DNA from: Tetracentron sinense
Lineage: Eukaryota > Streptophyta > Magnoliopsida > Trochodendrales > Trochodendraceae
Direction: 5' to 3'
Assembly: GCA_015143295.1 (NCBI GenBank)
Contig: CM026562.1
Coordinates: 12,490,041 to 12,554,040 of the forward strand
Length of the DNA: 64,000 bases
The notes under the pieces are model-generated. The model did not search any database. It saw only the letters and a list, made by a program, of their open reading frames with translations, and was not told where the DNA came from. Positions 1-64,000 of the stretch are shown in pieces (positions within the stretch are counted from its first letter, which is position 1; every line of letters starts with the position of its first letter). A program made the position numbers and the translations under genes.

Positions 1-1586
1 AATTCATTTTCTAGAAATCTAACTTTTTCAATAAGGTCATCTCTTTCAGATTCCAATTCTAAAATGCGAGTCATTGACTCTTCAAATACACTCAAGGAGT
101 TATCTTCCTCAGTTTTTAGAACCTTAACCCATTTGGATAAAGAGACATTTTCTTCCCCAAGGTACTCTATTTTGGACACCAGTTCAGCTTTTTCACTATC
201 AAGCTGAGCTACTGGAGCATTCTTCTCTTCTGCTTCTAGTTTGCAAGAGTCTCTTTCCTGTTGAGCTATTTTAATTTTTTTGTTCAAAGATATCTTGGCT
301 TTCTTTAGCTTGAGACTTTCAGGAAACAACCTTTCATAGGCTGTATCCATGTCTTCATCAAACTCAGAAACAGTGTGACTCTGATCATGATCTTCACTAG
401 ACTCACTCACTTGATCTTCATCACTCTTCTCTTCATAAGTAGTGGGAGGATTGAAAATCTCAGATAGGGTGACAGTGAAAGCCATATGATTCTCAGATTC
501 CTCACTTGAGGTAGAGCTTTCGGATTGTTCATCCTTAGATTCACTGTCATCCCATGTGGCATTCATCACCTTTCCCTTACTCTTCTTCTTGTTAGGGCAA
601 TCAGGTGAAATATGGCCATAGCCTTTGCATTTATAGCATTGAATGCCACGAGATTTCTTGTCATTTCCTTTGGGGATTTTCTTGTTTTCCCAAGGTTTTG
701 ACTTTGGCTTTTCAAGAGGTTTTCGTCTAGAGGTTTTCGTCTTTGTTTAGATTTTTAGTTATTTTTGAAATTTCTTAACAAAGAGAGCCAACTCCTTCTC
801 TTCTAACTTAGCATCACTGTCATCTTCATCCAAGGTTTCCTTGACAGTTTCTAAGGCCACAGACTTGTTTTTCTTGGTTGGTCGAAGATTGAGTTCGTAG
901 GTTTGGAGTGATCCGACCAATTCCTCAATCTTGAGAGCATCAACATTCTTGCTCTCCTCAATAGCAGTGACCTTAGATTGAAACCTTTCCCGTAGAAATC
1001 GAAGGATTTTTCTAACAATTTTGGACTCACTAATTTTCTTATCCAGATTGAAACTAGAATTAACAATGTCACTTAGTTTTGCATAGAATTCATCAAAAGT
1101 TTCATTGTCTTCTATTTTCAGATTTTCAAATTTTATGGTGAGAATTTGGAGCTTTGAGATCTTGACAGTGGTGATACCTTCATGAGTCATTTCCAGAATA
1201 TCCCAAGCCTCTTTTGTTGTTTCATATGAAGAGATTCGTCTGAATTCTTCTACAATGACTGTAGTAAAGATTGCATTGAGACCTTTTGTGTTCCAACCAC
1301 TTGTCTCGAGCTCATCTTTGCTCCAATCTTTGGAACTTTTAGTGAGAATTACATCACCTAGAAAATTCACCAGTGGGGTCCAGTCATCCTAAATAGACAT
1401 TGAGATTCTCTCATCTATGGATTTGAGAAACGCTCTCATTCGAGCTTTCCAATATGCATAGTTGTTCCCATCAAACAATGGGGGACGAGAGATGGACCAT
1501 CTCTTAGAGTAGTCATTGACTTAAGGATAGACACAAGATCACACTTAAGGAATTAACCTTATGGGTGTACCAGCTCTGATATCAAT
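1..1586 (-). mobile_element. Ty1/copia gag region (SIRE/Tork-like), fossil
   Basis: This is the Gag part of a Ty1/copia retrotransposon, read on the minus strand and running off the window at base 1. The segment near 1370-1550 reads FDGNNYAYWKARM, the N-terminal signature of copia Gag. The stretch 759-1370 has the UBN2-type helical Gag domain (EAWDILEMTHEG, FDEFYAKLSDIV). A CCHC zinc knuckle (CYKCKGYGHISPDC) lies at about 594-636, followed by an acidic, coiled-coil-rich tail to base 1. A primer-binding-like site (TGATATCAGAGC on the minus strand, initiator-Met tRNA type) sits at 1573-1584, directly inside the LTR that begins at 1587. The copy is broken, with about three breaks visible. The long coiled-coil tail after the knuckle favours the SIRE or Tork groups; the exact lineage is inference. 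Confidence 0.8.
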
Positions 1587-2640
1587 TGAAATCCCTTAGT
1601 TCAATGTATCCTTTGACCTAGAGGGAGGGGTGAATAGGTCTACTTAAGAATTTCAACCAATTTTAATTTTATCCAATCACACTCATTCAATCACACATGA
1701 ACACGCAAAACTTTTTGCGTGGAAAACCCTTCTGGGAAAAACCATGGGACCTAGTCCAGAATAAATTTCACTGTGAAAAGATTTCAACAGTACAAGACTT
1801 GAATCTTACTCAACCGGATACGACACACCGTTCCTCGGTATCGATTTCTCAGCTTCCAAACCACAAACTCAGCTTGTTCGATCTCTGCAACAGCAACTCC
1901 GGTTCCTCTCTTGCCAATATTTCTCAAAGCGATCTACCACGATCTCCGAAGATCGATCCCCGTCCTTGTTGGCTTTGGCTCTAGCTAACCAACACCCACA
2001 ACAGAGCACAATATGGGTTTTATAGTTTTGAGAAGCTCTAGAGTGATCTCATCAATGATTGAGGATCAATCAATGCAAGTTCATAATGATATGAATGTAA
2101 AACTTGTAACTCTAGAGAATGGTTAATGGAGGATGAGTGGAATATTTTCCAGAGTTTAGGGGAACTCTAGAATGAGCCTAAAGTGGTCTCAATGCTCTCC
2201 AAAAAGTGTCCTTCATGGACAATGGGTGTTGCATTAAATAGAAGAGCAACCCTATGAAGTTAGAAGTTGCCAAAAACAATTTAGAAACAAAAGTCCATAT
2301 CAGAGTCGACCCTGGGAGTACTTTGGGTCAACCCAATAGTGTACTTTGGTCGACCTAAGTGTCTTCCAGGATCGACCCTGGATTTTTTTATCTTCTGTTA
2401 TTTTTCACCATACAAAATCTCAATGCTTTCTAGAGCCATTTTCTATGATTTTGGGCATTTCCATGAGAACTATTTTTGGTCTTCTAGGTCTCACTTACCA
2501 TCCTAAAACTTGAGCCATTCTTGGATGATGAATCTTCATGCTTTATCATGGCATCTTTTTCGCTTTTCATCGAACCGGATGATGACCTAAGAAGTACTAT
2601 ACCCACTTCTGGATTCGGAATTTTGCCAATACAAAAACAT
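1587..2640 (-). repeat. Ty1/copia 5' LTR (partial), minus orientation
   Basis: The sequence beside the primer-binding site has the typical inner edge of this copia LTR family: a CCTAGAGGGAGGGGTGAATAG-like motif near 1617-1637, also seen near the equivalent edge of the LTRs at 18099, 23189 and 45166. A palindrome cluster with GGTCGACC/GTCGACC cores lies at 2301-2371, about 715 bp from the inner edge. This matches the spacing in the other three copia LTRs (about 720-830 bp). The outer edge is not clear: similarity to an LTR fades near 2640, and unrelated promoter-like sequence follows. Confidence 0.62.
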
Positions 2641-3534
2641 GACTTTACAATTTCTAATTGGAATAGGATTAGAATTAGATTCTAATCTATTTATACCCCC
2701 AAAACCCCAAAACGTGGGGGTAATCATTCATTGAAGATCTCCCCTCCAAAACCATGAGCTTAGAGAGAGTTCTCTCCAGCTAATTTTCGTGAGCCCCTTG
2801 GGAGATTCCAAGTTGTTTGAAGCTTAGGGTTTTGAACCGTAAGGTTTTGTATGACAGAAAGTCTACTCCTCCAACAATCTTCTTCTCTTTGTTTCTTCAA
2901 GACCAAGTAAAGATTCAAAAGCTTCGTAGGGATAGGGAAGAAAAAGGATCGAGCTTCGAGTATTTCTTCGAGAAATCTCTACAAAGAGTTCTAACGGTTC
3001 AAGTTGATTTTGTGCTTCACCGGTGAACATCATTCACCGAGGTAATTCTCTAAGCATGTAGCTAGTATTATTTGCTTTCTATGGTATAAAGATCTTCAAG
3101 ATACAGTTTTCCGCATAAATTTTTTATCTGGATTCTCTTCAGTGAGTTCTTCACTAAACATAGATTTTGGATTCACCGGATTTTTTTTAGATTCCTTATT
3201 GAACGTTTACACACTTCTCCAAACACTGTGTACATGACCCAACGTACCTAGAGTTATTCCTGTGTTTTGGACATTACTAATTGGCACATCAAAATCATAT
3301 AGATAGATTGTTGAGAAAATGCTAACATCTCAGGTCTAATGATAATTTGTCGAATGGATAACCCTAATACAATCTAAAGTGTATTCCATTGGTATCCACA
3401 ATGACCCTGTTCAGTATTATTTACTTACTACATATCCTCACATGTTAGTCAAGAGTCAATACTCTCTGTGAATGAGATTCATTACACTATCTTATAGAGC
3501 TATACATGCGCAAGCCATGATGAAGTACAATGCA
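2641..3534. other. Unassigned AT-rich sequence, possibly a further LTR fragment
   Basis: No gene is recognised here. On the plus strand a TATA-like motif (CTATTTATA) lies near 2687-2695. It is followed by C-rich and then purine-rich sequence that resembles the transcribed leader of a plant LTR. A 69-codon open frame at 2817-3026 has no recognisable features. Bases up to 3534 are the genomic flank of the Tekay insertion. It could be a truncated copia LTR of another family; confidence is low. Confidence 0.3.
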
Positions 3535-3748
3535 CAATCTGTAGAGCCCCGAACTTTTGACATTTATGCATGACCCTTCGTAGCCATTTTTCCTTTAAAG
3601 TAATGCAATTAATAAATAAGGAAGAAATTTGAAATTCCGAAACGTCAGAAATGTTTTTTTTCGGAGTACGAACCCAACGCAAGTTGAATCGTCGAAATCG
3701 GATGAACGAGTCAAAAGTTATGGCCAAAACAGTTTGGACCTGCAGACC

Positions 3749-3933
3749 ACCGATCGCTCGGTCCATGGAGCGATCGATCGGTCTAAAACCGATCGCTCGG
3801 AGGCTATCGACTGGTCGAGATTTTACTATGGGGAAATTTTCCAAAGAGTGAAATTTCAACCGATCACTCGGTTATGAAACCGATCGATCGGTAGGCAACC
3901 GATCGATCGGTCATTAACACCGATCGCTCGGTC
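3749..3933. repeat. Palindrome cassette A of the 5' LTR (CCGATCGATCGG type)
   Basis: Seven short palindromes are packed into about 185 bp: three or more perfect CCGATCGATCGG (or CGATCGATCGG) copies, and several CCGATCGCTCGG variants with one off-centre mismatch. Spacers are 6 to 60 bp. The cluster ends about 60 bp upstream of the TATA box. The same cluster recurs in the 3' LTR (11252-11436), in the solo LTR at 24355 (24568-24752) and, inverted, near 27581-27712 and 58799-58985. Confidence 0.85.
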
Positions 3934-3992
3934 CTCGCGTTTTACAGAATTTTCACTAAGGGCATTTTCGGCATTCGGGTGTTATACCCTTT

Positions 3993-4000
3993 CTTATATA
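3993..4000 (+). promoter_or_regulatory. TATA box of the Tekay LTR
   Basis: CTTATATAGG lies about 455 bp inside the LTR, downstream of the palindrome cassette and upstream of a leader-like stretch. That is the usual U3/R placement. The 3' LTR has the same site 7503 bp further on. Confidence 0.7.
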
Positions 4001-4855
4001 GGATTGCCCGAGCCTTTAGGGCTCATTCTCAACCCTTAGAAGATTTGGGAGATTAGAAGAGAGGAGAAAGGGTTCCTAAATCTAGGGTTTCCATTTTGAA
4101 GAGGAATCAAAGGGGTTTGAGACCCTAGATCATCCTCAAGCACGTTTTCCTTCAAGATCTCGGCTCAAGCTCGTGTGGAGCTCGTGTTCCAAGCTAGGGC
4201 AGCAACTCACGGTCGTTTTGGAAAGGGGGATTTCTTCCCCACTTGATCAAGGTCGGTACTTCTTGCTACCCTCCTAGTCATAGTTCTTCTTTTCCTTTAT
4301 TTTTCTTTGTGTTCCTTTATACATCCATGTATTATGAGATGGGTTGTGAATGGTGAACGGTGAATGATGAATGGAGATGAATGTGGGCGATTGGATGCCG
4401 TGTGTATTGATGTGATGGATGAACGGGGAGGGCATTGTACCCATAATAAACATACATATGTGATGTGAGTAAAACCCACCTAGAAAAGCATGTTGTAGGG
4501 TTAATAAATAATGAACACACTATGTTTGATGAGATGCCAAGGTGAATAAAATGAGTGATAAATTAAGGGAATACATGTTTAATTATTCATGAAATTGTTA
4601 GGGCATATGATAGTGTGTTTCTTACATTTCTCAAAATGTGCGACTTATTACTTGTTCAAATCGTGATATGCTATGCTTTGTAAATTACCCAAATTGTCAT
4701 ATTTAATTCCAAATGCAAGTATGCACACGATCTCACGAGCACGCATGCATGACATGGATTACCGACGTTTTTCAAGAATGGGATTTAGAGGTGGGGCATA
4801 TCCTACGATATGTATTACCTCGCTTTTGGCAAGGAAAAGTCAATCATGCATTATC

Positions 4856-5093
4856 ATAAGAAGGGTCTCCCTTCCCTCGCAAGTACATACATATCATAAG
4901 AAGGGTTTCCCTTCCCTCGCAAGTACATCTCACAAGGACATCTCACAAGTGAAAGGACATGACATGAGCATTTAGGAAGAAGGGTCTCCCTTCCCTCACA
5001 AGTAGATTACTTTTCCGAACAAGCAAGCATGATACATGACATGACAAGCATGGGCATTTAGGAAGAAGGGTCTCCCTTCCCTCACAAGTAGTT
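4856..5093 (+). repeat. Tandem cassette B of the 5' LTR (AAGGGTCTCCCTT type)
   Basis: Four spaced copies of AGAAGGGTCTCCCTTCCCTC occur here, each with the interrupted palindrome AAGGG-TCT-CCCTT followed by CAAGTA. The same cassette appears at 12359-12596 and, inverted, in LTRs at 26361-26655, 38366-38456, 44953-45055 and 60031-60167. Two family members carry a different repeat in this position (25723-25957 and 57503-57755). Confidence 0.8.
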
Positions 5094-5862
5094 TACTTTT
5101 CCAAGCAAGCATGACAAGACATGGCATGACATGCATGATACGATAAGATAAGACAAACATGACAAGTTTTCAAGCAAGGAAATGGTATTTTCAGTCAAGT
5201 CAAGTCAAGTGCACGGTGTTTTCAAGGGTTTTATCGGCTTTTACGAATTCAAGCATGATTATATACTCCTTTACTTTATTGTCATGATATGAATTATTCC
5301 TGCTTTATATGCTTGAATTGTTTCCTGCTTTATATATGTGAAATGCTTCCTACTTCCTATACTGCTATGGTTTTGCTATGACTATTGGTTAGTATTTAGT
5401 ACCCGCTGAGTATTCCATGCTCAGCCGTACTTCTTATGTCGGCAGGTTCTGAGGGAGCTGCTGCTCCATTTGATGTCTGTACTCCTAGCCCTTGGGTGGA
5501 GGAGGAGTACGTCGAGGAACCTTTGGAGGAACCTCCCGTAGAGGGTTATCAGTAGGTGGTGTTAGATTCTAAGTGGTTTAGCTGTGGGTGAGCATGAGTG
5601 ATTATATCCATGTATTTTGGCGGGCATGTCCGCACTTTCTTTGTTTTGTTTTCTTTTGTATTAAACTTGGACCATGTGTATATATACTTAGAGGTTTGTT
5701 AGACTTCCGTTGTGTTTTATAGTTATGCTTCCGCTGTTATCCTCTATTGTATATGTTCTGTGAGTTTTGCAGGTTGGTTCGTCAAGCAAGTCATGTAAGT
5801 AATGATTAAGTCGTCCAAGATTCACTCTAACTCCTAGGGTGGGTTTGGGGTCGCGACAGAAG

Positions 5863-5880
5863 TGGTATCAGAGCCTAGGC
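5863..5880 (+). other. Primer-binding site, initiator-Met tRNA type
   Basis: TGGTATCAGAGCC lies four bases inside the 5' LTR. It is complementary to the 3' end of initiator methionine tRNA, the primer used by Tekay and most plant chromoviruses. Confidence 0.9.
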
Positions 5881-6218
5881 TTTAGGTCTTTAGGGTCACT
5901 TAGAATCTTATACCACGGCTTGACAAGAGCATATGTTAGGAAACAAGTTAGGAAGGAAGTGAGTCGGGAACGAGTCTGGTTCCAAGTGTAAGACTAAACC
6001 TTAGTCTTAGTCTAAAATGGTTGCTTTAACCAAGTACGGTCCTAGGTACGCTAGAACACTAAAGTATAAGTATAATGTGATGAATACTTTGATGACTTGA
6101 TGTGCTGTATATTAATATTATACAACTAATACAGATTGAATTATTGTGAAATGACATTGAAATAAACTGTGGTTTCAAGTTAGACTCATGTGGTGTTATT
6201 ATTCTCAGGACTTTAGTC

Positions 6219-7604
6219 ATGAGACGGAACACACGGGGTCGTGGGCCACATACCAGAGCTTCCTCTTCTTCACAGGGTGAGGATGAGCAGCCTGACCTCT
6301 CCCAGGTCTTAGGCTCTATTGCTGAGACACTCGCCATACTGGCGGCTCGGCAAGCTATACCATCGTCGGCGGCACCTACTCCACCGCCCGCAGCTCCAGT
6401 ACATCGTACAGCTGGAGTTGAGGCATTCAGGAGATTGAGGCCTCCATCCTTCCACGGGAGTGTGGACCCTCTTACTGCGGAGGCTTGGATCCTCCAGGTT
6501 GAGAAGATATTTGCGGTGCTCTCTCCTACAGAGGAAGAGAAAGTGGCATGGGCAGTTTTTATGCTAGAGGGCGAAGCCCACCATTGGTGGTTGTCCGCAT
6601 TGAGGACACGGGACTTGACCATGCAAGGTCAACCGTGGACTTGGGAGGAGTTCAAAGATACTTTTTACAAGAAGTATTTTCCGATCGGTGCACGGGAAAA
6701 GAAAGAGAGAGAATTCATCAACCTTGAGCAAGGTTCGATGTCTGTGGCCGCTTATGAGGCCAAGTTCTCAGAATTGTCGAGATTCGCGCCTCATATGGTT
6801 GCTACTGAGGCAATGAAGGCGAGAAGATTTGAGCAAGGGCTCAAGGATGTTATTATGGAGAAGGTTTCCGTTTTCAGGCATGCTACCTACCCTGAAGTGG
6901 TAGACAAGGCCTTATTGGTCGAGGCCAATTCCGAAGCGGTGTCTAAGAAGAGAGAGTTGGCGAGAGGCCAAGCCAATAGTTCAGCACCTCCAGAGAGGCG
7001 GGCCCGGACTGGTCCTTATCAGTATACATGGCCAGCACCACAGACGAGGCCGACTTATGCTCCTCCAGCACCCCGGCAGTACGTGCCACAGGCACCTCGA
7101 CCTCAGGCTCTTCCGGCCCCACGGCCAGTTACCCCTCAGGCAACGAGGTATACACCACCTCCGGTCCCTCCAGCCTATACATATGAGGTCTGCACTTCAT
7201 GCGGCAAAAGGCATCCGGCAGGAGATTGCCGAAGAGCATCTGGTGGATGTTATCATTGCGGTCGCCAGGGCCACATGATCAGGGATTGCCCTAGCCGGCA
7301 TTTACCAGGCCAGTCTCAGGGTAGTAGGCCCCCGACACGCCCAGCAGGATCATACCAGGCGTCATCTCAGACTACCCGGTCTACACCTCAGTCTCGCCAG
7401 GCGAACCAGGGGCGTGTATTTGCTTTGACAGAGGGTGATGCACTTGCATCTGATGATGTGGTGCAAGGTACGCGTTTGGAGTTATTTTCTTTATTCGTGA
7501 TTGTTATGTTATGCTATATTTTTGTGTACGTACTCGGCATGTTCTATATGTATATAAACCTACACGTATACGTTGTTGATGCATGGATTAACTCCGCTAG
7601 TTAA
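6219..7604 (+). CDS. gag: Gag of the Tekay element
   Basis: This is the structural Gag protein, which forms the virus-like particle and packages element RNA. The open frame starts with [10 protein letters not shown]. Residues about 85-125 hold the retrotransposon Gag core ([21 protein letters not shown]). A proline/alanine-rich linker follows. A CCHC zinc knuckle ([14 protein letters not shown]) lies at about residues 343-356. The last ~45 residues of the open frame lie in a distinctly A/T-rich stretch and do not resemble Gag. Pol begins in another frame just downstream. The core is typical of chromovirus Gag, and the copy looks whole. Confidence 0.88.
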
Positions 7605-10600
7605 AATTTCAGGAACCCTACTAGTCAATGAGTATTTGGCTCGAGTGTTGATTGATACCGGGTCTACTCATTCGTTTGTCTCGCCGAGTTTTTCAGAAGG
7701 CTTTTCTGTGGAGCCTAGTCAGCTAAAACCGGAGTTAGCCATTTCGACTCCGCTCGGCAAAACAGTATTGGCAGATAAAGTGTATAGAAATAGTGCGGTC
7801 CAAGTTGGAAGCCACGAGTTGGCGGTTGACCTCATCGTCCTTGGATTCCAAGACTTTGATATTATATTGGGAATGGATTGGTTAGCAGCACATCATGGGC
7901 ATGTGGCTTGCTTTGAGAAGATGGTACTCTTCAAGCCGGTAAAAGGAAAACCATTTCACTTTCGGGGGTTAAAAAGTAGAGACATTGCCCGCTTTGCGGC
8001 GTTGAGCTTAGCTAACCCCGAGGCAAAGGACTCATCGACTATTCCGGTTGTGAGTGAGTTCCTGGATGTATTTCCAGAGGAGTTGCCAGGATTGCCTCCA
8101 GATAGGGAGATTGAGTTTATGATCGAGCTTGCACCAGGCACAGCTCCTGTGTTCAGAGCTCCATATAGAATGGCCCCTATTGAACTCAAGGAGTTGAAGA
8201 CTCAGTTGGAGGAATTGCAAGGCCTTGGCTTCATTCGACCAAGTGTCTCACCATGGGGTGCCCCGGTGTTGTTTGTTAAGAAGAAAGATGGCTCGATGCG
8301 GATGTGTGTCGATTACAGGCAATTGAACAAAGTCACTATAAAGAATAGGTATCCCTTGCCTAGGATTGATGACTTGTTCGATCAGTTGAAGGGAGCGAGA
8401 TTTTTCTCAAAGATAGATCTTCGATCGGGTTATCACCAGTTGAAGATTAAGGCGGAAGATGTTCCCAAAACTGCTTTCAGGACTCGATATGGGCACTACG
8501 AGTTCTTGGTGATGCCTTTTGGACTCACGAACGCGCCGGCAGCCTTTATGGATTTGATGAACCGGGTGTTCCGGCCATATCTTGATAGATGCGTGATTGT
8601 ATTTGTTGACGACATTTTGGTCTATTCCCAGACACGGGAAGATCACACACGCGACCTATGCCTTGCTTTGGAAATGCTAAGAGAGCACAAACTATACGCC
8701 AAACTTAGCAAGTGTGAGTTTTGGTTAGAAGAGGTGGCATTCCTAGGCCACGTTGTTTCCGCAGAAGGCATATCGGTAGATCCGAAGAAGATAGAAGCTG
8801 TTATGAGTTGGGCAAGGCCCAAGAGTGTTACTGAGATACGCAGCTTTCTTGGGTTGGCAGGCTACTACAGGAGATTCGTAGAGGGTTTCTCCAGCCTTGC
8901 AGCACCGCTCACTTACCTGACAAGGAAGAACGCTAAGTTTGTATGGAGCGACAAGTGTGAGATCAGTTTCACGGAACTGAAGAAGAGGCTTACCACAGCT
9001 CCTGTCCTTACGGTGCCATCGGGACCTTATGGGTACGAGGTGTATAGTGATGCCTCACACGTTGGACTTGGGTGTGTACTCATGCAGCACAAGAAAGTCA
9101 TTGCCTATGCATCAAGGCAGTTGAAGGAGCATGAGAAGAACTATCCTACGCATGACTTGGAGCTTGCGGCGGTCGTGTTTGCACTTAAGATTTGGCGTCA
9201 TTACCTTTATGGGGTGGAGTTCTATGTGTTCACTGATCACAAGAGTCTCAAGTATCTCTTTTCCCAAAAGGAGCTGAATCTAAGGCAAAGGCGTTGGATG
9301 GAATTTCTGAAGGACTATGATTGTACCATTCAATACCACCCGGGTAAAGCAAATGTAGTGGCTGATGCTTTGAGTAGAAGACCTCCGGGGTTATTAGCAT
9401 GCATGTTAGTGCAGGAATGGAAGCTACTTGAAGACTTGGCAAATCTGGACATTAGTGTGAATGACTCTGTCCGTAGTCCTATCTTGGCAAATGTCACGGT
9501 TCGGCCATACATTATAGATTTGATCCAAGAATACCAAGCCACGGATGCTAAATTGTTGGCTTATCGGGACAAGGAAGTTGCTAAGGGTAGTGAGGACTTC
9601 TCTCTCACTAGCCGAGGTGCTATCACATTCAAGGGAAGGCTGTGTGTTCCAGCCAATGCAAATCTTCGGAGGGAGATTATGGATGAAGCCCACCGGGCAA
9701 AGTACACTGTGCATCCAGGGGGTACGAAGATGTACCGGAACCTCAAGAGTCACTTTTGGTGGCGGAATATGAAGAGGGAGGTTGCGGAATATGTAGCACG
9801 GTGCTTGGTGTGCCAACAGGTGAAAGCAGAACACATGCGGCCCGCAGGTCTATTACAGTCCCTTCCGATTCCCGAGTGGAAATGGGAGAACATATCCATG
9901 GATTTCATAGTTGGCTTGCCAAAGACGGCAAGGGGTTCAGATGCGATATGGGTAGTAGTGGATCGTTTGACGAAGTCCGCTCACTTCTTGCCTTACCGAA
10001 CTACTTTCAACTCTAGTCAGTTAGCTGCTTTGTACATCAAGGAAGTGGTGAGGTTGCACGGAGTGCCTGTCAGTATTGTGTCGGATCGGGATCCAAGATT
10101 CACATCACGATTCTGGAAAAGCTTTCAGGAAGCTATAGGTTCCCGACTTGATTTCAGCACTGCTTTTCATCCACAAACGGATGGACAAACCGAGAGGGTG
10201 AACCAAGTAATAGAAGATATGCTTCGGGCTTGTATGCTGGATTTCAAAGGCAGTTGGGAAGAGCACTTGCCTTTGGTGGAGTTCGCCTACAACAATAGCT
10301 ATCAGGCGAGTATCCAAATGGCTCCGTTCGAGGCTTTGTATGGGCGAAGCTGCAGGTCTCCTCTCTACTGGGATGAGGTAGGAGAAAGAAAAGTACTTGG
10401 TCCGGAGCTGGTTGAGCAAACTGCTAGTATAGTCAAGATCATCCGGGATCGGTTGAAAGCCGCTCAAGATCGCCAAAAGAGCTATGCAGACACGCGCCGC
10501 AGGGACTTGGAATTTCAGGTAGGGGATCAAGTTTTTGTGAAAGTATCTCCTAGCAAAGGGATTATGAGATTCGGCAAAAGAGGCAAGCTTAGTCCTCGCT

Positions 10601-10938
10601 ATGTTGGACCGTTTGAGATTATCACGCGGGTTGGTGAAGTTGCTTATCGAGTAGTTCTTCCACCACACATGGCCGCGGTTCACAACGTTTTCCACGTGTC
10701 TATGCTTCGGAAGTACATTGCGGACCCTTCGCATGTACTAGAATTGGAACCGTTGGAGATTCGAGAAGATCTCACGTTGGTTGAGAAGCCGATTCACATA
10801 TTGGATCGGAGAGATCAAGTGCTTCGCAACAAGACAATCCCTTTGGTTCTTGTGCAATGGCAGCACCATGCTCGGGAAGAAGCTACATGGGAGCGTGAAG
10901 CCGAAGTCAAAGCGAAGTACCCGGAATTGTTTGAATGA
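7573..10938 (+). CDS. pol: Pol of the Tekay element (PR-RT-RH-INT-chromodomain)
   Basis: A 1121-codon open frame with all enzymatic domains of a Ty3/gypsy polyprotein in order. The aspartic protease has its active site at [10 protein letters not shown] (Asp about residue 28). Reverse transcriptase spans about 200-375, with catalytic FVDD at about 344-347. RNase H follows (YSDASH near 491, TDHKSL near 554). Integrase has a zinc-binding HHCC region (about 707-747) and a D,D-35-E triad near residues 777, 838 and 874. The C-terminus (about 1070-1121, IPLVLVQW and EATWERE) is the divergent chromodomain-like tail of the Tekay/Del lineage. Recognisable homology begins about 14 residues in, so the true amino-terminal boundary is uncertain. 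It looks whole. Confidence 0.93.
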
Positions 10939-11030
10939 ATTTTGTATAGGTTTTGTACATGTAGCTTATAATATTGTTTGATTCTGTAATGCATGTCTCG
11001 TCCAAATTTCGAGGACGAAATTTTTTTGTA

Positions 11031-11042
11031 AGGGGGGAAGGA
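11031..11042 (+). other. Polypurine tract of the Tekay element
   Basis: AGGGGGGAAGGA ends directly at the 3' LTR and would prime plus-strand DNA synthesis. The same tract, inverted, abuts the LTR that ends at 61883. Confidence 0.88.
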
Positions 11043-13361
11043 TGTAGAGCCCCGAACTTTTGACATTTATGCATGACCCTTCGTAGCCATTTTTCCTTTA
11101 AAGTAATGCAATTAATAAATAAGGAAGAAATTGGAAATTTCGAAACGTCAGAAATGTTTGTTTTCGGAGTACGAACCCAACGCAAGTTGAATCGTCGAAA
11201 TCGGATGAACGAGTCAAAAGTTATGGCCAAAACAGTTTGGACCTGCAGACCACCGATCGCTCGGTCCATGGAGCGATCGATCGGTCTAAAACCGATCGCT
11301 CGGAGGCTATCGACTGGTCGAGATTTTACTATGGGGAAATTTTCCAGAGAGTGAAATTTCAACCGATCGCTCGGTTATGAAACCGATCGATCGGTAGGCA
11401 ACCGATCGATCGGTCATTAACACCGATCGCTCGGTCCTCGCGTTTTACAGAATTTTCACTAAGGGCATTTTCGGCATTCGGGTGTTATACCCTTTCTTAT
11501 ATAGGATTGCCCGAGCCTTTAGGGCTCATTCTCAACCCTTAGAAGATTTGGGAGATTAGAAGAGAGGAGAAAGGGTTCCTAAATCTAGGGTTTCCATTTT
11601 GAAGAGGAATCAAAGGGGTTTGAGACCCTAGATCATCCTCAAGCACGTTTTCCTTCAAGATCTCGGCTCAAGCTCGTGTGGAGCTCGTGTTCCAAGCTAG
11701 GGCAGCAACTCACGGTCGTTTTGGAAAGGGGGATTTCTTCCCCACTTGATCAAGGTCGGTACTTCTTGCTACCCTCCTAGTCATAGTTCTTCTTTTCCTT
11801 TATTTTTCTTTGTGTTCCTTTATACATCCATGTATTATGAGATGGGTTGTGAATGGTGAACGGTGAATGATGAATGGAGATGAATGTGGGCGATTGGATG
11901 CCGTGTGTATTGATGTGATGGATGAACGGGGAGGGCATTGTACCCATAATAAACATACATATGTGATGTGAGTAAAACCCACCTAGAAAAGCATGTTGTA
12001 GGGTTAATAAATAATGAACACACTATGTTTGATGAGATGCCAAGGTGAATAAAATGAGTGATAAATTAAGGGAATACATGTTTAATTATTCATGAAATTG
12101 TTAGGGCATATGATAGTGTGTTTCTTACATTTCTCAAAATGTGCGACTTATTACTTGTTCAAATCGTGATATGCTATGCTTTGTAAATTACCCAAATTGT
12201 CATATTTAATTCCAAATGCAAGTATGCACACGATCTCACGAGCACGCATGCATGACATGGATTACCGACGTTTTTCAAGAATGGGATTTAGAGGTGGGGC
12301 ATATCCTACGATATGTATTACCTCGCTTTTGGCAAGGAAAAGTCAATCATGCATTATCATAAGAAGGGTCTCCCTTCCCTCGCAAGTACATACATATCAT
12401 AAGAAGGGTTTCCCTTCCCTCGCAAGTACATCTCACAAGGACATCTCACAAGTGAAAGGACATGACATGAGCATTTAGGAAGAAGGGTCTCCCTTCCCTC
12501 ACAAGTAGATTACTTTTCCGAACAAGCAAGCATGATACATGACATGACAAGCATGGGCATTTAGGAAGAAGGGTCTCCCTTCCCTCACAAGTAGTTTACT
12601 TTTCCAAGCAAGCATGACAAGACATGGCATGACATGCATGATACGATAAGATAAGACAAACATGACAAGTTTTCAAGCAAGGAAATGGTATTTTCAGTCA
12701 AGTCAAGTCAAGTGCACGGTGTTTTCAAGGGTTTTATCGGCTTTTACGAATTCAAGCATGATTATATACTCCTTTACTTTATTGTCATGATATGAATTAT
12801 TCCTGCTTTATATGCTTGAATTGTTTCCTGCTTTATATATGTGAAATGCTTCCTACTTCCTATACTGCTATGGTTTTGCTATGACTATTGGTTAGTATTT
12901 AGTACCCGCTGAGTATTCCATGCTCAGCCGTACTTCTTATGTCGGCAGGTTCTGAGGGAGCTGCTGCTCCATTTGATGTCTGTACTCCTAGCCCTTGGGT
13001 GGAGGAGGAGTACGTCGAGGAACCTTTGGAGGAACCTCCCGTAGAGGGTTATCAGTAGGTGGTGTTAGATTCTAAGTGGTTTAGCTGTGGGTGAGCATGA
13101 GTGATTATATCCATGTATTTTGGCGGGCATGTCCGCACTTTCTTTGTTTTGTTTTCTTTTGTATTAAACTTGGACCATGTGTATATATACTTAGAGGTTT
13201 GTTAGACTTCCGTTGTGTTTTATAGTTATGCTTCCGCTGTTATCCTCTATTGTATATGTTCTGTGAGTTTTGCAGGTTGGTTCGTCAAGCAAGTCATGTA
13301 AGTAATGATTAAGTCGTCCAAGATTCACTCTAACTCCTAGGGTGGGTTTGGGGTCGCGACA
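11043..13361 (+). repeat. 3' LTR of the Tekay element
   Basis: This is the same 2319 bp as the 5' LTR, offset by 7503, with about five differences seen by eye and no length change. It contains cassette A at 11252-11436 and cassette B at 12359-12596. The downstream flank begins with the target duplication CAATC at 13362-13366. Confidence 0.95.
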
Positions 13362-13366
13362 CAATC

Positions 13367-14747
13367 AGTACTAGATCTAGAGGCTTAGAACATTATTAGG
13401 TTTAAAAGGAACTAGAAAATCATATCTCCTCGCAACCTTTGCATGAATTTCGTACAATGTTACCTAAGGAACCTTATGTCCTCATCAAATGAGACATTAA
13501 CAATTATAAATACCCTTTATATATAGTTGTGTGAATGTGATGTTTCTCTAATCAACATAGAAAAGTCTTATATTGGCTTTCGAGGGCATATAAGTCCAAT
13601 AAGGGTCCCGATAAACCTGTATGTGCACCATGAGTATCAGAATTAAAATGGTAGACTTAAGTCTTCTTCTTTGGCACATACATATAATCATGTCCTGTTA
13701 TTTGCTTATGAGTTCCTATTGATATTGGATCATGTGCTATCGTTTCATGTCTGCATTGTTTTAGATTCATCAACGAAAAATACAGCTCTACTAAGAAACA
13801 ACTCGATGCTACTCCAAAAATAGTTTGCATGGGTGTCATCTCTTTAGGGAGAACTTACAGTGGAGATGAAAGGAAACTTCAATTTGGAAAGGTGTCATGG
13901 AGAGGGGATCATGTTTTCTGATTGATATTGCCATTTTTGGTTTGTGAACATTTTTATGTTTGTATGCCCGAATATAAATAACAGAACCTATTGGAGAAGG
14001 ATCCATCTAGTTGTTACTTCATATCCTTTGGTGTTCCGTGCTTCTTTTTATTCTTATCTCCTTCAGCTGTCAAAATTGATTATTTAACCCTTAAGATAAT
14101 TCTTGTCCTCAATGTTTTTCCTTCTATCACCAAAAGAGAGCAAGGATGAGATGAAAGCATGCCTCCTATTCTTATTAATGTTTATTTCTTCTTAATGTTC
14201 TTGTTAAAAACTGTGTGGTGAATTATTTCCATTCAATCCACCACCACTGAAATAAGTACTAGTTACGGTTTGATAGGAGAAGGGGTGGAGGAAACAGTTC
14301 TTAGGTGAAATTTTATTTCTTGTAATCAGCACCCAGGAAATATTTATTTTCTGTCGAATTTTTTTTTCAATATGTTGAAAGGACGAAAATCCTTAGGCAC
14401 TTTCAGCCAAACAAGAGAAAACTGATCGAAATTAGAGCTTTCTGAAGAGAATTTTCTTGACAGAAAATTTCAATTTTCTAGTTTTATATGAAGAAACAAA
14501 GCCAATGTAAAAAAAAAGGTGGCGGAATCTATTTATACATGCCAAAATACCAAACTTAAAATTATATCTAACCAATCTATATAACATTTAATTGCGAAAT
14601 ACTTATCACAAACAAATCTATGGAAGAATAAAATAGTCTTAAGATATCAGTATCTAAATAAGCTTAACTAGTAACTACCTCAAGAAACCAGAATTTAGTA
14701 TCTTAAAAAGAATTAACTACACTAATTAATCCAAATTCGAATTGCTG
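13367..14747. other. Intergenic, nothing recognised
   Basis: AT-rich sequence between the Tekay element and the 3' end of the GDSL gene. Reading both strands I found no conserved coding segment, RNA gene, or repeat with clear ends. The left part is the genomic flank of the Tekay insertion. Confidence 0.5.
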
Positions 14748-16842
14748 TCAAACAATGAAATGGAGCTTAGGCATGATGTCTCGAATGAGCCATTTTGCCA
14801 TTTGCTTATAAGCCTCCTGAGTCAAATGGATACCATCCCAACTAACACGTCTCTCAGGATGGCGACAAACAGGAACCAAAGGAGCTCCACAAGGCAAAAT
14901 AGGATCAAAGTTGTAATCGCCACCAATTCCACAACAAGCTTTCTGTATAGACCCCACATCGAAACCTTGTCATGATAAATCACAAACAGTCATTAGAACT
15001 AATTCTCCATTATTAAACTATACATATTGTTTTGGGTATAAGTGATGTCAAGACTCACCAAGATAAGGAGCATGCTGATGGAGCCACTGGAAGGCATTGT
15101 AATTATCAGCATACACCACAACAACATTAGGGTATTCCTGATTTAACTCTAAAATGGATTGTTGGAGGAGATTGTTGTAGTACATGGAAAAGTTGTTTAA
15201 ATCTTTTAGGCACTTGAATTCGTCGTAAGCTGCGGGATCATTGCTTTTCAATGTTGTGAGATAAAAGGGAAAACAACCCAATGGAAAACTCCCAGGGACA
15301 ACAATTCGAAGAGCACCATGATCAATCACTTCCTGTATATATAGTAACAAAGTATTATGAATTTTTTGAAAATTGCCAAATAACATTTGACTTTTTCTTC
15401 GAATGATTAATTCACAACTTCTGAAAAAAAAACACACACACATTTTTTTCAAAAAAATCGCGAATTTTACAAGTTAAACACAAATTATTCACTTTTTTTT
15501 TTGAGAAAGTGCCTAATAAATATATAATATTTGAAATATATTTATTTAGAATTTTCTTAACATCTTGCCCAACAATTTATAGATTTATTTATGAAGTTCA
15601 AAATTTTTCCTAGTCAAATAATTCTCAAACCCCCGATTTAGTAACTATGCATGTATCAGAGAAGAAAGAAAGGAGTATAATTTTTTTGTACAGGCGATCA
15701 ATGATCACAACAAATTAATCACTATATAGAGATGTATATCGGATTAGTCAATGTGTATTGCAGAAATAATATTTGGACTATAATTCTTCCAAGATGCGGC
15801 CCAAAAGTCAACGGACTAGCTAGATCGACCGGTAGATATGCAGTTGCATGTGCCCTATGCCAATGGCTCTAGATGGTATCCTGTTATTTTTTCAAGTAGA
15901 GAAAAACTGCTAGCATTACTACCAAGTTCAATGAGAAAGATAATATGTTGTTATGAGAAAGAAGCTTACTCTAGTGGCATTCTTTATAGCCTGAAAAACT
16001 TCTGGCACAATTTTCTCAACCTCCTCTATGGTTTTGCCCTCGATAAAAGCATAGTTGCAATCGTTAAGTCCAATCTCCCCCATCATGAAGAGAGACTTTT
16101 CAAGCCTTTGTGCACACTCTAAAAAATATTGAGAAAGAAACAGTAACAGAAATATAGTTATGACATAGTTAAGCAAAGCTTGATTGAAAAATTATTGTAA
16201 TCTGATAACCTGTTTTCGATTTGCAGATGGAACTGAGATGAGTCTTGAACCACTGGAGTTGAACGTTGAGGGAACTCTTGGTTAACAGCGGTATAATGTT
16301 CAATTTTACAAGGGAGGAAATGTCGAGTGCAGTCGAACCAGCTACTGCAAAGTTTACTCCATGAGTGAAATCGGAATGGCTTTTCAGATACGGGTTGAGA
16401 AGGGGGAGATGAGCAGCGAGGGCTGTAATGCATAAAATATGAAATTGTTACTAGAAAATTAATAACAAAAACGTTTATTCAGGACAGCGCTTATCAGCAT
16501 TATCACTTATTACTGCAATAATCTGTACCGGACAAACACTAAGAAACATAAGACATAGGTCTTACCGAGATAGTCTACCATTAGGAGACCATCCGAGCAT
16601 CTACCAGTGGGCATGTTGAAGAAAGTTTGGCCATATGGAAGGCGAGCAAATACAGAGAAGTATCCGATTGGAAATTCACGTATAAAATTACCAGTATCTG
16701 AAATCGAGTCCCCAAATTGATATATGGAGTCAAAAGTGCAATTTGGGAATTTAGCAGCACAAGGACGAATAAGAAGAACAAGATAGTTTGATACTAAGAA
16801 GAGTAGGAGAAATGAGAGAAACCAAACTCGGTGGGTAGCCAT
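14748..16842 (-). CDS. GDSL (SGNH) esterase/lipase, acetylajmalan-esterase-like
   Basis: A secreted serine hydrolase of the plant GDSL family, hydrolysing ester bonds in lipids or acylated metabolites; the substrate cannot be read from sequence. Five exons on the minus strand, all with GT-AG introns: 16842-16566, 16422-16210, 16118-15970, 15332-15059 and 14965-14748. The phases fit throughout, giving 376 residues, the usual family length. A signal peptide is clear (about residues 1-30, FLLLFLV and a second hydrophobic run). Block I is FGDSISDTGN (nucleophile Ser46). Block II is FAVAGS (Gly121). Block III is GEIGLNDCN (Asn182). Block V is WDGIHLT (Asp348, His351). All catalytic residues are present. 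Block III reads GLND where relatives usually have GGND. The five-exon layout and the GEIG and CCG motifs place it with the acetylajmalan-esterase/At1g28580-type subgroup (family knowledge). It appears functional. Confidence 0.93.
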
Positions 16843-16919
16843 TATTAAAGAAAGTATTCAGAAAGGCAAAGGACAAGAGATTCTTATGCTTGGTGACGAT
16901 TTTATCTAGACATCATGCC

Positions 16920-16934
16920 TATATTTATAAAAGG
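16920..16934 (-). promoter_or_regulatory. TATA box of the GDSL gene
   Basis: CCTTTTATAAATATA on the minus strand lies about 80 bp upstream of the chosen ATG. This predicts a 5' leader of about 50 nt and supports the start at 16842. Confidence 0.6.
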
Positions 16935-17364
16935 TGTTTTTTACAATTGGAATCTGAAAGGCAAATGGATCTTGATCCTATTACGCGGATGCTGATTCAT
17001 ACAAGTCCAAAGAACTTTTGAAACGTTATCTTATTTTCATCAAAAGACAAGAAATAAAGTTATGGATATAATTGTGATTAAATAGGCATTTTGCATGAGA
17101 AATGAAAAATTGAGGGTCTATTATCTTTAGTAGAAAATTTCACCCCTCGGTTCCCTCTATTAGGGACCCTCCACCCGATAGCTAGCAATGTGGCGTTAAT
17201 ATGCAATCAAGGTTGACCCACTTACAGCAAAATCTCCCACTTCTATGAATGAAACTCTACAAGATAAGAACAAAATCTAATATATCCTTCATCTTTTTTA
17301 CGGGGCCCAACACATTTTTGTCTTCTTGTCAAGAAAAACAGAAAATAGATGAGAAGGAAAGTGA
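16935..17364. other. Upstream region of the GDSL gene
   Basis: About 430 bp between the TATA box and the CACTA end at 17365. I see no gene or clear regulatory repeat. Any upstream regulatory sequence of the GDSL gene must fit here or lie within the transposon. Confidence 0.4.
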
Positions 17365-18098
17365 CACTACAAGAAAACTAGGATTTACCAACGGTTTGAT
17401 ATCGTCGGTAATATGCTCATTTCCGTCGGTATCGGATGCAGCAACGGAATTCTGACCGTCCGTATGCCATCGCTAATACGGGCGTCAGTAAATCTATAGC
17501 AACGGAAATTTGCAACCATCGCTAATTACCGACGGAAATATTTCCATCGCTATTAATAATAATTTCGTCCCTATATATGTGTTATACAGGACCTTTTCTA
17601 GTACAATTTCGACAGTTTGTACTATCTCTGATGATTTATTATTAAATTACGACGATAATTAACCGTTGCAAAATCGTATATACCGACGGTTTTATTACCG
17701 TGGCTGATTTCAAATCTACCAACGGAATAATTACTGTCAGTATAACTACAAATATACTGAGGGTTAAATTACCATCACTATTACTGACGGTATGTTACCG
17801 TGGCTATACTTCCAGTATACCGACGGTCATATATCCATCGCATATTGTAAGTTAGTGACGGAAGATTACTGTCATTAATAACTTTTTTTTATTAAATTAT
17901 TAGTGACGGTAATATTACCGTCGCTAATATCCTTTAGGAAAAAAAAAACAGGCCCTGTATACAGTGACTGTATACCCTGTATACCTATCCACCTATCATC
18001 TGTTAACCTGTCACCTATTTTCAAAGACAAACTCATATATATAATGATCCACGCACATTCCTAATAAAATTTAATTATAGAATATCAATCCACGTAGA
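17365..18098 (+). mobile_element. Terminal part of a CACTA (En/Spm) DNA transposon
   Basis: The sequence opens with CACTACAAGAAAACTAGG, a classic CACTA terminal repeat, after the bases TGA (one copy of the expected 3-bp target duplication). From about 17385 to 17935 there is a dense subterminal array of short repeats, mostly TTACCGACGGTA-like in both orientations, as expected for binding sites of the CACTA subterminal-binding protein. No matching opposite terminus (TAGTG) was found downstream, so the element is truncated or rearranged. A copia solo LTR interrupts it at 18099. Confidence 0.8.
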
Positions 18099-19615
18099 TG
18101 TTAGCCTATAGGTGTCTACCATAGGTCCCCTTAGTGATTTTGATAATAACACAATAATGTAAAGAGATTTGTGTTACTAATGTTTCCATTGAATTAATGT
18201 GATATTCAGTTTATGGGAAGCATTAGCAAATCAAGATGAAAAAGCATGAAAATGACATCATCTATGAGAAGAATTCAATATCAAGTCAAAAGAAAGCTAT
18301 TGGATCAAGTTGGATCAAATTAAATATCATACCAATCCAAGTCATGAAAAAGAAGAAGAAGATTGATCATGAAGTCAAAGAAGAAAAATCCAATCAAGAT
18401 CAAGATGAAGAATGAAGACTCTCTTAGATAGGTTTAATGTTTTACATTTTAGTATGAGAATGTTTAATACTTTTGTAAAAAGTTCTCAAAGTTTGTTTGA
18501 TTGAATGTTTAAAGCCTAGATTGACCTTAGGAGCCTAAGACCAACATTGAATAACTTTCTAAGGCCCTAAGACATCATAAAGAATGACCAAAATCATGAT
18601 AAAGAAGAGTCATAAGACCTTGAAATTCAATCCCATCATTAAGGTTAAGAAAAATGGATTTTATGCTGAAAATCAACCATCCAGTCGACTAAATGAACCA
18701 TCCAGTCGACTAGATGAAGGCCAGGATTTTGATTTGGCCATTGGGTTCATCCAGTCAACTAGATCACCCATCCAGTCGACTAGATGCCTTGGGGCATGTA
18801 TTAAAAACCCTATAACGGTTATTTTTAAATGGCTCTTTTGCATTCAATGTGCCTCCAACGGCTATATCTTTGCAAGTGCTATAAATAGAGATGATTTATG
18901 AATTAGAATGTGATGATATATCAATCAAATCATTCAATCATCCACTCCAAAGCTTAGATTTCTAAATCTATTGAGTTAAACCTAAAATCCCCAAATCCCA
19001 TATCTTGAGCTATTCAACTCCAATCGTTGGGAGATTTTCTGTGAGTTTTAGAGAGATCATTCAGCTCGTTTTAGGATCAAATTATGATTGTAAAATACTT
19101 CTCATCTAAGTTTAATGAAATCAAGAATCGGTAGATTCTTGTCCTTGAAGCGGGGAGCTTTGTAAAGTTAATAGAGGGTGTTCTCTTGCAAATAGGCTTA
19201 ATCTTCGCCCATAAGAAGATTGTAAAGGTCTAATCCTCACCCGTAAGGGGATTTGTAAAGGTTTAATCTTCACCTGAAAGAAGATTGTAAAAGGTTTGGT
19301 CTTCACTTGTAATAAGACTGTGCGAGTAAAATCGTGGTGAATCCTCTAGTGAGTATAGCTTGAGGCGGGGACGTAGGCGGGATTGCCGAACCTCGTGAAC
19401 AATATCTTGTGTTTGCATTCTCTCTCCCTACTCTTGTGCTTGCATTCTCTCTCCCTAGTCTTTACTTTATTGTTTTACATTGTTTGTATTGAATTTCATA
19501 ATTCATTTCCCTTTTAATTAGTAGAATTGAAATTTCGCTTAAGGGATTAGGAAGATTTTTTAAATTGTCATAGACCCTATTCACCCCCCTTCTAGGGTCG
19601 AATCCTTGGGCAACA
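18099..19615 (+). mobile_element. Solo LTR of the Ty1/copia (SIRE-like) family
   Basis: A 1517-bp LTR starting TGTTAGCC and ending GGGCAACA. The flanking 5-mers are GTAGA (18094-18098) and GTAAA (19616-19620), a target duplication with one difference. No internal sequence is present, so it is a solo LTR. Palindrome cluster at 18677-18786; TATA box GCTATAAATAGAG at about 18878-18890. Length and inner edge match the copia LTR at 23189 once that LTR's own insertion is subtracted (about 1520 bp). Confidence 0.85.
18677..18786. repeat. Palindrome cassette of the copia solo LTR (AGTCGACT type)
   Basis: Four copies of CATCCAGTCGACTAGATG or close variants occur within 110 bp, each centred on the palindrome AGTCGACT (one copy reads AGTCAACT). 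The cluster ends about 95 bp upstream of the TATA box. Confidence 0.85.
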
Positions 19616-20284
19616 GTAAAGTCAACATATGCAAAAATAAACAAGGCGATCGTCGTAAATAGTAATATTACACAAATATCCCAACCACGATGTTGGGTAT
19701 CATCTGATGCTTGAGTAGCGTCTGTATCATAAGATGAATATGTGGTCATTTTGTTCACTTCCCGCCCAAAGCTATTCATAAAACCTTCCATTCATGACAT
19801 TGTGCTTTGCAGGGCAGAAATCATAGCCCCCTGGGTCTCTATCATCACCACGAGCTCAGCCTAGTGAGCATCAGATGCGATTTCTCGATCCTGGGATTCA
19901 TGAAAGTATGGCTAGCAAAATTCATATAACCAATACCCAATCTCTCAATTGGTAAAAACGATAAGAGACACCCAAGAAGATTAGAATACTTGTAGGGGTA
20001 GAGCCACATGGAGCCCAGAAGGGGATGAAGCCCCCCTTGAAATTTTGAGAATTTTTTTCCTATAGTATTCATAGGGGTGTAGCCTAGGAGAGGGGTAGAG
20101 CCGAGGAGGACGGGGGCTGTAGGCTCCCCTATACTTTTGAAATAAAACGTTTTCTTTAGCATAAACGAAGGTGATGACCCATGAACTTAGCGCTCAAAAA
20201 AAAAATTTGGGGCCTACGCCCCCAAACCCCCATTGCTAGCCCCCCTGCAAGAGGATCCTGGCTCTACTCCTGAATACTTGGATA
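19616..20284 (-). pseudogene. Degraded minus-strand ORF with coiled coil and membrane segment
   Basis: On the minus strand, about 19905 down to 19620, a frame encodes a coiled-coil-like stretch (VVMIETQGAMISALQS, MEGFMNSFG). An acidic/polar spacer follows, then a C-terminal hydrophobic segment (CVILLFTTIALFIFAYV), with stop codons interrupting it. It follows directly after the solo LTR, so it may be interior sequence of the same CACTA element. I do not recognise the family. The rest, to 20284, includes C-rich low-complexity sequence with no gene. Confidence 0.35.
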
Positions 20285-22690
20285 ATTAATGCATGGTAAA
20301 AAGATCCTATTTTTTTCTAAATAACCCACATGGTAATTGTTTTCAAAAGCATTGAGAAATATGATTTTTAATAAATTGTCAGCTTGTTTTCTAAGACATT
20401 GAGAAATATGAGTTTTAATGGAATGTCGGCTTCTTGATTTGTTAGCATCCCTTCAAACTTGTAATGTAGGACAAAGGGTAAAGAATCTGACACTTTTCCC
20501 AGTTTTGCCTTTTTATATGTCATTTCCTCTTAGTGACTCTGGCTTGTAATAGGAAAATTATTGATAGCATCCTTATATTTTTCTAAGTAGCCCACATGGT
20601 AATTGTTTTCTAAAGCCGTTGAGAATTATGAGTTTTAATGGAATGTCAGCTTCTTGGATAGTTAGCATCTCTTCCAACTTTTAATGTAAGACAAAGAGTA
20701 AGGCCTTTCACACTTTTCCAGCTTTGTCTTTTTTATACCTTCTAAGGTCATTTCCTCCGACAGACACTGGCTTGCAATAGGGAAATTATTGTTAGCATCC
20801 CTATATTTTTCTAAGTACCCCACACGGTACTTGTTTTCTAAGCCATTGAGAAATATGAGGTTTAATGGAATGTTAACTTCTTGGTTTGCTAACATCCCTT
20901 CCAACATGTAATGAAAGACAAAGGGTAAAAGCCTTTAACACTTTTCCCAACTTTGTCTTTTTTACACCTTCTAAGTTCATTTCCTCCTACGGACTCCAGC
21001 TTGTATTAGGGAAAGTATTGTTAGCATCCCTATATTTTTCAAAGTACCCCATATGTTAATTATTTTCTATGCCATTGAGATATATGTTTAAATGGAATGT
21101 CAGCTTCTTGATTTGTTAGCATCCCTTCAAACTTGTAATGTAGGACAAAGGGTAAAGAATTTAACACTTTTCCCAGTTTCGTCTTTCTATATGTCATTTC
21201 CTCCTAGTGACTCTGGCTTGTAATAGGAAAATTATTGATAGCATCCTTATATTTTTCTACGTAGCCCACATGGTAATTGTTTTCTAAAGCCAATGAGAAT
21301 TATGAGTTTTAATGGAATGTCAGCTTCTTGGTTAGTTAGCATCTCATTCAACTTTTAATGTAAGACAAAGGGTAAGGCCTTTCACACTTTTCCAGCTTTG
21401 TCTTTTTTATACCTTATAAGGTCATTTCCTCCGACAGACTCTGGCTTGCAATAGGGAAATTATTGTTAGCATACCTATATTTTTCTAAGTACCCCCACAT
21501 GGTACTTGTTTTCTAAGCCATTGAGAAATATGAGTTTTAATGGAATGTTAACTTCTTGGTTTGCTAACATCGCTTCCAACATGTGATGTAGGACAAAGGG
21601 TAAAAAGCCTTTAACACTTTTCCCAACTTTGTCTTTTTTACACCTTCTAAGTTCAATTCCTCCTACGGACTCCAGCTTGTAATAGGGAAAGTATTGTTAG
21701 CATCCTTATATTTTTCTATGTACCCCACATGGTAATTATTTTCTATGCCATTGAGATATATGGTTTAATGGAATGTCAGCTTCTTGGTTTGTTAGCATCA
21801 CTTCCAACTTGTAATGTAGGACAAAGGGTAATCCAATAACACTTTTCCCAGCTAAGTACTTTTTCTACCTTCTAAAGTAATTTCCTACTACAGAATCTGG
21901 CTTGTAATTGGGAAATTATTGTTAGCGTCCCGATATTTTTCCAAGTACCCCACATGGTAATTGTTTTCTAAGCCATTGAGAAGTATGAGTTTTATTGGAA
22001 TGTTAGCTTCTTTTTTTGTTTGTATCCCTTCCAACTAGTAATGTAGGAGAAAGGGTAGAGCCTTTGACACTTTTCTCAGCTTTGTCTTTTTTATGACTTC
22101 TAAGGTCATTTCCTCCTACAGAATCTGGTCTATAATAGAGAAATTATTGTTAGCATCCCTACATTTTTCCAAGTACCCCCACATGATAATTGTTTTATAC
22201 GCCATTGAGAAATATAAGTTTTACTCGAATGCCATTTTCTCGGTTTGTTAGCATCCCTTCCAACTTGTAATGTAGTACAAATGGTAAGGCCTTCAACACT
22301 TTTCTCAGTTTTGTTTCTTATACCTTCTATTGGGGAAATTATTCTTAGCATCCCTGTATTTTTCTAAGTGCCCCACATGGCAATTATTTTCTACGTGATT
22401 GAGATATATGAGTTTTAATGGAATGTCAGCTTCTTGATTTGTAAGCATCCCTTCCAACATGTAATGGAGGACAAAGGGTAAAGTCTTTATCACTTTCCAA
22501 ACTATCTTTTTTATACCTTCTAAGGTTATTTCCTCCAATAGACCCTGGATTGTAATAGGAAAATTATTCTTAGCATCCCTATAATTTTCTAAGTACCCCA
22601 CATGGTAATTGTTTTCTAAGCAATTGAGAAATATGAGTTTGAATGGAATGTCCGCTTCTTGGTTTGTTAGCATTCCTTCTAACTTGTTAT
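20285..22690. repeat. Tandem array, ~228-bp unit with ~675-bp three-unit period
   Basis: About eleven copies of a 218-230-bp unit, traced by anchors such as CCATTGAGAAATATGAG (near 20398, 20618, 20845, 21074, 21292, 21520, 21750, 21975, 22204, 22399, 22623) and TTAGCATCCCTATATTTTTC. Neighbouring units are of three kinds that recur every third unit: 20398/21074, 20618/21292 and 20845/21520 are each about 675 bp apart and share private variants. This is a higher-order repeat. The unit has no long open frame. The right part of the array (after about 21975) loses the three-unit order. Confidence 0.85.
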
Positions 22691-22759
22691 ATCCCCTTCA
22701 ACTAATAAAAAAAAAATATCAACTAGCTCCTGATAATCACCTCCTTGTTCCTCTGTGTA

Positions 22760-23188
22760 TTATTCCTCAATCCAAGGTCCCGGAGCATAAATATCGAATC
22801 ATCCCAAACCTGCCGAGAGTAACAACTCGGCTGAGTACTTAAAATACTTAGTGTATACAAAGTCTGGCTAACAATGTCATATCATATAATCATGATCATG
22901 CTTTATCATAAATAAACATATCTTATTGTTCATGTGTGTAAACATGTAAACATAACATCATTCATTCATGGCATGTTGAGACTCGTGACTTGTGTAGACA
23001 TATAAGACTTGTACGTATTCATGTAAGTTCATGTAATCATGTGTATCAATACATGTAGAATGATATGACAACACTTGTAACATGAAAATCCCCAATTACA
23101 TGTAACATGAATAATCCCCCATGGCATGTAACATGATAGTTCCCAATGGAATGTAATCATGATGGTGCTTGTGTTCGTGAGACATACA
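22760..23188 (-). mobile_element. Diverged Tekay LTR fragment
   Basis: An inverted, diverged form of the Tekay LTR 3' half: GCCGAG..CTCGGCTGAG matches the conserved block after the GTCGGCAGG motif. A run of CATGTAA/ATCATG-rich sequence with short repeats follows, where cassette B normally lies. The fragment stops at 23188, where a copia LTR begins after ATACA. It is the oldest layer of the nested block. Confidence 0.5.
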
Positions 23189-24354
23189 TGTTGCCCAGTA
23201 AATGGACCCTAGAGGAGGGGTGATTAGGGTCAATGGCACAAAAATTTTACCTAGGTCTATTTTTGCGGAATTAATGAATTTGAGGCAATGCACTAATCAG
23301 ATATATATATATATATATGAAAGAAAACCAAAGATTTAAGGAGATACAAACAGAAAGTTTGTTCACAAGATTCAACAACTTGTCTACGTCCTCGCCTTTC
23401 AGCTTCGAGCTTTAAGGGTTCACACGATTTTACTCGCAAAAGCTTCTTAACCGAGTGAAGTTCAAACCTCAACAATTCCCTTCATAGGCTGGGACACCAC
23501 CTTTGATGCAAGAGAACACCCTCTCTTGACTTCTTGAATCTTTCTGGCTTCTCGGAAAAGAATACATAGATTCTTGATTTTCTTCAAAGCAATGAAGTTT
23601 GTTGGATTTGAATCCAATTACAGAGCTCCTTAATGAGATAGATAAAAATAAAATAACTCTTCTAAAAATCTCTCAAATGATTGAGACTTAAAAGTTCAAA
23701 TAGGAATATTTAGGAATTTGGGGATTTTCACTGTATGATTGATGAGAATTGAATGCTATGATCAATGTAAGCTTAATGGAGAATCAGTAGTAGTTCAATG
23801 TTCATAAATGAACTCAATTTATAGTGCTTAGATGATTATAGCCATTAGTATAGCATTTAATGCAGTTTTAGTTGTTAAAAAACTAGCCGTTGTGAGTTTC
23901 CCGCAGGCAGACGTCAACGTTTAGCATTGAGACATCGACGTCTACAACTCAAAAAATTTTCATTATATACTGTAATTTTCACGACCCAAAACCCACCATA
24001 GGAGTTAGAGTGAACTTTGGACGACTAATCATGACTTACATGACTTGCTAGACAAACCATCCAGCAAAAACCCACAGAGCATATACAAAGACGATATAAA
24101 CAGCGGAAACATACTTAAACATAGCACAGCAGAAGACTTAACCAAACCTCTATGTATATACAAGTGATCCAAGTTATACAAAAGACACACAAAAGAAAGT
24201 GCGGACATGCCCACCAAAATACATAAATCTAACTCTCAAGCTCACCCACAGCTATCCACTCAGAATCTACCACCACCTAATAATAACCCTCACCCTGAGG
24301 TTCCTCCACCGGCTCCTCAACGTACTCCTCCTCCACCCATGGGCCAGGAGCACA

Positions 24355-25957
24355 TGTAGCACCCCGGACCTTTTTCATCCTTAATGAATAGCACCTTCGT
24401 AGCTAATTGGCCGTTTTTGTAGTCTAATTAATAAATAAGGGAGAAATCGGAAATTCTGAAATGTCAGAAATGTTCGTTTTCGAAAGACGGATCCAACGCA
24501 AGTTGAATCATCGAAATCCGACGACCGAGTCAAAAGATATGGTCAAAACAGTCCAGACATACAGAGCACCGATCGCTCGGTCCAGTCAGAGATCGATCGG
24601 TCCATAACCGATCGATCGGTAGCTATCGTACGGTCAGAAATTTTGTATGGGGAAATTTTCCAGAGAGTGAGTTTTTGACCGGTCGATCGGTCATAAACAC
24701 CGATCACTCGGTAGGCAACCGATCGATCGGTCATAACCACCGATCGCTCGGTCTTCGTGTTTTTCAGAATTTTCATTAAGGGCTTTTTCATCTTTTGGGG
24801 GTTAAACCCTTTCTCCTTAAGGCTTGCCCGAGCCTTAGGGCATCATTCACTATACTTAGAGAGATTTGGGAGATAAGAGAGAAGAGAAAAGGGTTTCCTA
24901 AACCTAGTTTGCTTTTGGAGAAGAAATCAAAGGGGTGAAGACCCTAGATCGTCCCCAAGCATGTTTTCTTCAAGATTTCAACTCAAGCTCGGGTGGGGTG
25001 CATTCTCAAAGCTAGGGCAGCCCTCACTCACGTTTTTGAAAGGGATTTCTTCCCCAACTCAAGCTTCTTTCAAGCAAAGGCTTCATCTTTCAAGTTGGAG
25101 CTTCAATCAAGGTCCCTACTAAGGATCAAGCCTTGATTCAAGGTTAGTACACCCTACTAACTTCCCCTAACAATAACCTAGTTTTTCTATGAACTATATG
25201 ATTTTGCTACTACGTATTTCTCCCTTATGAAATGCATCATATTCACTAAATATAAACAAGGTGAAGAAAATGGTGTGGATGCATGGATGAGAGGTTGATT
25301 GAGGCGATGGGATGCCGAATGTATGGTGTATGAATGTGTGGTGTGAAGAATGGAAAATGGAGGATGGGCATTTTACCAATAATGAACATACCTTGATTTT
25401 TGGATGGAAAGTAGGCACTAAAAAGAAGAAGATGAACCATTAAGGAACCTTGCATGTTATGTGTTTGACAAAATGCCTAAACTAGGAATAAATGACATAA
25501 ATGAAGAAAATGAAAGTAGGCCTTATGCATGTGTTCTTATGAATGATGAACTATTCAAATGCCACGTAGATTACTCAAATTCCTATATGGTTGTACTGTG
25601 GATTGAATTGCTATACACTACTCTTCATGTCATATTGTCATCATGATATTACAAGTGCTACACACACCACACATGCATGCATGAAACCGGGTTTTCCAAG
25701 ATTGTATTTGTATATGATGAATCAAGAACATGACAAGGAGGTTGGTAGCCCAAGGAAGGGTGCTAGCCTCTGGCTCACAAGAGAAATGGAACAAGAACAT
25801 GACAAGGAGGTTGGTAGCCCAAGGAAGGGTGCTAGCCTCTGTCTCACAAGAGAAATGGAACAAGAACATGACAAGGAGGTTGGTAGCCCAAGGAAGGGTG
25901 CTAGCCTCTGGCTCACAAGAGAAATGGAACAAGGACATGACAAGGAGGTTGGTAGCA
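24355..25957 (+). mobile_element. Short Tekay-related solo LTR nested in an opposite-strand Tekay LTR
   Basis: A 1603-bp insertion with TG..CA ends (TGTAGCACCCC and GGTTGGTAGCA) and the exact 5-bp duplication GCACA (24350-24354 and 25958-25962). Its first ~1.3 kb align with the Tekay LTR, including cassette A of the CCGATCGATCGG type (24568-24752). The 3' block with the GTCGGCAGG marker is absent. Instead it ends in a 69-bp tandem repeat that runs right to the terminus. Either this is a distinct short subfamily or its 3' end was remodelled before insertion. Confidence 0.8.
25723..25957. repeat. 69-bp tandem repeat, 3.4 copies
   Basis: The unit starts CAAGAACATGACAAGGAGG at 25723, 25792, 25861 and 25930, exactly 69 bp apart with few differences. 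Because 69 is a multiple of three, several long repetitive open frames appear on both strands; they are not genes. Within the unit, GAGGTTGGTAGC and GCTAGCCTC form an imperfect inverted pair. The repeat occupies the position of cassette B in this LTR family. Confidence 0.9.
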
Positions 25958-26360
25958 GCACAGACATCAAAAGGAGCAGCCGCTCCGCTATCACCTGCCG
26001 ACATAAGAAGTACGGCTGAGCATGGAATACTCAGCGGGTACTAAATACTAACCAACAGTCATAGCAAAACCATAGTAGTATAGGAAGTAGGAAGCAGTTC
26101 ACATATATAAAGCAGGGACAATTAATATCGTAACAAGGAAATAAAGCAATTTATAATCATGCTTGTATTCGTAAAAGCCGATAAAATCCTTGAAAACATC
26201 GTGCATTTGACTTGACTTAAAACACCATTTTTCGTGCTTGAAAACTTGTCTTGTCTGTCTTGTCTGTCTTGTCTTGTCGTATCATGTCGTGTCATGCGTG
26301 TCATGCCATGCGTGTCATGCTCATATCATGCTTGCTTGCTCAGAAAATAAACTACTTGTG

Positions 26361-26655
26361 AGGGAAGGGAGACCCTTCTTCCTAGAATGCTCATGCTTGT
26401 TATGCCATGCCATCATACTTGCTTGAAAAGTAAACTACTTGTGAGGGAAGGGAGACCCTTCTTCCTAAATGTTCATGCTTGCCATGTCATATATCATGCT
26501 TGCTCGAAAAGTAAACTACTTGTGAGGGAAGGGAGACCCTTCTTCCTAAATGTTCATGCTTGCCATGCCATGCATCTTGCTCGGAAAATAAACTACTTGT
26601 GAGGGAAGGGAGACCCTTCTTCCTAAATGCACTTGCGAGGGAAGGGAAACCCTTC
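26361..26655 (-). repeat. Cassette B of the solo LTR (AAGGG..CCCTT type), inverted
   Basis: Four or five copies of GAGGGAAGGGAGACCCTTCTT lie about 80 bp apart with TAAACTACTTGT before each. This is the inverse of the 5' LTR cassette at 4856-5093. Confidence 0.8.
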
Positions 26656-29600
26656 TTTATGCATGGTAGTTTTGTTCTTGCCAAAAGCGAGGTAAAACAT
26701 ATCGTAAGATATGTCCCACCTCTAATTCTCGTTCTTGAAAACCTCGGTAAATTCATGTCATGCATGTCGTGCTCGTGGAAGCGTGTACATACTTGCATTT
26801 AAATTTAAATATAACATTTGGAGAGTTAACAATACATAGAACATCAATCATTTGAGCAATTCAATATTCATGTAATTTAGGGAAAACAAAAAGGCACACT
26901 ATCTTAGGTCCTAGCAATTTCCGTAAGTAATTAAGCATACATTTCCTTAATTTACAATTCATTTCTTTTACCTTGGCATTTCATCAAACATGGTGAGTAA
27001 ATTATTTGTTAAGCCTATCACATGCTTTTCTAGGTAGGTTCATATTCACAACATGCTTGTATGTTTATTATCGGTGCAATGCCCTTCCTCATTTCATACA
27101 TCACATCATCCACATGGCATCCATTCGCCAACATCCATCTCCATTCACCATTCACACAACCCATCTCATAACACATATATAGATGAAGGAAAAATGAAGG
27201 ATAATAGGAATAAGGGAAGAAAAATAAAGAACTATAACTAGGAGGGTAGCAAAAGGTACCGACCTTGACAAATGAGGGAAGGAACTCTCCTCCAAAACGT
27301 GCGTGTAGATGCTGCCCTAGCTTGAGGAGAGTGCTCCAGGAGTGCTTGAACCAGAATCTTGAAGCAATCCAAGCTTGAGGTGATATAGGGTTCACAAACT
27401 CTTTGATTTCTTCTCAAAAATCAAACCCTAGGTTTAGAAATCTCCTTCTCTTCTCTCTTCCTCTCTAATATCTTCTAAGTGTGGTAAATGAGCCCTAAAG
27501 GCTCGGGAAAGCCTTAAGAGGAAAGAGTGAAATACCAAAAGACGAAAACACCCTTACTGAAATTTTTGCAAAACACGGGGAACCGAGCGATCGGTGCTCT
27601 TGACCGGGCGATCGGTCAAAAACATGCTCTCTGGAATTTTTCCCCATACAAAATTTTTGACCAGTCGATAGATACCGATCGATCGGTTTTGCGCTGAATG
27701 GACCGAGTGATCGGTTGCTCTGCAAACTTGATCCTAAGCCCACTTTCTCACCCATTTCACTACTTAAACTGATCCTAGTTCTCTTTTGACATTTCCTAAA
27801 CATGACGAGGGTCCCTTTAAAGCTTGTATGGGTGTTGAAATAATTTATTAACTTAATTATAACATTCTTGACACAATTTTCTCAAAGTTCCAAATTTCCA
27901 TTTCATGAATTTGAGATTACATAGGCTACATGCCTTGGCACACATACCAAGACATGTACGAAAAGTTCCGGGGTTCTACAGTAATACTCAAACATCGACG
28001 TTTAAAGGATTTCTTTCTCAAACATCGACGTCTGCAAAGACTGAAAAATTTCCTGGGTTATTGTAAACACCAAACATCGACGTTTGAAGGACTTTCCTTC
28101 ACAGACGTCGACGTCAACACTATATTCTTATCAAATACTCTATTTTAAAAGACCTTTAAGATGAGAATAAATTCATAAGCCTTTCGGATTTCCATTATCA
28201 TGTTTTTGGTCAACTTTTAAGATATTGTAAGGCTTTGGATTGTTCTTCAAATAAGTCAAGGCTTCCTAAGGTCAATCTAAGCTTTTGTGCTTTTGAACTT
28301 TCAATCAAAAGAGGACTTTTTACATAAGTCCTAGACTCTTAAAATGAAACCATAAAACCTTCTTGAGTTTTCACGTTTCTTGTCTTGATCTTGAATGATT
28401 TTCTTCTATTGGCTTCATGATCCAACTTGAATATTTTGGTAGCTTCTTAAATCTTATTTTAAGTTGAATTGCAATTGGGCTCTTGTACCCTTTTGTCTTG
28501 ATTTTCTTTTTCATCAAATGATATTGGCTTTGATTTGTGCTATCTCTTTGTCATGTTGAATCTTTCTTCAAAGATGAACTAATGTTCCTTAAATATGAAA
28601 TTGACATACACTTTATAGAACAATGAGTACTAAAATGCTCATTTTATTATTTTCTCATAATCAAAATTATTAAGGGTATTATTAGGGGTACACAGGGATG
28701 TAACCTTTAGGCTAACAATCTCCCCCTTTTTGATGATAACATAATAAGGAAATGACTTGGGATTAAGCTCTCCCTCAATATATGATTTTAAATAAAGTAT
28801 TTGAGGTGGCTCCCCCTAAACATATGCATTCATATAAATTTGATCAAAGTTTAACTTATGTGCATATTTTAGACATTTCAAGAGATATTTATTTTCAGAA
28901 GAACATTAGACAAAACAAGATTAATCATAAGAAAACCAAGAGAAGTTCCACAAAGAAATGAACCAAGAGAAGTTCCACAAAGAAATTGAATCAAGAAAAG
29001 TTCCATGATCTTCTCTTCAATATTTCATCATTCAAGAATTCATTTAAATATTTATTTAGCCATATTTTAGTGTTTTCCAATCAAGTCATGTTCATATTCA
29101 TTTCATTTTTCTCCCTCTTGACATCATAAAAAATTAAGAGAATATAAACAAGTAATAATGAGACTATAAAAGATAATATATATATCAAAAAAATTAAGTA
29201 CAAGTATTTGTATTACTCTAATAAAAATTACAAACAAAACAGTCAATATGTCTTTCCATTTTGCACATCATACAAAAAAAATTCTAAAACAGTCTTCAGT
29301 TTAAATTTTCTCTCTTCCTCTTGTGATCAGGCTTTGATATGCGATTCTTCTTCTTGGAAGGTGCGGCCTTGGACAAGTCCTTAGAGTCAGAAGAAGTACT
29401 ATCATTGGAAATCACATGCTCTAGGGGCTTCTCCTAAGGTTCTGCTGGAATCTCCACATCTATAGGGACAGGAATGTGAGTTAATTTGTTCCGGATACTC
29501 ATCATCTCAATGGCTACCTGAGTGACTCTTGAAGTCATTTCACCGATGATTGGAGCCTGAGCATCCAATAAAGTGGACATCTGATGGAGGTAGGAGGCTT

Positions 29601-31199
29601 GAACATTAACTGCCTTACCAATGCTGGTGACATCATCACTCAGCCTCTTTATCGCGACCCAAAATACCCCCTAGAAGTTAGGGATACTTTGGCTCGTGAT
29701 GTGCCGTATCTGATACCAAACCCTCCTATAAAATATCCAAGGCATAATATGACGGAAACATAAAATAGTGTGGAAGCATAAACTAAAAATTTTCTTTTAT
29801 ACATCTAACTGTATTCCAAGTTTTTACAAAGTAACATAATCCAAAATTAGAGTGGACATGCCCACTTTAACAAAATACAAGAAAAGAAACCTCACAATCT
29901 CTCCACTCAACAATAGTCTAGATAAGGCCACCTATCTAGATCTCTATCCTCCTAAGACTGTAACGGGATAGCCGCCTCTTCTTCTGCATACTCGGATCCT
30001 CAACCCATGGCTCAGAGTTGTGGATGTCGAACGGACCTACCAACATAAAAAGTACGGCTAAGCATGAAATACTCAGCGAGCACAAACTAATAGCTAACAA
30101 TGCTATAATAACAATAATGCCACATACAAGTGCTTAAAAGAATACTAGTCACAAAATTCATGCTTAAAAACCTTTCGTCAAATCTTATCTTTCATGGAAA
30201 ACAAAACTCTTTGTACATGCCTTATTAGTTCTTATTAATGCTTATGAGTCTTGTGAGTTCTTATGAATTCTTTGTGAGCTTATGAGTTCTTTGTGAGCTT
30301 ACAAGTTCTTATGAGCATTACGGGTTCTTGTGAGTTCCCAATGAGCTTATGAACCTTGTGAGCCTTATGATCCTTGGAGACTTGTGAACCGATCTTAGAC
30401 ATGATCCATGGAGCTTATGAGCACTTATGAGCCTTGTAACCGATCTTAGACTTATGCATTTCTTATGAATTCTTATAAACCTTGTAAGACTTATGATCCT
30501 TAGAGCTTATGCAAGATAATAGACATGATCCTTGTGAGCATAAGGTAACCGATCTTAGAAATACCTATGAGTACCAGAATTTTAACCCCCATTCTCGATC
30601 AAGATTGAACCCGATGAGGAATAGCGATAAATTGCAATTGGGTTGAGAGTCGCCACCTCTCTAATTCTGAGGTAAATAGGTCCCTGAAATGGTTGGATAA
30701 GGCATGGTCTGGAAGTCAGAGGTCAGGGTAAAGGATTTAGTTGAGTTAGAGGAAGGGGTTAGGCACCCCTAAACTCCCATCTGGAGATAGTTACCTACTC
30801 CTTAAGATTTAATCAACGTAGGGAAACCATAAGAGAAGCTTGAAATTTTATTTATATGCTAAGCAGATATGACATTAACAGTAATGAATGTAATGAGATG
30901 GACATGACAGAAACAGAATAGGGATTCTATCCTAGGGAGAGCTAAACCCGATCAGGGTTTCCTACGTATCCACTGTTAGTGGAATCAAGCTGCACGTAGT
31001 TCCGGAGGTGATTGATGGATGGTTTGATTTGATTGATTTCGCTGATCTGGGAGTGAAATGGCCTTTTAAGCTCGTGCTGAAGAGAGCGATTGGCCAGTTT
31101 AAGCTCGTGCCACGGAGCCTCAAGACAGTTTTAGCTCATGTCAAGGAGCCTAAGGGGTGAATGAGGTTTAGAACAAAGTTTAGATATGGTAAACCTAAA

Positions 31200-31655
31200 T
31201 CGGGATTCAGACAGGGGTTCGACTAGGGTTTAACTAGGGTTAAGCTTGGGTTAAACTAGGTTTGAGCCGATGTTTGGGCAGAGGTTCGACTAGAGTAGGC
31301 TAGATTTGAACAGGAGTTCGGGTAGAGGTTCGATTAGGGCAGGCTAGGTTTGAACCGAAGTTCGGGTAGAGGTTCGACTAGGGCAAGGCTATATTTGAAC
31401 TTGAATTTAGGCAGAGGTTCAACTAGGTAAGGCAATATTTGATCTGGGATTTGGGCAGGGGTTCGACTAGGTATGGCTATATTTGAATAGGGATTTGGGC
31501 AGAGGTTTGACTAGACCGGGCTAGTTTTAAACCGGGATTTGGGCAGAGGTTTGACTAGACAAAGGTAGTTTTGAACCGGGATTTGAGCAGGAGTTCGACT
31601 AAATAGAGCTAGTTTTGAACCGAGATTTGAGCAGAGGTTCGACTAGGCAAGGCAA
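31200..31655. repeat. 44-bp tandem repeat in the Tat-type LTR
   Basis: About nine or ten copies of a unit containing GGCAGAGGTTCGACTAGG and GCTAGTTTTGAACCGGGAT. The anchors GGTTCGACTA sit about 44 bp apart from 31417 to 31637, with looser spacing before that. In the LTR's own orientation it lies downstream of the TATA box. Confidence 0.8.
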
Positions 31656-31917
31656 GCAGTCTAAGCAGTTAAAGCAATTTAAAAATTGATAAAAGACTAA
31701 AAAAGACAGAATTCAACGAGATTTTACCTTCTGGGAAACCCAAAAGGATCTCTAAAATAAGTGCTCCCAAGAGTGATTCTTCGAAATCAAATTCCCGGGA
31801 TCTCCAAAAGCTAAAGAAGGATCTTTGAAGGAGGAAAGAGAAGAGAGGAAATGAGAGGGGATGAGTCAGAATGAAGTAGAAGGAGGTGAGGTATTTATAG
31901 GGATGAAAAAATAGGAG

Positions 31918-32141
31918 GGCGCTACTTCAAGTAGCGCCTCTAATCGGATATTTCCGAAACTGGAGGCCGCAATGAACAGTAGGGCGGTAAAACAGGGACA
32001 AAAGGGTAATTTACTGGGGCGTTGTTTCAAGTAGCGTCCCTAGTTAGGATATTCTTAAACACAATGTCGACGGGGTTGATCCATCTGAGGAGAGGGGTAA
32101 TTTTGTAAATATAGGGGCGCTATTTGAAGTAGCGCCCCTAT
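31918..32141. repeat. Palindrome cassette of the Tat-type LTR (GGCGCTA..TAGCGCC)
   Basis: Three inverted repeats occur in 225 bp. 31918-31938 is GGCGCTACTT-C-AAGTAGCGCC, perfect 10-bp arms. 32017-32040 is a version with mismatches. 32111-32141 has perfect 12-bp arms ATAGGGGCGCTA around a 7-base loop. In the LTR's orientation the cluster ends about 15-20 bp upstream of the TATA box. Confidence 0.88.
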
Positions 32142-33471
32142 TCAGGGGTTAAAAAAATCATTTTTGTGCCACGTGGCACTCTCTGATTCGCCGAAAAGCT
32201 ATTTTTCTGTTTTGAGCCTGTTTTGACCCCAAAAATAGTCAAAATTGAACTGATAAAATCCAGAAAAATATTTTAGATAAAACATGAATTTTTTAGTACT
32301 TTTCAGGGGCATTTTGATCATTTTGCACTCCAGGGGTAGTTTGGTCATTTTTCATTGTTTTAAGTCCAATTAGATCCCAAAAATAGCCAAAATTCATCAA
32401 AAAATTTGTAAAATCATTTTGGACAAAATGATAACTTTTTAGCACTTTTCCAAGGGTATTTTGGTCATTTTTTACCTTACAGGCATTTTGGTTATTTTTT
32501 ACCTCAAGGCCATTTTTGAAAATCGAATCACCCGGAATAAGGGTTTTAAAAGAGGGTTTTTAAAGGGTTTTTAAGAGTACAACAAGAGACTAGAGGGGTC
32601 CAAAATTGGGGTGCTTACAATACCAACACAAAGTTTGGCCTTGTCAATGCTTATGAACTTATGCTTCTTCTTATAAATTTTTCTTTGAAAAACCTTTCTT
32701 ATGATTCTTGAAATACCATGCTTATGAGAAAACCTCAGTTATGTAAAACATAGAGTGAGTAGAGTGCTTGTGAGCATCACAATATACTTAGGAAACTTTA
32801 ACCATTTCATGCATGTTAATACAATAAATATTCACATCATAGTATACTTGGAAAAATCCTAAAAACTTGGGAAAATCTTCATTCATGATGTTACATCACA
32901 ATAATCTTGGCCATTAAGCCTATTTCATCAACATCATACCCACATCATGTTTCATTTAAAAATAATATCCCAAAAATAGATTTACCATTAACCTTGAGAA
33001 AATCTCCAAATTTGAAACCCTTATTTCTAGGTTGAATCATAGCAAAGTTAGAAAATAGGTGTATTTGCCTAAGAAATTACAACAAGCTACTTAGTAGGGT
33101 GTAGTTACCCTTACTCTTGAGGAATCTCTATTAAAATCCACATTTCATGACTTGGATTATCACGAAGCTAGATAGTAGAATGTTCTTACTATTTGTATTA
33201 TAGTAAAGCTAGGTAGTAGTAGTACTTATACTTTTTGGATAGGAGAAAAGCTTGAGAAAATGTGATCCAAGCTTGAAGAAGTAATCCAAGCTCTCCCTTG
33301 ATCCTCCAATAGAAACCCTAGCTTCTCCCCTTTCTTCCTCTCTAACTCTCTAAAATTTGTGCTTTGAGGATTCATGAGCCTTAACCCACGAAAGTGGGGC
33401 TTACATAGAAAAAGGGGAGGTCAAAAGACCTTCCTACCCTTAATGAAATGGTCCAGCAGACCAAATCAGGC

Positions 33472-33691
33472 AAAACCTCGGGTGCCCGGTCGACCGGCTA
33501 GGAGGGGCGGTCGACCGGCCCTGGGAAAAACCTTACTGTTAACCCATTTTGGCAAAAACCTTGACAGTAGGTCGACCAGCCTTGATGGGTGGTCGACCGG
33601 CCTTCCCAAAACACCTACTATTAGCCCATTTTTGGGCTTTTTCATAACAGCCGATCAACCGGCCTTGGAGGACGGTCGACTGGGATTCACC
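33472..33691. repeat. Palindrome cassette A, GGTCGACCGGCC type
   Basis: Six copies of a GGTCGACCGGC motif or a close variant, each built on the palindrome GGTCGACC with a GGCC extension, occur in 220 bp. They sit in the same LTR position where other Tekay copies carry CCGATCGATCGG or the 26-bp repeat. Confidence 0.85.
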
Positions 33692-34177
33692 AGAAGTTGG
33701 TGAATCCTTGTGTTTTTTCCCTTTTTCTTCACTTAGAGTGCTTTGACTCTACCATTGACTTACCTAGAGTGCTTCCACTCTTTTTCCTTGCCTTTTAGAC
33801 CCATATACTATTATATTTTGGTTCCAACACCTTTTATTCATAACGCTTTTGATCAAAATTCACAATTCATCGACACTATTCACAGATACCATTCACCAAT
33901 TAGGTGAATGAGTTTCGGGGTTCTACACTCTCACTGACAACTGAGGCATCTACAGCCTTCCTCTCAATCAAAGAAAGAATTGAATCTGCTCGGTTCTTAA
34001 TTACCTCCCCAACAATCTCAATCTCCTCCAGACGAGGATCCAAAGACTCAGATCATCTCAGACTGAATACCATCGATCCTGGACTCTAGAGATATCAGTC
34101 TATCTCTAGTCTCGGATTGGAGGCTCAAAATGCTCTCTCATGGATGCCTGAAACTGTAGCTGGCTCTCTCTCATCTC

Positions 34178-36080
34178 GGTAAGCACCCAATTTTACACCC
34201 CACCTGACTATAGTTAAACCCTTTTTTAACTATGGTTACCCCCTGTCAAGTCCTCACAAACCTAAGTAAACCTTTAGTAGCCTTAGGATTCACCCTAAGT
34301 CAAACCCTAGGAAGCCCTAGAACCAAAAACCCTAAACCCCAGGTGACCCTAGCCGAAACCCTAGTCTAGCCCTGGAGCCATTAGGGCTTGAACCATAGAA
34401 TCCAAGGCCCCTAAGGCCTAAACCTATGGCATGGGCCCATAAGGCCCAAAAACCTTAGAACAAACTCCCATAACCCGTATGTGCAGGGCCCAGCCCAATT
34501 CAAAACAAACCTCATAATGTCGGTAGAAGGTCTGCCGACATTATAAAAAGGCTTGTTTTCATATTGTCGGTAGACCTTCTACCGACAATATACAAGTCCC
34601 GAGTTTCAGTCTACGAACACCTGTGGACACTTAACCCTCACCTCGGTCTCTCCCTTCAAGCCTCTTAGTCGACCTCCCCTTGGTCCAACCACCTCTTCCC
34701 CCTTCTCCTTAATCCCTTGTAGGTCCTTAGATGTGTTCCTATAAAACCCAACCCTCCTCTAGTGCAAATGGTTGACAGTTTTATTGAAGGTGAACCTCTA
34801 CTACGAAACCCCCATCATCTCAGCCCTCCAATCCCCTGGTTTGGATCTAAGGACCACCTTGGACCCCTCCAGTCCTCCCAGCTACTATAGACCATCACCG
34901 GAGCACCACCACCGCGATTGTAGGTCATCACCCTTTCGGCTGAAACAGAGCATCAGGGTAGGGTGTTCCCTACCCACTTTCTCCCTCTTGTGCAATCAAT
35001 GCGAGCCCCTGGTCATTTCCAGGGGACTTTATTTTGGCTTTTGGTAGAATTTCAGTTCACAACCAAACCTCTACAGGGTGTTCACCCAGGCAAAAACACA
35101 GCTCAAAAACACTATTATTAATGTTGGTAATCCAATTACCGATATTATCTTTGTTTTTATTCTGGGCTTTTGCAGGGGCCCAGGCCTGGTAGGAGGCCAC
35201 TTTAGGCCCTGCTTAGCCCCCTGGGCCCACTTTGGACCTCACTAGACCCCTAACCAAGGTTAAATACACCTCCGGTTAATATTTAACCGTGGTTAAGTAC
35301 CCCTTAACCCTTAATTGCAATTAGTAATCCTAATCGTAGTTAACTTCGGTTACGGCCTACTGGGCCTAAAAACCAAGTCTAACGGACTTACTTTTGACCT
35401 ACCGGGCCTCCCCTTAGCCTACCAAGCTACACATCATATCCCCTTAACTGTGGTTAGCAATCCTAACCATAGTTAATTTCGGCCTAATCCCGGTTAGCAA
35501 CCCTAACCTGGGCCGGACTCCATCCTAGTCTACCGGACTACCCCCCCTAAGCCCACCGGGCTTGAATACCATGCACTTGACCTCTCTCGGTCAACCAAAC
35601 CCTAGTCTACCAGACTAGTCCATGTTACCCACCCCTGGTGCACACACACATGCCCCTAGCCTCAGCACAGGCTCACGTGCCAGAACTACGCTCGGTCTGA
35701 TCTCACCCTGTGAGTACATAAGCAACCCAACCCGGGTTCGACCCCAGTTAGCTTTTCCTTTCTTGGATTAGTGTTAACTTAAACATTTTGACATTCTAAT
35801 CAAGATTAACTTTATTTGGCTTAAACCTGGGGAGTACGGAACCATTGTAAAGACTGAAGCCTCGGGGTGCCTAACACCTTCCCCGGACTTAACCGACCCC
35901 TTACCTTGATCTCACTCACAGACCAAGACCTTATCCAAACCCGGGGGACTTATCCCTTCTGAATGAATAGGTAGCGACTCTTAAATGGTAAAACCCTTTC
36001 ACAACCGTGAGGGTACATAGGTAATTCCACCATCATTCATCCTTTTTGTGAGTGGGAGGGAAGAAATTCCAGCGCCCACA
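34178..36080 (+). repeat. 5' LTR of an Ogre/Tat element
   Basis: About 1903 bp. It starts near TAAGCACCCAATTTT (compare TGTAAGCACCCC in the LTR at 30576) and ends GCGCCCACA just before a tRNA-Arg-type primer-binding site. TATA box CCTATAAAACCC at about 34738-34749. Two strong inverted repeats lie at 34514-34591, and a third, TTGGTAATCCAATTACC-like, near 35117-35147. The left edge truncates the copia interior. Confidence 0.78.
34514..34591. repeat. Palindrome pair upstream of the Ogre LTR TATA box
   Basis: 34514-34544 is an inverted repeat with the near-perfect outer arm ATAATGTCGG. 34561-34591 is a perfect one, arms ATATTGTCGGTAGA around CCT. Both share the core GTCGGTAGA..TCTACCGAC. They end about 150 bp upstream of the TATA box. 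Confidence 0.88.
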
Positions 36081-36084
36081 GCTC

Positions 36085-36102
36085 TGACGACTCTGCTGGG
36101 GA
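36085..36102 (+). other. Primer-binding site, tRNA-Arg type
   Basis: TGACGACTCTGCTGGGGA, just inside the LTR end, matches the complement of a plant arginine tRNA 3' end with one difference. Ogre elements use this primer (family knowledge). Confidence 0.75.
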
Positions 36103-37581
36103 ATGAGATGGGTTTAACCAGGAACCCGGGTTTAAGCCAACTAAACCTTTCATCTTGATTAAAATGCTTAAGCGTTTAACTTAACACTAATCATTTTACA
36201 TCTCTTGCTTAATTGTGTATTGTGCATCCATACATGTCATCGTAGTGTAATTATCTCATTCAAACCCAGTAGACAGGCTTATTACGTTAACGGCTGTTGG
36301 ATGATCATCCTCAGTATCAGTGACTTAAACGTCTTGGAGGTCTGCGGAGTTACTCCTATTGGGTGATTACCCCCAAAGAAGGATTCTGAACACTCCCGCT
36401 TACACCAATCGTCCCTTTTCAGGTATGTTCTATACCGGGGAGTCGCATATACGGTGTTAAGTGATCCCCCCATCCTACTAGGAACACACCTACATCAAAC
36501 CAGCATTCATACATGTAGTCTAGGCCAGGGTATAGTCTATAAGTAGCCCATCCAGGGAGGGCTACTACAAACCCTAACCTGTTTGCACCCTATACCTGTC
36601 CCCAATCATGATTGACTACCCGGGCACATTCTACCCGGATAAGCACCCACCTAGGGGCATGTAATGAGCCAAACCTGTGCTTGTAATATACTACGTCCAA
36701 CCGCGCTTCCCGACACAGCATATGGGGTCCAAATCCCAGGCAGACAGGCCTTCACTGGGCCTGTCCCAACTTGATCTGATAGGTCCCTTGGGTTCCAACA
36801 ACCTGGGTTAAAGCATGTCGGACCTCCGTCCGTCTGCCCTACTGGATCACATGTGCCTTGTCACAGCCAATCAAAATCAAAAATCAAAAATATTGCATCA
36901 TCATTTTTTGCATCCCATCTGCATACACAGTGCATTCACAGAGTCTATATATTATTATCCAGGTAGATGGCAAGTCCTTCAGGGATTGTTCATTCAATGG
37001 GTCGACCATCGAGACCCGTGCATCTAACTTCTCAGGGGGCATGTGATGACAACCTCCAGGAGGCAATTGGGGCTTTCACCTTAAGTCAGCATCTCGTTTG
37101 GGCTCAGTACTACAAAACTGGGACTATCCTAGACCTATCCGTGGTTAACCCAGACTCGCGCCTCATGAACGCTGCTATCCAGAGTTGGAACACATCTCAC
37201 ATGGTATTCCGTTTCGGTAAGAACGAGCTCTGCCCAACAATGGAAGAGATTCAGCCATTCTAGGGTCAAACATGGACGGTGAAGCCATAGTACCGTACTA
37301 CAAGACAACATATACGGCAGACCTATCCAGGTTCTTGCATATCAAGCCTACCTGCTTGCAGCCCGGTCCTAACGGCTCTTTTGAACGGATACCCATGTCT
37401 TTTCTGGAAAAGAGGTACAAGCGTAAGTGGAACACTGACTCTATTTCAGTGGAACTTCCCGATCTCAACGCCCTTGCACTGATAGTCATGTCTCAGCTAG
37501 TATTCTAAAGGTCCTGCTCACTTGTCGAAGTAGTTTTGGTCGGGATCGTCGAGGAGATGCACAACAGATGCTCAGTTGTAC

Positions 37582-40169
37582 TGTCGCGACCCAGTACCCA
37601 CCCTAGGAGTTAGAGTGAACTTTGGACGACTAATCATGGCTTACATGACTTGCTTGACAAACCAACCTTCAAAAACCCACAGAGCATATACAATAGAGGA
37701 TATAAACAGCGGAAACATACTCTAACATAGCACAACGGAAGTCTAAACAAACCTCTATGTATATACGAATCCAAGTTTACACAAAAGGAATCCAAAAGAA
37801 AGTGCGGACAGACCCGCCAAAATACATGGATAAAATCACTCATGCTCACCCACAGCTAATCCACTCAGAATCTAACACCACCTACTGATAACCCTCTACG
37901 GGAGGTTCCTCAAAAGGCTCCTCGACGTACTCCTCTTCCACCCATGGACCAGGAGCACAAACATCAAATGGAGCAGCAGCTCCCTCAGAACCTGCCGACA
38001 TAAGAAGTACGGCTGAGCATGGAATACTCAACGGGTACCAAATACTAACCAATAGTCATAGCATAAAAATGGCAATACATAAATCAGGAGCAATTCATAT
38101 ATGTTAGACAGAAACAATTCATATCATACAAGGAAGTAAAGCAATTTATAATCATGCTTGTATTTCGTAGAAAGCCGATAAAACCTCTTGAAATCATTGT
38201 GCTCTTGACTTGACTTGAAATATCATTTTCGTACTTGAAAGCTTGTCTTGTCTATCTTGCTTGATTCTTGTATGTCATGTCATGTCATGCGTGCTTGCTT
38301 GTAATCATGTAACTTGTGAGATAAACTTGTAAGGTGTACTTGTGAGATGCGCTTGTGAGATGCCTTGAGAGGGAAGGAAGACCCTTCTTTATGCAATGCA
38401 CTTGCGAGGGAAGGGAGACCCTTCTTCATGATATGCACTTGTGAGTGAGGGGAGACCCCTCGTGTAATGTTGGTTCTTGTCTTCTTGTGAAAAGCGAGGT
38501 AAAACATACCATAGGATATGTCCCACCTCTAACCATGTTCTTGAAAACCTCGATAAATCATGTCATGCATGCCGTGCTCGTGGGAACCGTGTACATACTT
38601 GCATTTAAATTTAAATATGACATTTGGGTAATTTCACGATACATATAACATCAATGATTGAGCAATGTAATATTCATATCATTTAGGGAAAGCAAGAAAA
38701 CACACTATCATAGGCCCTAGCAATATTCAGAATTTATTAGGCATGCATTTCCTAAATTACAACTCACTTTATTCACCTTGGCATTCCATCAAACATGTTA
38801 TGTTCATTATCGATTTACCCTACAACATGTTTTTCTAGATGGGTTTTTCTCAAATCATACATGTATGTTCATTATTGGAACAATGCCCTCCCTATTATAA
38901 TCATCACAACACAACCATTGGCATCCAGTTGCCCATTCCATCTCCATTCGCCATTCACAACCATCCATCTCATAACACGGGTAATAAAGGAAAATAAAGA
39001 GAAATAAAGGGGAAAGAGGAACTATAACTAGGAGGGTAGTAAGAAGTACCGACCTTGAAGAAATGAGGAAGAAATCCCCTTTCCAAAACGACTGTGTAGC
39101 CGCTGCCCTAGCTTGGAGAACGCTCTCCACGAGTGCTTGAGCCGAGATCTTGGAGAAAATTCGGACTGGAAGTGATCTAAGGTCTCAAAACCCCTTTGAT
39201 TTCTCTCCAAAATGGAAACCCTAGGTTTAGGAATCGCCCTTTCTTCTCTTCTTATCTCCCAATCTCTCTAAGTGTCGAAATGAAGCCCTAAAGGCTCGGG
39301 TTAAACTCTTAAGGTAAGAGTGAACCGACCAAAGACCTTAATACCCTTACTGAAGTTTCTGCAAACACACGAATGCCGAATTCGTTGAGCTATGAACAGT
39401 GCTGAACATGTTGTGCTGTGAACAGTGCCGAACACGTTGTGCTGTGAACAGTGCCGAACACGTTGTGCTGTGAACAGTGCCGAACACGTTGTGCTGTGAA
39501 CAATGCCAAACACGTTGTGCTGTGAACAGTGCCGAACACGTTGTGCTGTGAACAGTGCCGAACACGTTGTGCTGTGAACAGTGCTAAACACGTTGTCCGT
39601 TGTGTTACGTACAACGTGCCCGACGTGCTACATAACGTACCCGTAGTAACTGTACAATGTACCTGTTGTAGCTGCACAACGTACCCGTTGTTGCTGTACA
39701 ACGTACCCGTTGTTGTTGTACAACGTACCCGTTGTTGTTATACAACGTACCCGTCGTTGTTGCACAACGCACCCGTTGTTGCTGCACAACGTACCCGTTG
39801 TTGCTGTACAACGTACCCGTCGTTGCTGTACAACGGATGCACAACGTATACGTTATCAGAGCTCAAGCTACGTTCTCAGAGTACGTTGTCTATGCCTTAT
39901 CAGAGCACGACCTAGCGCCTTCCGAGCTACGTCCTTAGCGCATAACCGAGCTACGATTGCCTGCAGACCCAGACTGTTTTGGCCATATCTTTTGACTCGT
40001 TCGTCCGATTTTGACGATTCAACTTGCATTGGGTTCGTACTTCAAAAAGGAACATTTCTGACATTTCAGAATTTCCAATTTCCTCCTTATTTATTAATTA
40101 TACCTCTTTAAAGGCAAAATGACAACGAAAGTGCCATGTATTAAGCATGAAAAAGTCTAGGGCTCTACA
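37582..40169 (-). mobile_element. Tekay solo LTR inside the Ogre element (26-bp-repeat cassette)
   Basis: 2588 bp, minus orientation, bounded by the exact 5-bp duplication TGTAC (37577-37581 and 40170-40174). On the minus strand it starts TGTAGAGCCCTAGAC and ends GGTCGCGACA. It carries cassette B at 38366-38456 and, in the cassette A position, a long 26-bp tandem repeat plus palindromic ACAACG..CGTTGT units (39395-39955). This accounts for its extra length. Confidence 0.9.
39395..39955. repeat. Cassette A, 26-bp CACGTTGTG repeat plus ACAACG..CGTTGT units
   Basis: About eight tandem 26-bp units GTGCCGAACACGTTGTGCTG(TGAACA) occur at 39395-39600. About ten units of ACAACGTACCCGTTGTTGCT type follow, to about 39850, each an ACAACG..CGTTGT inverted repeat. 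CTACGTTCTCAGAG/GTACGTTGTC variants continue to 39955. Long open frames across it are products of repetition. Confidence 0.85.
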
Positions 40170-43100
40170 TGTACCAGTCATCATACCCGAGCTTCTCAGG
40201 GCTCTCAACTAGTCGGTAGACCACAGGAAGGGCATCTTCCATGCCAGTACACCTCTGGTTGGTAAGTCATTTACCAACAATCATATCGGTACCGGATGGC
40301 ATCCACGATGCCTACAGTCTACCTCGAAAGATTTCTCAGAATCAAGGCCGATAGCAACTACAGACGTTAGCATCCGCGATGGCTATAGTCTACCTCGATG
40401 CATTCTTTTCAGTTACATGAGCTGACTTGTGACTCATTCTCTGACTACGATTCTCGCAGAAACAGCAGCTGTAGACGCAATCTTGACAGAGGTACCAATT
40501 ACAGAGTTAGCACCTTGCACAGCCCAATCAAAGAGCGGCTCTTACACAGCACAATCAAAAAGCAGCATAGACTCAATGGCGGAACCTACAGATCAGCACC
40601 AACGAACCACTGAGATCCTACAGTCACATGACGGGGATATAGCAGCCATGCAGTCAAAGCTTGACAGTGTTCTGGAATCCCTGAAGATTCTAATTGGAAC
40701 CTGAACCGAGGAACCCTCTACCCGGATCCCGACTGGAGAACCAACCGAGCAACCTATACCAGAGCCTCGTCCTCCCCCCTTCATTATACCTGACCATACC
40801 CGTAACAGGCAGAGGAGAGGAGCATGACCAGTACAAAGAACAACCCAAGGCCTCACACATCAATCAGGACCGGCCATCATGCTCAGACCCTACTTCATCC
40901 TTACAAGACGAGATCAAGTAGATGAAAGAGGAGATGAAAAGAATGAAGGGTGCATCCACTAGTACTAATCTATCACTGGAGGACTTAACTTTCTCATCAG
41001 GGGATGCTGTTCCCATAGGTTTTAAGGTCCTAGACTTTGACAAATACGATGGCTCGGGCTGTCCAAAACAACACTTGCAATTGTACCTGGGGGACATGCT
41101 CTAGCACAACAGAAATCAGTCCTTGCTCATCCAGTACTTCCAGAAGAGTATAAAGGGGGCAGCACTTACATGGTGGATGTCTATGGACAAACAGAAGGTC
41201 AAAACTAGGCAAGATGCCATAGACAGTTTCGTGGAGTAGTACTCCTTTAACCAAGAACTCCGCCCTCAAAGGAGCCAACTTGAGCACTTAAGCCAGCATA
41301 ACAACAAATCATTTCTGGAGTACGCCACCCGCTGGAAGGAAATGGCAACAAAGATCCCGACTCCTATCCCTAAGGAGGAGCTGGCAGGCATGTTCATGGG
41401 CACTCTAAAGCAACCCTACTCTACACTCATGGTGACCTTACCAGTGGTGGACTTCGGCACCATCATCAGGACAAGTGCTCGTATTGAGACTGCTATCAAG
41501 AGTTTGGCCATTCATTCCAGTCTAGGACTTGATCCCCCCAAGGCGATAGCCTCGTCCAGTAGAAACATCAGTCCCCGGGATCACAAAAAGAAGGAAGATA
41601 TACATATGGTTGCTTCTACAGCACCCATCCGACTACCAGCTCCAACAGTTCAGCAACATGCAGTTATCAGGAATACCCGGCCAACCTAACCAGCCAAGGG
41701 GCAAAACCGTCCCCCCAGAAACTTTACCCATTTTCCATACACCCTCAGTTAGTTGTTGGAATTCCTCACTAAGTAGGGTCTTCTCCAGATGAGAGGCCCC
41801 ACACCTCTTTTACCTCCAGATAAACAGAACAAGAACTACAATGCCGATCATCACTGCACCTTTCATAGAGGCCCAGGCCATGCTACAGACTATTGCATAG
41901 GCCTGAAGTGTACAATCCAAGATCTCTTGGATGATAGAAGGGTTGAGCTGGCTCCCAGTAACACCAGCATCAATCAGGTGTCACTGCCTCCATATAACAA
42001 TCAAGTCAACTTTATTCAGTGGGAAGAGCCCGGGGTAGGGCAGCCAGGACCCAGTACACCCACAGTGAATGATGACATCATCAGGCCCTCTTACCGATCA
42101 CCTATCATAATCTCTTTTCCCTAGTCAAACATGCAGACCATTCAGTCTCCAACCCAGATACCTATCCTCGAACAGATCATCTATACTATCCTTTGCCCTG
42201 TAAATTGGCCCACAGCTCCAGCTCAAGCCCCAACCTCTTCAGGCCCTGTCCGGATCCCTTACATCCCAAAGCCTCCCTTCAACCTCAACCGAGTACCTGC
42301 TCCCCGCTCTCTCATCCTTGAGAGTGAGAGCATAGCCAACTTAACCAGATCTGGCCGAGTATATCAACCTCTTGCAACTGAGCCGACAAAAGTAAAGAGT
42401 AGAGAGAAAGAGAAAGAGAAAGCAGGGGTGTCAGACCCACAGAAAGAAGCAGCTGATTCAACAGTTTTATTAAAAATCCTAGAAAAAGCAGAGGAGTTCA
42501 ATATCGCTCAGCAACTGAGCAAGGTCCCATCACAGATATCCATCCTGAGTCTTCTTCTTACTTCAGAGCATCACAGAAAGCAACTGCTCCGAGTATTTGG
42601 CAATGCCCATGTAACACCAGACAGAACACCTAAGAAATTGGGATAAATAATAGGGCAAATCCTCAAACCCAAAGTCATCTCCTTCACGGAAGAGGAGATA
42701 CCGGATAGTGACAGGGACCATACCCAGGCTTTGTACATTACAGTACAGTGCATAGGCCGAACACTATCATCAGTGCTCATCAACAATGGCTCCAGCCTAA
42801 ATGTCTGCACACTCTTCACGCTGTAAAACCTAGGCCTGAACCTCAGTCAAGTGAAGAAGAGACCCATGATCATCAAGGCTTTTGACAATACAACCAGGCA
42901 AAACCTGGGTGACATCGATCTAACCATTAGGATCGGACCTGTTTAATTCTCAATGAACTTTTAGGTTGTGGATATGCCAACCTCTTTCACTCTGCTCCTA
43001 AGGAGGCCATGGATCCACGCGGCTGGAGCCATTCCCTTCTCTTTGCACCAAAGAATCAAGTTCATCCAGGATGATCGTCTGGTTGTCATTCCTTCTGAAG

Positions 43101-44210
43101 AGTTGGCAAGTTCCTTTGGATGTCCAGGAGCTGGGGTAAGGCACTGCCTTCATGACATTCCAGTTTGAGCAGGTTAGTTCTATCGCCCAGGTAGAACAGC
43201 AGATCAAGCAAGCAGTGCCCCCATTTTTTAGAATGATGGCCAGGATGAACTACCAGCCCGGAAGTAGTCTCGGTGCCAAGAATCAGGACATAAGGAAGAG
43301 ATACACGCCTCCTTGCTATACACCTGACTTCGGCTTGGGGTATAAGCCCAGATACGAGGATTACCTCTCCAAGCTGACTAAGAAGAGAAGACAGTCAGTG
43401 AAACCTGAGCCCCGACCACACATCTTTATAACCTTTCCCATGGGAATCTTTGAAACCTACCCAGAAACCTTTGCCGCACCCATTGCCTTAACACCTTAGC
43501 CTAGTGCTGAGTCTTTAGGGATTTCAGATCCAGAAGTGTTCAGCATGGCTCAGATGTTCAATGAGCTGACTGTCAAAGATGCTACTGAAGCAGAATATCC
43601 AGTGGGAGAGCAGGCCTGCACCCACTCCAACAGCGCGGAAGCGTCCTCCAGTTACCATCCATTGATCCATTGGTGGACTGAGGCTCTCACTATCGAGGCT
43701 AGCCAAGGCCGGGGCAAGCATAGTGCAGGACAGGTTGGTCCGAGACAGCAGTGATCAAGCATCACCCTTCTCCGTCATCTACCTCTCTTTTGCTCCCTTT
43801 TGTAAAACCAAAAGTCAGGCCACTATCAACCTCTTTTATTTGAGTCTTTTTATAATAGTCATATTGTCAATAAAAATCAGATTGTTTTAACTCAAAAATC
43901 ATGTTTTCAAAAAACATTTCATATCGGCTAATGAAGAAATCACACGGACTCTTCCCCTGGAAGGCCTAGTGTCCTGAAGCCAACAAAATCATCATCATCA
44001 AACATGCTAAACTGAAGCTAATTGATTTGCCAGGAAATTACCTCTGATAGGGCTACCCCTCAAACCCTCCTCGAACTCTCCGAAGTAGAGTATAACTCAG
44101 AACAGGAAGAGGAACTGCCTTAGGAAATTCTGAACCTCCTTCAGCACATCGAAGGACTCCTACAGTCAAACAGGAAAGACACTAAAACAGTCAATCTAGG
44201 ATCCATAGAT

Positions 44211-45165
44211 TGTCGCAACCCAAAACCCACCCTAGGAGTTAGAGTGAATCTTGGACGACTAATCATGACTTGCTTGACAAACCAACCTGCAAAACCCACA
44301 GAGCACATACAATAGAGGATAAAAACAGTGGAAACATACTCTAATATAGTACAGCAGAAGTCTATCAAACCTCTATGTATATACAAAATTCAAGGTTATA
44401 CAAATAGAAATTCAAAAGAAAGTGCGGACAGACCCGCCAAAATACATGAATGTATATCTCTCATCTCACCCATAGTTATTCACTCAAAATCTACTACCAC
44501 CTAATAGTAACCCTCGACCGGAGGTTCCTCCAAAGGTTCCTCGTCCACCCATGGGCCAGGAGCACAAACATCAAAAGGAGTAGCCGCTCCGCTATCACCT
44601 GCTGGCATAAGAAGTACGGCTGAGCATGGAATACTCAGCGTGTACCAAATGCTAACCAACAGTCATAGCAAAACCATAGTAGTATAGAAAGCAGGAAGCA
44701 GTTCACATATATAAAGCAAGAACAATTCATATCATCACGAGAAAGTAAAGCAGTTTATGATCATGCTTGCATTCGTAAGAGCCGATAAAATCCTTGAAAA
44801 CATCGTGTACTTGACTTGACTCAAAACACTTGTTGCGTGTTTGAAATCTTGTCTTGTCTGTCTTGTCTTGTCGTATCATGTCTTGTCATGCCATGTCATG
44901 ATTGCTTGGAAATTAAACATGTTCATACTCGCTTGGAAGATAAACTACTTGTGAGGGAAGGGAGACCCTTCTTCCTAAATGCTCATGCTTCCCATGTCAT
45001 GTCTCATGCTTGCTTGGAAAGTAAACTACTTGTGAGGGAAAGGAGACCCTTCTTCCTAGAATGCTCATGCTTGTCTTGTTCTTGCCAAAAGCGAGGTAAA
45101 ACATATCGTAGGATATGTCCCACCTCTAACTCTCGATCTAGAAAAACCTCGATAAATCAAGTCAT
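44211..45165 (-). mobile_element. Tekay LTR, truncated by a copia LTR
   Basis: The LTR 3' end, inverted, begins TGTCGCAACCC at 44211, after TAGAT (one side of its target duplication). It continues through the GTCGGCAGG-type block and cassette B (44953-45055), and stops at 45165 where copia LTR sequence begins. The remaining ~1.3 kb is not found again in the window; it may lie beyond the assembly gap or be lost. Confidence 0.8.
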
Positions 45166-46650
45166 TGTTGGCTAGGTAATGACCCTAAAGGGGGGGTGAA
45201 TAGGGTCTAAGGCAGATTTTTAAAAATTAAAAGTATGAACTACAAGTTCAAAGAGCGGAATAGAGTATAATATGCAACAAGATAAAACAATGGAATATTA
45301 AAAGAGAGAGAAGAAATAAGAAGAGTGCAAACTCAAGATTTGTTCTCGAGGTTCAGCAAACCAGCCAACTCCCTGCCTCAGCTTCCAGCTAGAGGATTCA
45401 CCACGATTCCTTAATCGTACAGGCTCCTTCACAGGTGGAGTCCAAACCCTTACAATCTCTCTTTACAGGTCGAGATATCCCCTTTCAAGCTCTCCTTTAG
45501 GCCGAGCTGAAACCTTTCAAGAGTACAACCCTCTCTTGATATTGCTGAAGCAACAACTTCAGTGCAAGAATCCTGGATTCTTGACTACTCTCAATATATA
45601 GGTTTTGGATTGAAAATCCGAACAGAAGGCTCCTTAATGAGCTGGATAAGAGTGAAATACAAACTCTAATAAGTCTCTCAAAGAAAGTAGACTTGAATAA
45701 GCTCAAGAGAAACTTTTGGGGATTTTCTAAGTGTGAGAGTGAGTGAAAATCAATAGCAATGAATGAGGGATCAATAGGAGTTATTGCAGTGATCAAGAGT
45801 TGTTATATGTTCATAAATGAACTCCTTTTATAGCGTTTGATCCAATAGTGCCATTGGGGAAGCATTAAATGCTTTAGGTCCGTTGCAAACTAGCCGTTAC
45901 AGAAAATTTTCTGTTTCAGACATGATTTCGTCGACGAAGTGGAGTTCCCACTTGAGTTCGTCGCCGAATTCAAAAGATAGAATTGGATTTCAAAAAATCC
46001 TGAAATGACTTCGTCACTGAATCTTAACCCAACCAAAGATTTCGTCGACGAATTCATGAGACAGAATAGACTTTTTAAATTCTGTCATGACTTCGTCGCC
46101 GAATTCAATCTACCCAGATAATTCGTTGACGAATTTAGAGTAACAACTCTGAATTCAGTCTAGGATCAGACCGAAGGGATTTGATTGATTTCCTAGGTTA
46201 GCTATTTTTTATCATATTTTTATGATTTATTAGGGCCTTAAATTGATTTCAAAGGATGTCCTAGGCTCCTATGGTCAATCTATGGTTCTTGAGCTTATTC
46301 ACTTCACCTTCTTTTGAGGACTTTTTACATAAGTCCTATACATTCTCAGAATAATACATTTAGAAAAATGAGAGATAATCTTGGCTTGACTTGGGTCTGT
46401 GATTTTGCATTTTGTCTTCCATTGGTCTTGACTTGGACTAAGGTCTCTTCTTGAATCTTCATCTTGTATTGAGATTGAACTTCCTCTTGGTAATTTCCAT
46501 CCTTTCATGATTGGAGGTACGTATCAACTTATGTAATCTGAAATGTTCACGCACTTAAATGTTTCATTAGTACCAAATATTTTCATTTCATTGTTATGTT
46601 ATTATCAAAATTTATTAGGGGTACTCATGGTTGTAACCCTGAGGCTAACA
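45166..46650 (-). mobile_element. 3' LTR of a second Ty1/copia (SIRE-like) element
   Basis: 1485 bp. On the minus strand it starts TGTTAGCCTCAGGG (46650) and ends CTAGCCAACA (45166). The polypurine tract AAAAAGGGAGAGAT (minus) lies at 46651-46664. One side of the target duplication is GTCAT (45161-45165). TATA box CGCTATAAAAGG (minus) near 45826-45837. Palindrome cluster at 45926-46136. Confidence 0.83.
45926..46136. repeat. Palindrome cassette of the second copia LTR (TTCGTCGACGAA type)
   Basis: Six spaced copies of GACTTCGTCGACGAATTC or variants (TCGCCGAA, TCACTGAA, TTGACGAA) lie within 210 bp. The full palindrome is TTCGTCGACGAA. The cluster lies about 90-300 bp upstream of the TATA box in the LTR's orientation. 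Confidence 0.87.
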
Positions 46651-49047
46651 ATCTCTCCCTTTTTGAGATGAGATACAATGTAATGAAATTTGGTTGAGCT
46701 CCCCCTCACGATATGTTTTTCATAAAAACTTGATGTACGCCCCCTACTCATATGCATTTGTAAAAATAATCCAGTTATAATTTCGATGATGCATATTTAT
46801 GATTGAGTTAAAGGATATATCACCCTGGTTATGTACCAAGAAAAGTTCCACAATAATAAGTTTTCAATTTTAATTTCTCCTCCACAACATATTAATCTAT
46901 AACAAGAATAGAATTACATAAGTGAAAGACAATATTTTTGTTTACGCCAAGATACAAAAAAAACATCATAAATTCAAATGGTTCAAATGTCAGTTCATTT
47001 ATCAATCATCAAATTTAATTTTCATTACATTCATATTTCTCCCCCTATGTCAACATCAAAAAAAATAAAAAAAATTACAGCCCATCTACTTTTCTTTCTG
47101 CTTTTTAGATGAGGTTCGGCAACCTTTGAGAGGACATCTTCTGATGGCTCAGCTGGATCGAGTCATCAAAGGAGTCTGAGGAAGAGGAGGTGGAATCTGA
47201 GTCGGAAGGAAGGGAGATGATATGGAATCAGTAGCTTGACCCCCTATTTGAGGGGTTACCTTCATTGGTCTCTTGCCTTTGGAAGAAGATGGGCTTGATA
47301 GAGGGAGGCTGAGAAGGAGTGGCTCCACTAGCCATACTCACCAAAAAAATGCATTCCTTTTCTTCAACCTCATCAGTGGCCCACACGTAATTGAGGCAGC
47401 TATGAAGTCATGCTCTGCCACATCCAAAAAGCTTGCCTGAGTCTGCAGCTAAAGAGTTGATGATTCTACAATTCCTTGGATTGCCTTTGTGACCTTCTCC
47501 ATTCGATACTTTCTTCTTCGGATTGTTCTGCCCCTAAATCTATGAAGAAATGAAGATACAGAGTCAACTCTATCTTTGGAGACTAAGGTATCCATGTTAA
47601 CTGTCCCTAAGACAGAGTAGGTGGCATTGGCACACTCTCTAAGATCATTATACAACGGGCAAGAGAAGACTGGACTGCCTTGGGATTTGTGCTCATCTCA
47701 GACTCAAGAGCTGTAAACCGGGAGAGAGTAGAGGAATGGACTGCCTTGGGGATTTTTCCCTCTTAGATTCGATTTTGAATGGCTGTAAGCTTTTCCCTTG
47801 ACTCTGTCATGACGGAGCAGGGAATGCTCTAATTTCCTCTTGAAAGAGCCCCGCTGGCTCATCCTCATTTCCAACTGAAACTGCTCTAAGCTGAAGACAT
47901 GGAGCACTCTGCCTTGCCATGATGTTTCACTGCTCATCTGAAGAGCTGCTGTCCTGCTGGGCACCTCATAGAACTGACCAGGGTCCTCACATGAGGAGAC
48001 ACCTGTCTATGAAACTCTAGGGAACTCTCCTGGGCAGTCCACGAATTAGACCATCATCGCAACTCATCTCTGTGGTGCTTGCTCACCCTGAAGCTCATCA
48101 ATGCGGACCTCTTTCTTGTACTTTGGGCTGTTGCTACAGCCTGTTTCCTACAATCCTGGCACTGTATGCTTGCTACTTGATCCCCTGAAGTTCTTCTTGT
48201 GTGCAAGATGAAGGATGAAGGGAATAATGAGAGGGAACAAAAAAGGTATTCAATGGAGTATGAATCGGAACTAGAGTACTTGAAGGAAGGGAGAGGACTG
48301 AGACGCAGAGGGTTTGGTGTCCAAACCTTCTTGAGTCATCCAGATATAGCACCATTCTTGAATGGTTTGCTTTGCTATAACTGGATGAATCATCAGGGAT
48401 AATATCTATTTGAGAAGGCTAAATGGAACATTGAAGTGTTTAAAGATTTAGTCAGAGCCTGACCAAAAGGGAACCCCCTGATTTCTCTGTAATCATCATC
48501 ATAAAATGGACAATGATGTGGAAGATCAGGGTGGTGGTAGGTAAGGATGCACCACATAAGAATACATGAAGTAGTGATATACCCCTAACCACCAGCCCTG
48601 GGAATAGGTTATAATGATTATGTGGTTGATCAGTCTAGCAGTGAGGTATTCTTTAACCTAGGTGGAAAAGAGAAGTGAATCTTGGGTTTATGCACATCAT
48701 TTCAGTCTTCAAACACATCAATCTTCATTACTGGTCCCCGCCCATTCACACGGAAAATTTTTTGAAGGGTAACATTGAGGATTGTTAAAATTGATTTAAA
48801 TGAAAAGACATGTTTTTACCTAAGACAAATGAGGTACTCGAGATTTCGGATTGTTGAAATGGAAGTGGTGTAAAAGATTTTGACTAACCAGGAAACATTG
48901 GTGTCATTAGATTCAAGAAATTTTCCCATTTTGGCTAGAAAAGAAGTTTTATGGGTCGAGCCCCTAAGCATAAAAACTAATGAATTAACACTTTACTGTA
49001 CAGAGGGAACGAGATAGGAATTTCTTCTTTGAATATTTCTCGAACTT
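46651..49047 (-). mobile_element. Interior of the second copia element, fossil
   Basis: Minus-strand interior outside the 3' LTR. Short frames at 47449-47655 and 47704-47964 encode basic, coiled-coil-like pieces (RKYRMEKVTKAIQGIVESS), in the same position as the coiled-coil region of the first copia element. The rest, to the gap, is AT-rich with scattered minus-strand fragments that I cannot assign. Broken in many places. Confidence 0.5.
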
Positions 49048-49147
49048 NNNNNNNNNNNNNNNNNNNNNNNNNNNNNNNNNNNNNNNNNNNNNNNNNNNNN
49101 NNNNNNNNNNNNNNNNNNNNNNNNNNNNNNNNNNNNNNNNNNNNNNN
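49048..49147. other. Assembly gap of 100 N
   Basis: Exactly 100 N, a conventional gap of unknown size. The missing parts of the Tekay LTR at 44211 and of the Ogre and copia interiors may lie here. Confidence 0.99.
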
Positions 49148-49934
49148 TACACTGAAAACTATTGGATCAATACCCCACCCTACTCTGGCACCTCTTCACC
49201 TGAGCCCAGCTTGCATCCCCTTTTCAGCTCCAAATAGCCAGTTTGAACAGCACCTCTTCACTTCCATTCCTCTATAACTCAGTACTCACATGTACCTCTG
49301 ACCACTTCGGGATAGAGAATTGAGTACTAGGAAATAAATGTCAGAGGAGACATGTATCCTAAGTAATATCTCATCACAATCAGAGTTTTTTAATCGATAT
49401 TTCGTATTAACGAATCTTTGATCAATGCTCCTAGATATCTTTCCTTTCTAATACTAAATATATGTTAAGATTCGATTGGGATGAGATACACTTATCATAC
49501 AGTCTACCTGTCTTACTTTTTCGTAATACTTCATTCTCTATCACTGCTCCCACTCTCTCCCACTGCCCATTCACCACACGGTTCTTTCAAAGCCTCACCC
49601 ATTCATTCTTCTCGATCTCCCTCCTAGATATCTGAACATTCAGTTTTGGTGAATCGCATGGAGGTCTCTCCTATATAATGATGATAAATACTTCCTCTCT
49701 TTAGGCCAGTGGAAGGAAGGCTGTGGGCTTGAATGTTCCTTGTGGGACTGGCTACGAGCACCTTCACATTTCCAGGATCGTGAATTTATGGGCCTAGCCC
49801 TCTCATCACATCCTTCACTTTCCAGATCGTGCTTCGTCATGGTAGTAGCACTCTCACATCCATATGCATCATTTCTACTTGCACAAATTGGCATTGTCTC
49901 TACTACATGTTTTGTGAACAAGAGAATACCAAGT
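49148..49934. other. Unassigned sequence after the gap
   Basis: AT-rich sequence with a pyrimidine-rich part near 49500-49640. I see no gene, terminal repeat or tandem structure that I can support. Confidence 0.4.
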
Positions 49935-51590
49935 GCACTACAGCCTAAAATCTTATAATATCTCATAATATATCCTTGTAATATTGTTGTAATATTCTGA
50001 TGTATTCTCCTTCTATAGTATCTCCTACATGCCATAGGATTCTCATTGTACATTTATATAAACCCATCCTTGGGCTTTTCCTAGGTAAGGAGTACAAGAT
50101 CATTCTTGTGGTGTTTATATCGTATCAAAGCAAGATTGCTCTTCGGTAGAAATTCCTTTGGTGGCCTGTGGTTGCTTCACAGTCTATTGCTCTAGCTTGT
50201 AGAAATTCGATTTTGATTGAACCTATTGGCAAGGTTCATTGGACCAGCAACCTGTAGCTGAATCAGCATAGCATTGGTCCTTCTTTGGGTACCTCTGCTT
50301 CACTTTTGAACCAGCATGTGTTTCCCTACACAAAAGAGGATATGTTAGGAACAGGTCAACTATGCCAGGTTCTTCAGCCAAAGCTCGCAATACATCGACA
50401 TCATCTTGATTGTACGTTCCAAATTGTTGACTCTCCAAGGAATGCCTACCAGATAAATAGGCCACAGATAACCCTACACATGATTACAACAGATCAGCTA
50501 AAAACAAAAACAAATTATATGTTCAACACATCTTCTGTATACTTGGTGGAAATAATTGAGAGCTCAACTAAGAAACAAATTTGTATAATTTCGAAATCTT
50601 TGAGCTCTCAATTATTAACTGTTATGCATAACAGTGAATGCATAACATCCAAAGTTTCACTATACCTATTCCTATATGCAACTTTCTATTTCTTCACAAA
50701 GCTGGTGAGTCGAGCTCCTTATGCACACCTTTTGTACTAACCGGTACGATTGATTTCTACACTTGCTTCTGATTCACGAGGCTCGTCTATTCATCATTGA
50801 AGATCAATTAATTGTTACCATCATACTATATGCTAGCTGGTTGGGTTCAGTTTTGGATGTTTAAGGCCTATTGATTCTTTGTCATAATATTTGTTTTAAC
50901 TTTAATGATACAAGTTCTTGGGAATTGTAGTAGTGATCCTCTCCTTTTTTTTGTTCCTTTATTTTTATTTATTCTGGATGAGACTTGTGAGAGGATTGTT
51001 AAGCCATTCCTCTATTTATGATGACTGCCTTTTTTTGATAATGATGAAATGAATTCTCAAGAAACATGAGAAGCAAACGTCTGCAGTGACACTTCTAATA
51101 TACAAACGTCTAATAGGGTACAAAACTTGGAGAAGGTGTACTCTCAAACCCTTTAAGATTACAAAACTACTTGTGATATGTGGGAACACTTGGAGAAGGT
51201 GTACTCTCAAACCAATCAAGCACGACAGCACCAACTTGATTATGAACTCTCCCAATACCATAAGGGAGATAAGATAAGGATATTCAGACCTACTACTCTG
51301 GTCTCATTGCACTTTGGTTCGAGCAAGACATGATTTGTGCTAGCTCCATTTCAGCTTCTGCTCTTGAGGAACTAGTGAAAGAATGAAAACAAAATAGGGT
51401 TATTCAACTTCTAATGAAACTTAGACTTGAATACGAGATAGTTCCAGCAAATATCCTTAATCGAGGGGCCAAACCAGATCTTGATTCAAGTGAGATAAAC
51501 AATTCAAATGAACCCCAGCTAGTGCTTCTATGCCAAATTTCATATTATGATATGTCCATTGTTATTGTTAAACACTGCCATATCTCTTTT
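49935..51590 (+). mobile_element. Ty1/copia remnant: LTR end and gag, fossil
   Basis: Near 49960-50130 the sequence looks like a short copia LTR: TATA box TTTATATAAACCC at about 50054-50066, then a leader, then ATCGTATCAAAGCA, similar to an initiator-Met primer-binding site. At about 51160-51480 the plus strand encodes Gag of the Ale/Retrofit kind (WEHLEKVYSQTNQARQHQLD, then LMKLRLEYEIVPANILNR). The copy is broken in several places, and no pol is seen. The part between 50150 and 51080 is not recognised. Confidence 0.55.
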
Positions 51591-51795
51591 TGTAAATAAT
51601 ATCAATCACATATAACATACTCCTGTTTCTACTTTTTATCAAACCTGAATACTATGAATCAATGAATGCTTTAAGATCTCTCAAAATTTAATCCTAAAAA
51701 TGGTATACTCTTGTTTCTCATTACTAACAATATTGATCAATGTTGACATTTTTTTTGTCTCATTTATATCAGAAGCTAATACAAATATTTTGCAG

Positions 51796-54700
51796 ATGGA
51801 TCCTACACTTACCCCCCCATCTAGTGCGGGGACTTCCACACCCGCCGTGGTGCCGCCTAGGAAGGTACGAGGTAAGGCCAAATGCAAAGAGGTGCACAAG
51901 ATGCGCCCTGGAGAGAAAAAGAAGGTTGGAGTAAATGAAGAAGGGCAGCCAGTGGGGAAGGAGGCTGGCTTGATGGCTAGATGGTCGGGCGGTATTGCAC
52001 GAGATGCCCATTTATTTCGAGTAGATGTGCAAAATTGGAAGGAAATCACCGATGACAACAAAGAACGAGCTTTGAGTATGATAAGGGTAAGAACAAAAAA
52101 AGTTGGTCAATTATTATTAACATTCACTAATGTAGCTTCTTCACAAATATTAATAATTTAATAACGTTTTTACAGGACAAGTTCGACTACCCACCTTTCC
52201 TAGATGACTACCTTTTGATTTCTCTAGATAAGAAATGGCGGGACAATAAGCACGATATGGGGAACAAGCATTTTATTTTCACGGACCCTCCTGCTGAGAA
52301 CTATGCCCGGTGCCAGTCTGATATTCCTCGGGAACAATGGAATGTACTCGTCGACTTCTGGTACTCTGAGGAGGGGCAGGTATATCTCTACTATTATAAA
52401 GAGAATGGAAGGGTTAAAAGTGTTTGATTTTCTTATTTTCTTTGCTCAACTGTGTCTTTATTGATATAAGATATTTAATTGTAGTTATTTAGTCTATTTA
52501 ATTGCACTTACTAGAACAGGACAGTCACGTGCATTGCACATGCATTCCGCTAGTTTGATAATTGAAATCAATTATGGTTAATACAGTTTTGATTTTACTT
52601 TAGCCCGTCTGACTGATTTATGCAACAATATTGTAGAAACGGAGGGCCACAAATAAAAGGAGTCGCGAGTGCCAAACGGTTCCTCATACGGCGGGCACAA
52701 AGAGCTTCGCCAGAGTTAGAGAGGAGGAGGTATGTTCGGTTTAATCGTAGTAATTTATTTAACAATTTCATGCATATGGATTAAATATTTGTTGTTCTAT
52801 TATTGTTACTACCATAGCGATTAGCGAGTCCCTCTTTAGTCGCTCCAGGCCGTGCTACGGTTTGGATAAAGACGCACACGAAGAAGAATGGCCTTCCGGT
52901 CAACAATCAGGCGGGAGTGCAGATTGTAAGTAATTTAAATATTTCATTTTATCAAATATATATCACTTTAATTGGAATTGAAGATAGTAAATGTTTCAAT
53001 ATGTTTGCAGCACCAAATTAGGGAACTCCTCGACCAGGTACCGGATGGCTCAGAAGATAGCACAGGCCGAGATGATGTTTTATCTCAGGTCTTGGGGCCT
53101 GATCATCCTGGACGGGTCCGTGGATATGGAATGGGCCCGACTCCCACCAGGTTATGGGGGTCATCTTCGAGGAGTTTCGGTGCTAGTAGTAGTGGTGTTG
53201 CAGAGACCCATAGGTTGCGTGCTGAACTTGAGGAGACGAAGACCCGGGTGGCGTCCCAACAAGCTCAAATCAATGACATGCAACAGCTTATCCAACAGAT
53301 GTTGCATGGGCAGGTATATATTCTAATAAGCATTAATAAATTTTTTTTAACATTTAGATATGCCCACATTTATTTATTGTAAATCTTAACAACAGATTGT
53401 TGTTGGACCTGCTACGAGGCCAGGAACGCCGAATGAGGTAATTTAACATTTAGATATTCCCACATCGTTATTCCATGCTGTCTTTCCTGACAATATTTAC
53501 TCAAATGTATGTTAAATCTCATCTTAGCATTTAAGTAAACACCCACTAGCCAAAATAGGGGGCATGTGGTTGGTCGATCTCTTGAATTTTCAGCAGTAGT
53601 AGACGAGCAGTTCCTGGAAAAGTTGGTCGATCTCTTGAATTTTGTTATGATCAGATATGGTTCTGAAGATTTCTAGTTTGTTAGAACTTAGATCTCGATA
53701 TTTGAGCTGTTCTCCATGGCTGATAAAAGATTCTTCTGATGTTTCTGGTCTGTAGCAGGATTTGTTGGATTTTATATATTTCATTATTTTCACTTGCTCG
53801 AGCTCGTTTTGCGGATTTTGGCTGTAATAACAGGGACCTACATGTTTGATCTGTTGCTCATGTTTCAGTGAGCGTGAACATTTCATTTTTTTTATTGGAG
53901 CTTCGTTGATTCATATGATTGTGTAGCTGCGTAGTTCATGTTATTTGAAATCCAATAATATAGAGAGGCGAATTGAGTTGTTTGACTTGCTTGATACCAT
54001 GAATGTTTATGGGTTGGATGCCTATTGTAGATTTAAAATCTTTTTTATCTATGCAGAACAACATAATTATGTCCAATGGAGTCACCAGGTTAGTGTAATA
54101 GAGATGCTATTTGTAGTTTGGGACACGTAAAGGCAATTGAGTCATCACCATTCTCTTATAGATCTAATTTTTGTTAATGCCCTGATGATTTAGTTAAGTT
54201 AAAGAAGCACAGAGCTGGTCTGCTAAATATATTCATGGAATTGAGACTGCAGGGGCTGCTAGTTTCTCCTTTCAATTATATCGATTTTTCTACATTGATT
54301 ATTCTGGCCCTTAATCATTTTCCCCTCTCTTATACTACTATAAACGCCGGTAAACGTATCACTTATACTACTATACTTCATCCATACTTCTTGCTTTTTC
54401 TTCCACAAGGGATTTATCAGAAGATAGTAAACAGTAATTGGTATCAGATGCATGATCATGACTATGCATCACAGAGGGAGAGAGAGAGAGAGGTTGGGAT
54501 GATCACACACACACACACAAAATAAAGAACCCTTAACTAGAGGAAAAGATATAGGTGAGAGTTACCATGAATTGCTGCCATCGTTAAATGGCAATTAATA
54601 AAGGATCTGAAAAGTCTAGAGTTAGGCCATTTCAGGAAGGGGAGGAGTCTCTTTCAAATTCTCTATCCATGGTCCATGGAGACAACTCATGGCCACCACA

Positions 54701-56456
54701 ACCTTCCTATTGTTTGTCGATAAATCCTTAGAAGGTCTCCTTCGCCATAAATCAATTGGCATGGGATTGTCTCTGGCATATGCCAAAAAATTGGGTCGGG
54801 CTCCACACATCACCCGACATGAGGGAATGCTTAATGTGAGCATTGGATGTATTGGCAAATTGTTGTTGATTTTCAGAAATTGGGGTTTGGGATATCTATA
54901 CCAACGCAATCTGAAATGATGTTTCAAAAAAACCACATGGAGTAAGTGACAACGTATGGACTTTGGTTCTTAGGAAAGTCACCTTTGTCTCCTCAAGAGT
55001 TGTTTAGTAGATAGGATACTGTTCTCAGGTTTGGGAGTGTGTTCAATAGATTCCAGGGATTTGGAGGGTTGTTTATTTATGTTAACTGGAAAAATTGATT
55101 TAAGGTGATATCATCATAATCATGATATTTGCACTATTAATAGTCTTCACCTCTTGCCATAGCCATCTAATTGAGTTACAGGCCCTATGACACAAGAACT
55201 AGAATATAACCAGTCCAATTTTGAGACTTGACATTGCAAGTCCTTGTAGCAAGGGCATCCAGACAAATCCTGAACACAGCCCAGTAGGCTAACTTGCGGG
55301 GCATAATTTTACAGATTCAAATGGCTTGCCATCTACTATTTTACCCACTTTTTATTTTAATTTTATTTTTAATTGTGTGTGAGTAATATCTACTGGAATC
55401 AAAATTCCTCAAATCAAGTTCTTAAGGAAAACAAGAACTTCACTTTTTCTCGAAAAAACTCAAAACAAGAATATCACGGAATATTCCAGAAACCGAAAAT
55501 AGTGCAAATGTCCTTCTGGAGAGTAATTCGACCCCCGGTTTGGATTTGGTAGGGGTTTCTAGGTTTAGGCCAAACCTAATTTTCAAATTATGGATTTCGG
55601 GCCTCTAGCTGCCCAAATCGGGCAAATGGCCTTAGAATCTAGCGAATCAAATTCTCACACTTCGGTTGGGTCGAAATACACGCGTTAGAAGAAACGGCAT
55701 CGAAATCCGACCCCCGATTTGGATTTGGTGGGGGTTTGTAGGTTTAGGCCAAACATAAGTTTCAAAGTATGGATTTCGGGCATCTCGCTGCTCAAATCGG
55801 GCAAACGACCTCGGACTCTAACGAATCAAATTCCTACACTTCGGTTGGGTCGAAATACATGCGTAAGAAGAAACGACATCGAAATCCGACCCCCGGTTTG
55901 GATTTGGTGGGGGTTTGTAGGTTTAAGCAAAACCTAAGTTTCAAAGTATGGATTTTGGGACTCTTGCTGCCCAAATCAGGCAAACGACCTCGGAATCTAG
56001 CGAAACGAATTCCCACACTTTGATTGGGTCGAAATACATGCGTTAGAAGACATGACATTGACATCCGACCCTCGGTTTGGATTTGGTGGGGGTTTATAGG
56101 TTTAGGCCAAAGTATGTTAGAGCTATGAATTCGGCCTCGTTAGTAATGAAATTTCTAAACTTTTATGTGTTTTAATAATTAAACCTTATTAGTATCAGAA
56201 ATTTGAGATAAATTTGGATGTATGTTGATGAAATGCTACACTTCTATGTGTTTGAACTCTATATGTATGAAATATATGACATGACCTTGTTTCTTTGCAT
56301 ATTAATTTTATGGAATCCTTAATTTTTTTTTTTTCTGTTCGATATATTCTTCTAATCATCAATTTTATTTTATTGTCTTTATAGGAGGGAGCCAGCACAC
56401 ACCACTCTGGTTTTAGACCAGCCGGAGGGAGCCAGCCAGAGGGAGGAGAGACTTAG
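51796..56456 (+). CDS. CACTA transposon accessory protein (transposase_24 / Ptta-En/Spm type)
   Basis: A gene of the plant CACTA family (Pfam PF03004-like), likely the subterminal-binding accessory protein rather than the catalytic transposase. Seven coding exons with GT-AG introns, each a whole number of codons: 51796-52086, 52176-52379, 52637-52729, 52818-52925, 53011-53313, 53396-53437 and 56385-56456, total 370 residues. Landmarks: proline/serine N-terminus; YPPFLDDYLLISLDKKWRD; PREQWNVLVDFWYSEEGQ; HTAGTKSFARVREE; the family hallmark LGPDHPGRVRGYGMGPTPT; then a coiled coil (LRAELEETKTRVASQQAQI). The ATG follows directly after an acceptor TTTTGCAG, so a 5' leader intron is likely. No stop interrupts the exons. 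The last intron (about 2.95 kb) holds the 179-bp tandem repeat. Exon 6 (14 codons) and the last exon are the least certain. Confidence 0.78.
53438..55526 (+). other. Left part of the long last intron of the CACTA gene
   Basis: No gene recognised. It contains short simple repeats (GA near 54477-54493, CA near 54505-54520). An open minus-strand stretch at 54622-54936 has no recognisable domain. It may include older insertions with no clear ends. Confidence 0.4.
55527..56110. repeat. 179-bp tandem repeat, about 3.3 copies
   Basis: The motif TCCGACCCCCGGTTTGGATT recurs at about 55531, 55710, 55889 and 56068, each exactly 179 bp apart. Units differ by a small number of substitutions and no length change. 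179 bp is in the size range of plant centromeric and other satellite monomers. No LTR or transposon ends flank it directly. Confidence 0.9.
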
Positions 56457-56689
56457 GATTTATATTTTTTATTTCCGATACTTTTATATGGACATGTATA
56501 TTTTTATGATGTGTACATACTACGACTATTTGGATGAATTTCTTTTTGTCTTATGTAGATTGGATGTTAGAATTTCTTTTCTCTCGATAAATATTTCTGC
56601 TGCTCACAGGTACAAAATAATACAGGTAAAAAAAAAAAAACCACCAATTCCATATAAATAGTTTTTTTTTTAAATTGGCACTATTAGCG

Positions 56690-57140
56690 GCGTTTTTATA
56701 ACGCCGGAAATGAATAAAAGTTAGTAACGGCATTATAAAGGACGCCGTTATTGAGTAATTATTAACGGCGTACAAGTTATCAATAACGGCGTTTTATAAA
56801 ACGCCGTTAATAATTAATCAACAACGGCGTCGTGTATAACGCCGTTATTGAGTAATTATTAACGGCGTTTTTTATAACGCTGTTAATAAGTAATCAATAA
56901 CGCCGTTATATATAACGCCGTTAATAATTACTCAATAACGGCATTATACACGACGCCGTTGTTGATTAATTATTAACGGCGTTATATAAAACGCCGTTAT
57001 TGATTATAGATTTCGAGGCGTTTGGAAAAAACCGCCGGTATATAGATTACCGACGTAGGTATTACCGGCGTTTACACTAGTACGCCGGTATTAACAATAA
57101 CGGCGTTTTTTATCCCTTTAGCGGCGATATTTTTATGCCG
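56690..57140. repeat. CACTA subterminal array with a long hairpin
   Basis: AACGGCGT and its inverse ACGCCGTT alternate about every 20-30 bp. The middle, 56780-57004, is a nearly perfect inverted repeat with arms of about 100 bp and a loop of about 20 bp, centred near 56892. The last part (57030-57125) changes to TTACCGACGTAGG and GTACGCCGGTATT variants. Subterminal repeats are the binding sites of the CACTA accessory protein (family knowledge). Confidence 0.85.
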
Positions 57141-57502
57141 CTAAAAACCTTAAATTTTGTAGTGTACGGCTGAGCATGGAATACTCAGCGGGTACTAAAT
57201 ACTAACCAACAGTCATAGTATACAGATAGCATACATAAAGTAGGAAACAAATTGCATATATAGAACAGGAACAATTTGTATCATACAAGGAAGTAAAGCA
57301 ATTTATATTCATGCTTGCATTCAGAAAAACTGATAAAACCCTTGCAAACATCGTGCACTTGACTTGACTTGAAATACCCTTTGCGTGATTGGGAACTTGT
57401 TAACCGAGTCATGCTTGTCATGCTTGCATCATGCGTGCCATGTCATGTCATGCGTGTCATGAGAGTATCATGCTTGCTTGTTCATAATTTAAACATGTTC
57501 AC

Positions 57503-57755
57503 ATGCCTAGTTGCCGTTCATAGCCCGTCGCAACTAGTACCCTATATGCAGATGGGTATGCCTGGTTGCCGTTCATAGCCCGTCGCAACTAGCATCCATG
57601 CGGAATGTGAATGCCTAGTTGCCGTACATAGCCCGTCGCAACTAGCATCCATGCGGAATGTGAATGCCTAGTTGCCGTTCATAGCCCGTCGCAACTAGCA
57701 TCCATGCGGAATGTGAATGCCTAGTTGCCGTTCATAGCCCGTCGCAATTAGCATC
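57503..57755. repeat. 53-bp tandem repeat, five copies (TAGTTGC..GCAACTA)
   Basis: The unit ATGCCTAGTTGCCGTTCATA(GCCCGTCGCAACTAGCATCC) starts at about 57503, 57558, 57611, 57664 and 57717; the spacing is 55 then 53 bp. Each unit contains the inverted pair TAGTTGC and GCAACTA around a 15-base loop. It replaces the AAGGG..CCCTT cassette seen in most relatives. Confidence 0.9.
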
Positions 57756-58798
57756 CATGCGTGTCATGCCATGCAGAGTTATGCGTGTCATGTGATGCTA
57801 TGCTATGCGTGTCATGCCATGCTATGCTATGCGTGTCATGCGATGCTATGCATGTCATGCGAGGGGATGGGTGACCTTTCCCTATGCAATGCATGATTGT
57901 CTTGCCCTTGTCAAAAGCGAAGTGAAACATATCTTAGGATATGCCCCACCTCTACGTCCCATACTTAAAACATCGGTAAATCACGTCATTTCATGCATGC
58001 TCGTGAGATCGTGTGCATACTTGCATTTGGAATTAAATATGGCAATTTGGGGTAATTCACAAGCATAGCATATAACAATTTAAGTGTGTAATAATCTACA
58101 CATTTTAAGAAATGTAAGAAACACACTATCATGAACCCTAACAAATTTCAAGAGCAATTAACCATGGGTTCCCTTAATTTATCATTTATTTTGTTCCCCT
58201 TGGCATTTCAGCAAACATTGGGTGTGTTCATTATTCACTTAAACCTAGATCATGCTTTTCTAGGTGGGTTATGCTCACATCACACTTGTAGGTTCATTAT
58301 TAGTACAATGCCCTTTCCCATTCGTTCATCACATCATCCACACGGCATCCATTCGCCAACATCCATCTCCATTCACCATTCATACCACCAATCACATAAC
58401 ACATATATAAGTGAAGGAAAACAAGGAGAAACAAAGGAAAAAGGGAAGCTATAACTAGGAGGGTAGTAAGAAGTACTGACCTTGATCAAGTGAGCAAGAA
58501 ATCCCCTTCCAAAAACGACCGTGAGTCGCTGCCCTAGCTTGAGGAGATGCTCCTCACGAGTTTGTGCCTTGATCTTTGAAGGAAAATGGGCTTGAGTTGA
58601 GTGTGGGTTCACAAACCCCTTGATTTCTCTCCAAAATGGAGACCCTAGGTTTAGGAATCGCCCTCTCCTCTCTTCTTATCTCCCAATCTCTCTAAGTTTC
58701 GAAATGAAGCCCTAAAGGCTCGGGTTAAACTCTTAAGGTAAGAGTAAACCGACCAAAAGACCATAATGCCCTTACTGAAATTTCTGCAAAAACACGAG

Positions 58799-58985
58799 TA
58801 CCGAGCGATCGGTGTTAATGACCGATCGGTCGGTTGCCTACCGATCGATCAGTTTCATAACCGAGCGATCGGTTAAAATTTCACTCTTTGGAAAATTTCC
58901 CCATACAAAAATCTTGACCAGTCGATAGCCTCCGAGCGATCGGTTTTGGACCGATCGATCGCTCCATGGACCGAGCGATCGGTTG
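58799..58985. repeat. Palindrome cassette A of the cut Tekay LTR
   Basis: Eight CGATCGGT-type palindromes, inverted relative to the 5' LTR of the whole element and nearly collinear with it (CCGAGCGATCGG, CCGATCGATCGC and similar). Confidence 0.85.
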
Positions 58986-59238
58986 CCTGCAGGTCCAGAC
59001 TGTTTTGGCCATATCTTTTGACTCGCTCGTCGGATTTTGACGATTCAACTTGCGTTGGGTTCGTACTTCGAAAAGGAATATTTCTGATGTTTCGAAATTT
59101 CCAATTTCTTCCTTATTTATTAATTATACCTCTTTAAAGGCAAAATGGCAACGAAAGTGTCATGCATTAAATGTGAAAATGTCCGAGGCTCTACATTCCA
59201 TGTATGAAAACGGCATCTAGACTATAGTAGATCCACCA

Positions 59239-61883
59239 TGTCGCGACCCAAAACCCACCCTAGGAGTTAGAGTGAACTTTGGACGACTAATCATGACTTG
59301 CTTGACAACCAACCTGCAAAAACCCACAGAGCATATACAATAGAGGATATAAACAGCGGAAACATACTCTAGCATAACACAGCGGAAGTCTAAACAAACC
59401 TCTATGTATATACGAATCCAAGTTTACACAAAGGAATCCAAAAGAAAGTGCGGACAGACCCGCCAAAATACATGAATGTATATCTCTCATCTCACCCACA
59501 GCTAATCCACTCAGAATCTAACACCACCTATTGATAACCCTCTACGGGAGGTTCCTTCAAAGGCTCCTCGACGTACTCCTCTTCCACCCATGGACCAGGA
59601 GCACAAACATCAAATGGGGCAGCAGCTCCCTCAAAACCTGTCGACATAAGAAGTATGGCTGAGCATGGAATACTCAGCGGGTACCAAATACTAACCAATA
59701 GTCATAGCATAAAAATGGCAATAGATAAATCAGGAGCAATTCATATATGTTAGACGGAAACAATTCATATCATACAAGCAAGTAAAGCAATTTATAATCA
59801 TGCTTGTATTTCGTAGAAAGCCGATAAAACCTCTTGAAAACATCGTGCACTTGACTTGGCTTGAAATATCTTTTCGTACTTGAAAGCTTGTCGTGTTTGT
59901 CTTACTTGATCTTGTCGAGCGTGTCGTACGTGTCATGTCATGCATGTCATGCGTGCTTGCTTGTGATCATGTAACTTGCGAGATACACTTATGAGATATC
60001 CTTGTGAGATGCACTTGAGAGATGCCTTGAGAGGGAAGGGAGACCCTTCTTTATGCGATGCACTTGCGAGGGAAGGGAGACCCTTCTTCATGATATGTAT
60101 GTACTTGCGAGGGAAGGGAGGCCCTTCTTCATGATATGCACTTGTGAGTGAGGGGAGACCCCTCGTGGAATGTTGGTTCTTGTTTTCTTGTGAAAAGCAA
60201 GGTAAAACATATCGTAGGATATGTCCCACCTCTAACCATGTTCTTGAAAACCTCGATAAATCATGTCATGCATGCCGTGCTCGTGGGAACCGTGTACATA
60301 CTTGCATTTAAATTTAAATATGACATTTGGGTAATTTCACAACACATATAGCATCAATGATTGAGCAATGTAATATTCATATAATTTAGGGAAAGCAAGA
60401 AACACACTATCATAGGCCCTAGCAATGTTCATAATTTATTAGGCATGCATTTCCTAATTTACAACTCATTTTATTCACCTTGGCATTTCATCAAACATGG
60501 TGTGTTCATTATTCATTATTCATTTAAACCTAAATCATGCTTTTCTAGGTGAGTTTACTCACATCATAAAGGTGTGTTTATTATGGATACAATGCCCTCC
60601 CCATTTTAATCATCACAACACAACCCTTGGCATCCAATCGCCCATTCCATCTCCATTCACCATTCACAACCATCCATCTCATAGCACATGTGTGAATGAA
60701 AGAAAATCAAAAGAAATAAATGGAAAAAAGGAACTATTACTAGGAGGGTAGTAAGAAGTACCGACCATGAAGAAATGAGGAAGAAACCCCTTCCAAAAAC
60801 GACCGTGAGGTGCTGCCCTAGCTTGGGGAACGCTCCCCACGAGTGCTTGAGCCGTGATCTTGGAGAAAAACCAGACTTGAAGTGATCTAGGGTCTCAAAA
60901 CCCATTTGATTCTTCTCCAAAAGCAAAACCCTAGCTTAGGAAACCCTTTCTCCTCTCTTCTAATCCCCCAAATCTTCTAAGTGTTGAGAATGAGCCCTAA
61001 AGGCTCGGGTTAAACTCTTAAGGTAAGAGTGAACCGACCAAAAGACCATAATACCCTTACTGAAATTTTTACAAAAACGCGAGTACCGAGCACGTTGTGC
61101 TATGAATAGTGCCAAACATGTTGTGCTGTGAATAAAGCCGAACACGTTGTGCTGTGAATAGTGCCGAACACGTTGTGCTGTGAATAGTGCCGAACACGTT
61201 GTGCTGTGAATAGTGCTGAACACGTTGTGCTATGAATAGTGCCGAACACGTTGTGCTGTGAACAGTGCCGAACACGTTGTGCTGTGAATGGTGCTAAACA
61301 CGTTGTGCTGTGAATACTGCTGAACACGTTGTGCTGTGAATAGTACCAAACACGTTGTGCTGTGAATAGTGCCGAACATGTTGTGCTGTGAACAGTGCCG
61401 AACACGTTGTCACGTTGTCTTATGTACAACGTGCCCGTCGTGAGCTGTACAACGTACACGTTGTCTGCTGCACGACGGATGCACAACGTATATGTTATCT
61501 GCTGCACGACGGATGCACAACGTATACGTTATCTGAGTACGTTGTCTGTGCCTTATCAGAGCACGTTGTCAGAGCACGTCCTTAGTGCCTTCCGAGCTAC
61601 GTCCTTAGTGCCTTCCGAGCTACGTCCTTAGTGCCTTCCGAGCTACGTCCTTAGTGCCTTCTGAGCTACGATTGCCTGCAGGTCCAGACTGTTTTGGCCA
61701 TAACTTTTGACTCGTTCGTCCGATTTTGATGATTCAACTTGCGTTGGGTTCGTAATTTCTGACGAACATTTCTGACGTTTCGGAATTTCCAATTTCTTCC
61801 TTATTTATTAATTATACCTATTTAAAGGCAAAATGACAACGAAAGTGTCATGCATTAAATGTGAAAAGGTCCGGGGCTCTACA
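59239..61883 (-). repeat. 3' LTR of a second Tekay element
   Basis: 2645 bp, minus orientation. It starts TGTAGAGCCCCGGACC (61883) and ends GGTCGCGACA (59239). The polypurine tract GTAAGGGGGGAGGA (minus) lies at 61884-61897, so element interior follows to the right. The flank CACCA (59234-59238) is one side of the target duplication; the other side is outside the window. The extra length relative to 2319 bp comes from the cassette A repeat at 61084-61672. Confidence 0.9.
61084..61672. repeat. Cassette A of the second Tekay element: 26-bp, palindromic and 23-bp repeats
   Basis: About thirteen units of the 26-bp repeat GTGCCGAACACGTTGTGCTG(TGAATA) occur at 61084-61420. ACAACGTATACGTTAT and GCACGACGGATGC units follow, to about 61575. 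About four copies of a 23-bp unit, TCCTTAGTGCCTTCCGAGCT(ACG), run from about 61577 to 61672. The same class of cassette is in the solo LTR at 37582. Confidence 0.87.
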
Positions 61884-64000
61884 TCCTCCCCCCTTACAAA
61901 AATTTCGTCCTCGAAATTTAGACGCTACTTGCATTACAAACCAAAAAGAAAATTACAAGTCACATACAAACTTATAAAAAAACTCATTCAATTAATTCTG
62001 GGTACTTTGCTTTGACTTTGGCTTCACGCTCCCATGTAGCTTCTTCCCGAGCATGGTGTTGCCATTGCACAAGAACCAAAGGGATTGTCTTGTTGCGAAG
62101 CACCTGATCTCTTCGATCCAAAATCTGAACCGGCTTTTCAATCAAGGTGAGATCCTCTCAAATCTCCAACGGTTCCAAGTCTATGACATGCGAAGGATCC
62201 GCAATGTACTTCCGAAGCATAGACACATGGAAGACGTCGTGAACGGCGGCCATGTGAGGTGGGAGAGCTATCCTGTAAGCAACCTCACCAACTCGTGTGA
62301 TAATCTCAAAAGGCCCAACATACCGAGGACTGAGCTTGCCTCGCTTTCCAAATCTCATGATCCCTTTTCTAGGAGATACTTTCACAAAAACTTGATCCCC
62401 TACTTGAAATTCCAAGTCCCTACGGCGCGTGTCCGCATAACTTTTCTGGCGATCGTGAGCGGCTTTCAATCGATCCCGAATGATCTTAACTGTGCCTGCA
62501 GTTTGCTCAATCAACTCCGGACCAAGTACTTTCCTTTCTCCTACCTCATCCCAATAGAGAGGAGACCTACAACTTCGCCCATACAAGGCCTCCAATGGTG
62601 CCATTTGGATACTCGCCTGATAGCTGTTATTATAGGCGAATTCAACCAAAGGCAAGTGCTCTTCCCAACTGCCTCTGAAATCCAACATACAAGCCCGAAG
62701 CTTGTCTTCAATGACTTGGTTCACTCTCTCGGTTTGTCCATCCGTCTGTGGATTAAAAGCAGTGCTGAAATCAAGTCGGGAACCCATAGCCTCCTGGAAG
62801 CTTTTCCAGAATCGTGATGTGAATCTTGGATCCCGATCTGACACAATACTAACGGGCACTCCGTGCAACCTCACCACTTCCTTGATGTACAAAGCGGCTA
62901 ACTGACTAGAGTTGAAAGTAGTTCGGTAAGGTAAGAAGTGAGCGGACTTCGTCAAACGATCCACTACTACCCATATTGCATCTGAGCCCCTTGCCGTCTT
63001 TGGCAAGCCAACTATGAAATCCATGGATATGTTCTCCCATTTCCACTCGGGAATCGGAAGGGACTGTAATAGACCTACGGGCCGCATGTGTTCTGCTTTT
63101 ACCTGTTGACACACCAAGCATCGTGCTACATATTCTGCAACCTCCCTCTTCATATTCCGCCACCAAAAGTGACTCTTGAGGTTCCGGTACATCTTTGTAC
63201 CCCCTGGATGCACTGTGTACTTCGAACGGTGTGCTTCATCCAAAATCTCTCCTCGAAGATCTGCATTGGCTGGGACGCACAGCCTTCCCTTGAATGTGAT
63301 AGCACCCCGACTAGTGAGAGAGAAGTCCTCACTACCCTTAGCAACTTCCTTGTCCCGATAAGCCAACAATTCAGCATCCGTGGCTTAGTATTCTTGGATC
63401 AAATCTATAATGTATGGCCGAACCATGACATTTGCCAAGATAGGACTACGAACAGAGTCATTCACACTAATGTCCAGATTTGCCAAGTCTTCAAGTAGCT
63501 TCCATTCCTGCACTAACATGCATGCTAATAACCCCGGAGGTCTTCAACTCAAAGCATCAGCCACTACATTTGCTTTACCCGGGTGGTATTGAATGGTACA
63601 ATCATAGTCTTTCAAAAATTTCATCCAACGCCGTTGCCTTAGATTCAATTCCTTTTGGGAAAAGAGGTACTTATGGCTCTTGTGGTCCGTATACACATAG
63701 AATTCCACCCCGTATAAGTAATGTTGCCAGATCTAGAGTGCAAACACGACTGCGGTAAGCTCTAAGTCGTGCATGGCGTAATTCTTCTCATGCTCCTTCA
63801 ATTGCCTCGATGCATAGGCAATGACTTTCTTGTGCTGCATGAGTACACACCCAAGTCCAACGTGTGAGGCATCACTATACACCTCATACCCATAAGGTCC
63901 AGATGGCACAGTAAGGACAGGGGCTGTAGGAAGCCTCTTCTTCAGCTCCGTGAAAATGATCTCGCACTTATCACTCCATACAAACTTGGCGTTCTTCCTT
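61884..64000 (-). mobile_element. Second Tekay element: pol 3' part, runs off the window
   Basis: Minus-strand pol with the chromodomain-like tail (about 61990-62160), integrase (DDE region CMDFIVGL-like near 63010 and HHCC region near 63110-63230), and RNase H and late reverse transcriptase towards 64000. Over about 403 residues of integrase and tail, 22 or so differ from the whole element at 7573-10938, about 95% identity by eye. The copy is broken, with about four breaks in the part visible. The 5' LTR and gag lie outside the window. Confidence 0.88.

Follow-up and report, generated by a model that had tools for sequence, protein, structure and literature searches.

LTR retrotransposons and palindromic clusters in the window

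The window (the whole stretch of DNA analyzed, 64 kb in length, to which all results apply) contains an intact element, a putative chromovirus, and further LTRs with repeated palindromic boxes (Table 1). In Pfam searches the intact element showed Retrotrans_gag, RVP_2, RVT_1, RT_RNaseH and Integrase_H2C2 above cut-off, rve at 22.9 bits (under its cut-off of 32.6) and a weak Chromo match (E = 3.4e-4) that covers residues 1081-1125 of 1126 and, with 20.9 bits, likewise stays under its cut-off (25.1). It has the gag and pol of a Ty3/gypsy element, the latter including protease, reverse transcriptase, RNase H and integrase. When a 160-residue reverse-transcriptase piece was searched against viral_contigs, eight stretches matched a pattern, none of which was confirmed. 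The name Tekay for the chromovirus family, like Tat and Ogre, comes from an earlier note on this DNA; Tekay is a lineage in a scheme based on phylogeny of the RT, RH and INT domains (PMC6317226, in the text available), and a Tat/Ogre lineage name would rest on such a phylogeny, the Tat/Ogre sequences here being LTRs without an assigned coding region. Placement in the genus Sirevirus would rest on reverse transcriptase phylogeny; Pfam, given 22 of the 63 open reading frames of at least 100 aa, identified a copia gag but no reverse transcriptase of copia type.

Table 1. Positions of retroelement features, palindromic clusters and score peaks in the window
Feature	Position	Strand	Details
Copia gag	759-1388	-	
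Copia C1 cluster	2304..2377	-	4 GGTCGACC-type boxes, 22-bp spacing
Intact chromovirus element	3540-13361	+	TG...CA ends, TSD CAATC at both sides
5' LTR of intact element	3540..5858	+	
Module A, 5' LTR	3749..3932	+	7 boxes, ACCGATCG(A/C)TCGGT type, spacing 20,19,71,20,19,21
TATATAG, core promoter candidate	3995..4001	+	
3' LTR of intact element	11043..13361	+	5 differences from 5' LTR
Module A, 3' LTR of intact element	11252..11435	+	
Copia C2 cluster	18681..18783	+	4 CCAGTCGACTAG-type boxes, spacing 21,49,21; TATAAAT 18880
Copia C3 cluster, left part	23910..23942	-	2 boxes; TATAAAT 23817
Module A, diverged LTR copy T6	24568..24752	+	
Module A, LTR copy T7	27582..27715	-	shorter
Copia C3 cluster, right part	27991..28115	-	4 boxes, ACGTCGACGT type
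TATAAAT of Tat-type LTR	31893-31899		
Tat-type LTR cluster	31918..32136	-	3 long GGCGCTACTT.AAGTAGCGCC-type boxes at intervals of 98 and 100 bp; central box diverged
Module C	33486..33683	-	6 boxes, CCGGTCGACCGG type, spacing 21,62,21,61,21
Tekay-like LTR carrying module C	33936 to about 29655	-	ends set by eye
Ogre/Tat-type LTR cluster	34519..34586	+	two GTCGGTAGA...TCTACCGAC-type palindromes
Module B, LTR copy T5	39374..39944	-	at module A site; 11 ACAACGnnnnCGTTGT boxes (≤2 mismatches), most at 22-bp intervals, and a 26-bp array
Copia C4 cluster	45927..46133	-	6 TTCGTCGACGAA-type boxes, spacing 30,51,31,53,30; TATAAAA 45826
Module A, LTR copy T3	58800..58983	-	
Module B, LTR copy T4	61082..61670	-	26-bp unit x13, 4 ACAACGnnnnCGTTGT boxes (≤3 mismatches), 23-bp array
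Score peaks, CACTA-type ends	17651, 56751		
Score peak, Ogre-type LTR region downstream of TATA	35251		
Score peaks, LTR tandem repeats farther down	26276, 26526, 57251, 57626		
Other score peaks	22901, 40151		

Boxes were found inside, or a few bases off, the spans that the earlier note had listed for copia, Tekay, Tat and Ogre LTRs; the module A clusters of the 3' LTR and of copies T6, T7 and T3 were not on its list. Two of its spans (39395-39955 and 61084-61672), proposed as palindrome clusters, consist mainly of tandem arrays with regular units of 22, 23 and 26 bp. Placement just upstream of TATA stood for C2, C3 and C4, with the nearest box 96, 86 and 94 bp away, respectively (a Sirevirus-like position in three of the four copia clusters), and for the intact element, where TATATAG begins 62 bp past the last module A box in both LTRs. 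It did not stand for five of the seven aligned Tekay LTRs, which have CTTAAG-like letters instead of TATATAG at the homologous site, for C1, where no clear TATA was seen by eye at the matching site, or for the Ogre/Tat-type LTR, where the two palindromes flank one TATA (TATAAAA, 34542) and a second is found at 34740.

Module replacement, box conservation and spacing

At one site in seven aligned Tekay LTRs, module A (boxes of the ACCGATCGATCGGT type) was present in five and module B (ACAACG-type arrays) in two. This replacement is read directly from the alignment: T3 and T4, which carry different modules, are 91% identical in their 5' flanks and 79% in their 3' flanks (87-92% and 79-84%, respectively, across the A/B pairs T1/T4, T3/T4 and T3/T5). 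Module A boxes are conserved above their spacers, having changed about a third as often between T1 and T6 (8/98 versus 26/92; Fisher P = 0.0003) and less often between T1 and T7 (7/61 versus 25/79; P = 0.005), with T1/T3 at 3/98 versus 8/92 (P = 0.12) and T1/T6 boxes against the 5' flank reaching only P = 0.06. This conservation holds although the boxes are CpG-rich (CpG observed/expected of 1.88 for module A at 3749..3932). Across modules, box column identity was 0.83 to 0.96 compared with 0.44 to 0.88 in flanks, where values above 0.65 belong to C2, C3, Tat and Ogre, modules with few box copies. Conversion among boxes could be an alternative cause of their likeness.

Adjacent box spacings lay near multiples of 10.1 to 10.5 bp (mean cosine 0.48 to 0.84), placing boxes near whole helical turns in six of the eight modules tested. 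Compared with random placement, helical phase gave P < 0.05 in five of seven modules at both 10.2 and 10.5 bp, in a test made post hoc, after the spacings had been seen, with within-module distances that are not independent and with C3 and C4 related; near-helical spacing is thus treated as a lead. Phase was weak in C2 (P = 0.06 to 0.10), and a single common shift per module gave period-dependent P values from 0.004 to 0.10. Module B stood outside the phase test; its 22-bp spacing fits, unlike those of 26 and 34 bp. Helical phase was also rejected for the Tat (98 and 100 bp) and Ogre (47 bp) spacings, which show no fit at 10.2 to 10.5 bp.

Loop-less dyad boxes occur in six of nine modules, as expected under recognition of dyads in double-stranded DNA. 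All eight cluster pieces folded more stably than their shuffles (z = -2.25 to -10.62; five control pieces, +1.72 to -2.11), the weakest two (-2.25 and -2.45) lying barely beyond two of the controls (-2.11 and -1.79). Only C1 had more flank pairing inside a box than across boxes (P = 0.042, the lowest value that 24 permutations allow), and extended dyad symmetry with changing flanks, present in one of seven sets, was rejected as a general feature.

Palindrome enrichment against shuffled sequence

Perfect palindromes of at least 8 bp numbered 307 in the window compared with 250.2 ± 12.5 in 30 dinucleotide shuffles. An unbiased repeated-palindrome score (5-bp arms, loop of 0 to 4, one mismatch allowed, 250-bp windows) peaked at 21 loci with values of 3 to 10, compared with a maximum of 2 across 12 shuffles. 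Twelve of these peaks fell between LTR start and promoter site (assigned post hoc), in stretches that make up 14.8% of the window (binomial P = 9e-6, on self-chosen intervals); because homologous copies recur, the 12 reduce to only five distinct modules (A, B, C, C3 and C4). The other nine lie outside these stretches (Table 1). Four clusters claimed in the earlier note (copia 2301, copia 18677, Tat 31918 and Ogre 34514) were missed by the score; their boxes are few, short or diverged. An Rfam search gave no match at gathering scores.

CGATCG occurred 43 times (3.6 expected) and GTCGAC 18 times (5.1 ± 2.2 expected over 100 shuffles), with 14 of the 18 inside claimed clusters; every copia cluster (C1 to C4) and one of the gypsy clusters contain GTCGAC. 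The box sequences had been called unrelated, and they do differ by family; because GTCGAC is a shared core, this is only partly right. On the shuffle counts, the score and the excess of both hexamers, chance was rejected as the origin of the stronger clusters.

Known systems and interpretation

The layout, which the earlier note took to be without a standard name, has a published counterpart: in the available text of Bousios et al. 2010 (PMC2829016), LTRs of Sireviruses (Ty1/copia) carry, upstream of TATA, palindromic boxes termed “repeated motif” (RM), 10 to 20 bp long, in many copies, element-specific in sequence, in the upper LTR half and often in CpG islands. At least eight RM occur per element, with 3 to 14 in the 3' LTR (11 of 13 published LTRs have at least eight); RM boxes were reported absent from the other Ty1/copia elements compared, and no passage on box spacing was found in the text searched. 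Boxes in both systems are palindromic, repeated, family-specific and placed shortly before TATA, and the module C box has the Vitis RM CGGTCGACCG as its core. The LTRs of C1 to C4 hold 4, 4, 6 and 6 boxes (a count covering LTRs, not internal domains) with the core GTCGAC; the published CGG-CCG core was found in none of the four, and is also lacking in the published Tnd-1 RM (PMC2829016). C1 and C2 further differ in being CpG-poor (observed/expected 0.44 and 0.49, compared with 1.81 in the right part of C3 and 1.90 in C4, all calculated without a CpG-island program). In the genus Sirevirus the polypurine tract is further expected in several copies before the 3' LTR; by eye, purine tracts with GGGGGAGA matches repeat upstream of the C3 and C4 LTRs, uncounted against chance.

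The layout in the window also extends to Ty3/gypsy LTRs, and it is not confined to LTR promoters, similar clusters lying in CACTA-type ends and in an LTR region downstream of TATA. Subterminal repeats of CACTA transposons are dense and, in known cases, bound by the transposon's own protein; those in both CACTA-type ends of the window are likewise dense and are palindromic, and unlike the LTR clusters they sit at transposon ends rather than at promoters. The U3 enhancers of Tnt1/Retrolyc1 and Tto1 reportedly hold repeated cis elements upstream of TATA, with subfamilies of differing U3, a likeness to the clusters here. Unlike these clusters, their boxes are few and mainly non-palindromic. U3 variation of Tnt1/Retrolyc1 is treated in the available part of PMC2829016. 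In the literature searched, mostly at listing level, no description of palindromic promoter-proximal clusters in plant Ty3/gypsy LTRs was found; in the accessible text of one paper on maize, Ty3 elements are generally without such a structure peak, and several TE families have cis-regions built of repeat arrays, in some cases palindromic.

A palindromic promoter-proximal layout, known for Sirevirus copia elements, is thus now seen in Ty3/gypsy LTRs as well. The earlier note attributed the layout shared by copia and gypsy to convergent function, such as binding of a dimeric host regulator or structure in the LTR. The layout is real in the window, and a dimer-binding role fits best because module A boxes are conserved, most modules have loop-less dyads and most of those tested show near-helical spacing; convergence is not proven, because three of the copia LTRs (C2, C3 and C4) are related to one another and the sample, about nine modules from a single window, is small. 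The clusters are probably family-specific, promoter-proximal U3 hubs of palindromic boxes, helix-phased and bound by one or more dimeric host factors. The boxes would be double-stranded DNA sites read by one dimeric transcription factor of the host or by a small set of related factors, phasing would align the bound dimers near the core promoter, and the clusters may work as Sirevirus RM boxes do. Protein binding, factor identity and activation over repression are points that we infer, and module turnover may be driven by host silencing or competition among families. A promoter grammar shared by copia and gypsy, in which one dimeric host factor would read GTCGAC-type dyads spaced by whole helical turns and chromovirus subfamilies would swap modules at a fixed site to switch factor or escape silencing, is doubtful. 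Against the promoter-hub reading stand the missing TATA of most Tekay copies and the clusters in CACTA-type ends and downstream of TATA.

Neutral repeat turnover, in which unequal exchange and reverse transcriptase template switching would perfect palindromic tandem repeats in a tolerant, functionless U3, accords with the mostly regular 22/23/26-bp arrays of module B and with repeated palindromes in LTR tandem repeats off the promoter (35251, 57626, 57251, 26276 and 26526). It is nonetheless unlikely: a neutral array would be expected to keep or lose whole units, whereas module A boxes were kept while spacers drifted, and the position recurs across unrelated families. Selection by eye of chance clusters in repeat-rich DNA might account for the four that the score missed, but is very unlikely overall, and chance is an unlikely source of modules A, B, C, C3 and C4, given 21 loci above the shuffle maximum and the excess of CGATCG.

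A role in RNA or single-strand structure, in which U3 of the genomic RNA would form hairpins serving the element or triggering host small RNAs, with symmetry a by-product of pairing, is improbable. All eight folded pieces beat their shuffles, and palindromes of maize Sireviruses are small-RNA hotspots (PMC5311732), a link credited to a 2016 study by Bousios et al. in the accessible text of PMC5311732 and PMC10760457. As far as these sources describe it, the maize cis-region is likewise a variable, palindrome-rich LTR part with strong predicted secondary structure; the small-RNA link was reported for maize, and the clusters here are described from their sequence. Repeated palindromes, however, fold well under any role, the two weakest clusters barely surpass two controls, boxes that lack a loop are ill suited to form single hairpins, RNA pairing would not predict near-helical spacing, and excess flank pairing within boxes is seen in C1 and not in the other six sets.

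If this reading holds genome-wide, palindromic promoter hubs would be a general link of plant LTRs to host transcription rather than a Sirevirus peculiarity, and module exchange between homologous LTRs would provide natural promoter-swap experiments. Cores common to copia and gypsy would then offer a route to the host factor, and the reading would bear on small-RNA targeting of such regions in maize. It is also worth noting that one Tekay LTR (23979-27981) is inserted within the C3 cluster and splits it into its left and right parts; a preference for inserting at palindromes is termed slight in the available text of PMC6911290.

LTR content and palindrome excess

The window holds an intact Ty3/gypsy element with CAATC target duplications on both sides, whose 5' and 3' LTRs (T1 and T2; 2319 bp each) differ at five sites. 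Pfam searches with 22 of the 63 open reading frames of at least 100 aa identified gag, protease, reverse transcriptase, RNase H and integrase in this element, plus a chromodomain match under the cut-off. Six more copies or parts of the same LTR family are present, along with a distant Tekay-like LTR (bearing palindrome module C), two Tat/Ogre-type LTRs and four copia LTRs (clusters C1 to C4); the lineage labels Tekay, Tat and Ogre were adopted from the earlier note, and all results refer to this one 64-kb window. Within the C3 palindrome cluster sits a minus-strand Tekay LTR (23979-27981; GTAAT on both sides, by eye), itself broken by part of another Tekay LTR that begins at 24354 on the plus strand, and a Tat-type solo LTR (30565-32619; ATACC on both sides, by eye) lies within the module C LTR. 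A 228-bp unit forms ~8.6 tandem copies at 20384-22329, with self-matches extending to 22690.

Perfect palindromes of at least 8 bp numbered 307 versus 250.2 ± 12.5 in 30 shuffles. A repeated-palindrome score reached 3 to 10 at 21 loci (maximum of 2 in 12 shuffles). Twelve of these loci, representing five distinct modules (A, B, C, C3 and C4), fell between LTR start and promoter site, intervals that make up 14.8% of the window (binomial P = 9 × 10−6, with locus assignment and U3 intervals chosen by us and the C1 LTR start uncertain); the other nine lay outside such stretches. Most of the clusters described in the earlier note are judged real; C1, C2, Tat and Ogre stayed below the score although their boxes are readable.

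Features of the window, with box counts and spacing
Feature	Position	Boxes	Spacing (bp)
Intact Ty3/gypsy element, + strand	3540-13361		
Distant Tekay-like LTR (ends by eye), module C	33936 to ~29655	6 (7th, overlapping 4-mismatch match left out)	21, 62, 21, 61, 21
C1		4	22, 22, 22
C2		4	21, 49, 21
C3		2 + 4	21 and 31, 52, 30
C4		6	30, 51, 31, 53, 30
Module A (T1)		7	20, 19, 71, 20, 19, 21
Module B in T5		11 ACAACGnnnnCGTTGT	33, 8 × 22, 21
Module B in T4		4 ACAACGnnnnCGTTGT	34, 34, 23
Tat		3	98, 100
Ogre		2	47
Score peaks, CACTA-type ends	17651; 56751		
Score peak, downstream of TATA, Ogre-type LTR	35251		
Score peaks, tandem repeats deeper within LTRs	26276; 26526; 57251; 57626		
Further score peaks	22901; 40151		

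Palindromic repeats also occur in CACTA-type transposon ends (from 17365, and 56779-57164; CACTACAA / TTGTAGTG motif), with a CpG observed/expected ratio of 3.79 at 56779-57006. An En/Spm transposase match at 52972-53382 was weak and below the cut-off. The Ogre-type LTR has a TAACC..GGTTA palindrome cluster at 35251-35500, downstream of the TATA at 34740.

The nearest box lies 96 bp (C2), 86 bp (C3), 94 bp (C4), 18 bp (Tat LTR) or 62 bp (T1 and T2) from the TATA candidate; T3 to T7, related Tekay LTRs, carry CTTAAG-like letters at the site homologous to the T1/T2 TATA. Of two TATA motifs in the Ogre-type LTR, the first stands between the boxes and the second 150 bp past them. CpG observed/expected (whole window, 0.60) was 1.5-1.9 in module A, 1.81 in C3, 1.90 in C4, 1.32 in Ogre and 1.2-1.3 in module B, 1.02 in Tat, 0.82 in module C, 0.44 in C1 and 0.49 in C2.

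Box cores and spacing

GTCGAC was found 18 times (5.1 ± 2.2 expected), 14 of them inside the claimed clusters (C1, 2; C2, 3; C3, 1; C4, 2; module C, 5; Tat span, 1). A core is thus common to the copia clusters and a single gypsy cluster, and the description of the boxes as unrelated does not hold for them. CGATCG occurred 43 times (3.6 expected), module A copies holding 39. Dyad symmetry past the core, within versus between boxes, was seen in C1 only (one of seven sets).

Distances between adjacent boxes tended to fall close to multiples of 10.1-10.5 bp, with a mean cosine of 0.48-0.84. Against random placement, helical phase gave P < 0.05 in five of seven modules, at 10.2 and 10.5 alike (C2, P = 0.06-0.10 and Tat, P = 0.8 were not significant), and when each module was given one common shift, P ran from 0.004 to 0.10 depending on period, in a test prompted by the data, with non-independent distances within modules and with C3 and C4 as related LTRs; helical-turn spacing is a lead. 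The Ogre pair offers one distance only, out of phase. In module B, outside the phase test, a spacing of 22 is in phase and 26 and 34 are out of phase; its T4 copy also contains a 26-bp array of 13 copies.

Apparent module exchange and box conservation

An alignment of seven Tekay LTRs (T1 to T7), covering the cluster and the sequence on either side, shows module A in five and module B in two. Identity of 5' and 3' flanks was 91 and 79% for T3 (A) versus T4 (B), 92 and 84% for T3 versus T5 (B), and 87 and 79% for T1 (A) versus T4; homology of the T7 5' flank is not clear (71/155 identical to T1). From these alignments, a promoter-proximal segment looks to have been exchanged in Tekay LTRs.

Boxes were compared with spacers in module A, where one extra 4-mismatch match each in T6 and T7 was later excluded as a box. 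T1 and T6 differed at 8/98 box versus 26/92 spacer positions (P = 0.0003), with 19/106 in the 5' flank (box versus flank P = 0.06) and 39/162 in the 3' flank. Corresponding counts were 7/61 versus 25/79 for T1/T7 (P = 0.005), 3/98 versus 8/92 for T1/T3 (P = 0.12; 3' flank 41/164, P = 8 × 10−7), and 1/98 and 1/92 for T1/T2. Such differences fit selection on module A boxes during element activity; box-to-box conversion is an alternative cause of the same conservation.

Known systems and RNA folding

The earlier note was wrong to regard this layout as nameless: the palindromic repeated motif (RM) boxes published for Sirevirus (Ty1/copia) LTRs match it in position and form. PMC5311732 and PMC10760457, citing a 2016 study, describe the palindromic LTR region of maize Sireviruses as a small-RNA hotspot with strong secondary structure, and PMC10760457 describes such a structure peak as generally absent from maize Ty3 elements. 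C1 to C4 have four to six boxes, whereas at least eight RM boxes occur in 11 of 13 published Sirevirus LTRs (PMC2829016), and their core is GTCGAC without CGG-CCG; for these reasons they are not filed as proven RM members, though they probably work like the known kind. The module C core CGGTCGACCG is identical to an RM published for a Vitis Sirevirus; with 13 RMs on record and some nine modules in the window, one such match taken alone is no strong evidence. As far as literature searches go, the gypsy clusters extend the known layout. We think it moderately probable that the clusters are family-specific regulatory hubs, made of palindromic boxes in U3 and bound by a dimeric host factor. The gypsy members, module exchange, box conservation and spacing make a genome-wide test worthwhile.

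Hairpin folding is expected of repeated palindromes in any case. RNA folding of eight cluster pieces (Tat and module B excluded) gave z of −2.25 to −10.62, and five control pieces +1.72 to −2.11; the lowest signals, in module C (−2.25) and C4 (−2.45), were near two controls (−2.11 and −1.79). The C1 cluster and the Ogre pair each folded into one long hairpin.
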